Position numbers and translations under genes: made by a program | Origin: Strigamia acuminata | Taxonomy: Eukaryota > Arthropoda > Chilopoda > Geophilomorpha > Linotaeniidae | DNA: 64,000 nt | Direction: 5' to 3' | Assembly (NCBI GenBank): GCA_949358305.1 | Contig: OX442318.1 | Location: 1,226,501-1,290,500, forward strand | Shown: in pieces, positions 1 to 64,000 of the stretch | How the letters are laid out: every line of letters begins with the position of its first letter | How positions within the stretch are numbered: the stretch's first letter is position 1 | Notes under the pieces: generated by a model | What the model saw: the letters and a program-made list of their open reading frames with translations, nothing else | The model's database searches: none | Told to the model about the DNA's origin: nothing

Positions 1-6
1 CTCACC

Positions 7-219
7 ATGTATAAATATAATATTAGAATTAATATGAATGCAATTAATGAGAAAAGTAGCCTATCCACCCCCTCTTGGTATCGAGAGCTGTCCATTGCAC
101 TTTTCAAATTTGAAATCTGCCCACTGGTTTCGGAAGAGATCGAGGTCAGAAAGACACAAACACATTCACAGAGACTCCTCACGATTAATATATTGATAAA
201 CATTTGCTTTATCTGCTAG
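7..219 (+). CDS. Possible exon of DEG/ENaC channel just after TM1 (5' part off the left edge)
   Basis: This open frame reads into a stretch (around 95-200) with a Phe-x-Phe-Glu-Ile-Cys-Pro-x-x-SerGluGluIle pattern. The same region of the second unit of the two-unit channel gene (exon 41942-42710) reads FPRIVHC followed by ESEEI, the usual 'FP-x-(V/I)-x-(I/H)-C' segment after TM1 of DEG/ENaC channels. It would be the exon before 480-534 of the same gene. No convincing donor was found: GTCAGA at 166 is in phase 0 but weak, and the frame closes at 217-219. It may be a degenerate exon. The call rests on a short alignment by eye. Confidence 0.3.
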   Translation: MYKYNIRINMNAINEKSSLSTPSWYRELSIALFKFEICPLVSEEIEVRKTQTHSQRLLTINILINICFIC

Positions 220-479
220 TGGTTTTACACACTACTGATAAACACCACCATAATTCTAGTAATTCCATTATTCTGTAAATTAATGCACTTTTTTCAAAAA
301 ATTGTTTTATTACAGAAGTTTTTTTAGTGTACGATAACAAATCAAATCAACTCCTGATTTCGTTTTAGTCTACTTTTTTTAATTTTGCAAAGCCCTTGAC
401 CACGTTTTTCTATTGTTACACAACAATATGCTGTAGATTGATTGTAGGATTGCTTTTCACTTACAAGATTTGTTTGTAG

Positions 480-3400
480 TTCAACAGCACATGTGTTTCA
501 ACAGTATTTGGAGTCTGCAGAAAGCATAAAAAAGGTAGAAACAAATACAGTAGACCTAATTCTGTTTTTACGTGGTAGATAAGTTGCAGAAAAAACCTTG
601 TAAAAAATGTAAAGAAAAAAAGGCTGTGTACCTGGATTAATAAATAGGTGATTGGTTCTACTAGTGGAAAGCATAAGTTTGGAAACATCAATAATTCCAA
701 AAAATATTTTTTCTTTCACCTTTGTTGTGTGGAAATAAATGATTGACAAATATGACGAGTTCATACACATTGTTGCCCTTTTAGACACCAAAATATGCAA
801 ATTTTCTGGAATTTCATAGAGAATTACAGTTTTTGGAAATAATTTGCCTTCAAATTTAATGGTCAAGTGCACTGAGTGGGTTAAAAACCTGTAGTGTTCC
901 GCCATCTTGGTGAAAACTTAACAATGTACTTTTGACAAAATCTTAAGAGTGAACATTCTTGATTCTGTGCTGAGATTTTATCTCTAAAATCCCTACTCCA
1001 AAGTACACCATGATGGAAACCATCTATAGCGATCCAGACTCGTAACCCATTACGTACGTTACAAAACCCAAACTTAATTGATGAAAAACTAAACTATAGT
1101 TATGATATGTAACTACAATGACAATACGCGCGACAAAACCAGTTGCCCAAAATTCAAAGTATGACGTCATCAGTTGCCAAGTTAGCAGGTTTAAGCTGAA
1201 ACTTGGATTAAACACGTAAGACAACAGTGGAAAAAGTGAAAAGGGGAGAAAATTGGAACCGATGACATACAACAGGAAAGCAGAGAGAGACAATGTAATA
1301 ACAATTACAATATGATAAAAACAACAATTTAGTTTTTCATCAAATAATTCACTTTGGCTTTTTCTATTATTGCCGTTGAGAATTTGATGAAAACCCGCTC
1401 ACTTGTCAGTGCACTTTTGTATTTTCTATTTTAGAATAAAAAAAGTTGCAAATTCAGTTGGATTCAGTTCTCCACGTACAAACCCTGGCCAGTTAAATTG
1501 GAATCAATGTAGATTCAAACAGATTCCATAAAATTCCAGATTCCAGATTCCAGCTATGTATGCGATTCCACCCTATGTCGTACCCCTCAGAACACACAGT
1601 CATGTCAAGTTAAATAAAAGCCTTTAAAAATAGAATTGAGTTTACAATGTGTACAAAATACAACTAGTATTTTTCACTCACTTCTAAATTGTTACAGTTG
1701 ATCAACCATATTCTTCAAAGTACCCGTTTTTAAATCTTCCAAATATAACTGAATTCTGGAAAGTGAGTCGAGCAGTGAAATCGTTTGTGTTCTCAGTTTC
1801 CATTCCACTAGGTTAATTTAATTTAATTTATTCCAGAGAACACGTGATAAAACTTACGCCAAACCCAAATTGCAAGTGGATCGAGCAGTAAGATCGTTTG
1901 TGTTTTCCGTTTCCATTCCACTGGGTTAATTTAATTTAATTTAATTTAATTTATTCCAGAGCTTCATTCTATCACAGAATCAAATCTTTCACCCAAAATA
2001 TATTTTCTACCTGTCCAACTTGAATGAAATTGTTGTCGACATTTCTCGTCAATCGGTTGTGTTTATAGTAAAATGTACTCTGTGTAGCCCAGACCTAGCG
2101 CCGTCCGGACTAGTTGGCAGGGACCAACAAACAATAGTCAGCAATGGCAAATTTTCTTCGCAGTCCAGAGAGCTCTCTGGTCCGGACTCCGGACTCAGCA
2201 ATGCGTCTCCTATAGAGAAAAATCACTGAATGGTCCGGACAAAAAACAATAGCGTATCGATTTTATAATGAAAAAAGTTATAAAAATAATTAAACACACT
2301 AATTAATTAATTGCCGGGTTCACAAGAATTGAAAACAGAAATTTGCATAAAAGTACCATTACGTAATGTGCGCATATGTCACGTAATGTGCACGTTCGTC
2401 ACGTAATGCGCATGTACATGACGTACGTGCACATTATCCCTTAGCGGAAAATTGGGTTTTCAACCTTTGTGAATTTGGCGTTTGTCCTGGTGTTTCTATT
2501 CATTGGTATTGCTTCTTGCATTCAAACTCATTTTAGTGTATATTTTCGAATTGTTTTAATGGAGGGAAGATTAATTTTTTAACTCACTCTACATCTCTAG
2601 TCCGGACATATGCCATTTGTCCAGACGATTTAAAGACTGGACAGTATTTCAGAGCTACACACAGTAGAGTGTGCTAACACAAAACGCACTGATGTTGAAA
2701 CATTAATTAATTCTGTCTAGTTGGTTCGAGTGAATACTCCAAAAAGCCCTTGTGCAACAAACGAGCGAGTTGCAGCATGCGAAGCCAAATGTTATGCAGT
2801 AAAACTGCAGGAGCAACCATTCAAATGCCAGTACGTATGTTCTCAATCTCAACTCATTGGTTTCCATCTGTCAGTTGAATTCACCAGAAAGGGAAGAAAG
2901 TAACAGAATGTGCATGGTATCACATTTAAGCAGTCTGGGTAGTTTGGGGACAATTAATCGGCACCAATTAAACGAGCATCACCAAACAAAGTTGTGAGGT
3001 TGTGAGATTGTGACATTTGGACACAAGATATAGGAATAACTGTCGTCTGTAGTTCAACTACTAGTAACCCTCTGGCCCATTCAACTGAAGCATACTAAAT
3101 TGGCTCCGACTGATTGTCTAGTGGACATAATGTATTCCTTTGATTCTAACTTGTAAGTTCACTTGCGTTGCAGCATTAGCAAATCGCACGAAATTACAAG
3201 GCGCTTCAGCCAATGCGCATGTTAATGAATAAATGATGCAGATTAGATATATGTGTGACGCATGGACTTGAACTTAGCTTTAGAATGTATAAGAAACTAG
3301 TTTCAAGTTGATCTTCTTTAGGTAAGGTAAAGATTCCGAACTAGATGTCACACATGTGGATAGCAGCTTAGCAAATATTCTCTCTTTTCCATGTAAACAT

Positions 3401-4703
3401 CTCTAAAAACGGAATGCGTTTTACAATAGATGATGTCTTAGAATCCAAGAAATACGGTACCGGTAGTCATGAGATACAATTGCCATCTTTCGGGACTTGT
3501 AAACCGTTAAACATTTTCTCTTGGCTTTGGAGTGACAAAAATTTCCTTTTATTTCAAACTTGATTAATAGACACCGGATAAATGCATAAATGCATACTTC
3601 GTATGTATATTGCATATACTGTATAGCCGAAATTGGCTTAAATTGCATATTTTCCAAAAATCGTAAAATAAATTCATATATTGCCATTTTTCCGGGAAAT
3701 AACGGCGATTTATGTCTCTTTTTAACGATATGTAACATGTACGTATCAATTTTTGCATTTTTTTAAGACACGTATTATGTACGTATGCTTACGTTCAGAA
3801 AACTGAGGATTTCGCCAAAACAGACACCAGGGGAAGTCACTAAATTAGTGTCTGGAAAAAGTTTTAAGATATAAACAAATAAACAAATAAAAAAATAGAA
3901 ATAAATGAATTGTAATTACTAATTTTCGTTCATTTACATCAAGAAAACTTTGAAATGGCATTAAGTTGTTATTTATCACCTGATTTCATTCGAATAAATT
4001 TTTTTATTTTGCATATTACATTTTTTTATTGCATATTTAAATTTTTTTTTTGCATAAATTCGAATTTTTGGTGCATATTATATGCGCATATAACGAAATT
4101 TATTTTGCATATATATTCGGGGTCTATTGATTAACAAGGTTTTGTGCATGTAGCGTTTCTCTGTAGGCGGACAGGATTCGAATGTTAGCCTGCAATCAGC
4201 TTATGCATACTATCATTTACCCTCGAAGTTTTGAAATAATTCGATTAGAACAGCACTTCATATACACAATGGTGTTGGTGTTGTGTGCTGTTATATTCGG
4301 GGGAAAATGGTAAGCTTAGGCTTAGTGCAAAAACATTAACTTGTCCAAAATCTGTCGTATTGATAGATTGCCATTTATGGAAAAAAGTCATCTACCACTC
4401 TGCTTGACTCAAGAAACCGCTAAACTCACTCACACGATGTATTTGGAGACACTATTCAAGACGAATCCACACACACACTGTTCCTGTTCGAAACGCTGTC
4501 AAGAGACAATATTCATACCTTCAGTCAAAAAACACGCTGATACTGATGACTACTACTATGTATTTAAAGTTGAAAGCAACATTCGAGAAATAATTAAAGA
4601 GGAAGAGAAAATTACCATCATCAAATTGCTGTGTCAAATTGGATCGATTATTTCCATTTGGACCAGTCTCTCAATTTTTCCTCTCATTCAACATCTCAAT
4701 TGA
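480..4703 (+). CDS. DEG/ENaC (pickpocket-like) sodium channel, 3' five exons; divergent or dying copy
   Basis: Five exons with GT-AG borders and compatible phases: 480-534, 1698-1762, 1960-2055, 2721-2830 and 4367-4703 (stop TGA at 4701). They match, exon for exon, exons 7-11 of the two-unit channel gene at 41.8-44.2 kb. The 1960-2055 (96 nt) and 2721-2830 (110 nt) exons have the same lengths there. The product is the ectodomain Cys-rich part (SPC, CEAKC, FKCQ-LPF, then CSCSKRC) followed by TM2. DEG/ENaC proteins are trimeric amiloride-sensitive cation channels of the plasma membrane. Two signs of decay or altered function are visible. The G-x-S selectivity filter reads Ser-Leu-Ser, and the nearly invariant Glu at the end of TM2 is Gln (PLIQ). 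The first exon is also shorter than its paralogue, which starts with a KFQKDGKPF segment. Upstream coding sequence lies off the window, so whether this gene is also a doubled channel is unknown. Confidence 0.72.
1763..1961 (+). repeat. Tandem duplication inside intron, with a second 3' splice site
   Basis: Two imperfect copies, about 1763-1838 and 1876-1961, share GAGCAGT, TCGTTTGTGTT, TTTCCATTCCACT and a (TTTAA)n run ending in TTATTCCAG. The second copy ends at the acceptor used for the 1960-2055 exon. The first carries a decoy acceptor at 1836. The TTTAA run is longer in the second copy, which fits slippage. Confidence 0.7.
2080..2670. repeat. Possible inverted-repeat insertion in intron, with CACGTAATG tandem motif
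   Basis: The intron 2056-2720 is unusually rich in GTCCGGAC-like palindromes. Its ends are weakly inverted: TGTAGCCCAGA near 2085 against TCAGAGCTACA near 2650. Within it, 2358-2425 repeats CACGTAATGTGC/CACGTAATGCGC about three times at 20-bp spacing. No clean target duplication was found, so a MITE is only one reading. Confidence 0.3.
3568..4126. mobile_element. hAT-like MITE, 559 bp
   Basis: The element begins TAGACACCGG and ends CGGGGTCTA, with related subterminal sequence. It is flanked by a perfect 8-bp duplication TTGATTAA at 3560-3567 and 4127-4134. An 8-bp duplication with T/CAG-type ends is typical of hAT transposons. The interior is AT-rich, full of ATGCATA-like motifs, and has no coding capacity, so it is a non-autonomous derivative. 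It sits in the last intron (2831-4366) of the DEG/ENaC gene at 480-4703. Confidence 0.7.
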
Positions 4704-6417
4704 TTGCAAACTAAACCACAGAATAACTATTTTAAAAAAATGGCAGTGGCTACGTTCACGACCGACATGAGCGCATTATTTTCATGACGCGCTGTGATTG
4801 GCTGAGACCTATTGATGTCGATTCGTTTCCTCAATTTAAGTTTTCTCAAATTCGATGTTCTCCACGTTTTAGCTTCTTTTTTTCTTACAAGGGGGGAGAA
4901 CGTAGCCCCCTCTTAAACCTCCCTCCCCAGACCTAACCTTATCTGTTTTTAGCATAGTAGATCGAACTGTGTATTTATTCAATTCGTAATTTTCTTTTTA
5001 CTTTTTAAACCGATTTGTAGACAGTTTTACATTAGCTCATTTCCACTTTGTAACTCAAATGTACTAGATCGAAATGCATTCTTGTACACCTCAAAAATGA
5101 TCTATTGGTAGTTCTTTCACTGCCAACTCATCACCTCATTTTCATACATTCTAATTGTTACTAAACATTTCGTCGCTGATCATTTCGTGACCATTTTTTC
5201 ACATTTGTCCACAGTTTTTGTTCATGAATGTCATTTCAATCACAGTTAGTAAGCGCAAACTGAGCGAGAGATTAGTCCCCCTTCATCGTTAGAAATCCTC
5301 TTCGACTGAGGCGACAAAATGTATCCATTTCCTTTCTTGTACTACCAGTATTCACAAATTCATCCAATTCTCATGGCTATGCAGAACAAAACAATGCAAT
5401 GGCGCAATGATTCATGTAGTGAGTTAGCGTACATATACTATTTAAACCATCTTTAACCCATACTGTTTTGCTCAAGAAAAAGTGTTATTGTTTCTTCATC
5501 TCTAAACAGTTTTGTGTGTGCAATGTGCACAAACATTTCACCCATTGTAAACTAAGATATTTAAAAAAAATGATTGAAACAGTTCAGTTCTTATTGAAAA
5601 CTTGCATTCTAATTATTGTTACGATTAAAAAATTATTGATAATTCTAATCAAATAAATTGTGTGTGACAATGTACTTTTAACTTTTAAACTGACTTTAGC
5701 TCGTACTTGGTTCTTTTGGTCAAGTAAACGAGTTGAAATGTATTCCTTCTGTTCTAAATAGATTTGTGAATAATATGCACATCAATTTAACTCAACTATT
5801 GTTTAAAAGTCGAATACGACGTGACAACATTTTACATTTTATTTCGATACAACACTGGTAGTGAGCTAAAGTATATATACTATTGAAACCATGTTTAGCA
5901 CATACTGTGTTTTGCTCAAGAAAAAGTGTTATTGTTTCTTCATCTCTGAATGGTTTTGTGTGTGCAATGTGCACATACATTTGACCCATTGTAAACTAAG
6001 ATATTTTAAGTAAAATGATTGAAAACATGCATACAAATTATTGTTACGATTTATCACCAACAAGTTAAAAAATTATTGATAATTCTAATCAAATAAATTG
6101 TGTGTGACAATGTACTTTTATTTTTTAAACTGACTTTAGCTCGTACTTGCTTCTTTTAGTCGAGTAAACGAGTTTAAATGTATTCCTTCTGTTCTAAATA
6201 GATTTGTGAGTAATATGCACATCAATTTAACCAAACATTTCGCATCCATGTAAACAAAATAATTTAAATTTTTTGAAATTATGCATTCAAATTATTCAGA
6301 TGTTAAAATTATTGATGTTTCCTAATGCACAGAAAATTCTATTTGTGGTAATGCACTTACAAAACACTCAATTAATTTATGAGAAATCATTTGAAAAAAA
6401 GAATGTATGGCACATTA
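4704..6417. other. Intergenic region with a ~0.4-kb tandem duplication (5421-5790 and 5862-6230)
   Basis: No gene is recognised. Two copies of a roughly 370-440 bp block follow each other. Both begin near GTGAG(T/C)TA, contain TTGCTCAAGAAAAAGTG and the palindromic GTGCAATGTGCAC, and end with TATTCCTTCTGTTCTAAAT and ATGCACATCAATTTAAC. They differ by scattered substitutions and one short deletion (about 5574-5600 of copy 1 is missing in copy 2), so the duplication is not very recent. A weakly similar older piece may lie around 4990-5100. Short frames here are not conserved between the copies, so I call none coding. Confidence 0.65.
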
Positions 6418-6635
6418 CACTGCCGGACACATTTTTGTGGACAGCATGTTTTAGCAAATTGGGATGCTGTTGGAATAAACCAAGATAAAAATCATAAGAT
6501 TGACTTATTTTCTAATACAAAAATTAAAGAAAATCAAAATCAATACAGAAATAAAGTTTTAGCAGCAAAAATTCATATTTTCACGGTGACACAATTTTGT
6601 GGACACCCAAGACACAATTTTGTGGACACCTAAAT
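6418..6635 (+). repeat. Left terminal inverted repeat of Tc1-like element
   Basis: This 218-bp arm pairs with 14304-14521. Its inner end carries two direct copies of GACACAATTTTGTGGACAC in tandem (about 6587-6628). The outer end has a related GGACACATTTTTGTGGACA. Outer and inner transposase-binding repeats within long arms are the IR/DR architecture known in Tc1-like elements. Confidence 0.85.
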
Positions 6636-6667
6636 CTGTTAGGTGATTTGAATTACAAAGAAAATCT

Positions 6668-7016
6668 TTAATATTTTGTTTGACCCCCTCTCTCTTTGAT
6701 CACTTCCACTAATTTATGGTTGCAATTCTTGAACATATTTGCAATTTTCTCTCTTTTTCGGCTGTTAAGCACTTCCACTGCCTTCTCAATCTCATTCCAT
6801 AGCTGAATTTGTGAATTAAACTATTTACCATTGTAAACTAGATCACTAAGCATGTGCCAAACATCCTCAGTCAAGTTTAAATCAGAGCTGCGAGCATGCC
6901 GGCCAATAAAATCAAAATTTGCTGTCTGGAACCACCGCTTCACAATTTCAGCAGTGTGAACACTGGCATTGTCTTGTTGTAAATAATATTTGCTATCCTT
7001 GAGCTTATTGTCTAGG
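6668..7016 (-). pseudogene. Tc1-like transposase, C-terminal part with nonsense codon
   Basis: This continues the 13577-14193 frame beyond the BEL insertion. It contains the second catalytic Asp in QQDNASVHTA and the third acidic residue in SSDLNLTEDVW, which departs from the usual SPDLNPIENLW form. An in-frame TAG sits at 6821-6823, about 150 nt before the natural stop (TAA, 6668-6670). With the missing start codon this shows the transposon had decayed. Whether that came before or after the BEL insertion cannot be read from the sequence. Confidence 0.75.
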
Positions 7017-7630
7017 TGTTAAATTTGAATAAAATATCTTAACTCAAATCTAGCAACAAATTATCTAAGTCCTGGATACAAATGATACAGTTCTTTTGAG
7101 TTCTTGAAGTCCAAAATGGCGATTTTAGCAGAGAGAAATAACACACACAACCACACAGTGAAGGTAAAAAGTACACTGGTCTTTATTCAATTATTTACAC
7201 AAAAGGAAAAGGTAAAGAATGCAGATGACACGCTCTGAGCACCAATGGAAACGGTGCACACAAATTTGGAAAAACCCCACCAATTAAAAGATTAACGTGG
7301 GGACAAGAACCTTGTACAAACTAGAACAGGTCAATACACTCAAATGACAAATGGTAATTAATAATAAAAGTGTTACATCTTCAAATCAAAACATAATATT
7401 GAAGCCTAAATATGAGAAACAATATAATCAGCAAATCAATGTTAAATTCAAATCAAATATCAAAATCAATAATGTTATTATACAACACCTCAAAGCAATG
7501 TAAAAAATGGCAAATAAAATTACCCAATCACCAATATAGAAAGGAATAACAAATCAAGGTGGAAAATAGAAATACAAATGGCAATTTAAATAATGGTTTA
7601 TTTAACCCGTAAAATCACCCGATTTTCACA
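7017..7630 (-). repeat. 3' LTR of BEL/Pao element
   Basis: 614 bp. In element orientation it begins TGTGAAAATCGGG and ends AACA. It is a near-identical partner of 12960-13571. The gag-pol stop codon (7615-7617) lies inside this LTR. No good polypurine tract is visible directly upstream of it. Confidence 0.9.
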
Positions 7631-10600
7631 CTGCCGGCCGGAGGATCACCCAATCTCACTTCCAACCGTACGAGGCGTTGAACTGGTCGACGTAATTTTC
7701 CCCCATCCGCGAGCACGAGTTCACATGACCTAACTTTGTCATCGCGACCTCGTCTGACTTCGACCACTCTCCCCATCTTCCATTTCAAACGGGGTTTAAA
7801 TTGCTCCTCAATTATCACAACGTCTTCAATTTGCAGCTCACGTTTGTCTGATTTTCCCGTTTGCACCTTCAGGTCCTTTAAATATTCACGGGACCAGCGT
7901 AACCAAAATGTTAACAACATGCGTTGTTGATATTGCCACTGTCGAACGAATTTTTTTTGAGTCAGTTCGAGTATTTCAGTCGACCCTGAATCCGGCAAGT
8001 GTGTTTGCATGGTTCCCGTCAAGAAATGTGCTGGGGTAAGTGGTTCGGCTTCGCTTGGCTTCTCATACACGTATGTGATGGGCCTACGGTTGATGACCGC
8101 TTCCGTCTGTGCCAAGAAAGTTCCAAATTGATAAAAGTTGAGGTGTGCAGATCCGATTACTTTTTTCAAGCAACGTTTAACTGTCTGCACCATCCTCTCC
8201 CAGAACCCTCCCCACCACGGTGCATTTTCTACAATGAACTTCCACTCTATTCCCTTTTGAGCCAGATAATTTTGGAACGCCTCGTCTTTGGTGGAGCGTA
8301 AAAGAGATGAAAGTTCTAAATTAGCACGGTGAAAGGTGGACCTGTTGTCGCTATATATCGTCTTTGGGAGGCCTCTACGACTGATGAATCGTTCAAACGC
8401 CCCCAAAAAGTCTGTTGTTGGCAATGAGGGAACCAGTTCCAAATGCACCGCTCGAATGGTTGCGCACGTGAAAAGGGCTATATAAGCCTTGGTTGTTCGT
8501 CCCTTTATTATTATTGGTCCAGCAAAATCGACTCCAGTAACCGCAAATGGTTGGCACTTAGTCGTCCTGTCTGCTGGGAGGGGGCCTGGCACTTCTCGCA
8601 TCAACCGTCCTTGAATCTTTTTGCAGACGACGCATTTGTCCAAAATCGATTTTAAGGTCCTCCTTGCGGATGGTGTCCAGTATAAGTCTCGAAATTTTGA
8701 CAATGTGGCTGTCAATCCGCAATGAAGGACCTGTAAATGAGAGTGTTGCAAAATTAATTTCGTGAGTTTATGGTTTGGAGGTAAAATCAAAGGTTGCACA
8801 GCTGTGTGCAAATCTCGTGATTTTTGCAGTCGAGTTTGCAGTTCAATCAACCCCATATCGTTCAGCTGTGGATTCAGGTCTCGCAATTTCAAATCCCTCT
8901 GAATTTGTTTGCCATCCCTCAATTGGTTTATTTCCTGGCCATAAACCTCTGCTTGCGCGATTCGAATTAGGCCGAATCTCGCGCGTTTCAACTCAGTTGC
9001 GACCAATGGACCTCGACCTCGCTGGTTGGCGTCTTGTTGTCGCTTCCCAGCGTTGTCAGCGAATCTGAAAACCCATGCCAGTGTTCGGATTGCTTTTGAA
9101 AACAATCCAAACCTGGCAAACGGGAAAATATTAGTTACTGCTGTTTGCACGGTTTCGACGTGCATTTCAGTCGTTTCGTCATCTTCTTCGACTGGCTCTG
9201 TCGGTAGGTTTGGCCAATCTCGACGACTTCCACGTAGCCAGTCCGGTCCTTGCCACCAAAGTTGTTCGGTTATCAACGCGTCTGCGTCCATTCCTCTCGT
9301 CAGGCGGTCAGCCGGGTTTTCCACGCCCGGCACGTGTCTCCACTCTTCAATTTTCGACTTCTCCCTTATCTCCAAAACTCGATTGTGGACGAAGGTTGGT
9401 GGTCGTTTGGTTGTATTCTTGATCCAATGGAGGCAAATCTGTGAATCCGTCCAAAAAAATATTTCGCCAGGCGTCAACAACTCCTTGATTTGGTCGGAAA
9501 GGCGCACAGCAATTAGAGCTCCCATGAGTTCGAGACGTGGCAGAGTAAGTGGTTTAACAGGAGCTACACGACACTTTGACAAAATGAAATTAGTCTCAAT
9601 CAAATCACCATTAGAGTTCTGGATGTATGCCACCGCCCCATATGCCTTCGGACTCGCGTCGCAGAATATGTGTACTTCACATTGGTCAAATTCGTCCTGT
9701 CCCAACCATCGTGGGATTTGAATTTTTCTCAGAGTGGGAATTTGGTCGGTCCACTTCTTCCAATCAGCGCGCAACTCGTTGTCTAATTCGTCATCCCATG
9801 GCAAATTCCTCAGCCATAGGGACTGGAAAAACATGCGTGCTGTCACGGTGAATGGTGTAGCAAATCCTAAGGGGTCAAAAATTTGAGCAGTTATTTTGAT
9901 TACTTCTCTTTTGGTCGTTTTCTTGCTAGGTGGGCAAGTTTCTACGACTGCTAGTCCTAATTCGTCCAAATTCGGGTTCCATCTAATTCCCAGCACCTTT
10001 GTGTCTTCATCAGATGTCAGTGTCGCGTCAGATGGGCATTCCTCTTGAAATTCAGTTCTCAGTTCGGGCGAATTGGTTTGCCACTTAGCGAGTTCCATAC
10101 CGGCTGCTGCAAAAATCAAGTTGAACTGGCGAAATGTCATTAGCGCTTGAGCGACGGTCTTGAGCGACGAGATGAAATCGTCCACGTACAGACACCGTAA
10201 CAACAACTTTACTGTTTCTGGGTATTTTTTTTCGTATTTGCGCAGGTGATGTCGGATTGTTGCGCTCAATAAGAATGGGCTCGGAGTAGCGCCAAATAAT
10301 ACTCGAGTCTGGCGCAGTACCTTCAACAATGCTTTTCCTATGCCGTCCCAGCACTCATCGATCCAAAAAAATCTCGTTGCGTCGCGGTCCTTTAAGGCGA
10401 TTTCAATCATATGAAACGCCTTTTTGATGTCACCTATCATGGCTATTCTCCCAAGTCGAAATCCTAGCAATATAAATATCAGTGAAGGTAGAAAATTGAT
10501 ACCCTTTGATAAGCAATCGTTCAAGGAGAGATAACCCTTTCGATGGGATGATGCATCGAATACAACTCGCAATTTCGTGGTGACGCGCTCTTCCTTGATC

Positions 10601-12903
10601 ACTGGACTGTGTGGCATGTAGTAAACTGGTCCTGTTGAAGTTTGGTTGGGTATTTCCTCAACAATGCCCATTTTCAACTGTTCGTCGATGACTTTCTTAT
10701 ACTCTAAATAGAGGTTTGGTTGTTTCCGGAAGCGACGAATCAGCGACATGATGCGTTGTTCTGCTCCCCGATAATTGTCATCCAGTTCGTTGGTGTCCAC
10801 GATCCACGGCAGTTCCACAGAATATTTTAAACCCGTCCATTTGATGGTTTTCTCAAATTTTTGTAACGTTTCTGCGTCGTCGTTGGTTTCGACCGACTCG
10901 TGGCGTACTCCAATCGGTTCCAGTTCCCACATCCGGCGCAAAAGGTCATCTGTCGATGGGGTAAATGTAATTTTGTTTATTCTTACCGGTGCAGCAATAA
11001 CTCTTGTTCCATTCGTGGTCTGTCCGTGTAAAGTCCAGCCAAATTTCGTTTTAACTGCAATTAGATTTTCTTCCAAATATTCGGTTTGACCTGTCATTAC
11101 ACGCCAATAATGGTCCACTCCAATCAACAAATCCACTTCTTTTGAATGCAACGCGACTTGTTTGCAGGCCACCTCGATTTTTCTTCGTTGTAACTCTACT
11201 TTAAGTTGTTTATTCGGCTGTTCTCCGGGCGTGGACGTGACGTGGGCAGTTTCAATGGCTTCGATCGTGACAGCTGGTGACTTCGAACTGGCGGGGCTGA
11301 GGACTAATTCGACTCTGTTGCGTATTTCCGACCTCGGCTCTTGTCCAAACACGGCCAAATTGATTGTCTCTGTTCCTAGAATTTTTAAGTTCAGTTTTTT
11401 TACCAATTCGGACCGTATGAAGGTGCGCTGAGCTCCTCCATCGATGTAACACACTCCCAACGTTGACAGTTTTGGTCCGGCCATCTTCACCATCTGCACC
11501 ATCAAAAATTCGGACTTGGGTGGACAGGTGGTGACGACTGCGTTGGTATGGGTGACTGTCTCTGCGACTTCCGTAGCTTTTGGCGTGTCGCACACGTGGG
11601 TGTGGTGCGTTCCCTCACAGCTGTAGCATTTCATTTTGGTCCTGCACTCCTCCGTTTTATGGGGCACTTTTCCCAAGCATCGCAGGCAGATTCCCTTCTT
11701 TTGCAGTCCTTTACGTCTCTCTTCCATCGAGAGTGGACATCGTTTTCGGTTGTGTTCTGTGGAATCACAAAATTGGCATTTTATTATCATTACCGACAAT
11801 TGTGACGCTGATCCAGATCGAGGCTCCTTTTCTTTTCGTTTGAATTTCCCTTTATTGTTGTGGGCGCTATCCGTGGATGACGATTTGTTTGTTGTCGCAT
11901 CAGGCCTTGTTTGTGTTTTCAACATGTCGTATTTGGCGTGTTTGGCGATGTAGTTGCCCAGCCAATCCATCAATCTCGTTATCGACCTCTCTCCATCACA
12001 GTCCTTGTCGTACTCCATAATCACGTTGCGTGGTATAGCGGATGACAGCACGGGGAAAATGGTACGCTGAATTTCTGCTAGGGGCACCTCAATGTTCGCC
12101 AAATTTTCGATGTTGATCTCCACGTGTCTGTGCAGTTTCTGGAGCCCCATCCTATCTCGATGGCTGTTGACTAAAGGTAGGTTGATTAAATTCGACAAAT
12201 ATTTATTTTCGAGGACAATTTTATCGCCGTATTTTTTCTTCAAGCGCGCAATTGCAATCTCGTAGTTGCCTGTGGTGATCTCTAATGCCTTGATGTCGTC
12301 CAGCGCATCACCGACCAAATAGTTCCTTAAATACAACAGTTTATTAGTTCCATCCAGTTGTTCATCGTCGCCAACTTGGATGGAAAACGTCTTCCAAAAT
12401 CCTCCCCACTCCTCCGGTTTGCGCCCATCGAATTTGGGGATCTCCAGCGGTTTGCGTTTGATGTTTTGCTGGCCGTTCGTCGGTGTTGCACGTGGCGTCG
12501 CCGCCGTCACTGCTGCGATAATGGCCGCCGCGAGTGCGTCGATGTTCGCCGCCGGTTGCGCCTCCGCGTCCGTTCGCAATTGCTGGGCCGGATGGATCGG
12601 ATAATGAGTTTGAATGTACCTTGTTAATTCTGTTCTCGCCGCGGCCAAACGATCCTCCAACGCGTCGAGCGCCTGTACCGTGTCGTCGATCTCCTGGTCG
12701 GATCTCGCTTGGTCCAAGGTGGCGTCGAACGTTGTTTGTGCTCGCTTTTGTTTCTGTTCGAGTTGCTGCATCCACAGTTCAATCGTGGCTTGCATGATCG
12801 CTGCTCGTCCGTGCAGCGCGGCGATAACGGTGGTCAAGAGCGTCTCGGTGACCAATATGGCCGCTCGGAACGCCCTGTTCTTCAGCTCAAAATTTCTCAC
12901 CAT
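7615..12903 (-). CDS. BEL/Pao Gag-Pol polyprotein, 1762 aa
   Basis: An uninterrupted frame. In order it has a coiled-coil-rich N-terminus (about 1-130) and a Gag domain with [16 protein letters not shown]. Cys-His zinc fingers follow at about 375-440 ([37 protein letters not shown]). The aspartic protease has DGGAQRTF, a D-G-G variant of D-S/T-G. The reverse transcriptase has [10 protein letters not shown] and the YVDD box (CLYVDDFIS). RNase H shows [21 protein letters not shown] and [10 protein letters not shown]. The integrase has an HHCC finger (HLQVLHCG...CVVCKK) and a DDE core ([25 protein letters not shown]), with a C-terminal DUF5641-like end. This architecture and the WGGFWE motif are specific to BEL/Pao. 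The ATG at 12901-12903 lies just 3' of the primer site. The last few residues and the stop are encoded by the 3' LTR. Confidence 0.95.
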
Positions 12904-12940
12904 TTTGGATAATTTGGATTAGATGGGAAATTAAATAAGT

Positions 12941-12958
12941 TCCCGGGTTTCGGCACCA
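12941..12958 (-). promoter_or_regulatory. Primer-binding site, complementary to tRNA-Phe 3' end
   Basis: The + strand reads TCCCGGGTTTCGGCACCA, which is the 3' end of metazoan tRNA-Phe including CCA, as I know that tRNA. It lies one base inside the 5' LTR. In element orientation the site begins TGGTGCCGAAACC. The tRNA identity is from knowledge of the conserved tRNA-Phe T-arm/acceptor and was not searched. Confidence 0.8.
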
Positions 12959-12959
12959 A

Positions 12960-13571
12960 TGTTAAATTTGAATAAAATATCTTAACTCAAATCTAGCAAC
13001 AAATTATCTAAGTCCTGGATACAAATGATACAGTTCTTTTGAGTTCTTGAAGTCCAAAATGGCGATTTTAGCAGAGAGAAATAACACACAACCACACAGT
13101 GAAGGTAAAAAGTACACTGGTCTTTATTCAATTATTTACACAAAAGGAAAAGGTAAAGAATGCAGATGACACGCTCTGAGCACCAATGGAAACGGTGCAC
13201 ACAAATTTGGAAAAACCCCACCAATTAAAAGATTAACGTGGGGACAAGAACATTGTACAAACTAGAACAGGTCAATACACTCAAATGACAAATGGTAATT
13301 AATAATAAAAGTGTTACATCTTCAAATCAAAACATAATATTGAAGCCTAAATATGAGAAACAATATAATCAGCAAATCAATGTTAAATTCAAATCAAATA
13401 TCAAAATCAATAATGTTATTATACAACACCTCAAAGCAATGTAAAAAATGGCAAATAAAATTACCCAATCACCAATATAGAAAGGAATAACAAATCAAGG
13501 TGGAAAATAGAAATACAAATGGCAATTTAAATAATGGTTTATTTAACCCGTAAAATCACCCGATTTTCACA
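12960..13571 (-). repeat. 5' LTR of BEL/Pao element
   Basis: 612 bp, the partner of 7017-7630. In element orientation it is followed after one base by the tRNA-Phe-like primer-binding site and then the gag-pol ATG 56 nt past the LTR, so this LTR should hold the promoter. Confidence 0.9.
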
Positions 13572-13576
13572 CTAGG

Positions 13577-14193
13577 ATAGGCTTCACTTTGTTCTGTAGT
13601 AACTGTAGGTAATCAACTGCTTTTACTTGTCCTGTCAACCGTTCTAGATGAATGAATCCATCAGGACAAACTAGTCCCCAGACCATTACACTTCCTCCGC
13701 CCATATGACGTTTAATACAAGAATTTTTGGTGTATTTGTCACAATATGAGCCAAAATTATCAGGTCCATCAAATGTAAACTTCTTCCCATCACTAAAAAC
13801 AGTTTTGTCAAAAGGATGATTTTCAGCAATCCACTTTAGTGCTGATTCCAGTCGGTTTTTCTCATGCTGTTTGGTCAAAGGTAATTTTTGCACAACATTC
13901 TTGTAAACAAACCCTTCTCGGGCTAATTCACGTTGCACAGTCTTAACTGAAACAGATAAATCACAATTTTTTTTGATTTTTCTGACTGTAACCATCTCAT
14001 CTCGTCCTGCAAGTTTGCGAACAGCTCTCTTTATCCTGTTTTTTTCCTTCAGTTTTAACTTAAATTTAGGTCCTCTTTTCTTCTTAACTTTCTCATAATC
14101 ATTTCTCACCATTTTATGCACTGAACTTTTGGGAAGTTTGAGATCACGGCTTATTTGTCTGATCCCATGGCCACTCGCAAATAATTCCTTCAC
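13577..14193 (-). pseudogene. Tc1-like transposase, N-terminal part (broken by BEL insertion)
   Basis: About 205 residues. First comes an N-terminal helix-turn-helix DNA-binding part (GIRQISRDLKLPKSSVHKMV). A second HTH region (VRKIKKNCDLSVSVKTVQREL) follows, then the start of the DDE catalytic domain with the first Asp in VFSDGKKF and the GGGSVMVWG motif of Tc1 transposases. The frame then runs into the BEL LTR at 13576. Removing BEL plus one CTAGG copy rejoins it in frame with 6668-7016. No in-frame ATG precedes the homologous region (the first candidate codon is GTG at 14193, with a stop about 40 nt upstream), so the 5' end is degenerate. The element cannot move itself. Confidence 0.85.
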
Positions 14194-14303
14194 TTTGGCT
14201 ATAATATCCTTCCCATATATCGCTGCATGTGTTTACTAGCTTGTCTGATATCAGATTATCATAAACTGATAATTTTTCAAAGTTTGGTTGAATACATTAG
14301 CAT

Positions 14304-14521
14304 ATTTAGGTGTCCACAAAATTGTGTCTTGGGTGTCCACAAAATTGTGTCACCGTGAAAATATGAATTTTTGCTGCTAAAACTTTATTTCTGTATTGAT
14401 TTTAATTTCCTTTAATTTTTGTATTAGAAAATAAGTCAATCTTATGATTTTTATCTTGGTTTATTCCAACAGCATCCCAATTTGCTAAAACATGCTGTCC
14501 ACAAAAATGTGTCCGGCAGGA
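14304..14521 (-). repeat. Right terminal inverted repeat of Tc1-like element
   Basis: Inverted copy of 6418-6635 with the same length (218 bp) and the same tandem GTGTCCACAAAATTGTGTC motifs on its inner side. The two arms differ at only a few bases, for example at the terminal three. Confidence 0.85.
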
Positions 14522-15083
14522 TAAACACATTGGAGTTTCTAAATGGCACAATCAATTTTGCAAATAATTAAAAACCAGCGTTGTATTGCTGATTTAATAA
14601 TCTCGTGTTCAAAACTACTTATTCCCCACACTTGTTTTTCTCAAGCAAATTTATTCAAATTAATTCCTTCTTCTCGAAATGTATTTTAAATTTGACACTA
14701 ACATAACCTAATAAATTCAAAAAATACTTGTAAATTGGTAGATACACACTTTAATCCTTGCTGAAAACACGTCATTCAAACTTCAAATTATTTTTATGTA
14801 TAATTATCACTTAAGGTTAAAAAATCATTGATGTTTGTAACGCACACAAAATCTGTACGTAGTAATTAATTCACGAATAAAAATTTAATGATCTAAAATT
14901 CATTACCATATTCCAAATATTGATTACCCAAGCCCACAGAGGAAAACACACTTGTCCATTTCAACTCAGAAATCAATCAACACAAGTTGGAATTAAACGT
15001 GAGATATGGCATAAGCTCAGACGTCTAAGGCATAAGTATTAACATCCGTCATAAATTGTTCAAATTGGTCACAAATTTCAAAG

Positions 15084-15270
15084 ATTTCTCAAACTTGACA
15101 GAATTTTTTAAATATTTCTCAAACTTGACAGAATTTTTTAAATATTTCTCAAACTTGACAGAATTTTTTAAATATTTCTCAAACTTGACAGAATTTTTTA
15201 AATATTTCTCAAACTTGACAGAATTTTTTAAATATTTCTCAAATTTATCACAAGTTTTCAAACATTGCCC
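15084..15270. repeat. 30-bp tandem repeat, about six copies
   Basis: The unit AAATATTTCTCAAACTTGAC followed by AGAATTTTTT repeats five to six times with almost no divergence in the centre and decayed copies at both ends. Because the unit is a multiple of three it leaves long open frames on both strands, which are artefacts of the repeat. The flanking block (about 15280-15420, with GGCAAACTCGTTGTCCCAGC) and diverged forms of the repeat recur at 49650-50345, so the array belongs to a dispersed family. Confidence 0.9.
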
Positions 15271-16807
15271 AAATTTGTAACACTTCTTTAAAAATTTATC
15301 CAATCAATCTTGTACTTGTAAAATGTAAAATCTTTCATCCTATGCATTTAGGCAAACTCGTTGTCCCAGCCACTAAACTGTTTCAGTATCTGTAAATTAC
15401 ATTTTAAATGCACTTTCTCTTTCCTCGTTCTCTGAAGCTCCTCCGCTGAAAATGGCCCTGGATTCCAGCAGAGCACATCTCAAGAATATATCTTAGTTGT
15501 ACAGACAAATTTATAGAAATTGTAAAAATAAACTTGATATTAATCAATAGTAACTTTAATTTAGCATCAACATACTGGGCGAGAACTACAACCCTTGACA
15601 AAATGTACTCAAACATGTTGTACAATTTGTGTGCAGTTTCTGTCTGAAATTCACTTAATCACAAAAACCTCAAAAAGGAAGAGATTTGTTCAATTGTAAT
15701 AGCAAATCCAGAAAGACTTAAATTAAAATTGTACAAACGCGAGTGCACAGTACCAATGTGGCAATTTTGAAAAACATGTAGACAGAATTTTGTCTACATA
15801 TTGTTCAAAATACAATACAATACAATACAATACTGCAAAATAAAATTACTTTCGTCTAATCATTATTTACCACATTATTGGTGATGAATTTCAATATTTC
15901 TAATTGAAATTGGTATCACTTGTTAAACAACCAAATGAACACTCATCACACACTTTGCAGATTAATTCCGATAACAAATCTCATTTCCACGGCACAATTT
16001 ACCCATCAGGAAATGTAAAAATAAAACGATCAATTTCCTCGTTAAATTGCTGAAATTTACCAGTCTGGGAATACACAAAACAATGCTAATGGGTGTTTAT
16101 TGCCAGATGATGCTCAATGATTCACACAATCATCGAAAAAAGGAATGATCTTAGTCATGCAAATGTTTTAACTACGCATAAACAACATCGTGAAATGAAT
16201 CATTTTTAAGTATTGAATGTAACTATTTGTGAGCCACCCTCTTGTAATTCATCACGCGAAAACTGTACTGTGTTAGGAGCAAACAACTTTATATCTTAAT
16301 CGTCACAGTTCAGGTAAGCTTTCTCAACATGAGCAATTCAACAACAAGCATACTTATTTATTGTCTACGCGCAATACGTCACTTTAGAAAGAAAACACAC
16401 GGTCACATTGCTTAGATAACAGTAAGGTCGACATACTTACATTACAGTGTGTGGACCGTCAGCTGTCGGTGCTGCAAAATACGACGACGACATCAATTCA
16501 AGCAGCGATTCTTGATGCACGCCGCCAGAATGACTCAAATTCAATCAAAAACGTATTAAATATTGGTCAAATTGGTCATTTTAATCCCGTGCGTTCAACC
16601 TGGATGATTTTAATCACTGAAAATAAGAAATTACATCAAATTAATTCCATTTTTTGATGTTTTTAAGCGCGCACACATCGTCGCACCAATTTGCTTGCGG
16701 TGCTTTCTTCGTTCAACCTCTGTCCGGCCGATTTAATAACGTCTCAGCAATTGTCTAAGATGAAATTGGATACGTTAGGAATCGTTTTGGATTTAATTTG
16801 GTGAATT

Positions 16808-16903
16808 TTACCGACGCAACTCGGCGGGAAGATCGACGCTTTCTACAATTTGCTCCAACATGTTCACCGCGGCTCGGGCCAGTCGTACGACGACGTCAAT
16901 TAC
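16808..16903 (-). CDS. Possible 3' terminal exon of an unknown gene
   Basis: On the - strand a polypyrimidine-type acceptor (CCACCAATTTCAG) is followed by 32 codons ending in TAA. They read VIDVVVRLARAAVNMLEQI then VESVDLPAELRR, an amphipathic helix-like tail. It is clearly higher in GC than its surroundings. A candidate upstream donor (CTCCAG, then GTAAAT at about 16964) would give an open frame (phase 0), but no start codon follows within that exon. Function is unknown. A non-coding CpG-rich element is the alternative. Confidence 0.22.
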   Translation of the reverse strand, partial: VIDVVVRLARAAVNMLEQIVESVDLPAELRR

Positions 16904-18059
16904 CTGAAATTGGTGGAAAATAAATGAAATATTTTCTGTTTTTCTAAAATGGTTTTTTATTTACCTGGAGAGCACTTCGTTCGAAAATGATGATTGATTA
17001 AGATTATTCATCTCGCATTTCGTGGGACGTGATAACCGCCATTTTCGAGTTCCCTAGTGGCAAAAATTAGAAACTGAAAAAGCGCCGCAAACTAATCTGT
17101 AGCCATTACTCGGAGATGAATAAATGGAAAAAAATGTTTTTAAAAAAATTACCAAACACTTCTAAACTTCAAATTTTCAATTTTCGTATTAATTAAATGC
17201 ATGCATTTTTTTTAGTATTCATTTTCTTTACCTATATCACAATAAACTGATTTCTAAAATTTTATGAAAATAATTGAATTTTATTGAATGACTTTTTGGC
17301 TTTTGAAGGTCTGCAAGCAAAAGCAATCACCAAAGCATATAATTTATGAGTGTACAAAATTTGTGTGTATGATTCCGCCTTTCTTGAATGCAGGGAAAAC
17401 GACTTCAATCATAAAACCCCCTAAATAGTTGAGTACAAATTCAAACATTTATTTTGTTTTTGATGTTGGTTTATTACTGCTTTTGTGACAACTACATCGA
17501 GCCAATATCACAAAATGAATAATTCATCAAGTCTTTTTTAATCTAATTCAGTAATGTCTGTTTTTATGTCAACCGTGCCCATTTTAATCAAAAAATATAT
17601 TGATTTGGTGCGCCCAAGCACGAATAAAAATATTGCCTTCATTTCAGTAGTTATAAGTTTTCTCACCGGAAGCGTGACAATGTAAATCTATTGAGTTTCA
17701 GTGGCCCCAGACAGCTCAACTTGCTCTCTCCTAACTGAATCAATGGTGAGCAAACTCAAAAATGTTAAAATTTATTTTTCTCATCGAAGAAAATTAATCA
17801 AAAACTCAGCAAAACTCGTTAATTTATTCATTTATTTATAAGCACCAGCGACACAATTCACGAATATCTTCCGAAAGCCATAAACGATAAAAAAAAATTT
17901 TCTTTAATTTAGTATTTAGATACGTCTTTGTGATGAATGAATTTGAACAGACCAAGCAAATTTAAAACTGTAAGTGCATTGGTGAAAGAAAAACATAAAA
18001 ATTGTCAGTTTAAATACTTCAGCAAGCCTGGCAGACAGTCCTATCCTACAGACGGAATA

Positions 18060-18370
18060 GACGAACCTAAAATGGGAGAAAGAGAGGTCTGAGTGGTGTA
18101 GTTGGGTTACAGGCCACCAGGGACCTTCTCCCTGTTCACCACTGTGATGCCCAGTGACCTGTTTCAGACCGAGTTGCAGCCTACACGAGTGTTCAAGTAA
18201 GTGTGAAGAGAGTAACCGACCGCACCATACTTGGGACATACGAGGTCTGTTGCCCTTATGTGCAATGGGCCGGTTGACCTAATTCCAGCCGTATTGCTGG
18301 TGTAGTGGCATGTTTTACATTGACCACATCTAGTCACCCGGTCCTAAGTTGAAATCCACCTTCACCTTTC
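18060..18370 (+). repeat. Possible tRNA-derived SINE-like stretch
   Basis: This GC-richer block carries two RNA polymerase III box-like pairs. The first A-box-like sequence is TGGTGTAGTTGGGTTA at about 18096, with GAGTTGCAGCC downstream. The second is TGGTGTAGTGGCATG at about 18298, with AAGTTGAAATCC 45 bp on. Box spacing in the second pair fits a tRNA head. No second copy was found in the window, so the SINE identity is unproven. Confidence 0.28.
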
Positions 18371-18723
18371 GAGGACTGAATTTTATCAAATCTCCTACCT
18401 AAATATTGGTTAAAAAAACAATTTAGTCAACAGTTTTAATTAGATTAATTGATTAATTGAATAAACTTTCATTGAATAAACACAAACGAGAAGTACAGAG
18501 TGTCTCAAAAAAAATGTACACACATTTTATTTGAATCAAATTAAACATATTCATTGCATTTGGTGCGTGCTGTGTGAACTCTTATAGTCAATCAATATAG
18601 AGACTAAAAATACATTTTATCGTTTCATTGCAAGAAAGCAATCAATTTTATGATACTTTCAAAGTTTAAATTCATTCAGTTCTGCGTGTAATTCTTTAAA
18701 CAGCTAAAACGGAAGACAAAAAT

Positions 18724-19718
18724 ATGCGCGTGTTTCAGCCATTAAGCGGAATTCAACAACTAAGGAGAAGAAGACTGCGACACATTGTTGTTACTGTCAT
18801 AGCAGAAGAATCGGAGATACCACCATTTGTCAAATCTCTGAAAAACAATTCAAAAAAGGAAAAATTTAATCGTCATCTGTTTTTCGCATTACTTCTTGTC
18901 AATTTGGCAGTATGCATTTACCAAACTGTAGATCGGATATTGCATTACATGGATGAACCGACAACAGTCAATGCGCATTTCATTGAAACAGTGCATGGCA
19001 TTTTCCCGTATGTTTACTTTTTCCCACACACAACACAAGAATTTAATAATTTTAGAGCAAAAGTGAGTGGCAAAAAAAAAGATCTCAAAAGCTGTGATGG
19101 TAGAACAATAGCCGAAAGAGGATATGCCGATAATTATAAAGATAAATATAATCTACTTGATGTTTTAAAATACATGAGTATACCGAGTTACATAACTGAT
19201 GCACACTTCAAAATGGTAAAATTCTATCTATTTCTTGTTCTTACTTGTTAGTGTAATAAATGAGTAATCCTATTGCAGGGAAAATTGCGCATTAATCTGA
19301 CAATTCAAAATTACGATAGTTTTGTACAAGCTACTGCTCAAGTTTCAAGTCGTAAGTAAAACAAAATGCATTTACAATTGTTATTTCTAAATCCTTTATC
19401 GTTGATTAGCATTAAAGTTGCCATATGGATATTCTGATTGCAAGATGGTAATCAAACTAAAATTCCCAGCAAAATGCGAAATGGTTAATGTATGTTTATA
19501 ATGTTGCCGAAATTACAAAATTTGTGTAGTGCCCAAACTGTTAGACTTGTTCTTAAAATTTTCAGGTAAAAATAAATCCTTCACCGGTCTACTATTATGC
19601 ATCTGGTTTTATTGAAGGAGTGAAATTGTTACTGAATACAAAAGACATTGCAACCATTCATGGAGATAGAGAAAATTTGACAACAACTAGACATATTGCT
19701 ACAACTAATTTGGAAAAA
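18724..19718 (+). CDS. Two-unit (concatenated) DEG/ENaC channel, exons 1-4 (5' part)
   Basis: The 5' part of the gene that continues at 41800-44236. Exon 1 is 18724-19215 (ATG start, 164 codons), exon 2 19279-19351, exon 3 19410-19483 and exon 4 19566-19718. All have GT-AG borders and phases that fit (0, 1, 0, 0). Exon 1 encodes a basic cytoplasmic N-terminus, then TM1 of the first channel unit at about residues 51-71 (HLFFALLLVNLAVCIYQTV). The rest is ectodomain, including Cys in KSCDG and YSDCK. The start was chosen because the ATG opens the frame after AT-rich non-coding sequence and leaves a cytoplasmic tail of normal length. DEG/ENaC family channels pass Na+ in response to peptides, acid or mechanical force. 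The ligand here cannot be read from sequence. Intron 4 (19719-41799) was about 230 bp before a gypsy element landed in it. Confidence 0.8.
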
Positions 19719-19904
19719 GTAAGAAAACAAACAAACTTTACATAAAAAAAATTTAATCCAATATTTGTGTCATTCATGTCAAATGCATGTGCACCGAATC
19801 GATGTATTCCAATTTGAAATGCGGCAGAGAATCTTATTTTAACTTTTTGGAGCCCCTACTGTAGCATACATTTAAAAAAAATTAAATTTTAATTTCTTAC
19901 ATTA

Positions 19905-20117
19905 TGAAGAGTTCTTACAACTCGATGTGACTCTCTAATTTAGACACGGAAAACATGTTCACTCTCATTTATTGAACTCGTCATACACAACTGAATTCCA
20001 GAATATGTGTTGCCATGGTTAGTTTCCAAACAATCACCAACCATGGCACATTGTTACAACAATCATATAATACTGTCAATTCACACTTAATAGTTAATTT
20101 ATAATCAGAATCTAACA
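19905..20117 (-). repeat. 3' LTR of gypsy element
   Basis: 213 bp, identical by eye to 41536-41748. In element orientation it starts TGTTAGATTCTG and ends CTCTTCA. The bases just upstream of it in element orientation (20118-20130) read ACTGGGGAGGAA, a good polypurine tract. Confidence 0.92.
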
Positions 20118-20346
20118 TTCCTCCCCAGTTACAATGTTCACAACTTGTAATTTCACACTTTTCAAATTAACCCAAATAGCCACATCTAATGATTAAAACT
20201 TCTTCAATAAAACACTTTACAATTTTCAATTTGAGCCAAGAAAACACAAACTACAATTCTTATCTCATTGCTAATAAAAACGACCTTTTTATACAATTTC
20301 AAACAGTTTTCTTTACTTTTCACAACAACACTATTTAGCTCCATCA

Positions 20347-23176
20347 TTACTTTTCTTTGTCTGCCATCCGGCGCAACAACAGGCGAGTCCGCTCCGCGTC
20401 CTCCTTACTGTAGAGTTGCGCTTTTTCTGGAGCCCCTTTACTAGTCTTCTTTGCTGGTAAGGTGGTGCGTGGTGCCCCTCTCTCCAAAGGATCCGCCGTC
20501 CCACTTGGACCAGGTTGGTCTGGATCTTGTATGGGCTCCATCCGCACCATCTCCGCGACTTTTAGTCCGTGTTTGGGTAATCTCGCCACTGGTGCATTGC
20601 GGTAGCTGGCCAAAACCGTCTCCTCGTCATCTTCCTCCTCCCCCGAGGACAGGTCTTTATAATTAATCTCGATGTTCCTGGCCGCGCGCGTTCTAGGTCT
20701 CTGTTGCAAGTTGACGGCGTCGCGGTGGGGTTCCTCCATCTGCTGATCGACCGCTACCTCCTCGGCCATCGTCGGCGCGGGTGGCGCCTCCGGGGCTAGC
20801 ACTGGAACTTGACCGCCCACTGGTACCACTTGGGCTCCTACAGGTGTCTGCGCGGGTGTTGGGAGTCTCACAACTTGGGGTGGGGTGAGAAAAGGTTGCG
20901 GTGGCGTCTGTGGTGTTGGAGGTGTTGGAGGCAACTGGACGAGTAGCGTCCCTGGCAACGGCGCATACGTGTAAAGCCTCGGCTCGCCCCCACCTTCGGG
21001 GGTAACCGGCGCCACGACCGGCACTGAAGTCGCCACCTCGCTCGGGTCCGCCGCATCGCGTCTCCTCACGTGGTTCAGGTGTCTGACCACTTGCTTGTTG
21101 GTCTGGACATCCCTCAAGCGATAGACGACCTCGCCGCTCCTCTCCAAAACAACCCCCGGCCGCCACGGCGGGGTACTTGCTGGAAACGACTTGTACCATA
21201 GTCTGTCGCCCACAGCAAAGTTCCTGAAACGAGAGTTAGTAGCCGCCACACTCACCGCACACCTGGGTTTTACCAAATCCAAAAAAGTAAACGGCTGTCG
21301 CCCTATGAATAGCATCGCTGGCGACTGATTGTCCCGTCCGCGGAAACTCGTATGTTGGTAAAGCATGAGTCTGAGCAAGCGCAGTTCCAAATCTCCCTTG
21401 GTGAACTTTGCTAAACGGTCCTTGACCCAACGCACCGCACGTTCCGCCTGCCCGTTAGACTGGGCGTGGTATGGGGGGGAGAACATATGCTCGACCCCAT
21501 TTCTCCTCAAAAAACTGGCAAACTCTGCAGACGTAAACTGGGCTCCGTTGTCGCTGACCAAAAGGTGCGGGAGCCCAAAAGTACTAAACACACGCCTGAG
21601 AATCGAAATTGTGGTCGCTGAAGTGGCCGTTCGTGTCGCCCTCGCCTCGATCCATCCAGAGTAGGCGTCAACCAACACCAAAACCATCTGGGACTGAATG
21701 GGACCGGCGTAGTCAATGTGCACACGGGCCCACGGCTCCTCGGCACGCGGCCATGAAATAGGCAGTGCGTGTGGCGGTAAAGGTCTGCTTTGCGCGCAGA
21801 TGACGCACTTCTGCACGAAGTTAATGATTTGCGGGGTAATTCCCGCCCACCACACGGCACTGCGGGCCCTCTTTTTCATGGCCACAATGCCGGGATGACC
21901 TTCATGAAGGAGCCGCAGCATCCTAGGCTGCAAGGCCCCGGGCACCACCACTCTGGCCCCCCACAAGAGGACTCCCGCCATAAGTGAAAGTTCCTCAAAA
22001 CGGTTGGCATAAACAGCCAACTCAGGGCGACCTGCAAGCGAGGCAACATCTCCTCCACGGACCGCAGCAACCACCACAGTCAACTCTGTGTCGACTGCCG
22101 TCGCCTTCGCGACTTCCACCGCTGTCAACAAGTTCTCCCCCTCCATCTCAACCAAAAATACCGGTCGGTCATCAACCTCAGCTGGCGCCGGATCGCAAGG
22201 GAATCTGCTGAGGACATCAGCATTGGAATTGTCGGCTCCCCTGCGATACCGCAACACATAAGAATAAGCTGACAGCAGGAGGGCCCAGCGGAGCATTCTG
22301 GGGCTGACCACCAACGGAATTGGTCGGTCAGACCCCAAAATGCCCAACAAGGGCTTGTGGTCGGTGTAGATGGTGAACTCCCTGCCCATAAGATATATAT
22401 GGAACTTTTTCACCGCGAATACCACCGACAACGCCTCCTTGTCGATGTGCGCATAGTTACTCTCGGCACGGCTGAGGGATCTCGAGGCAAAAGCAACTGG
22501 ATGTTCTCTCTCCAGTTTGTCAACGTGGGCCAAGACCGCCCCTACCCCATAAGGGGACGCGTCCGCAGCGATCACCAGCGGACGATGAAGATCGTAGTAC
22601 GTCAAAATGGGAGCGGACGTTAAAGCTCGTTTGATCACGTCAAATGCCTGCTGCCTGCGCTGGTTCCAGACCCAAATTGCCTCCGCACACAATAGCTCGT
22701 AAAGCGGGGTCGCCTTGTCGGCCAAGTGTTCAATGAACACGGCGTAAAACGCCACCATCCCTAAAAATGTTCTAAGCTGCTTCACGTCAACAGGAGGTGG
22801 GATTGCCAAAACAGCCTCAACTTTTGACGAGATTGGTCTGACCCCCTTCTGACTAATTGAGAAACCCAAAAAATTTAGGCCACTCTCACAAAACAAACAT
22901 TTTTCCCTAGCCAGGTGTAAACCCCTATCAGCCAATCTACGAAAAATCTGCTCCAAAACCCACAAATGTTCTGGCAAATCCCACGTTGCGACAAGAATGT
23001 CGTCCAAGTAGACGAAGATGCGGGGCACCCCGTCCAGGACTGAAATAATAATCCGCTGGAAAATCCCAGCGGATGGCATGGTCCCAAACGGGAGCCTGGT
23101 AACGGCCATAAGGCCTTTTGGGGTGTTCACAGCCGCAATAACAGCCGACCTTTCTGATAGCGGAATTTGCAGATAC
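20347..23176 (-). CDS. Gypsy Pol, 3' part: RT, RNase H, integrase (disrupted)
   Basis: Continues 39269-41444 in frame once the copia insert and one GATAC copy are removed. RT has RLPFGTMPSAG, the catalytic YLDDILV and FLGFSISQKGV. RNase H has ADASPYGVGAVL, DKEALSVVFA and YTDHKPL. The integrase zinc finger is HEGHPGIVAMKKR with CVICAQ, and the DDE core is HIDYAGP, SDNGAQFTS and QSNGQAERA. A GPY/F-like module follows, then a Pro-rich C-terminal tail of about 200 residues. The stop is at 20347-20349, 230 bp before the 3' LTR. The domain order RT-RH-IN and the motifs are Ty3/gypsy. Confidence 0.93.
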
Positions 23177-23456
23177 TGTTGAAAGTATGGATTGATGAAC
23201 AAATTCCAGGCCAAAAGTGAGTAAAAGAACAAGATTTAATCATCTCATGCAAGCATGGAGAAAAATCAACAACAAGAGAACAAGTAATAACAACAGTTGC
23301 TAAGCAGTTAAAAAACAACTCCAACTACGGTAACCCAATTGATACATCAATGTTTACATGATAATAAACTATAAAATCATAAATAATTACAAATCAAACA
23401 TGTGTAACATCAATAATCAATTGCATATCACAAATCTCGGAGAACAAAAGCCAACA
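23177..23456 (-). repeat. 3' LTR of copia A
   Basis: 280 bp, matching 38989-39268 base for base by eye. In element orientation a purine-rich tract (AATGGGGGGCTC, 23457-23468) lies directly upstream of the TGTTGGC start. Confidence 0.92.
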
Positions 23457-23523
23457 GAGCCCCCCATTCTCCGAGACATGACTCAATCATATAACAAGAT
23501 ATAACAAAAGTAAATGCGAAAAC

Positions 23524-24673
23524 CTATCGCAAACTACTGTAAAAATGTTGACATAAATATCGAATGCGGGCGGGCGAGAAAAATTTTGTGAAGATGTCCG
23601 CAGGGTTTAATTCACCTGAAACTTTCCTCAAAACAAAAACACCCTCATTTAGCCAATCCCGCAGGAAAAAGAATTTCACGTCAATGTGCTTTGTCCTCCG
23701 ATTCTCTATATCGTTGCGGGTGAAAAAAATCGTCGACAGAGAATCAGAGAACATGGTTGGGGCCGGAAGTTGAAAAATCCGGGTCCGCTCAATCGCACCA
23801 TGAAGCCAGACAATTTCCTTTGCACCGTCCAAAAGCGCTAGGAATTCCGCTTCCATAATGGACAAGGCGCAATAGCGTTGCTTACAGCAACCCCAGGAAA
23901 TGGGAACCCCGAACACCGAAATCGTATAACCTCCGAAGCTCTTTCTTGTATCTCGATCTGAGATCCAAGAAGCATCGGAGTGCCCTGATAGAATATCTCC
24001 AGTGACCGCGGAAAGCTGAATTGAATATTCCCGCGTATTCTTCACATACTGGAGGATCTGTAGCAAAAGGGCCACGTGCCTTCCAGTAAAGCACGTGTTA
24101 TATTGTGACATAAGGATAACTGGAAAGAGGATATCGGGACGCGTTCGAGAAGCTAGAAAGAGCAGAGACCCAATGAGAGACCGATATGGGAATTCATCAT
24201 CCCTCAAAACACGTTCACCATCTCTAGCACAATTGACCATCGTGCCAACGGTAATCGGGACTTTGCACAAATGCTCGGAGGAAATTCCGTAGTCTTCAGC
24301 AATCTTATCAATGTAATCGCGCTGATGGATGCAGATTTTACCACCATCGCGATCAAATTGGACGCCCAACAACTTCGATACCGGACCCAAATCTGTTATC
24401 GTGAAAATTGCACGAAGGGCCTTAACAGTTCGATCACGCGGATCTTGTCCTTTGGTGAAAAGTACCATGTCATCAACATAAACAAGGATGACAGCATCAT
24501 AAGTGTTGGAAATAAATACGCCATTAATCCCAAGAAGCTTGTGGAAATTAATCCCTAGCAAAGCCTCAACTAGGCGGAAATTCCATTGCCGTCCGCTCTG
24601 ATGAAGGCCATAAAGGGCCTTATGAAGCCTCCATACCTTACCGGCATTCTGAGGAGTTTCCCAGCCCTTAGGA
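23524..24673 (-). CDS. Copia A Pol, 3' part: RT and RNase H
   Basis: Continues the 34337-37672 frame after the inner insertion. Removing that insertion with one AGGA copy gives an uninterrupted in-frame join. RT motifs are LHKALYGLHQSGRQW and the catalytic YVDDMVLF. RNase H has SDASWISDRDTRKSFGGY, MEAEFLALLDGAKE, FSDSLSTIFF and the conserved TKHIDVKFFFLRDW, with NPADIFTK near the end. The stop is at 23524-23526, just before the 3' LTR. Apart from the insertion this would be an intact copia. Confidence 0.93.
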
Positions 24674-26586
24674 TGTGACGGTGACGACCACAACTCCCAT
24701 TTAACAATGGTACCGGGAAGAGATCGCAATAAATAAACAGTGAATACAATACGAGATAAATACAAGACAGTTTATTGTTGGTAAACAATAATATCAAGGC
24801 TAAATTATACATAGGACTAATGCCGACATTTGGCAAGTTAAATCAGCTATTAAACTATACAAAGAATTGGCCAACTGGCCCTAGAATAATATCACTACGG
24901 GTCTGGAATATGGGAGCGGTTTCCCCATCGCTCGACCTGATTATAGATGTCATCTTAAGCCGGATGGCTGTGTCCTGGAGTCCGATACGGCTTCGCTGGT
25001 TTCCTTGGTTCGCTGTGTAAACTATCGCACGTCGATAAATCGAATGATCTGAGCATTGCGGTTGACTTTGTCTGCACCGCCACAACTTTGGGAGGATATT
25101 GGTGTAAGTAAATGTATTCATTTACTTATCAATATTCCACTTATGAATTATATTTAATTCATATCGTTGTGAATTCTTATTTAGATATTTCGGGAATAAG
25201 TTGTCGTCAACTTATCGGTTATATTGAGTTCAATATGAGATTAAGTCTTCTGACTTGATTTTGGTCCAACTGGTTGTCGAGTTTAAGTTTTGCTGTTATA
25301 AATAAAATGAAGATTAAGCTTCCCGTCGCAACACACAATTGCCATCGATTAGAATATACGCCTTGCCATGCAGAACGGTATCAAGCGTCCCCGGCGTCGC
25401 AGCACGGTCGTCCATCGAGTGGTTGACGGTACCACGTACACAGGGGTCGATAGCTCGCGGCTCCGCACAGCAGTTTTATCTCTCGCGGTACTAATAATAG
25501 ACCGACTGCTTTGGCATCGAATACCATGAGAATCAGCTTGCCAAACACTTGGTGCTACTCGTGGTTACTGTAAAACAGACTGCTTTGGCACCATCAGGTG
25601 AAGGAACCGATTCTCAACAATACCGATGCTACTCGTGGTAACGGAATACGTTCATACCGAAAAAGACAACTTGGTCCTGTCCGGAGGATACTGAATTGCA
25701 CAACGGCGGGTTCTCCTTCGGCGTCGCAACCGTAGACTGTAACATTTATGCAACATAATAATCCCAGCACTTCGACTTCAATTGCCGGCGGTGGCATGAT
25801 TCTGTAGAATCATGCAACGGTTCTTTGCGAATAAATCAACAAAGAACCAAAAGGTTTTTTACGTGAACAACGAATCATACTTCTTAAGTAACAATACCAA
25901 ACAGAAATAATCAAACAGAGCTGCGGAATGGCCGATTGTTTGGGTTTATATAACCTGACTGGATTTAAGGATTAATCCAGTCATCCAATTGGAACATGGG
26001 TTCCACGAATCCCTCCAATCCCGTATCACCGGAAGTGGATACGGAGGAGCATTTATGCAAATTATGCTAATCCTTGTTACAACCGGAACTGGATACCCAG
26101 GACCGGAAATGGGTTCCACCAATCAGATTGATCGGTTGACCGATTGATCGCTAAACATTCTGTCCCGCAGAAATGGAAGTTACATTGTATTTAACAATGT
26201 CAGATACTTAATATATATTTATATTAATATTTAACACAATTTATTCACTTGATTAAATATACGTTTATATTTAATCATGAGGTTTTCAAGTTCGTATTCG
26301 AATTTATCGCTAATTGCGATCGCGCCATCTAGTGGCAATATGGAGCATTGACAAATGCGGGTTTTAGCAGACGAATCTTCGTAATTATGCCGTGATACTT
26401 TAGTATCATGTGGAAATTAGTGTTTATTCTTAATAAACGAACATCTTTGTATTTGAAACATCATAAATGACTTTATTCTAGACATTTATCAGTTTTACAC
26501 AGAATATTGTAAAAATACCATCATATTGGCGCAACAGCGCTTTCTTGATAGAAAATAGGCATTTATAGCCATTGTAAACCGTCATA
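24674..26586 (-). repeat. 3' LTR of LARD-like element
   Basis: 1,913 bp, partner of 32424-34336 with no difference seen. In element orientation it starts TATGACGG and ends CCGTCACA. It contains a TATA-like GGTTATATAAAC (about 25946-25957 on the - strand) that could be the promoter. Short frames inside it are the same in both copies simply because the copies are identical, so they are not evidence of coding. Confidence 0.92.
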
Positions 26587-27181
26587 CATCCCCCTTAATA
26601 ACACAACTATATAATATTTTATAGAGTTTTCGTTATTCTCCTAATTAGCATAAATGCTATTTTCGGACTTGATGTATCTTGGAGATACCGTGACTTCCAA
26701 TTTCGAATTTGAGTTTACATAAACTAACTTGAATTATCTAAGTTCTGATTTTCTGCCGAAATAATCTTTTCTAATAGCCTAAATTCAAGTCCAGAATTTA
26801 TTTCCAAGTCTTCTTTTTGAAGAAACTTTCGTCATACATAAAATCATCATTTGTGTTATCACAAAATATTTATTTCATATGCCTAGTCAGATGTATCGCT
26901 ATAAATATACAATAAATAGCTTTTAGATGATAAGAGTTGACAATTTAAGAATCAAAATGTCCCCCTTAATTGTCATGACCGGAGTCACTTGGTATTCTTT
27001 GTACAATTGACTAATTTTAATTTAAACTAGTTGTCTTTTAATACTGTAATATTACTTTTCGAGAATTGTTAATTTTAACTTTATATTTTGTCCCCCTTTT
27101 CTTTAGAAGAGAGGTCATGATTTTTAGAAGAGGATTTTCTGTTTACACTATAATCGGGGAATCTTTGTGTATCATATCATG
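26587..27181 (-). promoter_or_regulatory. 3' non-coding region of LARD-like element with polypurine tracts
   Basis: Between the 497-aa frame and the 3' LTR. In element orientation AAGGGGGATG abuts the LTR (26587-26596). Two further GGGGGA tracts occur at about 26961-26966 and 27091-27097. The nearer one shares ATTAAGGGGG with the LTR-adjacent tract. The rest is AT-rich without recognisable genes. Confidence 0.6.
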
Positions 27182-28675
27182 TTAATCAACATGATTCTTT
27201 GCTAAATATTGAGCTCGCATATTTGCGAATTTCCGAGATCTCTCAGCCTGCTGTACTGATTTCTTTCGACGTTTTTCCTTTGGGCAGTTACATACAGTGT
27301 ACTGACTTGGCAGTGTAAATGACCGTGACGACCCAACTTTTTGTTTTAGGTCATCTCTGGAAAACCATACATGAATGGGACCCTCATTGGAAAACCATAC
27401 GTGGAAAGGACCCATATTTGGAATTGTGAAATCCCGCAACAAACGAGGGGATCTATATTTGACTCTAAGTCGTGGAACTGATGATTGGAAACCTGGGTTT
27501 TCAGTCAGTTTTTGAACATGTTGGTTTGTATTTGAAGTTTCTTCATCACCAGCTGGACTTGGTGACCGAAAACGCTTTTTTGAAGTTCTTAATTCCTCTC
27601 GTTGAGATGAATTATTCTGGATATTGCAGGGTTGCTTTCCAGACGCAAATTGTTGTATCTCCGTCAGATTGACGACTGGGACGGGTTTTAGTCGTTGGTT
27701 ACGGTATTGATTTCGAAATACGAATTGTTGCGCTTCGTTTATATTTTTAAATTCAGCTGAATTTAACTGGTATTGTTTACAATACTGTTCGAATTGATAC
27801 CGGATCTCCCGTGGGTTAGTCAAAAAACTTTCTTTTTTAGGTTTAAAATCATTCTCATTATCGTGTTGGTAATACTTTTTCAAGGGAAAAGTTTGCTTGA
27901 CTTTTTTTCGATTTGAAATGGGCGTTAGGTAGAATTGTCTTGGCTGGGGACTCTTCTTGGTAGACAAATCATACGTCCGCAAACATGAGTTTGTGATCGG
28001 CGATCGGGCACGTTGTTGTACGTTATTTGACTGCAAATGTTTGTTTGGAGTCCGAATATCTTTCCTTTGCGTTGATATTGGTGGCCCAAAACTTTTGTTT
28101 ACGGTTCCCAATTCTTTTGATAGCGGTAGGTTAATCGACAGATTAAGGCTAGCCACATATCGTTGTGCTTCAGCTGGATTAGCATATCGAACTGAAATTA
28201 GCTGATCTCGATTGTAAACGAGTTTTAATTTGTTCTGAACAACCGACTGGTTAGTTAACGAACTCTCTGGATGAGAATTATTAGGTTTATAATTCTCTTC
28301 CCCCTTATCTACCGAATTAGGTGGTTTAAACTTTTCTAACTTAGATCCCCTACTGGATGTTTGAAACATAGTATGAGAATCTTGATTCACTAAGTTTCGG
28401 CTGTATGTTTGTGGATTCCGTACTGGATCTTGATGTGAAGATTGAGATTGGGTACGATCTCGCCAGTTCCTAGCTTTTACATAGTCTGAAGCTTCGATTA
28501 TATTTTTAAACTTGGTTTTATCCAGTCCATGACGATTACAATACAGAGTAAAATGATCGGGAATCTTTTCTGTTTGATCGCCAAGTGGTACAGAACTTAA
28601 ATTTAAGTTTGTCTGCTTATTATTTCCTTTTGGATCGATCATATTCAATGGTTTTTGAGCCATAAAAAAATTCAA
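27182..28675 (-). CDS. Unrecognised 497-aa protein of the LARD-like element
   Basis: The only long frame in the element, from an ATG at 28675 to a TAA overlapping 27182-27184. The protein is basic, Asn/Gln/Ser-rich and probably largely disordered. Two segments look duplicated. Residues about 40-74 have F-x-x-Y-C...L...KFKNIIEAS-x-Y-V, and about 293-328 have F-x-x-Y-C...L...EFKNINEAQ-x-F-V. A weaker third (about 160-176) has NPAEAQRYV. Near 422-440 an 11-residue GP(F/I)HVWFS unit is in tandem. The C-terminus is highly basic (KEKRRKKS). No zinc knuckle, protease or polymerase motif is present. It may be a Gag-like nucleic-acid-binding protein or a captured host gene. I do not recognise the family. 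Confidence 0.65.
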   Translation of the reverse strand: MNFFMAQKPLNMIDPKGNNKQTNLNLSSVPLGDQTEKIPDHFTLYCNRHGLDKTKFKNIIEASDYVKARNWRDRTQSQSSHQDPVRNPQTYSRNLVNQDSHTMFQTSSRGSKLEKFKPPNSVDKGEENYKPNNSHPESSLTNQSVVQNKLKLVYNRDQLISVRYANPAEAQRYVASLNLSINLPLSKELGTVNKSFGPPISTQRKDIRTPNKHLQSNNVQQRARSPITNSCLRTYDLSTKKSPQPRQFYLTPISNRKKVKQTFPLKKYYQHDNENDFKPKKESFLTNPREIRYQFEQYCKQYQLNSAEFKNINEAQQFVFRNQYRNQRLKPVPVVNLTEIQQFASGKQPCNIQNNSSQREELRTSKKRFRSPSPAGDEETSNTNQHVQKLTENPGFQSSVPRLRVKYRSPRLLRDFTIPNMGPFHVWFSNEGPIHVWFSRDDLKQKVGSSRSFTLPSQYTVCNCPKEKRRKKSVQQAERSRKFANMRAQYLAKNHVD

Positions 28676-31600
28676 AATCTGACGATTTTAATTCTTTAAT
28701 TTATAAAGAAGACGAATATAATACACTTTTCAACAAGAAACACTTCTAAACTTTACTTTTGACAAAATAAAATTAAACTTCGCGTTTGTTTGACACGTGT
28801 TAGCTTTTGCAGGTTACACGGCACACAAAATTCGAATCGTGACTGAAATCGGGACGGCGTGGTCAAGATGACTCTGGAACACGTCTTCTGGTCTGGTCTG
28901 GATGCGAATGATCAGTATCTGATCTGGTCCTCCTTTAATAGCAGGGGGCTGGGGATCCCTAGATCTCCCAACTTCTGATTGGCGGATGTTAGTGTCGGCC
29001 AATGGTATAAAGGACGTTACATCTATTTAGTAGTTCTCTACTAAGTCCGTTCCCTTCGAGATTCAATTTTACCGATAAAATAAAATTCCTTCGGGAAGAC
29101 ATTCGTAAAATATTGTATTTTTCAAATGAAAATAAAATAAACTTACTTCAATCTTCTTGAACTTTGGGATTTTTACCAATCCAAATAATTAAATAACTTT
29201 TCTTCAAAAAATATTTTTCTTTTAATTATTCCGTTAGTGTGTGATATCGTTACAACCACAACTTTAATAAAGTTTTCTCAAACTCTCAATTTTTCTTATT
29301 CTTATTCAATTATCGTTCAAATAATCATTCCTTTGTAATTGAAATCTATTTTCGATTCCCAACATTGTGTATTCATTTCCAATAGGAAGAATAATTTGAC
29401 CAAGTCTTTACTTTTTCGGGTTTAAATTCCATTTTTCGAGTGTGAAAAAATAAATTTTCACCATCCATCTCCCCCTTTTTTAACAAATTTTTTTAACAAA
29501 TAAAAATTCGTTAAAATTCTTTAAATTTGTTTTGCGAGAAAAATTATCTAATTCTCTAATCTTCCAAAAGAAAATATTCGAAATTTTACTTTAAACGATA
29601 AAGTTATTGGTACAAATGTGTACTTGTTTTTCGGGAGAAAACTATTCGACAATCCTTTAGACTTTTGGGTAAAAATTATTCATCAAATCTTTCTTTTTTG
29701 ATGACAATTGCTTTGATTTTTCGAAAGAAAATATCTAGCTAAATTCCACTTTTCCTGAGCGGACAATTGTTTTCACAATTAGTTATTCCTTTGCGATATT
29801 TACGAAGGACGTGTCTTTGATTATTCGTTTTAATAATTTTCGTCCCCCTTATCTCTAATAACGAGATGTTTTTGCAGAGATCTTTTATCTTTTGAATGAA
29901 AGAATATTTAAATCTCAATTGTCGTAAATACCTTCATCTGCTGCAGCATTTCCTCAATTTGAACTTTTCAAATGAAAAGGCAAATCTGGAGAACTTTCAC
30001 TGTCAAACTTCTATTCCTATCGCGCCAAAATTCGTAATTCACTGGTTTGGAATTCCGTATAACACGTGACACAATAACAGTATCGATGTCACAATTAAGC
30101 AGTTTACTACTCGGTCCGCGCGAGGACATGTAAATTACTTTTTTCCGATAAAAATAATTTTTCTTTGAAAAATATTTGAAATTGATTTTTCACAACTACT
30201 TTTGAATGAAATAAAATGAAGTTATTCCAACTTTTCGTTAATTGCTCACACATAACATTCCCTTTACTGTGGGATTTGCATCGAAATTCCATTTTTAAAG
30301 AACCTTTCTTTTACTTATCGCAAATAAAACATATTCAATCGTTTTTCTGATTAAACTTTAACACGTAAATTACGAACGAAATATATGATGACATTCCATT
30401 AACCTTTAGGAAAATTGACTAAATTCTTAATTTTTAGAGAAAAATAATGTATCTAGAATCTTTCCTTTTCCGAATAAAATCTATGTTCAAAATAGAAGAT
30501 AAATCTTGTGCAATTCTTAGTTTTTTCGAATGGAAAAATACAACTTTTCATCAGCGGTGATTTATTTGATTTTTCCGAAAGAAAAATAATTACTTTGAAA
30601 CTTATTTTCTTCGTTTAAATCAGCTATCTGATTTTAAAGCTTCAATCCAATTAAAAAATATTCGCTCCGTAAATATTTCATGTGGCAAAGTTCATAGCCA
30701 CAAATGGATTTGTTATTCCGGTTTTAAGAAATCATGTGGGAAAATGTCCGATTAGATTACTAAAAATATTCGTTGTTTTTCAAACAGCTAAATTTCATTT
30801 AGAAATTCTCAAAATTTGGGAGACCCAAATATCGTTGGAAACTTAAAACACTGTTAAATTTCCGAAAGGAAAGATTGAATGAAATTCTTTTACTTTTCCG
30901 AGGGAAAGCGTTTATCGTGATTCGTAACTTTCAATGTAAAAAATACTATTCTACGTGGTCGGCAACTTCATTCGCCGCCATTTTATATTTTCTTAATTTC
31001 CATTGTCCCGAAGGAAAAAATGTACTTTTTGTGAAAATAGTTAATTCCTTCAAATAAAGGTAATATTCATTTCGATTTGCAAATCTTTTCTGCGAAATGG
31101 AGTGTGTTGTTTTTCTCCAACAACTAAATTATCTTTGGTACCGATGGCAGTGGAAAAATTAGTTCGCGACACTTAAATAAATCTCTACGAACCTTCTGTA
31201 ACATTTCTCCGCTGTCTTTTATCTGTTGTCCGCCATAATTTCCAAGCATTCGTTCGCACCTTGCGTTGAAGGTTTGAGTAGCTTCCCTGCTGCGTTTGAT
31301 ACGGAGATCGACGCGTATTGCTATGGCGCGTGGTCGCTGGCTATCGGTGTCGACGTACAGTTACAAGAAACTTAATTTCTTGTAAATATTTCCAAATAGT
31401 TGCGGTGTTTTCTTCGTTTTAACTTTTCAGGTGGAAAGATAAATTCGTAAGAAGTCCGCCTTCTAAACTTGTATGTTTTTAGCTTTTCGAAATAAAACAA
31501 ACTTCGAAAAAAATATCTGTATTCTTATTTCACTCGAAACTTTTTTTTGATTTCTTATTTAAAATACTTCGTATTCCTTAAATTGTCGAACGAAAATAGT

Positions 31601-31932
31601 AAAGAGAGTTCACTAAACGTTTCCATTTCGTCAGTTTAACTTTTCACATGAAAATATAAACTGAAAATCTATTTGTCTGTTTTAACTAAATTTTTTTTGT
31701 TAATATCGGATTCAAGATTCGCTTTTGCAATTCGATCGAATTAATTTGCAACCTATTTCAGTGATCGTGTGATAGGTCTATAACTTCCGAAATTCCTAGT
31801 TAAAGGACAGTTTTGGTGTTTCTCAAGAAAATAAACATGGTTTGAAACTGGTCTGTTTTTTAACTAAATCTTTTAGTTAAATATTTATCTCAAAATTCAC
31901 TTTTACAATTCTATCGAATTTAATTGCAACCT
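28676..31932 (-). promoter_or_regulatory. Long AT-rich leader of LARD-like element with recurrent short palindromes
   Basis: About 3.3 kb without a credible gene. Every 60-120 bp a short degenerate palindrome of the type TTTTC-(n)-GAAAA recurs, for example near 29120, 29690, 29965, 30525, 30576, 30860, 30893, 31422, 31485 and 31643. GGGGGA-type purine tracts (- strand) occur at about 29471 and 29843. It may act in RNA folding, packaging or priming. This is inference. Confidence 0.5.
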
Positions 31933-32421
31933 AATCTCGGTGGGACCTCCACGTGTGAGATTAGGTGGTAGTCTTTGAAATCCCTAAAATCTTCAAACGA
32001 AAATAATGAAGGAAAATCTACTACGTATTTCTATTTCATCAGTTTAACTTCTTCACATGGAAATATAAACTGAGAATTTAATCTGTCTATTTTTAACTTA
32101 AATCTTTTAGTTAAATATTTATCTCCAATATTCACTGTTGCAATTCAATCGAATTTAATTGCAACCTAATCTCGGTGGGACCTCCACGTGTGAGATTAGG
32201 TGGTAGTCTTTGAAATCCCTAAAATCTTCAAACGAAAATAATGAAGGAAAATCTACTACGTATTTCTATTTCATCAGTTTAACTTCTTCACATGGAAATA
32301 TAAACTGAAAATTTAATCTGTCTATTTTTAACTTAAATCTTTTAGTTAAATATTTATCTCCAATATTCACTGTTGCAATTCAATCGAATTTAATTGCAAC
32401 CTAATCTCGGTGGGACCTCCA
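31933..32421. repeat. Two 235-bp tandem repeats, each ending in a tRNA-Gln primer site copy
   Basis: Units 31952-32186 and 32187-32421 are nearly identical. Together with the upstream site at 31933-31951 they give three primer-site copies at exact 235-bp spacing. After the first two copies the + strand reads CGTGTGAGATTAGG. CGTGTGA is also the junction of the real site with the LTR (CG plus TGTGA). CCTAATCTC and GAGATTAGG flank each internal copy as a perfect 9-bp inverted repeat, placing the primer site in a hairpin. A decayed earlier unit is visible around 31640-31800. Confidence 0.9.
32403..32421 (-). promoter_or_regulatory. Primer-binding site, complementary to tRNA-Gln 3' end
   Basis: The + strand reads AATCTCGGTGGGACCTCCA, the T-arm/acceptor end of metazoan tRNA-Gln with CCA, as I know that tRNA. 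It lies two bases inside the 5' LTR. Identical 19-mers occur at 32168-32186 and 31933-31951. Confidence 0.82.
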
Positions 32422-32423
32422 CG

Positions 32424-34336
32424 TGTGACGGTGACGACCACAACTCCCATTTAACAATGGTACCGGGAAGAGATCGCAATAAATAAACAGTGAATACAAT
32501 ACGAGATAAATACAAGACAGTTTATTGTTGGTAAACAATAATATCAAGGCTAAATTATACATAGGACTAATGCCGACATTTGGCAAGTTAAATCAGCTAT
32601 TAAACTATACAAAGAATTGGCCAACTGGCCCTAGAATAATATCACTACGGGTCTGGAATATGGGAGCGGTTTCCCCATCGCTCGACCTGATTATAGATGT
32701 CATCTTAAGCCGGATGGCTGTGTCCTGGAGTCCGATACGGCTTCGCTGGTTTCCTTGGTTCGCTGTGTAAACTATCGCACGTCGATAAATCGAATGATCT
32801 GAGCATTGCGGTTGACTTTGTCTGCACCGCCACAACTTTGGGAGGATATTGGTGTAAGTAAATGTATTCATTTACTTATCAATATTCCACTTATGAATTA
32901 TATTTAATTCATATCGTTGTGAATTCTTATTTAGATATTTCGGGAATAAGTTGTCGTCAACTTATCGGTTATATTGAGTTCAATATGAGATTAAGTCTTC
33001 TGACTTGATTTTGGTCCAACTGGTTGTCGAGTTTAAGTTTTGCTGTTATAAATAAAATGAAGATTAAGCTTCCCGTCGCAACACACAATTGCCATCGATT
33101 AGAATATACGCCTTGCCATGCAGAACGGTATCAAGCGTCCCCGGCGTCGCAGCACGGTCGTCCATCGAGTGGTTGACGGTACCACGTACACAGGGGTCGA
33201 TAGCTCGCGGCTCCGCACAGCAGTTTTATCTCTCGCGGTACTAATAATAGACCGACTGCTTTGGCATCGAATACCATGAGAATCAGCTTGCCAAACACTT
33301 GGTGCTACTCGTGGTTACTGTAAAACAGACTGCTTTGGCACCATCAGGTGAAGGAACCGATTCTCAACAATACCGATGCTACTCGTGGTAACGGAATACG
33401 TTCATACCGAAAAAGACAACTTGGTCCTGTCCGGAGGATACTGAATTGCACAACGGCGGGTTCTCCTTCGGCGTCGCAACCGTAGACTGTAACATTTATG
33501 CAACATAATAATCCCAGCACTTCGACTTCAATTGCCGGCGGTGGCATGATTCTGTAGAATCATGCAACGGTTCTTTGCGAATAAATCAACAAAGAACCAA
33601 AAGGTTTTTTACGTGAACAACGAATCATACTTCTTAAGTAACAATACCAAACAGAAATAATCAAACAGAGCTGCGGAATGGCCGATTGTTTGGGTTTATA
33701 TAACCTGACTGGATTTAAGGATTAATCCAGTCATCCAATTGGAACATGGGTTCCACGAATCCCTCCAATCCCGTATCACCGGAAGTGGATACGGAGGAGC
33801 ATTTATGCAAATTATGCTAATCCTTGTTACAACCGGAACTGGATACCCAGGACCGGAAATGGGTTCCACCAATCAGATTGATCGGTTGACCGATTGATCG
33901 CTAAACATTCTGTCCCGCAGAAATGGAAGTTACATTGTATTTAACAATGTCAGATACTTAATATATATTTATATTAATATTTAACACAATTTATTCACTT
34001 GATTAAATATACGTTTATATTTAATCATGAGGTTTTCAAGTTCGTATTCGAATTTATCGCTAATTGCGATCGCGCCATCTAGTGGCAATATGGAGCATTG
34101 ACAAATGCGGGTTTTAGCAGACGAATCTTCGTAATTATGCCGTGATACTTTAGTATCATGTGGAAATTAGTGTTTATTCTTAATAAACGAACATCTTTGT
34201 ATTTGAAACATCATAAATGACTTTATTCTAGACATTTATCAGTTTTACACAGAATATTGTAAAAATACCATCATATTGGCGCAACAGCGCTTTCTTGATA
34301 GAAAATAGGCATTTATAGCCATTGTAAACCGTCATA
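32424..34336 (-). repeat. 5' LTR of LARD-like element
   Basis: 1,913 bp. The TATA-like motif is at about 33696-33707. In element orientation the LTR ends CCGTCACA, followed by CG and then the tRNA-Gln primer site. Confidence 0.92.
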
Positions 34337-37300
34337 AGGAATTCTCATGAAGATAGCTTCATCTAAGTTGCCATATAAATAAGCACCCTTGACATCGAGA
34401 TGTGCATCTAGCCAGCCTAAAACGACTACTAGAAGCACGAAAAACAGGCGTATAAGCACATAGTTAACCACGGGACTGAAAACCTCGGAATAGTCGACTC
34501 CGAACTTTTGGCTAAAGCCCTGGGCAACCAACATCGCTCTAAAACGGCGCACGACGCCTTCTGCATCGCGCTTGATGTAGTAAACCCATTTATTCCCCAC
34601 AATGTTCACATTAGAAGGAGGTTTCTCAACCTCTTCGTAAACACCTCGCTCACGGAAGAGTGAAAGCTCTTCCTCCATGGCTTTCTGCCAATGGACACGG
34701 TCGGGACTTGCAATAGCTTCCTTATAGGTGCGAGGAACCTGGGCAAATAAGGAGTGCGCGTACCGTGGTGTAGCAGAATAGCAATCCCCTAATGCTTCAT
34801 CTTCTGAAGCCGTAGGACTAGGAAGAGGAAAAGCAGTTGGATCTGCCGGAGGGGGATCAACCGTGCAAACAGGCACGTTCCGGGTGCAAAAGTCAAAATT
34901 ATCCCGGTCATATGCTAATCGATGATCTGCGCAATATTGCGCAACGTCAACATGACTCCGTAATCTGGTATGATCCGGGGGATAAAAATACACATCAGTG
35001 TTTCCCATAGTCGCACCAGACTGCCGAATCACCTCGGAGCGAGTCCACTTGCCCCCCACAGCCGAAGTAGAAGGCTGAGGCTGATTTAGTGGCGAGGCAA
35101 TAGTAGGTGGTGTAGGCAACGGATGCGCTTGCGCCGAAGGTCGAGTAACCACAGGCGGTGGAGGAGGAGGATAAGAAGGTGGAGGAGGATAAGAAAGCGG
35201 AGGAAGATTGGGGGGACGTTGAGGAGGAGGTGGAGGAAGAGGTGGATCGGAATCGAAATCCGAATCTAATGTCACCGATATAGCTCCCTCATCAGTTACC
35301 TCAGTACCCTCATAAAAACGAGGATGTCCCCACATGCAGTTTTCATCAAAACGAACATGCTTTGACTCAAACACTGCACGGCGCTTCGGGCACCACACGC
35401 GATAACCTCGCGTGCGCAAAGCATAGCCAACAACTACACCCGTCCAGGCTCGAGACTCGAATTTTGAACCACGGACCTGTTGTGGTATGTGCACGAAACA
35501 CCTTGACCCAATCACTTTTAAGTGCTTGAGTGGAACAGCCTTATTGTACCACAGACAATAGGGGATAAGGTTGTTCAGAGATTTATGTGGAAAGCGATTC
35601 TTGAGATAAATCATTGAAACCGCGAGCTCAGCCCACAATTCTCGAGGCAAAGACGTCATCAAAAACAAGGAACGCACGCCTTCAAATAAGGTGCGGTTAA
35701 GGCGTTCCGCAACGCCATTCTGCTCAGGTGTATAAACATTCGTGCGCTGTGCCCTGATGCCACGCTGGAGCAAGAAATTTTCGAAATTTTTAGAGCAAAA
35801 TTCCATCCCGTTATCGGTTCTGACTGCTTTAATGCAGCCAGCCCCCCATAATGTTTCCATCCGAGCATGGAAAAGTTTAAAAACTTCAAAAACTTCCCCC
35901 TTCGTTTTCATAGGGACAACAAAGGAATAGCGAGAAAAGTCATCCACGATCGTTAATAAATAACGAGCACCACCCACGGAAGTAGTTGGGGAATTTCCCC
36001 AAACGTCCATATGGATTAAATCCAAAGGCTTCTTACTGGAAATTCTATTCTTTGCACTCGGAAACGAGGCTCGGGTGGATTTAGAACGAGCACACACGGC
36101 ACATGCCGGAAATGCGGAAGTCGAAATATCGATTCCGGAAGCATTCGGAGATTTCGCTAAAAAGTGTAAACCTTCGGTATTAAAATGCCCAAATCTCCGG
36201 TGCCAAAGCTCTAAATCGGATAACTTCCCCTTCGGGGGCTTACAAGGAGGGGATAAAGCAGGTCCCTCGGCAAAAGTGACATGCCGAGCAGGCTTTATAG
36301 TCTGCGCAGAGAGGACCGGCTTGACCACTGAGGTGGCCGTAAGCGCAGGAAGCGGCGCAGATGTAGGATCTGCGGGCAAGACATGCTGAAGGGAATATAA
36401 ATCATCCTTCAGTTTGGCATGCAAAAGAAATTGTTTGGCTTTGTCGGACGGATCAAAAATGGTCATTAAACCATTTGAAGCCACAAAATGTAGTCCGGCG
36501 CGATCAATTTTTGACAAACTGACTAAATTACGCGAAAAAGCGGGGGCATGAAGAACATTATGCATTGTGACGGGAAATTCTCCTTTCGCGCCACCACGAC
36601 CAATCCGCAAAACCACGTCACCTATACCATCAACTCGTGAACGGCCTTCACCCAAAATGATGAAATAATTCGAAACGGGCTTGTACGTCGAAAAAGAATC
36701 ACGACGGCAACACACGTGATCAGATGAACCCGAATCAATTAGCCATTCCAAAGACGAAGTCGATGCGACGTTGGATTCTGACCGTGCAAAGAAACCTAAA
36801 CCGGACCTTGCACTTGAAACACTTTGAGCACTCGGGGCAGGTGGTGTTGCATTACCGCGTCCACTTTTGCGGTTCCGAGACGAAGATCGGTGACCACGAT
36901 TGGTAGACGAGTTGGAAGAGGCAACGCCCTGGACTCGAGGTTTGGGGCACTTGTTCGCATAGTGTCCCATTTCCTTGCAATTAAAGCACTGAATTTGTGA
37001 CAAGGGCTTGAAAACTCTCGTCGGTGCACTCGAAGACGAACTCGCTGACTGTAAACTAGTCGATGACCCCGAATCTGCATTCTTCATCTTCAAACGATTA
37101 AATTCGGAGAGAAGATGGTCGGAGACTCCCTTTAATGTGAAATCCGCTTTAGACCAATGGTAAATCGTTTGCACGGTCGCCTCGTACGAATCTGGTAACA
37201 AATCCAAAAGTTGATAAGCGACATCCGAATCCGAAAATGTGACTTCCAAGTCCTTCAAAACGGCACGGGCTTTGGTGACACGGCTAATGAAAACTGACAT

Positions 37301-37672
37301 GTCTTCATTCGGAAGTAAACGCATCATCAGGAAATCTCGGCGGAGTTTAGCAATTCGGGCAAGAGAAGTCGGCTGAAATGTCGCTTTCAAGGCTACCCAG
37401 GCGTCACGTGCGGAGTCCGCAGCAAGAACAATGTCCTGATATTGGGACTCGACAAACAAGCCAAGCAAGGCTTTTGCACGCTTTGAACGGTCGTCGTGAA
37501 GCTGTTTTCGAGGCTGATCCCAGGCTTCGTCTCTGACCGGAGGATTCTCTGAGATGAAATCATCTACTCCTTTTTCCAAGAGCAAAAATTGGATATTTCG
37601 GGACCAAGATTCGTAGTTATCAGAGTTCAGTCGTGGAATTGAAAATTGGTGAGATTTGCCGGAATCCGCCAT
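34337..37672 (-). CDS. Copia A Gag-Pol, 5' part: Gag, protease, integrase, start of RT
   Basis: About 1,110 residues from MADSGKSHQF. Gag is a copia-type UBN2-like domain (NYESWSRNIQFLLLEKG) with a CCHC knuckle (CFNCKEMGHYANKC). The protease active site is IDSGSSDHV. The integrase finger is HRRFGHFN...CAVCARSK and the DDE core is HMDVWG, VRTDNGMEF and EQNGVAERLNRT. A Pro-rich spacer follows. The RT N-terminus has NKWVYYIKRDAEG, LVAQGFSQ and DAHLDVKGAYLYG with the first catalytic Asp. The order PR-IN-RT-RH identifies Ty1/copia. The frame runs into the inner LTR element at 34336, gaining a few foreign residues before a stop. Confidence 0.93.
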
Positions 37673-38988
37673 GACGATATAAGTGAGCGGTTCTGCGAAA
37701 AGTTTGGTCGAGGTGACAGGAGAACGCGCGGTATTGTTGTTCGAGGCGGAAAACCAGAATTGGGCTATTCAGGTTGCTAGCCAACCCAACTAAACAGTGG
37801 CCGTTTAGGAGTTGTCGGGAAATAATGGCCCTATGGCCCCCGGATACTCCACTGTCGGGCACGGCAAATTAATACAACGGTCAAAGTGCAATGACCGAGG
37901 CAAAGATTTGTATCTGTTAGGGCAATTAAATCCACTAACAAATACAAATCCAGGATCCTACACCAGGTCCCTACCAAAAACCTTAATCTTATACAAAGTT
38001 TCACGAAACTTAATATTTAACAAAGTTTCATGAAAAAAAAAATGAGGAGAATCTGGTAGAATCTCTTGGAAAACTCGATCAAAACTTCTTGAAAATCTCT
38101 GCAAATTGGTTGGCAAACTTCTGCCACTTCGTGTCTGATTTCACACGGAAGTCCACGCAAAAATCGACGTAACCTGACGAAATCTGCAAAAATAAACACG
38201 AAAAAGTACATGAGAATTCAATTCAATGTTTAAAATCTTCAAAGATCTTCGAAAATCGACGAAAATCTTGAAAAAACAGTCACAAAATGCGTCTGCTGCT
38301 CTCGTGTTCGTAATCGACGTAACGGACACAAAAAAAATTTGAAACAAATCCCAAAGTACTCACAACACTTGTAGAAACAAGTGGAATAATCCAGTAATCC
38401 CTGGCACAACACAGTATCGACGAAAAAGCACTAAATTCGATGAAAAGCACGTTAAAATTCGGCGAGAAGATCCTCGTGAAGCGCACGGGTATATGGCGCA
38501 AAAATAACGAAAATCGGCCCGAAAAACGTGGAAAACATGATGAAAAGTACTCACAATCGTCTGTATAACACGTACACTGCTAAACACAAGCAGATACTGG
38601 ATGGCACAGTCAAAAACTCGATGAAACACGCGAAAATCGTCGGCGAAAATCACTCGGAATTTGGTGCATCGCGATCGGGCGAATCTGCGGCGATCATCGG
38701 CGATAATCCACGGAAATCCATCAAGAAAAGTATCCACGATCCTTTTACAAGCCCTGGACAGTACCCACGAAAATTTGCAGCGTTCAAATCCGTTGCAAAT
38801 TGCAGAAAAAGCATCAAAATCGTCGGGTGAGCAGGCATGAAGAAACGAGGTCGGCCATTTTGCCAGGAGCGAGTAATCGATCAGCAGGATAAGATGAACG
38901 AAAATTCATGGAATTTTGACAAAAACTTGGCCAAAATTCAACATGAACAACTCACAGTGATGGAATGAACTCTAATCCTCTGCTACCA
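37673..38988 (-). promoter_or_regulatory. Copia A leader with initiator-tRNA-Met 3'-end primer site
   Basis: The first bases after the LTR (38978-38988) read TGGTAGCAGAG in element orientation. This matches the complement of the 3' end of metazoan initiator tRNA-Met (...CTCTGCTA-CCA) for 11 nt. The 1.3-kb remainder has no gene that I recognise. Much of it repeats CGTCGATTTTCG-like sequence, giving Phe/Arg/Asp-rich shadow frames that I do not count as genes. A similar long leader is present in copia C (56278-57197). Confidence 0.7.
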
Positions 38989-39268
38989 TGTTGAAAGTAT
39001 GGATTGATGAACAAATTCCAGGCCAAAAGTGAGTAAAAGAACAAGATTTAATCATCTCATGCAAGCATGGAGAAAAATCAACAACAAGAGAACAAGTAAT
39101 AACAACAGTTGCTAAGCAGTTAAAAAACAACTCCAACTACGGTAACCCAATTGATACATCAATGTTTACATGATAATAAACTATAAAATCATAAATAATT
39201 ACAAATCAAACATGTGTAACATCAATAATCAATTGCATATCACAAATCTCGGAGAACAAAAGCCAACA
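38989..39268 (-). repeat. 5' LTR of copia A
   Basis: 280 bp. In element orientation it ends CATACTTTCAACA and is followed at once by TGGTAGCAGAGG, the primer site. Confidence 0.92.
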
Positions 39269-41444
39269 GATACGCTTGCCTGAGGTCAAGCGTACTGAAG
39301 AACCGCGCTCTGCCAATCGACGCAAGCAACTCGGCTATGCGAGGCAGGGGGTACGGGTCAGGCTGTAAATTAGCGTTCACGGTGGACCTGTAATCCCCGC
39401 ACAGGCGAACCCCCCCGTCTTTCTTTTGAACTGTGACCAGGGGAGTCCCCCACACGGAGAACGGAATTGGCTTGAACACCCCTTTGGAAATCAAATCGTC
39501 TATCTCCAAACTGACCGCATCTCTAAGTGGCAGTGGAATAGGCCTCGGCCTGTAAAATCTGGGAACCGCATCTGGTCTTAAAATAAGATCAACCGGTTCA
39601 CCTTTGTAAGTTCCAAGGCACTCGCTAAACACGTGTGCGTAACGCAATAACAATTCACTCAAGGAACCAGCTCTCTGGGCACTCGCACTCGACACTTCAA
39701 CGTGATCCACTGGGCTCGCCGACGGGTGTTGACCACTCACAGCAGCTCCGTCACCCTCCGCTGGCGGCGCCGGGTCACGTCCATCTCCTGAAATTAAAGC
39801 GGCAGAAATATTATGCCAACCAAACTTGTGTACAGCATCCCGACCAATAAGACTAGGGCCCTGACGCCCCACCACTACAAAATTTACCCTTGCTGTTACC
39901 TCACCCATATGCACATTCAGCCACACCTGTCCCAACACCTCAATGGGCTGGTGTTGGTATGCAAACAGCTTAACTGAAGTGGGGGTAATCGCCCTCCTTG
40001 AAATCAATCGCTTGGTCAGCAAGACGTTGCAATCAGTCGCATTCAGCACCGACAGCTCACTGCCGGTATCCAACAATAGGTTAAGCCTGAAAGAATTCAA
40101 AACCACCTGCACAATAAGGGGCGGCGACCTCACTCTCGCTCCAACGACATGGAACAAGGCGAAATCCTCGTCTTGCTCCTGTATCACGTTGATTGGAACG
40201 TTCCGCTGCCTCCACTTCTCATCGGCACCTCCTGCTCCACCAAAACTGCCGTCAACTTCGGCTGGAAACGTCGCCGGTGGGCACGCTCCCTCCTGATCGT
40301 TCGCCTTCTTACGCCACTCACCAATCATGCGGCCACCCGGTCGTTGATCTTGACCGGCTCTTGGTCCCAATGCTGGTTCAAAAGGGCAATCCCTAACGAA
40401 ATGCGGTCCGCCGCATTGAAAACAGTCGACGGGCGTGCCATCCCTTTTTACAGGTTGGCCGCCTCGCCCACTACTCTGCCCCTGGCGCCCGCGCCAAGGT
40501 CGCTGAAACGAACCACGTTGAGCACTGGTCCCTGCGCCTGAAAACCCGGGTGAACCGAATTGGTTGGCTCTTCCACGGCCCTTCTGCGGACCGCGGCGGC
40601 CACCCATCGACAACTGCATCAACGCCGCCGAAGCTGGCGCTTTGGTCGGCTCTTCATCCGTGAATGGCAACGGCTCTTCGCGTCCCGACGCCGCAATGTG
40701 GGCCATCTCGTGGGCGACGGCACGTTTTGTCACCTGTTCTGCCGTCAACGGCATGTTGAGAAGAATCTCGCGGACCAAAACCTCATTCCGCGATCCTCGT
40801 ACCACCTGATGGACGATCGCCCCGTCCGTTTCGTCCTTGGTTGCGAATCCGCAACGTTGAGAAAGAATCCGCAACTCTGCTATGTATTTTTCCACCGACT
40901 CTCCCTCGTGGCGTTTGCGCGCCCCGAATCGCTGTCGAGCCATATACGGGGTGTCAACTGACGTGTAGTGCTCCTCAACCACGTCCAAAATCGCATCCAA
41001 ACCCATCGTGACGACTTCCTTCGGATGCGCCCACCGCTTGATTTTATCGAACATTGGTATGCCAATGACAGTCAAAAGTAGCGGGACCTGTCTGTCTGCT
41101 TCCACCTTGTTCAACAGGACAAACTGCTGGTAAGTTTGCTTCCAGCTTGTCCACTCATGCAGCGTGGAACCGGAAAACGGCGGAATGCCGCCAAGCATCA
41201 ATTGCGCCATGGCTAACAGCAACGCAAAACCACACCAACCGATAAACCTCGTGTTCGACGACCCGTGTTCGATCACGTCGCTCCGACGTTCGTCTCGACG
41301 TCGAAATCTCTCTTGCACACGTCTACACGACGTCGCCGACGGCTCGCACGCCGCACGCCACCAATAAGAGTCCAAAGCTCCGCCCGAACGTCGACTCGCC
41401 GACGCGGCACTCATCAATTGCAGCAAAAGTAGGCAAAAACTCAC
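39269..41444 (-). CDS. Gypsy Gag-Pol, 5' part: Gag, protease, start of RT (disrupted)
   Basis: About 725 residues. It has a Gag capsid-like domain (HEWTSWKQTYQQF, YIAELRILSQRC) and an Arg/Gly-rich segment, then a single CCHC knuckle (CFQCGGPHFVRDC). The protease has LLDTGSELSVLN, and the N-terminal RT includes DPYPLPRI and the first catalytic Asp in STLDLRQAY. The frame then meets the TSD and the copia LTR at 39268. The rest of pol is at 20347-23176. The start is either the ATG at 41442-41444 or one 30 nt further in (MSAASAS). The frame itself shows no other damage. Confidence 0.92.
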
Positions 41445-41535
41445 AATTTCCTAATGTGTCCCATCTCGGGAGCTTCTTCTGTCCAACATACTGTCCAATT
41501 GTACTACTCAGGCTTCTTTTTATCGTGGATACCAC

Positions 41536-41748
41536 TGAAGAGTTCTTACAACTCGATGTGACTCTCTAATTTAGACACGGAAAACATGTTCACTCTCATT
41601 TATTGAACTCGTCATACACAACTGAATTCCAGAATATGTGTTGCCATGGTTAGTTTCCAAACAATCACCAACCATGGCACATTGTTACAACAATCATATA
41701 ATACTGTCAATTCACACTTAATAGTTAATTTATAATCAGAATCTAACA
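41536..41748 (-). repeat. 5' LTR of gypsy element, with adjacent primer-binding site
   Basis: 213 bp. In element orientation, one base after the LTR, comes TGGTATCCACGATAAAAAG (about 41516-41534), starting with the TGG that pairs with a tRNA 3' CCA. I could not assign the tRNA with confidence. Confidence 0.9.
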
Positions 41749-41799
41749 CATTAAATAACACAAAGGAATTCATTTGAAACTTGACAAATTTACTTTCAG

Positions 41800-44236
41800 T
41801 ATCACTTCCTTCACACGAAGAGAAATCCTTGCGATAACAATTTACACGGCTGTTTGCTCCCTTGTTTCATGAAGAATTTTACGTGCAGGTAAATTTGTAT
41901 ATACTTAAATATGCAGTAAAATTGGCGGAAACATATCTCAGGTTTCCATTTTACGATGCACGAAACCAACCAGAATGCCAGAATGATGAACTAAAGCGTC
42001 AACGTAGAAAGTGGATCCATTCACTTTTTGCTAATGAGAATGCAATAGAACTGTGCAAATGTCCTCATTTATGCCATGTGACAGAACTGAGCACAACCTT
42101 TGATACAATACCCTATTCTGAGAATATCCTCGATGTTTCTCTTCTGAATCATTTCGTTCGTACATTGCAAGAACAATTTTCTTACGACATAATCTCTTTG
42201 CTGTGCGACATTGGCGGAAACATCGGACTCTACTTCGGAATGTCTTGTTTGGCACTCGTCGAAATATTTGTTCACGGCTCCAAAATACCGCTTTTAATGT
42301 TCAGAAAAAATAATAAATCAAATTCAAAGTTAAAAGGAAAAATTCAAGCAATTCTAGAAATTAATAAGATAACGCACAAGCGAAGCAAACTGATAAAGAC
42401 TGCGCTACTATTTCTGATTTTCACATCGATTTACCTAGTTTACACTTCGATTGATACTTATTTTGATTATCCAATCACCAAATCAGTTGTTCTGGCTAGA
42501 GACAAAATCATTCAGTTTCCACGAATTGTACATTGCCGAGAATCTGAAGAAATAGTTAGAGTCAAGGAAAATGTAAGTGAACAACTGCACTATGATGTTA
42601 GTCATTACAAGCTTTATTACTTACTCCATCCATCGTCTAAATTCGCAAACAATTCTCTGGAATTATGGAAGGCTTCTTCTAATTTACAACACCATTATAT
42701 CCTACTCCAAGTAAGTAACAAGATTGATTTTCCTTTAAATGCATTTATTGCTCAATTTCACATTTTAAAACAAACTTTTTAATTTATTTTACTGAGTATC
42801 TGCTTTTTACCTCATCGTTCTTCCCTCTCCATTTTCGAATCTCCCTGCATTTTAATTGCTCGAACCAATCAGACCACTTATTCTCTGTAGAGTATTTGGC
42901 ACTCCATTTTCTTACGTTGCTCCTCCTATGTAATAAACACTTATGCTAATTCTACATTGGCGACTGGTCGCTTCCTGACTCCATCTAACGATATCCAGCC
43001 ACATCCCTTGCAATCCACTCAAATTCAAAGCAACAAACACATCAGTCTGTTGCTTTCTTTTTGTTTGCTTTTTGTTTTTTCTTTTCCCTTTTCCCACCCA
43101 GCCCACCTTTCGCATGACTACTCAGATTTTTCTCAAACAAACCAAATGTCTATTACAAGTATTGCCCAATTGATTGCTTTTTTACTATACAGTAGTAATC
43201 AGTACCTTTTAAGAACCCTAACACTTGTAGTACTAGTACAGTACTTTCAATTACAAATAACTATTTTTATAGAAGTTCCAAAAAGATGGTAAACCTTTTT
43301 TGCCTTATGGCAATGTGTCAGCTGTGTCAACTGTATTTGGAAACTGCACTGAATTTAAAAAAAGTAGAAGTAAATACAAAACACTTTATTGTTTTCTCAC
43401 TTTTAAAAGTTTACAGTTGATCTGCCTTATCGTCCGCAAAATAACCATTTAATTGTTACCTATTACTTTCGTAATATTTTCAAATGGAATGTAAACCAAC
43501 CGGTGAGATCTTCCGATGTTTTTATTTCATTCAGTTGATTATTTTGATTGCATTCATTCTAGAACTTCATTCTACCACAGAACCATTATCTTCACCCGAA
43601 GTTTATTGTTAACACACCCAGTTTGAGTTTTGTTCGAATTCACATTTCTCGTAAAACGGTAATGTTTGTACAAAAACATTCACTACGGTATTTGCAAGTT
43701 TATTCTTTTTAGTTGGTTCGCATAAACACTCCAAAAAACCCTTGTGCAGGGAATGACCGAGTGTCGGAATGCGAGGCACAATGCTACAAAGACAAGCTGC
43801 AGATACAACCATTCAATTGCAGGTGTGTGTTTTCAATACAACACTTGCTTGCTCAAAATAATTTTTCAAACATTCACAATTTCTTCATCCGTTTAGACTG
43901 CCATTTATGGAAACGAGTAAGATACCGTTGTGCATGACCACTGAAACGGCCGAAGAAACTGTTAAAATGTATTTGGAGGCTCAATTCAAGACAGATCCTC
44001 ACAAAGACTGTAACTGCCCATCACGCTGTGAACAAACAATATTCCTATCTCTAGTACAACAGCAACTGAATAGAGAGCGCTTCAGCAGAAATACATTCAC
44101 GATTGACAGCAACATTCGAGAAATAATTGCAGAAGAGAAACAACTTTCTATCGTCAAGTTGTTTTGTCAAATGGGATCAATTATTGGAATTTTTACGGGT
44201 CTCTCAATATTTGCACTCGTCGAATATTTCATATAA
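41800..44236 (+). CDS. Two-unit (concatenated) DEG/ENaC channel, exons 5-11 (3' part)
   Basis: Exons: 41800-41888, 41942-42710, 43273-43369, 43417-43502, 43563-43658, 43713-43822 and 43897-44236 (TAA stop). With exons 1-4 the coding length is 2,379 nt, exactly 793 codons. Exon 5 gives the Cys-rich end of unit 1 (NPC, HGC, LLPC, FTCR). Exon 6 is the key exon. It encodes CKCPHLC, TM2 of unit 1 (about residues 376-403, filter Gly393-Met-Ser395, Glu401), then a basic 40-residue linker (404-445), then TM1 of a second unit (about 446-466) and its FPRIVHC segment, with no stop between. Exons 7-11 give the second ectodomain (NPC, CEAQC, FNCR-LPF, C718-N-C-P-S-R-C724) and a second TM2 with filter Gly781-Leu-Ser783 and Glu789. 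The protein ends three residues later with no cytoplasmic tail. So it is predicted to have four membrane passes, a natural covalent dimer of a channel family that works as trimers. Confidence 0.82.
42711..43272 (+). other. Intron 6 of the two-unit DEG/ENaC gene
   Basis: 562 bp between GTAAGT (42711) and the acceptor TTTTTATAG (43272). It holds a pyrimidine-rich stretch (about 43060-43090). No exon or mobile element is recognised inside. Confidence 0.6.
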
Positions 44237-44392
44237 TCGCAAAGCAACGAAATAATTCGTACAACAAATACTTTTATTTCACCGTTTCAACCGAATCCTT
44301 CACCTCAAAATGCACAAGTTTTTCATTTTAATTAATTGACCATTAGAAAATTATGAGATAATGCACTACCACATTGCAATTCAATATTCCAA

Positions 44393-44704
44393 GTGGAAGA
44401 AGTCAATAAAAAAATAGCGCAACTACATATTTCTTCTAACTACGACAAGCGCTGTAGCTTATCATGTTTTGCCACCGCACGTTCCAAGAAAATCATGAGA
44501 ACGGAACCGAAATCCACCACTCTTGTTGTCAGCGAATTTCTCACCTATCTCCTGTCTTTTTACGCATGTTTTGGATCAATTTATTTATTTATTTATTTAT
44601 TTATTCTAATTGAAAAAATTTGTACACATTTAAAACGACATGCCAGTAAATATGGGGCTTACCAGCATGAAGATAAAACTCGCAAGCAGCTTAAAGTGGG
44701 CTAA
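44393..44704 (+). pseudogene. Decayed third DEG/ENaC 3' exon
   Basis: About 150 bp after the stop of the two-unit channel, this frame encodes RCSLSCFATARSKK, which fits the C-x-x-x-C motif before TM2. It then has a hydrophobic TM2-like segment with FGSIYLF...LIEKI and a basic tail. Compared with its neighbours it has lost about three residues including the G-x-S filter, exactly where the DNA has become a TTTA microsatellite (about 44580-44604). Only the last exon is recognisable. It is probably a remnant of a further tandem unit. Confidence 0.45.
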
Positions 44705-44783
44705 TATGGTAGATAGTTAAATATCCACAACATGTATCTTACTGAATGCACATTTAACACCAGCTGCATTTGAAAACATATTT

Positions 44784-44998
44784 TGTAGTTTTTGTTCTAA
44801 TATGTTGGAGGCATAAAAATGGAGACGCGTGGCTTGTTAGGTGAAATATTAACAGTGATGGTTTTAATCTAAAACAGATGTTTAAAAATGCGCGGAGCAC
44901 TAAATACAAAACAGGGCACTGATTGGTCAGTGCCAAATACAGGTGCACAGGTGGCAAAGACACCTGGCGGACAGGAATATAACATTCAATAAACAACA
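44784..44998 (-). repeat. 3' LTR of copia B
   Basis: 215 bp, identical to 49357-49571. In element orientation it is preceded by CCATTCAGGGGAAG (44999-45012), a polypurine tract. Confidence 0.92.
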
Positions 44999-45119
44999 CT
45001 TCCCCTGAATGGAAATATTCCTACATTTCAAAATTCAAAACATTTTTCTTAAGCAATTTAGACATTTAAACATTAAAGTATTCATTCACAAACAATTCAA
45101 ATATTAAAAACAATATTTC

Positions 45120-47093
45120 TTAAACAATTTCCTTCAATCCAAATTGGGCGATCAATTCTTCGTGTTTTGGCTTAAAAAGCCCCTTGGTCAACACATCGGC
45201 GACCATCTTCTCACTCTCCAGGAATTCTATGTCGATATCTCCCCGCTCATATGTTTCTCGAACGAAATGGTGGCGAATATCGATGTGCTTGGTCCTGGAA
45301 TGGAAAATTGGGTTTCGCACCAATTTGTGTGCCCCCTGATTATCGCTATAAATGAGGGTCGTTTCTTTCTTCTTGTTGATGTATTTAATTTCGTCTAGGA
45401 AGTTTCGCAAGTAGATTGCTTCTTTTGACGCGTCGGCCAACGCCATATATTCTGCTTCGGTCGACGAGGTTGCGACGGTCTTCTGCTTTCTTGCTTCCCA
45501 GCATATTGTCGCGTTCGCGAGTTTAAAGCAGTAGCCGGTGTACGAGCGACGGTCGTCCAAGTTTGCTCCCCAATCTGCATCCGTGTAGCCGACTAAGTCT
45601 TTTCCGGTCTTTTCGAATTTTAGCCCGAGATTCGATGAGTGCTTCAAATATCTTAGGACGCGTTTTGCTGCTGTCCAATGAGTTCCGGTGAAGCACGTAT
45701 TATATTGACTTAATGCGCTGACGGTGTAGGAAATATCGGGTCGAGTGCAAACGGCGAGGTACATGAGTGATCCGATTAAACTTTGGTACGGGAACTTCTC
45801 TGGATCCAGTAGCTCTTCGTCGGTCCCATCCTCCTTTTTCTTGTTTTTCTGCAATTTCTGATTTGCGTCGAGTGGAGTTGTGTTTTTCGAGCAGTCTTGC
45901 ATTCCGAAACGATTCAGTATGTCCTTAACGTATTTTTTCTGCGCCATCGTGATTGATTTCGTCTTTTCGTCCTGTTTAAACTCGATTCCCAAACAGTAGT
46001 GAATTTGTCCTAAATCCTTCATTTTGAACTCGCTCTTCAGGTTCGATTTTATTTTCTCCAAGTTTCTTTTGCAGTTCGTTGCGATGATAAAATCATCCAC
46101 GTAGATTGCGACGAGCGTGATGACTTCTCCATTCGTTTGGTAATACACGCATGGGTCTGCGTTTGTTGGCTTCAGTCCGTGCTTTTGCAACTTCTCGTCC
46201 AGTTTTTTGTACCACTGGCGACCCGACTGCTTCAATCCGTATAACGCCTTTTTCATCCGGCAGACTTTTCCTTTCTTGATTTTTATTCCAGCAATAAATT
46301 CCAAATATTCGGGGAATTCCATAAAAATTTCCTCTTCGATTTCGCCGTTCAAATATGCCGTTATCGCGTCCATTTGGTGTACGGTCAATCCCAACTCGGC
46401 TGCGATTGCCATCATCATTCGAATTGATCCCGGTCGTGCGACGGGCGCGTAGGTTTCAAAGTAGTCGATGCCTGGCTGCTGTGCATATCCTTTGGCGACC
46501 AGTCGGGCCTTTCTGCGTTCGATTGACCCGTCTGCTTCAAATTTTGTGCGGAGGACCCATCTACATCCGATTACGTTTCTATTTTTCGGTCGGTCGCACT
46601 CCTCCCACGTTTCGTTTTCAATTAAAGCGTCGTATTCGTCCTTCATCGCTTTCATCCATTCTTGTGGGTCATTTCCATTCAAAGCTTCGGCCGCTGTTGT
46701 TGGATCGTCGAGAATTGCTATCTGTGCAATTTCGTCCAAAACTTCATTAGTTGTTGTCAGATTCTTTCTTGTATATTTCTTTCTGGGTGGGTCCCCATTT
46801 CGGTTTGGATAAGGTTTTGGTGTTCTAGCGGATCGTCGTGGAATCGTTTTCGTGTTTTCATTTTGACGAGGTTCGGCTTCTTCGTGTTGCGTCTCTCTCT
46901 CGTTCTCATTGTCGGGCTCGGCTGCATTGTTGGGTTCGTTCTCGTTTGCGTTCTCTATTTCATCTTCGGAATTTTCGGTTCTGTTTTCGTCTGGATCTGT
47001 TCTGGAATCGGTGAAATCATTATTAAAATTATTATTATCGTCTTCTCCACATTCTTCATTCGTCTCATTTTTTGATTTTTCGACAAATTTCAC
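45120..47093 (-). CDS. Copia B reverse transcriptase and RNase H (657 aa, same frame after TGA)
   Basis: Same frame as 47097-49235. After an acidic, Glu/Asn-rich hinge (about 1-100) comes RT: NVIGCRWVLRTKF, ARLVAKGYAQ, QMDAITAYLNGEI, KALYGLKQSGRQW and the catalytic YVDDFIIA. RNase H follows with YTDADWGANLDDRRSYTGY, STEAEYMALADASKEA, YSDNQGAHKL and TKHIDIRHHFVRE, then VADVLTKGLF near the end. No other lesion is seen. Internal initiation at the ATG (47091-47093) or read-through of the TGA are possible but unproven. Confidence 0.93.
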   Translation of the reverse strand: MKFVEKSKNETNEECGEDDNNNFNNDFTDSRTDPDENRTENSEDEIENANENEPNNAAEPDNENERETQHEEAEPRQNENTKTIPRRSARTPKPYPNRNGDPPRKKYTRKNLTTTNEVLDEIAQIAILDDPTTAAEALNGNDPQEWMKAMKDEYDALIENETWEECDRPKNRNVIGCRWVLRTKFEADGSIERRKARLVAKGYAQQPGIDYFETYAPVARPGSIRMMMAIAAELGLTVHQMDAITAYLNGEIEEEIFMEFPEYLEFIAGIKIKKGKVCRMKKALYGLKQSGRQWYKKLDEKLQKHGLKPTNADPCVYYQTNGEVITLVAIYVDDFIIATNCKRNLEKIKSNLKSEFKMKDLGQIHYCLGIEFKQDEKTKSITMAQKKYVKDILNRFGMQDCSKNTTPLDANQKLQKNKKKEDGTDEELLDPEKFPYQSLIGSLMYLAVCTRPDISYTVSALSQYNTCFTGTHWTAAKRVLRYLKHSSNLGLKFEKTGKDLVGYTDADWGANLDDRRSYTGYCFKLANATICWEARKQKTVATSSTEAEYMALADASKEAIYLRNFLDEIKYINKKKETTLIYSDNQGAHKLVRNPIFHSRTKHIDIRHHFVRETYERGDIDIEFLESEKMVADVLTKGLFKPKHEELIAQFGLKEIV

Positions 47094-47096
47094 GTC

Positions 47097-49235
47097 TCAA
47101 CTTTTTATAATCCTATTTTCGCTTTTCGACCATAAACGATACGCCTTCGATCCGTCCCAATATCCGATGAGAATACATTCTTTTGACTTCGGTTCGAACT
47201 TCCCCTTGTTTGGTTTCTTGTCCAACGCGAAGACTCTGCTCCCGAAAACTCGAAAATAGTCGACATTCGGTTTTCTTCCGGTCCAAACTTGATGCGGGAT
47301 TTCATTTTCTAAACTTCTAGTTGGGCATTTATTTCGGATGTGGCATGCAGTGTTGATTGCTTCCGCCCAGTACGTGTTGGGCAATTTTGCTTGCAGTAAC
47401 ATGCATCGTGCCATCTCGATCAAAGTTCTATTCATTCTTTCCGAGACGCCATTTTGTTCCGGGGTTCGTTCGACGCTGGTTTGGCGCTTTATGCCGTTTT
47501 CTTGTAAATATGCGTCGAATTTCTTATTTACATATTCTTTCCCGTTGTCCGATCGTAAAACTTTTAGTGCGCAACCAGTTTCCCTCTCGCAAAACGTTTT
47601 AAATGACTTGAATGCCTCGAAAACTTCGCTTTTGTGCTTCAGAAAATACACCTTGCACCACCTCGATTTGTCGTCGGTGAAGGTCACGAAGTATCTTGAT
47701 CCGTTCATGGACTTTGTTGGCATTGGTCCGCAAACGTCCGAGTGTACAAGTTCCAGCAGTTTTTCGCTTTTTGACGTGGAGTCAGGAAATTTCGTACTTG
47801 CGTGCTTCCCCTCGATGCAAGTTTCACAAGTTGGCAGCTTGGCGTCCTTTTCCAAATTCATTCCGTCCGCCTTTTCGTTTAGTATTTTCAGACTTGACTC
47901 GTTCAGGTGCCCAAGTCTTTTGTGCCATTCTTGTATTTTCGTACTTGCGGGTTTTGCAGGTTTTGATCCGGTTCCGACTTCGATTTCCGCTGCAGTCGCA
48001 GCATCCTCGGTCTCGTCGACGATGTAATACAGTCCGTTCCTTTTTTCGGCGGTGAATACGATTTCTCCCTTCGGATTTATCACTTCTGCTGATTTATCAT
48101 CGAAAATCACCTTGTGTCCCCGTTCTGTGATCTTCCCGACTGACATCAAATTCGTTCGTAAATCTCGTACCAAAAGAGTTTCCGCCAAATCCAGCTTCAC
48201 ATTTCCGTTCCCGGTGTTGACGACAATTTTCGCGGTTCCTTTTCCGTCGATTTTTGTACTCGCCTTGCTGGCCAAATTCAGTTTTTGGTTTTTCAGGAAT
48301 TCGATCGTCGAAAATGTTGAATCGTTCGAGCACATGTGGGAGCTGGCGCCGCTGTCCAAACACCAATTTTTCGGTCGTGACGTCTCGCTTATCAGTGCTG
48401 TCTCGATTTGCTCGCAGAAGAATAATTCGTACTTGGATTTTTCGGCTCTTGATGCGCTTTCCTTCTTGCTTTTACTTCGGCAATCGGCGATTTTGTGGCC
48501 AATTTTTCCGCAACCGTGACACTTGTATTTGAAAGCTGGCTTCTCGGTCGAATTCGAATTTTCGTCGCCGTATTTCTTTGGTTGCTTACGTTTTTGGAAC
48601 GTTTTTCTGGCCATCATGGCGTCCGATACGTCTTCTTTCCCCTTTCCGCGGGCGATTGACTCGTCTTTGATCTTTCCCTCCAAAACTTCCAGCGAGGGCA
48701 ATTTATCTTGCGATTCTATTGCGCATCTGAAGTTGTCGTAAGAGTTCGGCAGGCTTAGTAGCAGTAAGATCGTTGTGAAGTCTTCGGGCATCTTGAAATC
48801 CATGTCTAGTAGCTTATCCACCAGCTCGAAGAATTCTTTTAAGTGGTTCTCCACGTTTTCTCCGTCCGCCATCTTGTGTGTTGCGAGTCGTTTTAACAAC
48901 GTGATTTTTCTTGCCGGTCCTTTCGATTGGTACACACTATGCAGCTTCCTCCACAATTCGTTCGCGGTGTTGCAATTTTTAGCCATTCGAAGTTCCGACT
49001 GTTTTATATTTAGCAAAATGTCATTTTTGGCTGTTCGATCACTTTTCTCCCACGTTTCGATTTCCTTCATACGTTTCGCGTTTCCTTCGATGGTTTCTGG
49101 TCGTTTCGACGTACCTTCCGCGTGCACGAGTAGGTCCCGTTGATCCAAAATTGCTTCCATCTGGATCTTCCATGTGTCGAAGTTTTCCTTTCCCAACGCC
49201 TCGATTCGAGCTGAATTTCCGCCGCCGTTCGCCAT
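47097..49235 (-). CDS. Copia B Gag, protease and integrase (712 aa, up to in-frame TGA)
   Basis: Starts MANGGGNSARIEAL at an ATG about 120 nt past the 5' LTR. Gag is UBN2-like (FDTWKIQMEAIL, YQSKGPARKITLL) with knuckle CHGCGKIGHKIADC. The protease has CLDSGASSHMCS. The integrase finger is HKRLGHLNESS...CETCIEGK and the DDE core is HSDVCGPM, LRSDNGKEYV and EQNGVSERMNRT. The frame ends ENRIIKS-TGA (47097-47099), right before the DVKFVE segment that normally follows an Arg. One base change from CGA would explain it. Downstream pol continues in the same frame. Confidence 0.93.
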   Translation of the reverse strand: MANGGGNSARIEALGKENFDTWKIQMEAILDQRDLLVHAEGTSKRPETIEGNAKRMKEIETWEKSDRTAKNDILLNIKQSELRMAKNCNTANELWRKLHSVYQSKGPARKITLLKRLATHKMADGENVENHLKEFFELVDKLLDMDFKMPEDFTTILLLLSLPNSYDNFRCAIESQDKLPSLEVLEGKIKDESIARGKGKEDVSDAMMARKTFQKRKQPKKYGDENSNSTEKPAFKYKCHGCGKIGHKIADCRSKSKKESASRAEKSKYELFFCEQIETALISETSRPKNWCLDSGASSHMCSNDSTFSTIEFLKNQKLNLASKASTKIDGKGTAKIVVNTGNGNVKLDLAETLLVRDLRTNLMSVGKITERGHKVIFDDKSAEVINPKGEIVFTAEKRNGLYYIVDETEDAATAAEIEVGTGSKPAKPASTKIQEWHKRLGHLNESSLKILNEKADGMNLEKDAKLPTCETCIEGKHASTKFPDSTSKSEKLLELVHSDVCGPMPTKSMNGSRYFVTFTDDKSRWCKVYFLKHKSEVFEAFKSFKTFCERETGCALKVLRSDNGKEYVNKKFDAYLQENGIKRQTSVERTPEQNGVSERMNRTLIEMARCMLLQAKLPNTYWAEAINTACHIRNKCPTRSLENEIPHQVWTGRKPNVDYFRVFGSRVFALDKKPNKGKFEPKSKECILIGYWDGSKAYRLWSKSENRIIKS

Positions 49236-49326
49236 CGTTTCTTAGTTCTGTTTCTTGTGGAATGTTCGTGTTAAATTCGTTTTTAACTTCCTCGAATGTT
49301 CCGGTACAAAACTTGATGATTTTTAA

Positions 49327-49356
49327 GCGCAGTGGAAGCGTGCTGGGCCCATAACC
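49327..49356 (-). promoter_or_regulatory. Primer-binding site matching an internal initiator tRNA-Met segment
   Basis: The + strand sequence here equals about 30 nt of metazoan initiator tRNA-Met from the D-arm to the anticodon loop (GCGCAGTGG... to ...GGGCCCATAACC), not the 3' CCA end. Drosophila copia is primed in this way by a 5' half-molecule of initiator tRNA-Met, so this element uses the classical copia mechanism. The tRNA match is from memory of the conserved tRNA. Confidence 0.85.
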
Positions 49357-49571
49357 TGTAGTTTTTGTTCTAATATGTTGGAGGCATAAAAATGGAGACG
49401 CGTGGCTTGTTAGGTGAAATATTAACAGTGATGGTTTTAATCTAAAACAGATGTTTAAAAATGCGCGGAGCACTAAATACAAAACAGGGCACTGATTGGT
49501 CAGTGCCAAATACAGGTGCACAGGTGGCAAAGACACCTGGCGGACAGGAATATAACATTCAATAAACAACA
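49357..49571 (-). repeat. 5' LTR of copia B
   Basis: 215 bp. It ends CTACA in element orientation, and the internal-tRNA primer site starts at the next base. Confidence 0.92.
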
Positions 49572-49639
49572 TATTTTAATCTCCGTCTTGAATTCAATCT
49601 CAAAAAGTTTAAATGTAGCATATTTCATCTCGTTTTTAA

Positions 49640-50345
49640 TAAAGTATAACAGAAACTCTTGTTATGTCCTTCTAACTCATTGTGTCAGCCACTCAACTGT
49701 TTAAGTACATATTTAACCACCTTTTTAATGGACATTGTAACTGTAACAGTGGTTGACTTTTTCCCAAAACTGTGTTGTAAAAAAAATTATAAAAATGAAA
49801 ATTTGTCACAATTTTTCAAACGTTTCACAAATTTGTCACAATTTTTCAAACATTTTACAAATTTGTCACACTTGTTTAAAAATTTTTCAAATTTATCAAA
49901 TTAATCTTGTGTGTATTTAAATTTAAAATATAAAATCTTTTATCCCAAACATTACTTTTAGGCAAACTCGTTGTCTAAGCCAATAAACTGTTTTAGTATC
50001 TATTTACACACCTTTTAAATGCACATTGTAATACCGGTATTGGTTATATTTTTTCAAAACTGTTGTACTAAAAATTACAAAAACGCAAAAATTTACTACA
50101 ATTTTCCAAATAATTCTCAAATTTGTTACCATTTATCATAAATTATTCAAATTGGTAAAAAAAATTCAAAGATTTCTTAAACTTGACACAATTTTTTAAA
50201 TATTTCTCAAATTTGTCACACTTGTTAAAATTTTATCAAATATCTCAAATTAATCTTGTATGTATTTAAATGTAAAATGTAAAATCTTTCGTCCCAAACA
50301 TTACTTTTAGGCAAACGTGTAGTCCCAGCCACTAAACTGTTTCTT
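49640..50345. repeat. Tandem/dispersed ~330-bp satellite family, about three diverged units
   Basis: Repeated landmarks are the block GGCAAAC(T/G)(C/T)GT..TC..AGCCA(C/A)T(A/C)AACTGTTT, seen at about 49660-49700, 49960-50000 and 50310-50340. The second is an AT-rich TTGTCACA.TTTTTCAAA array, seen at about 49803-49900 and 50095-50240. The same blocks flank the 30-bp array at 15084-15270. No coding function. Confidence 0.7.
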
Positions 50346-50570
50346 TCTTTTTTCAATTGAGAATTTTGCTCTATCAGTCTTACTGAATGTTTCCTTTTGT
50401 CTAAAATGGGATCTTTAATTTAAATTAATTAATTAATCCAGTGTAAATTCAGAAATTTACAATCATTTACAAAAATGTTCAAGTAGGTATGAAACCTGCA
50501 GCTGTTCACCATTGATTTCTGCACGTGCGTAACGTCTAATAATGGTCATCGATGTTGCCATTGGCTACCA

Positions 50571-50668
50571 CAAATAAAATACAACTGTAGCTACTACGTC
50601 TGGCGGTGGTTTGGCACATACGCTTCGATCGGTTCTCCACTCTACACATCGATCCATGCACAGTCGGT
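50571..50668 (-). pseudogene. Broken copy of a cysteine-rich peptide exon
   Basis: On the - strand it encodes LCMDRCVEWRTDRSVCAK then PPPDVVATVV, matching the intact exon at 53241-53372. It then diverges into FYLW and a stop, losing the terminal C-x-C. The acceptor is also altered (TTTAG followed by two extra bases), which would shift the frame. It looks like a decayed duplicate. Confidence 0.5.
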
Positions 50669-50760
50669 CAAGGCTAAATGTTACATTGCTTTTCAAACAC
50701 TCATTTTAAAATTAGATTTAAAATTAAAACTATTTTGAGTTTGGTAATATCAGTATTTTA

Positions 50761-51101
50761 GACCTTTTTTGATAAATATTTCTTCATTTTAAACCTTTTT
50801 TGATAAATATTTCTTCATTTTAGACCTTTTTTGAAAAATATTTCTTTATTTTAGATCTTTTTTGATAAATATTTCTTCATTTTAAACCTTTTTTGATAAA
50901 TATTTCTTCATTTTAGACCTTTTTTGATAAATATTTCTTTATTTTAGACCTTTTTTGATAAATATTTCTTCATTTTAGACCTTTTTTGATAAATATTTCT
51001 TCATTTTAGACCTTTTTTGATAATTATTTCTTAATTTTAGACCTTTTTTGATAAATATTTCTTCATTTTAGACCGTTTTTGATAAATATTTCTTTACATT
51101 A
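50761..51101. repeat. 31-bp tandem repeat, 11 copies
   Basis: The unit GACCTTTTTTGATAAATATT plus TCTTCATTTTA is repeated 11 times over about 341 bp with scattered single-base changes (GACC/AACC/GATC, TTCATT/TTTATT). It ends at an inverted-repeat-like TTTACATTAATGTAAAGA. It is simple satellite DNA with no gene. Confidence 0.92.
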
Positions 51102-51340
51102 ATGTAAAGAAGTCTAAATTTAGACTTTTTTAATGGATTTTCACTTCGACTCATCAGCCAGCAATTGATAACTCATAAATTTAATCAAATATTTAAAAAC
51201 TATTGCCTGGAAATAAATTAAATATGTTTAATGTTGACAAATAATTTGCAATTTTTAAAGAGATTTGAGTTAAATAGTTTTTGTTTTTCAAAAATGTCAT
51301 AGTCGAAGAAAACCTGACAAGAAGCGTGTTGACATAAAAA

Positions 51341-51464
51341 TGATTACCATAATCATCAGACCAATATCTGCTGTGTCAACCACATGTTTGCAGAAATTAT
51401 TTCTATTGAAAAAACACTTTAATGGTAAACACAGCAGATATTGGTCTGATGATTATGATAATCA
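51341..51464. repeat. 36-bp inverted repeat with 52-bp spacer
   Basis: Left arm 51341-51376 (TGATTACCATAATCATCAGA...CTGTGT) and right arm 51429-51464 are reverse complements with one mismatch. A transcript would form a strong stem-loop. It could be a tiny MITE or a hairpin-RNA source. No target duplication was identified. Confidence 0.8.
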
Positions 51465-53240
51465 CGATTTCCATATTTTCTCAGTTGTCTTTGTGATGAT
51501 TTATTCAAATTCTTATTGATCTTCTATAACTCTTCTGACAAAGAGTCTACAACATCAAAACACCTGTTTTTCATCGCTCCTTGAATACGTACGAAACGAG
51601 TGTGAAGGTTCCACAAAACAAAACTTCGAAACTGTAAGTACTAACAAGTAAGTAGGGTAAGCCAACCAAACAAACTTCACTTTTAAAAATTATCATATCA
51701 ACCCTTACATTGACGCACTAAACAGATTTAATTTCAATGACTAATATGTATAAAACATTATACCAGCATCGCAGTTGCTGTTCTTTTTCCTGGACGACAC
51801 CCCCAGGAAAGCAGACAGTCCCATAAATACACTATTAAAAATTATTTTTTTAAGAAATGAAAAAAAAGTTACTGACTAATGTAATTGACAACAATTAATG
51901 TGCATTTTATACAAAAATATACGTACAGCCAGACTATCCCTTTAACGTGCTCCCGGTAAAATGTGAATAAAGTTGAAAATGTTGCAGAATCCAATCAATT
52001 TTATGCACAGTGTTTGACAACGTTTTACGAAAAGAAAAATATTCAAAGCGAAAATTTTGAATACTTGTTTACGATTTCTTTTATTTGGATTTCAACGTTT
52101 CGTGAATAAACATTTACATTGCTCCATTCTTTTCATACCATGTCACGAAACAGTTTCTATTCACCGTAATTTAGCATTCAAACTGCTTCGCTTAATGTTT
52201 ACGCAAACATTGAAATTGTGCACTGAATTAATCATGTGTAAACATCGCATTGAAATGTTTTAGTCACGATATATTTGCACTTCTTTTCAAATAACGTTTC
52301 AATAGAAATTCAGTTTATTCTAAAATTTAACGATTCAGTGTTAGTGTTCCAATAACTTAACCAGCAACTGACAAGCTGCTACAACACAGATAAGAATTGA
52401 AATCATCTTTTTAATCTAACATATTGGGTAAGTTCCAGCAATAAATGAGGGAATTTGCACTTACTGTATGTTCGAATATTCTGAATACGACTTAAAACTG
52501 CCGCTATAATAGTGTAGAAATTTTCCTTGCACATTTTAAAAGTTAGCGTCAGAACTGTTGCGGAGCTCAAAGAAAAGTTCCAGGTAGCCACAGTCCGCCG
52601 CTTGCACAAAAATACCGATATTTCGAAATAAATTTACCTCAATCACTGAGAAAAAAACATCAACAAAAGCCCCGATGCAAAAAATGATCCTCTTTTCACG
52701 AGACATATGCGCTTAGAATCCCAACAGAGAACACTTCAAAAAACCTAAAAGGAAAAAAAGAAAAAAAAATCATTTTTAAATATTTACGGTACCCGATAAA
52801 TCTTGTTTACCTTGCGAGGATGTGATCAAACTGAGCAAGTGGCTCGTTGGGAAATTCATGCTGGTGTCGTCACATTAAACGAGACTAGGAATTAATAAAA
52901 TATGACTGACGGTTAGTCCGTCAACTTGTTTTAATTTTATACGGGATTGAGTGTTAGATAGGTCTAGAAGATTACTCGAGATGATTATCCACAGTCCCGA
53001 ATGAAATCCATTCATGTTTGATGTTCAATTTTGGAAAAATACACGTTTCAAACGACAGCCATTTCCGACAGGCTGCGGGATCTGACCTGTTGTGAAAATC
53101 AATCCCGCAGCATTCCCCGAATTCGAATTTTCATTTTAGATTGTGAGTTAAGAAATCGCACAATAATAAATATATATTTTTAATAAGAATTTTCGGCTTT
53201 TAAAAGTGTGAATTTGTAAGATTGGTTTAATTGATGGCAT
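51465..53240. other. Intergenic, no gene recognised
   Basis: AT-rich sequence. A possible - strand frame (52403-52609) contains an ATG and a GTAAGT donor at about 52470 but has no recognisable domain. AAACTGTAAGTAC near 51630 recurs near 53843, and together with the peptide exons suggests a segmental duplication of 50.5-51.7 kb and 53.2-53.9 kb. Confidence 0.4.
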
Positions 53241-53372
53241 TTAAAACATTATATTAGTTTTACATTCACACACGTTCGATACAACTGTAGCCACTACGCC
53301 TGGTGGTAGTTTGGCGCACACGCTTCGATCGGTTCTCCACTCTCCACATCGATTCATGCACAGTTGGTCAAC
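53241..53372 (-). CDS. Terminal exon of a small cysteine-rich peptide gene
   Basis: On the - strand a good acceptor (ATATTTTTCAG) is followed by 43 codons and TAA. The residues include LCMNRC, WRTDRSVC and SNVCEC, giving the spacing C-x3-C-x9-C-x15-C-x-C. C-x3-C plus C-x-C is the layout of the last five cysteines of CS-alpha-beta (defensin/toxin-like) folds, in which the first cysteine would lie in an upstream exon. No signal-peptide exon was found. The near-duplicate at 50571-50668 keeps the protein sequence up to its break, which supports coding. Other secreted knottin-like folds are possible. Confidence 0.42.
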   Translation of the reverse strand, partial: VDQLCMNRCGEWRTDRSVCAKLPPGVVATVVSNVCECKTNIMF

Positions 53373-55797
53373 CTGAAAAATATAAAAAAATATCAACAGA
53401 AATCTGAAATTTATTTGCTTCCAAAACCCATAAAAAGTATTTGCAAATATTAGTTGGTTCACCCTTGGACGAACACTAGTGTTCACCATTTGGTTCACCA
53501 TTTGTTTTATGTTTTGACAAAAAAAATTGTCAATAAAAATTTTCAACAACATGTTCGGAGAAGAAATGTGAAGACAGTTATTAAACATCATTATTTTGTC
53601 TGACAAACATTCAAAACATTTTAATGGTTGCTTTTCTGATATTCAACTGGTGATTAGTTATAATCAAGTATGCAATTATAGCACCGCATGTCTCTGTGGT
53701 AAATTATTTAAGTTGTCATTAATTTTAAATTACTCTTCCAACCAACACAACATCAATACTCTGTATACTGCATTGCAGTGGCAATACGAACACATCGAGT
53801 GCTGCGACTCCATGCTGCGACTCCATTAATCGCAACTTCAAACTGTAAGTACAGAAAGCTAATCAAAATAAAGTTTACAAGAATTGGAAAATTGGTGACC
53901 TGCAATCTGTTGTCTAGGGGTCTGAGTTCCCTTGTTTAAACCACATGCTGGCTGTGCCTCCTTGGCACGCCATACAGCAACCGCCCAGTCACACACAGGT
54001 TGACGGGGTCGGTAGACTTTACTGTTTTGCCGTAATAACCTCGGCCCATGTGGCCGCTCATGGAGGCTGGGTGGGTCCAAGATCATACCACTGAGCGTCG
54101 CAGTGGTGAACAGAGTGGAGGATGAAACAATACAGAGAATGCTACGCTGGGTACTACAAACACATTCTCTCTCTACTCCCTGCACCACTCCTTTCCCTAA
54201 CAAGTTAGTAGAAGACACGTGTATCGGTTACATTTACAAAAGTATAACTAAATTTTTATTCATTGTACTGAATTACAAAGGAGGGGGATTAAAACCCTTT
54301 TATTTCTCAGAATTGATCAAGTTTGGATCACAGGTAAATTAACATCTTCGCCACGGTGGTTAAAATGTGCAACTAAATTGGTTCCTTTTGGAAACCGTCA
54401 GTTTCCACACGCCCCAATCCCGATTAATTAATTAAACCCTAACCAGTGGCGCCCTGGTGGTTAGGGCAAAATGAACAATGGATAGAAAAGGTCATTGGTG
54501 CAATATTTTCAACACGAAATCGACAAATTTATTTTATTATTGTCCATCACTGGCATTTTTAGATTTTATACCTAAAAATATAAATTTTACAAAATGATTA
54601 AAAAAGATAAAGAAATCTTTCAGATAAATAAAACGTAAACTCTATTGATTTTATAAAACCTGATAGAATCAAAATTTCCGTTTTAATTCCATCAGATTTT
54701 ATAAAATCCATCAATTTTTGTTTTATTATTTTCTTCGCATGTTTCATATTAAATTGACGCCCAAACATTGTCTGCACTTATTGTGCACGTTTGGTGAACG
54801 GTTTGTGCACGTATTGTTAACGTTATTCTGACCGGTCATCTTGACCGGTTTCGGCCTTTCTAGGTAGGCCGAAATTCCGGCCGTTCAAGTGTTAAAAAAA
54901 CCGAATAAATTAAAAAGAAATAAAAAAAAATTTTAAATTTTAAATCTCGAAAATCTCGTAAAAAAAATATATAAAAATAACACAACAAAATAACTAAAAA
55001 ATATCGACTAAACACGTAAAACTCGATTCTCGACCTCTCTGCGATATCTTGACCTCCTTCTCGACGCTTTTCCTCGTCTCACTCGCGCCCAACGCATTCC
55101 AAAACGCTCCAAAACCCGACTTCTTCTTATGAAACCAACTTCTCCTCGAATTATATCGACCACTACTCCAATGTTCTAACACCATCATTCGTCTCTGCTC
55201 GCCCCTCCGATCGAAATTCGCTTTTTTCGCTCAAGATCGATCTTGTGACTCTAAAAAAAAACAATTTTTAACCCAAACGAGCCATCAAAAAACCAAAATC
55301 CCTCTCCACCTTGACTCAATTGCAGTCCCTCGAGCAAACTGACCGCCTCGGCGAGCGGTGAGGCACTGCGAGGGACAAATTCTTCCGGAAATTGCTGTTG
55401 TTATTGTTTTTGTTGTCCGGTTTCCATCGTCTATTGCAGCGTGACGCTCCGCGGTAACATCTACGCGTGGACACTTCGTTACGACGACCAGAAAAGTCCT
55501 GTCGACGTCCCTGGTTGAAGTTGCGCTGATTGCCACGTTGCCGCGGCGAATATGAAGTCGAGAGCCGCGGTCGTGCAGGGCACGAGCAAGTCACTTTCCA
55601 TCAATCTATCAATTGGAGATGGTGGTTATGCTTTTTGTCGTTTATCTGTGTTGCAATATTACCGTAATACCGGAAACACGAAATTTGTGTTGGTGTATGA
55701 CACCTGCTTTTAATTCGATGTGATATAGAATCACATATTGTCTTGTATTTATCATTTATTCGTATATTTATTTAGTATTGGATATGTTTTACCTATC
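53373..55797. other. Intergenic, AT-rich, with a GC-richer block at about 55020-55620
   Basis: No gene is firmly recognised. On the - strand 55316-55594 encodes an Arg/Asn/Gln-rich stretch (RQRGNQRNFNQGRRQDF) with a few cysteines, which may be a Gag or RNA-binding protein remnant. The family is not identified. The rest is low-complexity AT sequence. 53880-54120 is GC-richer and could be an old SINE-like insertion. Confidence 0.3.
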
Positions 55798-56277
55798 TGT
55801 TATTTTAGATAACAATTCCAATGTTATTTGTATGCCAAATAGTTTATTCTCGATATTTATTATCATTGATTGTATTTATGCATGCAGCACCATGCATTTG
55901 TTAGACTTTCTATTTTAATTCCCAATGCATTATGTTCGTTTAATGCCATGCATCGCCACCAGAGTGTGCCCCACTCTCTCTTAGGTTTTCCAACATGGCG
56001 ACATGCATGGTTTTTCTCTCTCTGCTTTTGTCAACTCTAAAAAGGAGTCATATTGTAAGTTTCATTTGCTTAATTAAAGCTTTTATGTTTTTACACAAGT
56101 GTATTCATTATTAGGACACCTTAAGTGTCAGTATTCGTGCATATAAGCGGCCGTAAGCCGCGCACGTAACATTAACGAATTTCCGCATCGTCGACTTCGC
56201 GTTCGTACAAGCTGTACGACACCATTCGCTTCCACTATTCGGTTCACACCGAATTTGCGCCGCTCTCCTCTGCTACA
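55798..56277 (+). repeat. Probable 5' LTR of copia C
   Basis: The right boundary is firm: ...CTCTGCTACA is followed after two bases by the primer site TGGTAGCAGAGGATGG (56280-56295). The left boundary is chosen at TGTTATTTTAGATAACA, which gives about 480 bp, close to the 487-bp LTR of the related copia D. The matching 3' LTR lies outside the window, so the left end is tentative. Confidence 0.5.
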
Positions 56278-56279
56278 AT

Positions 56280-56295
56280 TGGTAGCAGAGGATGG
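56280..56295 (+). promoter_or_regulatory. Primer-binding site of copia C (initiator tRNA-Met 3' end)
   Basis: TGGTAGCAGAG matches the complement of the initiator tRNA-Met 3' end, as in copia A. The LTR end CCTCTGCTAC and the primer site GTAGCAGAGG form a 10-bp inverted repeat across the LTR/primer-site junction. Confidence 0.65.
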
Positions 56296-57197
56296 TTGCA
56301 TCCTCTGCATAATTTTCTGTTTAATTATCGCCGAAAATTTCGCGAATTTCGCGAATTTCGCGGCGATTTAATTGTATTTTCAGATTTTCGAAGTTTTTCC
56401 GGCCAAATTCGTTTCGAGAACGTCCCGAGACGTACTGCCGACGTTTATAGACGACCAGTGTTGTCCATTTCATCGTTTTTCTGCCTAATATCGTCCGAAA
56501 TTCCGCGGTCTCGCGAATTTCGAGGCGAATTCTTTTATTTTTTTCAGATTTCGCGTCGATTTATTTCGACGACGTCCCGACGACGATTTACACTCCGAAA
56601 CGAGACGATTCTCGCTGTGTTACACCCCGGCGTGTACACAGTATCGCCGATCTCACGACGATTTGTTTATTTCGACGTTTTTTTGCGTATTTTCGTGAAG
56701 AGCCTCGATTTATTCGAGAAGAATTTGGATTTTTGAATCCAAATTGCGCTTTTCATCGGGTTTTTCGAGAAAACCCGTCCGTGCCTTTATCACGAGATTG
56801 TGTTTCGATACACAATTGATTCAACACCTTTTCGCCTTCCCTGTCGTGAAACTCTGTTAATTTATAAGATAGTTTTAAGATTTTTGGAGAGGGTCCTTAT
56901 TAGATTCGCAACAGCTCTTCGGACATTCCGTCCACCGCTGTTGTTGTATTCCAAAGCAAGGCTGAGCCCTGCGCCACCTAGCATTCCCGCGGCCCCAGGT
57001 GGTCACAAAGGACGCTAGGGGGACACTTGCTTTGGGTTATCAACTGATTATAGCATCAGTTCCCCGTTTTTGGATATCCGCTTTGACAGTGCTTCGTTTT
57101 GTGTCACCGAGAGCTCCATTGTGTGTAGTGCTACGACATCGCCGTCGCCATTCTCTGAGCCTTTGCGTTTTGTGCGGTGAGCCGAGTTTACTCCATC

Positions 57198-59201
57198 ATG
57201 CAGAGGTCAGGAGAATCCTCGATGGGAAAAATGCCTATTTTAGGCATTTCGAACTACGAAATATGGCAGCGCTCGATGCGCATGCTTCTGAAGGCGGAAG
57301 GCCTTTGGAGGCACGTGACAGAAGAGAAGGAGGCCGAACATTTATTAACGTTGAATGACAAGGAAAAGGAACGATTTGCGACTAAGAAGGACAAAGCGCT
57401 GGGCATCATCTACGTCCACGTGAGCGAGGCCAAACGTTCCGTTTTGGATATTTGTAACACCCCCAAAGAGGCTTGGGATGCGTTATCCAAAATCTATGCC
57501 CCTACTACTTTGGCGAGACAGGCAGCCATGCGGTGGCAATTTTTAAGTCTTCACCTCGAGCCAAACGAGGAGATGGTCGACTTCATCGCTCGTGTCGACC
57601 ATCACGTCCGCCAACTTAAGGACATACAAGAAGACACATCGGACAAGCATCACGCATACCAATATTTAAACCGCCTACCGCCTGAATATGCACAAGTAAC
57701 GTTTGCTATCTACCACATGCCTATAGCAGACTTTACACCTGCCAAAGTTTCGGAACAGTTGATATCCGAGTTTTTACGCCTTAAATCAATGGGATTGGCT
57801 CATAATTCTTCAACGACTTCGGTGCACGCGTCCGCCAAGGACCAATCGCGATCTCGAAACGATTCCCGACGTCGAAGACCGCTGTCATCCGTGAAATGCT
57901 TCAACTGCGATCAAATGGGACATTACGCTAACAAATGTCCCCTCCCTCGGCGCACTGACCCAAGTCAATCTACAGCTTCCTTCCAACGCTCTAGAAGTAA
58001 GAGCAAGAAGCCAAATAAGAATTCCGCGCCGAAAGTTGATGACATACGTCCCAGAGGCAATTCGCGTCCAGTACGGAAAACGATCTTCTTCGTGAATGCG
58101 CCGCAAGTGGTTGAGCGCCCGGTTGCTCACTTTATGCAATCCAACGAGTGGATTGTAGATTGTGGCGCTACAGACCACGTCTCGCATGTACGATCATGGT
58201 TTTCCGAGTTTACGAACATTGTACCTTTCGACATTGAATTAGGCCAGGGAAAATCCCAAGTTACTGGCAAAGGAAGCGTACAATTATTGACACGCGTAGA
58301 CGATTACGACAGTATTGTGGTCTTGACGAACGTTTTATACGCGCCGAGCTTCGAAGCCAATTTGATCTCGGTGTCTAAGATTGACAAGACCCGTCACCAT
58401 ATCCACATTTACAATGGTGAAGTTAACATCTATGAATCGTCGATTGAGAGTCCCATCTTACGCGCACGGGAGAAGAGTGGCCTTTATTATGTGGACGGGT
58501 TGTGCTCTAATCCGGCTGTTTCGACATTGATTTCTCCAATTACTCAACCTGAGCCTGTACAGACTTTCGTAACAACAGAGGTTGAATTCGAGAACATCCC
58601 GAAGCCTAAAAAGCAACAGTCAAAGCAACGTGACATTTCGGACTTCAGAATTCAAATGCCACCAATGCCGAACCAGAAGCCAATTCCCGTAATAACCAAT
58701 CCATTGCCTGTTCCGCAATCTTTACCTCCTATCCACAATGAGCCACTTATCCCATCCTATGCTGATGCATTACAGCAAATTCCTTCCACGCCTTTGCCTG
58801 TGATTTCCAATCCTTGCAATATCTCTCAGTCACAAAAAGAGATAATCCCCAAACCTTCTCAACCTCCAAACAAGGTTATCGCTAATCCTGCTTCAATCAA
58901 GGATGCGACTGGTTTATGGCATAGTCGTCTTGGCCACCTGCACACTAATGCGATGCGATTGTTGGCGAACAACGATCATGTCTACGGACTTGAGCCAGCA
59001 GAAGTGCGCCAAGAACTGGCTTGCAATCACTGTCGCATTGCAAAATCGACTAGGACTTCACACAAACCGGATCCACATCCTTGCACGACACAACCACTAG
59101 ACCTTCTACACATGGACGTGTGGGGACCGACTCCTGTGACCTCTTTTGGTGGTGCTCGCTTTGTTTTTACCGTCATTGACGACGCAACGAGATATACCTA
59201 G
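57198..59201 (+). CDS. Copia C Gag-protease-integrase, up to nonsense codon
   Basis: The start is taken at ATG 57198 (MQRSGESSMGK). Gag is UBN2-like (NYEIWQRSMRMLLKAEG) with knuckle CFNCDQMGHYANKC. The protease site reads VDCGATDHV, a Cys in place of the usual Ser/Thr of D-(S/T)-G, so it may be inactive. About 110 Pro-rich residues follow, with three (V/I)-I-x-NP repeats. The integrase finger is HSRLGHLHT...CNHCRIAK, and the first DDE Asp lies in HMDVWGPTP. The frame ends at TAG (59199-59201) after RYT, where relatives have an aromatic residue (TGG to TAG is likely). The same frame reopens immediately downstream. Confidence 0.88.
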   Translation: MQRSGESSMGKMPILGISNYEIWQRSMRMLLKAEGLWRHVTEEKEAEHLLTLNDKEKERFATKKDKALGIIYVHVSEAKRSVLDICNTPKEAWDALSKIYAPTTLARQAAMRWQFLSLHLEPNEEMVDFIARVDHHVRQLKDIQEDTSDKHHAYQYLNRLPPEYAQVTFAIYHMPIADFTPAKVSEQLISEFLRLKSMGLAHNSSTTSVHASAKDQSRSRNDSRRRRPLSSVKCFNCDQMGHYANKCPLPRRTDPSQSTASFQRSRSKSKKPNKNSAPKVDDIRPRGNSRPVRKTIFFVNAPQVVERPVAHFMQSNEWIVDCGATDHVSHVRSWFSEFTNIVPFDIELGQGKSQVTGKGSVQLLTRVDDYDSIVVLTNVLYAPSFEANLISVSKIDKTRHHIHIYNGEVNIYESSIESPILRAREKSGLYYVDGLCSNPAVSTLISPITQPEPVQTFVTTEVEFENIPKPKKQQSKQRDISDFRIQMPPMPNQKPIPVITNPLPVPQSLPPIHNEPLIPSYADALQQIPSTPLPVISNPCNISQSQKEIIPKPSQPPNKVIANPASIKDATGLWHSRLGHLHTNAMRLLANNDHVYGLEPAEVRQELACNHCRIAKSTRTSHKPDPHPCTTQPLDLLHMDVWGPTPVTSFGGARFVFTVIDDATRYT

Positions 59202-60683
59202 ATTACCCCTCTTGCACAAAAGTCACAAGTTTTCGAATGCTTCAAGGACCTTGTAGTCAGACTCGAACGGGTTGCAGATGCCCGCATCAAAGCGGTTCGG
59301 TCTGACAGAGGAGGTGAATTTATGTCCAACGAATTTCTTCAATACCTTAAAGAAAAGGGAATCCAGGGTCAGCGAACGAACCCGTCATCACCACAGATGA
59401 ACGGAACTGCCGAGAGAATTAACAGGACGATGGCTGATAACTTTCGAGCCATACTTGAAGAAACACAACTTCCAGGGGGTCTGTGGGCCGAACCAGCGGT
59501 TACATTCGCTTACATCAAAAACCGCAGCCCACATTCGCGGTTAAAGAATGAAGTGCCATACATCCTTTGGCGTCAACGTGCCCTATCACTTCGACATTTG
59601 AGAAAGATCGGATCCAAATGTTGGGTACACTTTACCGCACCAGGCCGAAAGAAACTTGATGCCCGCGCCTGGGTAGGATTTTTAGTTGGATACGCAACGG
59701 GAACACGAGGATATCGTGTGTGGAACCCCATAGATAATACGATAACGGAATCCATTCACGTCAAAATAGACGAGCACCAATCCTATCGAAAATTGCTTAA
59801 AGGTCTTAATGGTCGCCAAAATCAAACTTTCGACGATCCAGATGTTGGTCAACAACAAAGAGTGTCGTTTGATGACGACGTACATTATGTGGATTGGCCC
59901 AAGCGGACAGATTCAGATGAAGGCTCGTCAAATGGTGAATCCGATGATGATGACGACAATGGAAACGGATCTGTATCGAAATCAATATCTATCCCTTTTG
60001 TACATATTTCGCCACTCAGAACACCCGAACGTCAGTTAGTGGAGGCGTGCGCACTGGCATTACCAGATTCTGCGAGTTTAGGACGGTCAGCATCATATCC
60101 AATCCTTTATCAAGAGGAAGGGCAGGATACCGATGAAGATGTTGGACAGATCATTGATGAGGCAATTCAACCGGACGCGGCAGAATTGCAACAAATTCAG
60201 TCTCAACACGTCTCACCGGAAACGTCACAAACTAGTTCTCCTGGACTTTCTCCACCTGGTTCTCCGCAGGCTACACAACGTTTTGTTACAACGCGTAGGA
60301 GAGCGGGTCCGAATATTCTACAGCAGATGATGCCGATATTTGATCAAGGTGGTTTATCTCCACTGCCACCAGGTCCAACTCATGTTGCAGCACCATCAGC
60401 GGGAAAAACGTCTTTCTTTTGGCGCTATGTTGGCGGTGATACAGTCTTCAGACGATGGGTTCGGGAAGAGCATCTTCGAAAAGATCAACGGCCCGGTTGT
60501 ATCGATACCGACGTCTATTATTTCCCGGAACCGAATCTCCGACTACGATCTAGAAGAGACGTCGAAGAATTCTGTGTTATGAACAATCTCCCCTACGACC
60601 CGGAACTGTTTTTTTTCGGCAATATGGAGCACACACTGCCCACGATTCCCGGTCCTCGTCACGTTGCGCATCTATGTCGCACG
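59202..60683 (+). pseudogene. Copia C integrase (rest) and RT hinge, after nonsense codon
   Basis: Same frame as 57198-59201. It holds the remaining DDE residues (VRSDRGGEF, MNGTAERINRT), the integrase C-terminus (HLRKIGSKCWVHF, GFLVGYATGTRGYRVW) and an acidic/Ser-Pro-rich hinge. The hinge then has FVTTRR, WVREEHLRKDQ and HTLPTIPGPRHVAHLCRT. The copia D LTR follows, so the apparent open frame continuing to 60860 is foreign sequence. Confidence 0.85.
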
Positions 60684-61170
60684 TGTAGCAGAGGAGTGCG
60701 CGAAATCAGTTGGATAACTGACGGGAAGCGTGTTTGCGAAGTGCGAAGCAACGCAAAATGGCGTCGTGCTTCGCGCACGAACGTTCGCGATTCGTTTCGT
60801 AAAAGCGCGCGGCCTAATGCCGCTTATATGCGCTGGAAAACTTGCACAGAAGGTGCTTAAACATAAACACCAAGCTTAAACAAAATATACACTTTAATAA
60901 AACGAAAATATACATTACACATTGGAGAAATAGCTAGAAGACACACACCTGTGTGTTCCGCCATGTTGGATTCAGATAACAGTGGTGGTGGCACCCTGGT
61001 GCCGGAAATTAGCATTAATTGAGAACAAATCACTTGGTGATAGAATAAATCATATAAGAACAAGACAAGAGTATGGAATTACATATGAGACATCGCTAAA
61101 TAAAAGGTAACATCGAAATCAATAGAGAATAAACATATTCATCGATAAAAACACGGTCTTTAGACCAACA
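60684..61170 (-). repeat. 3' LTR of copia D
   Basis: 487 bp. In element orientation it starts TGTTGGTCTAAAGACC and ends CTCTGCTACA. It is preceded by GAAGAGGGGATT (61171-61182), a polypurine tract. The terminal 150 bp resemble the copia C LTR in layout (GCATATAAGCGGC, CCGCGCGC, CTCCTCTGCTAC), supporting kinship. Confidence 0.85.
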
Positions 61171-61379
61171 AATCCCCTCTTCGATGAAAATATTTATCAG
61201 GGGACAAGACAAACGTATACTGGAATTACAGATGATCATTGGCGAGAAAAGAAAATAATAAATTCGGATCATCGAGCCGGGTACTGTCGTGGTTATCACT
61301 TAACTAAGCTCGGAATTCCCACAGAAACTCGATGATCCTCGAAATCAGGTAAAACTAAATTAGGAATGTCACGATAAAG

Positions 61380-64000
61380 TTATGCTCGGAAGATCTTCGA
61401 AATGAGTGACCGCAAACGTTCGGATGAGAGCCATTTCGTAAAAATGTCTGCGATATTCACTTCGGATGCAACTTTTCGAAGATCGAAGACTCCTGTCGTA
61501 TACCACTCCCTGAGCCAATGATACTTCACGCGAATGTGTCGAGTCTTCGCGTTCTCAATGTCGTTAGACGTGAATTGGATAGCGGCCAGGGCATCGGAGT
61601 AAACAACAGGTCGAGCCAATCGATTGAGAATCGGGAAATCGGTGTACACGGAGTCCAACCAAAATAATTCTTTGACACACTCTACTAGGGCGATAAATTC
61701 TGCTTCCATAGTAGAGCATGCCACGGTCGACTGTTTGCGACAGGACCAGCCGATAGGGACGTTGCCGATATACACGATGTATCCTCCGAAGCTCAAAGAT
61801 GTTTCCGGGTCGCTCGCCCACGATGCGTCGGTGAAAGCCGATAACTGGCTCGACGTGCAGCCAGATAACTCGATGCAAAGGTCTGCAGTATTTGCCACGT
61901 ACTGCAGAACCTGGAGAAGGGCGCGGATGTGGGTTCGGTTGTAGCACGTGTTGTATTGTGCTAAGGCGATCACGGAGTATAAGATGTCGGGACGAGTTCT
62001 CGATGCCAAAAACAGTAGTGACCCGATTAATGATCGATAGGGAAAATCTTCAAGATTTTCGGTGGACCCTCTGACGAGTGTCGTTCCTGGGGTCACTGGC
62101 ACCTTGACTAGGTTATTCGTCGATGTCCCGAACTTCTTAACCATTTTGGCGATGTATGCACGTTGGGTTATGAACGTGCGCCCGGCATCACGGATGAATT
62201 CGACGCCTAGGAGTTTGGTGATCGGGCCGAGGTTCACGATGTCGAATTTCGAGCTGATTAGTCGAATCAGTTGAGTGAAGACATTGTCGGATGCGTAAAA
62301 TATAACAATATCGTCCACGTAGACCAGCATAACAGCTGTGTTTCCGAAAACGTATACACAGTTGCATGCCGGCATTCTTCGAAATCCGAGGGCCCGTAAT
62401 GTTTCGTCGAGTTTCTCGAACCATTGTCTTCCCGACTGGTGGAGGCCGTAAAGTGACTTGAGGAGCAGCCACACGTTGTTTGGATCGGAGCATGTGGCAC
62501 CCGCGGGGATTCGCATGTAGACTTTGTGCTTTAATTCCCCGTATAGGTACGCACCTTTCACGTCGAGGTGGGCGTCCTTCCAACCACGTAATACGACGAG
62601 AAGACAGAAAAACAGACGAATCAATATGAAGTTCACGACTGGGCTAAACACCTCATCAAAATCGACGCCGAGGGTTTGATAAAAACCTTGCGCTACTAAG
62701 CGTGCTCGGTATCGAGTGACGGTTCCAGCTGCATCGGTTTTGAGTTTAAAAATCCACTTGCAGCCAAGAATAGTGGTGTCGGGTGGTCGGGGAACTTCTT
62801 CATAGATCTCTCGCTCTTTGAACATATCGAGCTCCTCCCCAATTGCTTCACGCCATTTCGGAGCATCAGTGAATTTCGGTATTTCGGCGAATGAAGCCGG
62901 TTCGGTTCGGCACAGATGAGCCGCGTGACGAACGCCCGGAAGTGTTGGCAATTTGTGTTCGAGATTACCGAAGAAAAACAGTCCGGGGTCGTAATCAATG
63001 TTATTCAATAAGCAATAGTCCTCGACGTCCTTATAAGATCGGAGCCGGATCTTCGGAGTTGGAAAATAATAAACGTCGATTGCGATTGATCCGGGTTTTT
63101 GATCCTTCCGGAGATGCTCTTCGCGTACCCATTCACGACACTCTCCATCTCCACCGACAAATCGCCACATGTGAGTTGTGTGGCGAGCGGTTGCCGCAGC
63201 GACTTCGGTTCCCAATACCGGAGCCGGTGACATGGGATCGGGGTCGAATATCTGCAACGTATGCGTAGCAGGATCACCAGCACGTTGTTGACGACGTGTT
63301 GTGATAAATCTCGGCGTCGGTATCGGCGTTTCACGTGGGAGAGGAGGCGCTGTCGAACGTTGAGGTGAGGGTGGTGCTGATGGACGAGGCGATGGTGGGG
63401 CAGATTGACGAGGTGTCGACGGAGGTAATTGATGCGACGACGGTTCCGCTGACGCGTCTATGAGTTCGGACGTCTCGGGATAAACCGATAATTCATCCAT
63501 TTCTCGTATGTCGTGATCAGTATCACGTTCCTCTTCATATGAAATGTGATGAGATTGTCGAAGGGATGCGGAACCCGGAGGTAATGTCGCACATAAATCC
63601 AGCAAGACTCGTTCTGGAGTCGTCGGAGGTGGAATCTGGATATGCGGAAACGCAGGAGGTGTGTGCATCGATGCAGATGCCGTTGACACACATTCGGAAT
63701 CGTTCGCAGAATGTTCCGACGCCTCGGAGTCGGATCCCCTCGGCCATTGATGGTATTGGAGATTATCATCAAATGTGACGGATTGCTGTCCAGGGCCGGT
63801 GAACGATTCTTGAGGTCGTTGAGACGAAATTTTAATCGATTTCCGATAGGATTGGCGTTCATCGACTTTGACATGAATCGACTCGTAGACTTTGTTGTCA
63901 GTTGGGTTCCAAATTCTGAATCCGCGGGTCCCTGTGGCGTAGCCGACTAAATACCCCTCCCAGGCCCGCGGATCCAGCTTCTTCCGGCCTGGTGCGGTGT
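61380..64000 (-). CDS. Copia D Pol: integrase C-terminus, RT and RNase H (5' part off window)
   Basis: The frame is open from the window edge to a stop at 61380-61382, about 210 bp before the LTR. It starts in the integrase C-terminus (GRKKLDPRAWEGYLVGYATG). A Ser/Pro-rich hinge follows, then RT: TTILGCKWIFKLKTDA, RARLVAQGFYQ, DAHLDVKGAYLYGEL, KSLYGLHQSGRQW and the catalytic YVDDIVIF. RNase H has FTDASWASDPETSLSFGGY, MEAEFIALVECVKEL, YSDALAAIQF and TRHIRVKYHWLREW, with NIADIFTKW near the end. No lesion is visible in this part, so copia D may be intact. Confidence 0.92.
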   Translation of the reverse strand, partial: TAPGRKKLDPRAWEGYLVGYATGTRGFRIWNPTDNKVYESIHVKVDERQSYRKSIKISSQRPQESFTGPGQQSVTFDDNLQYHQWPRGSDSEASEHSANDSECVSTASASMHTPPAFPHIQIPPPTTPERVLLDLCATLPPGSASLRQSHHISYEEERDTDHDIREMDELSVYPETSELIDASAEPSSHQLPPSTPRQSAPPSPRPSAPPSPQRSTAPPLPRETPIPTPRFITTRRQQRAGDPATHTLQIFDPDPMSPAPVLGTEVAAATARHTTHMWRFVGGDGECREWVREEHLRKDQKPGSIAIDVYYFPTPKIRLRSYKDVEDYCLLNNIDYDPGLFFFGNLEHKLPTLPGVRHAAHLCRTEPASFAEIPKFTDAPKWREAIGEELDMFKEREIYEEVPRPPDTTILGCKWIFKLKTDAAGTVTRYRARLVAQGFYQTLGVDFDEVFSPVVNFILIRLFFCLLVVLRGWKDAHLDVKGAYLYGELKHKVYMRIPAGATCSDPNNVWLLLKSLYGLHQSGRQWFEKLDETLRALGFRRMPACNCVYVFGNTAVMLVYVDDIVIFYASDNVFTQLIRLISSKFDIVNLGPITKLLGVEFIRDAGRTFITQRAYIAKMVKKFGTSTNNLVKVPVTPGTTLVRGSTENLEDFPYRSLIGSLLFLASRTRPDILYSVIALAQYNTCYNRTHIRALLQVLQYVANTADLCIELSGCTSSQLSAFTDASWASDPETSLSFGGYIVYIGNVPIGWSCRKQSTVACSTMEAEFIALVECVKELFWLDSVYTDFPILNRLARPVVYSDALAAIQFTSNDIENAKTRHIRVKYHWLREWYTTGVFDLRKVASEVNIADIFTKWLSSERLRSLISKIFRA

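What the first reader, a model, noticed from the sequence alone, without database searches (positions are those of the whole stretch)
18724..44236. A natural two-in-one DEG/ENaC channel: two complete channel units in one frame
Seen: exon 41942-42710 is one open frame that contains the C-rich motif, TM2 and G-M-S filter of one unit, a basic linker of about 40 residues, and then TM1 and the post-TM1 FPRIVHC segment of a second unit, with no stop. Five upstream and five downstream exons fit in phase (2,379 nt, 793 codons). Known: DEG/ENaC/ASIC channels are trimers of two-TM subunits. Inference: a covalent dimer with four TMs would force unusual stoichiometry, either two units plus a separate third subunit or four units with one left out. 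I know of no natural tandem DEG/ENaC described.
Basis: partly seen in the sequence, partly recalled or inferred. Interest (0 to 1): 0.88.

Follow-up and report, generated by a model that had tools for sequence, protein, structure and literature searches.

The report
Centipede channel with two fused subunits
A centipede gene appears to encode two complete sodium-channel subunits joined in one protein, an arrangement of a normally three-part channel that related centipede genes share and that I did not find described.

Summary
Exon 41942-42710 is one open frame with the end, TM2 and G-M-S filter of one DEG/ENaC unit (A), a basic 40-residue linker, then TM1 and FPRIVHC of a second unit (B). An 11-exon model gives 790 residues. 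Pfam finds two ASC stretches. Both units share the intron-phase series 0,1,0,0,2.

It is not a one-off. All five significant protein hits are from the centipede Strigamia maritima. Four of the five read through TM2A-linker-TM1B; the fifth lacks the linker in its gene model. Unit A is 57-63% identical to Strigamia unit A, and unit B 49% to Strigamia unit B. A and B share only 17-25%. An upstream neighbour ends in another intact unit B.

The 22-kb intron is a young nested LTR-retrotransposon insertion in a 232-bp intron. The closest solved structures are centipede BRTNaC1 and PDPNaC1, one unit per chain.

Unproven: a full-length transcript, stoichiometry, function. No full-length tandem protein was found, both structure models failed, and the window's genome could not be searched.

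The parts
18724..19215 (+). exon 1: start codon, N-terminus, TM1 of unit A and start of its extracellular domain (164 aa)
   Evidence: Pfam ASC on the ORF holding this exon 19.8 bits, below the cut-off
19279..19351 (+). exon 2 (73 nt), unit A
   Evidence: AG/GT sites and phase 0 to 1; no homology support of its own
19410..19483 (+). exon 3 (74 nt), unit A
   Evidence: phase 1 to 0; matches residues 1-16 of P0002, weak alone (21.6 bits)
19566..19718 (+). exon 4 (153 nt), unit A
   Evidence: phase 0 to 0; matches residues 15-41 of P0002, weak alone (20.0 bits)
41800..41888 (+). exon 5 (89 nt), unit A, beyond the transposon-filled intron
   Evidence: phase 0 to 2; lies within the match to residues 36-79 of P0002 (48.9 bits), colinear with exons 3-4 and 6
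41942..42710 (+). exon 6, the fusion exon: cysteine-rich end, TM2 and GMS filter of unit A, basic linker, TM1 and start of the extracellular domain of unit B
42273..42392 (+). linker between TM2 of A and TM1 of B (residues 405-444, 11 K/R and 1 acidic)
   Evidence: no in-frame stop
43273..43363 (+). exon 7 (91 nt), unit B
   Evidence: phase 0 to 1; P0002 match
43417..43502 (+). exon 8 (86 nt), unit B
   Evidence: phase 1 to 0; within the P0003 match
43563..43658 (+). exon 9 (96 nt), unit B
   Evidence: phase 0 to 0; P0003 and P0005 match
43713..43822 (+). exon 10 (110 nt), unit B
   Evidence: phase 0 to 2; P0003 and P0005 match
43897..44236 (+). exon 11 (340 nt with stop): cysteine-rich end, TM2 and GLS filter of unit B; ends just after TM2
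   Evidence: Pfam ASC on the ORF holding this exon 31.4 bits
19905..41748 (-). nested LTR retrotransposon insertion in intron 4 (LTRs 19905-20117 and 41536-41748, 100% identical; target duplication CATTA at 19900-19904 and 41749-41753)
480..4703 (+). upstream neighbour: exons 480-534, 1698-1762, 1960-2055, 2721-2830, 4367-4703 of another unit B, intact frame, same intron phases; its fusion exon, if it has one, would lie before the window

Best explanation
The locus is an intact protein-coding gene of a centipede, probably geophilomorph, that encodes a four-transmembrane DEG/ENaC protein: TM1A-ectodomain A-TM2A, a short basic cytoplasmic linker, TM1B-ectodomain B-TM2B (reading frame and splice sites shown; expression inferred). 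A and B are old, different paralogues, so the chain is a built-in heterodimer. Inferred mechanism: the linker makes A and B of one chain neighbours in a trimeric sensory cation channel; the third place is taken by a unit of a second chain or by a separate single-unit subunit. Unit A, whose TM2 keeps the D-I-G-G stretch and G-M-S, is the main pore unit. Unit B, with a divergent TM2 (CQMGS, GLS, no C-terminal tail), is the modulating unit. I put the gene-level claim at about 0.85 to 0.9 and the specific assembly at about 0.35.
For: Single open fusion exon and 11 in-phase exons with AG/GT sites. Two Pfam ASC stretches in the whole model, the better one covering profile 16-454 of 455 in unit A; unit B given alone covers 28-453 of 455. 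Intron phases 0,1,0,0,2 in both units, and the last intron of each unit falls at the same C-R codon. All 5 hits of 675 candidates are Strigamia maritima; 4 of 5 read through TM2A-linker-TM1B. P0002 is colinear with exons 3 to 7, bridging the 22-kb intron; P0005 runs to the end of B. A with A 57-67% identical and B with B 49-52%; A versus B 17-25%, no closer than either to BRTNaC1 (20-28%); FastTree separates the three B from the four A (0.989), 8 sequences, P0003 and the short A part of P0005 left out. A against B local score 143 versus shuffles 37.5, SD 5.9. TM2A pairwise identity 0.88 in five sequences, P0005 left out. Linker 11 K/R to 1 acidic, as the positive-inside rule expects of a cytoplasmic loop (general knowledge). 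Engineered ASIC1a dimers are functional (PMC4529235 passages).
Against: No transcript or protein evidence. No full-length tandem protein in the database: only the 396-aa P0005 among 5233 candidates, none among 686. These negatives are weak, because one search also missed P0002, a known relative inside its length range. The relatives are partial predicted proteins, and P0005's gene model lacks the linker and half of TM1B. P0002's matches to exons 3 and 4 are weak one by one (21.6 and 20.0 bits), and exon 2 has no homology support. The linker is conserved only at 0.38, about the rate of the ectodomain that follows (0.41). The His-Gly motif before TM1 is missing in both units. This copy carries a 21.8-kb insertion that could hurt splicing. 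Structure models had mean pLDDT 38.4 and 33.9 and say nothing.
Confidence: 0.8

Rival explanations
1. The locus makes two separate subunits: a 3' transcript or internal start gives unit B alone, or the basic linker is cut after translation, so mature channels are ordinary trimers of single units.
For: An internal Met lies at residue 413, in the linker. An AATAAA hexamer lies at 42312, in the linker. The linker is rich in K/R. Two of the five aligned sequences (P0002, P0004) share a Met at one linker position (alignment, by eye). The Drosophila paper on DEG/ENaC genes cites operon-like transcription of related genes (reference title only).
Against: No in-frame stop follows TM2A before TM1B has been read, so unit A has no terminator of its own, and polyadenylation at 42312 would give a stopless mRNA. 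No Met position in the linker is common to all five aligned sequences (alignment, by eye). The linker is stop-free in four Strigamia proteins too. Cleavage after translation is not tested by any of this.
Confidence: 0.12
2. Pseudogene or dead allele: the recent 21.8-kb nested insertion has disabled this copy, although related loci may be active.
For: LTRs are 100% identical, so the insertion is young and the frame may have had no time to decay. The insert is antisense (by its frames) and very long.
Against: All 11 exons keep their frame and AG/GT sites, and long transposon-filled introns are often spliced (general knowledge). This rival does not touch the Strigamia copies.
Confidence: 0.06
3. 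Assembly or gene-model artefact that fused two genes.
For: Only predicted, partial proteins support the relatives, and one of the five lacks the linker.
Against: The fusion is inside one exon, and the same fusion recurs in four proteins of a separate gene set at 47-52% identity.
Confidence: 0.02

Closest known systems
BRTNaC1 (broad-range thermal receptor 1, Scolopendra; PDB 8ymr-8ymx)
   Same: Best solved-structure match for unit B (E 3e-9) and unit A (E 6.4e-7); centipede; short DEG/ENaC chain of 431 aa
   Different: One unit per chain; TM2 reads GIC where A has GMS and B GLS (alignments); only 20-28% identical over the compared end of about 110 residues
PDPNaC1 (Scolopendra antennal proton-gated channel; PDB 9jf7, PMC12714832)
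   Same: Centipede DEG/ENaC of 421 aa, antennal neurons; matches unit A (E 1.9e-6)
   Different: Homotrimer of single two-TM subunits (abstract; passages), nine exons (section 7)
Strigamia maritima uncharacterised proteins T1JF29, T1IVW1, T1JC02, T1JFH9, T1IZ33
   Same: Same TM2A-TM1B order, 39-52% identical over the matched part
   Different: Partial predicted proteins of 183-416 aa, named only 'uncharacterized protein'; one lacks the linker
Engineered ASIC concatemers (PMC4529235, PMC10329638; passages only)
   Same: Two or more DEG/ENaC subunits joined head to tail by a short linker; the ASIC1a dimer is functional
   Different: Man-made; the ASIC1a dimer joins identical subunits, whereas natural A and B are old paralogues

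Membership tests
DEG/ENaC (Pfam PF00858 ASC) | Sequence match to the family profile | tested here: met
   86.3 bits for the whole, two stretches; unit B alone 41.9 bits; cut-off 23.6
DEG/ENaC (Pfam PF00858 ASC) | TM1, large cysteine-bearing ectodomain and TM2 in each unit | tested here: met
   Hydrophobic segments at about 48-73, 386-414, 442-466 and 761-790 (printed before it stopped with an error); 14 Cys in unit A and 11 in unit B, membrane parts included
DEG/ENaC (Pfam PF00858 ASC) | G-x-S filter in TM2 | tested here: met
   GMS at 393 (A), GLS at 779 (B); the upstream unit B has SLS instead
DEG/ENaC (Pfam PF00858 ASC) | His-Gly motif before TM1 (highly conserved per PMC10148893 passages; I take it as usual rather than strictly defining) | tested here: not met
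   HG occurs only at 91, 245, 280 and 405, none of them before TM1 of A; 405 lies at the start of the linker, about 40 residues before TM1 of B, and the aligned Strigamia sequences do not have it
DEG/ENaC (Pfam PF00858 ASC) | One two-TM unit per polypeptide | tested here: not met
   Two units in one predicted chain; hence a variant, not an ordinary member
DEG/ENaC (Pfam PF00858 ASC) | Trimeric cation channel | not testable with these tools
   Needs expression and structure
BRTNaC1/PDPNaC1 centipede sensory channels | Closest relatives by tree | tested here: inconclusive
   Best hits among solved structures only; the one small tree held no other DEG/ENaC
BRTNaC1/PDPNaC1 centipede sensory channels | Heat or proton gating, antennal expression | not testable with these tools
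   No expression or current data

The most novel reading that the evidence does not exclude
Geophilomorph centipedes carry a family of natural covalent A-B heterodimers of DEG/ENaC subunits (five distinct Strigamia maritima sequences, four with the fusion intact), older than the divergence of these paralogues. One chain fixes which two units sit side by side in a trimeric sensory channel, so that trimers must leave one unit out, recruit a third subunit, or hang B units outside an A3 pore.
Probability: 0.6. Interest if true: 0.82.

Novelty: new variant of a known kind. Interest (0 to 1): 0.72.

Why it matters
DEG/ENaC channels are trimers, and how mixed trimers are composed has been studied with artificial concatemers. 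A natural, conserved two-unit chain would be an evolved solution to subunit order in a trimer, where two does not divide three. Geophilomorphs are blind, and the S. maritima genome lacks known arthropod light receptors although negative phototaxis is shown in other geophilomorphs (PMC4244043 passages). [quoted passage not shown] A role of the tandem family in such sensing is a guess, but a testable one. The genome paper also lists sodium transport among functions enriched in lineage-specific duplicates; it does not, in the passage seen, say which genes.

Tried and rejected
Structure prediction of the fusion exon (A1, 6 sequences) and of P0005 (A2, 6 sequences): mean pLDDT 38.4 and 33.9. No fold search was run on them because they are meaningless. 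A composite query lacking exons 2-4 found only P0005 among 5233 candidates and missed the known relative P0002; the full model restricted to residues 325-575 found nothing among 686. A chance-open-frame reading is not excluded by this locus alone (1.76% of shuffles stop-free) and was rejected because the fusion recurs. A recent internal duplication was rejected because A and B are only 17-25% identical. One search translated the exon one base out of frame and showed stops; the right frame is. One search printed nothing and one search stopped with an error after its first part; both were rerun. A first guess at the upstream neighbour's exon ends was wrong and was corrected. Literature. No paper on a tandem DEG/ENaC appeared in those listings; some searches showed only 20 of 64, 20 of 42 and 20 of 1,477 papers.
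Full report
Observation. In its frame, 41942-42710 is one open exon. It runs from the cysteine-rich end and TM2 (CDIGGNIGLYFGMSCLALVEIFV) of one DEG/ENaC unit, through a basic linker, into TM1 and FPRIVHC of a second unit. The frame stays open to 42780, past the donor at 42710. I rebuilt the gene: 11 exons, all with AG/GT sites and matching phases, 2373 nt, 790 residues plus stop. Exons 2 to 4 (19279-19718) fill the gap; exons 3 and 4 were found by their match to a Strigamia maritima protein (21.6 and 20.0 bits, weak one by one but in order), and exon 2 by its splice sites and phase. Pfam gives two ASC stretches, 86.3 bits against a cut-off of 23.6; unit B given alone scores 41.9 bits over profile 28-453 of 455.

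The long intron. Intron 4 is 22 kb because an LTR retrotransposon of gypsy type (type by eye, from the ORF translations) sits in it. Its 213-bp LTRs (19905-20117, 41536-41748) are 100% identical, begin TG and end CA, and are flanked by CATTA on both sides. Inside it lies a second LTR pair (23177-23458, 38989-39270; 100%), and inside that a third (24674-26586, 32424-34336; 100%). Without the outer element the intron is 232 bp. The insertion is young and says nothing against the gene's continuity. It could still harm this allele.

Relatives. The protein search with the fusion region returned 5 proteins at E up to 0.001 among 675 candidates, all from the geophilomorph Strigamia maritima. Four of the five (P0001-P0004) read without interruption through TM2A, linker and TM1B. 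Identity is 52, 47 and 49% for P0001-P0003 and 50% for P0004. P0005 has TM2A and all of unit B, but its gene model lacks the linker and half of TM1B. P0002 is colinear with exons 3 to 7 on both sides of the 22-kb intron. Results against: a composite query found only P0005 among 5233 candidates, and a search for long proteins with the fusion found none among 686. So no full-length tandem protein turned up. These negatives are weak, since one search also missed P0002. The relatives are predicted, partial proteins. The species of the window is not known; no hit was identical. Strigamia acuminata has a published genome (PMC10556566, search listing and passages) and is one possible source.

Two old units. 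Over the last 110 residues or so, unit A of the window is 57-63% identical to Strigamia unit A (three sequences, one partial), and unit B is 49% identical to the one Strigamia unit B compared. A against B is 17-25%, about as far as either is from BRTNaC1 (20-28%). FastTree parts the three B from the four A with support 0.989. This is with 8 sequences; P0003 and the short A part of P0005 were left out. A and B are nevertheless homologous (local score 143, 500 shuffles 37.5, SD 5.9, maximum 69), share the intron phases 0,1,0,0,2, and have their last intron at the same C-R codon. So two long-separated paralogues were joined before these sequences diverged. The head-to-tail neighbour upstream (480-4703) is another intact unit B with the same phases, about 52% identical over its last exon. 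Whether it too is fused to a unit A cannot be seen, as the window begins inside it.

How it may work. By topology the linker is cytoplasmic: it follows TM2, precedes TM1, and has 11 K/R to 1 acidic residue. Unit A keeps the D-I-G-G stretch and the G-x-S filter, and TM2A is the most conserved part of the fusion exon: pairwise identity 0.88, against 0.38 in the linker and 0.41-0.60 elsewhere (five sequences, P0005 left out). Unit B has CQMGS in place of the D-I-G-G stretch, GLS as filter, and ends right after TM2. The upstream unit B even has SLS. Neither unit has the His-Gly motif before TM1 that forms the lower gate in ASIC1 (motif described in PMC10148893 passages; tested). I infer that A makes the pore and B modulates, and that one chain places A and B side by side. 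How two-unit chains fill a trimer is open. In ASIC1a an engineered dimer is functional (PMC4529235 passages), although that paper argues for a tetramer.

Known relatives. The best solved-structure matches are two centipede channels: BRTNaC1 (unit B E 3e-9; unit A E 6.4e-7) and, for unit A, PDPNaC1 (E 1.9e-6). PDPNaC1 is a homotrimer of two-TM subunits with a nine-exon gene in antennal neurons (PMC12714832, abstract, passages and sections 7 and 13). These are best hits among solved structures, not a phylogeny. My literature searches, limited to open-licence papers and partly to the first 20 listed, showed no natural tandem DEG/ENaC. The held main text of the S. maritima genome paper does not contain ENaC, pickpocket or degenerin.

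Limits. There is no transcript, protein or current. The window's own genome could not be searched, because the tool did not answer in eight tries. Both structure models failed. Linker conservation was judged on predicted proteins without DNA, so selection was not measured. An internal Met at residue 413, a linker Met shared by position in P0002 and P0004, and an AATAAA at 42312 leave room for separate products, but no stop codon lets unit A end on its own.

Noticed in passing
7017-13573: LTR element with a 1767-aa uninterrupted frame (minus strand, 7615-12918), LTRs 99.5% identical; looks like a young Bel/Pao element (type by eye) between the two channel genes.
   Followed up: partly
13567-14232 (-): 221-aa frame resembling a mariner/Tc1-type transposase (by eye), abutting the LTR element.
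   Followed up: no
24674-34336: Element with 1913-bp identical terminal repeats nested in a copia-like element nested in the gypsy-like one (types by eye); it holds a 501-aa frame (27182-28687, minus) with no significant Pfam match.
   Followed up: partly
44784-49571: Copia-like element (by eye) with 215-bp identical LTRs just downstream of the channel gene; more copia-like frames at 57159-60860.
   Followed up: no
4665-4673: The upstream unit B has S-L-S where the filter G-x-S is expected (IWTSLSIF), a further departure of B-type pores.
   Followed up: partly
15029-15303 and 49799-50342: Repeat blocks that resemble each other at about 71-86% identity, one on each side of the channel gene.
   Followed up: no
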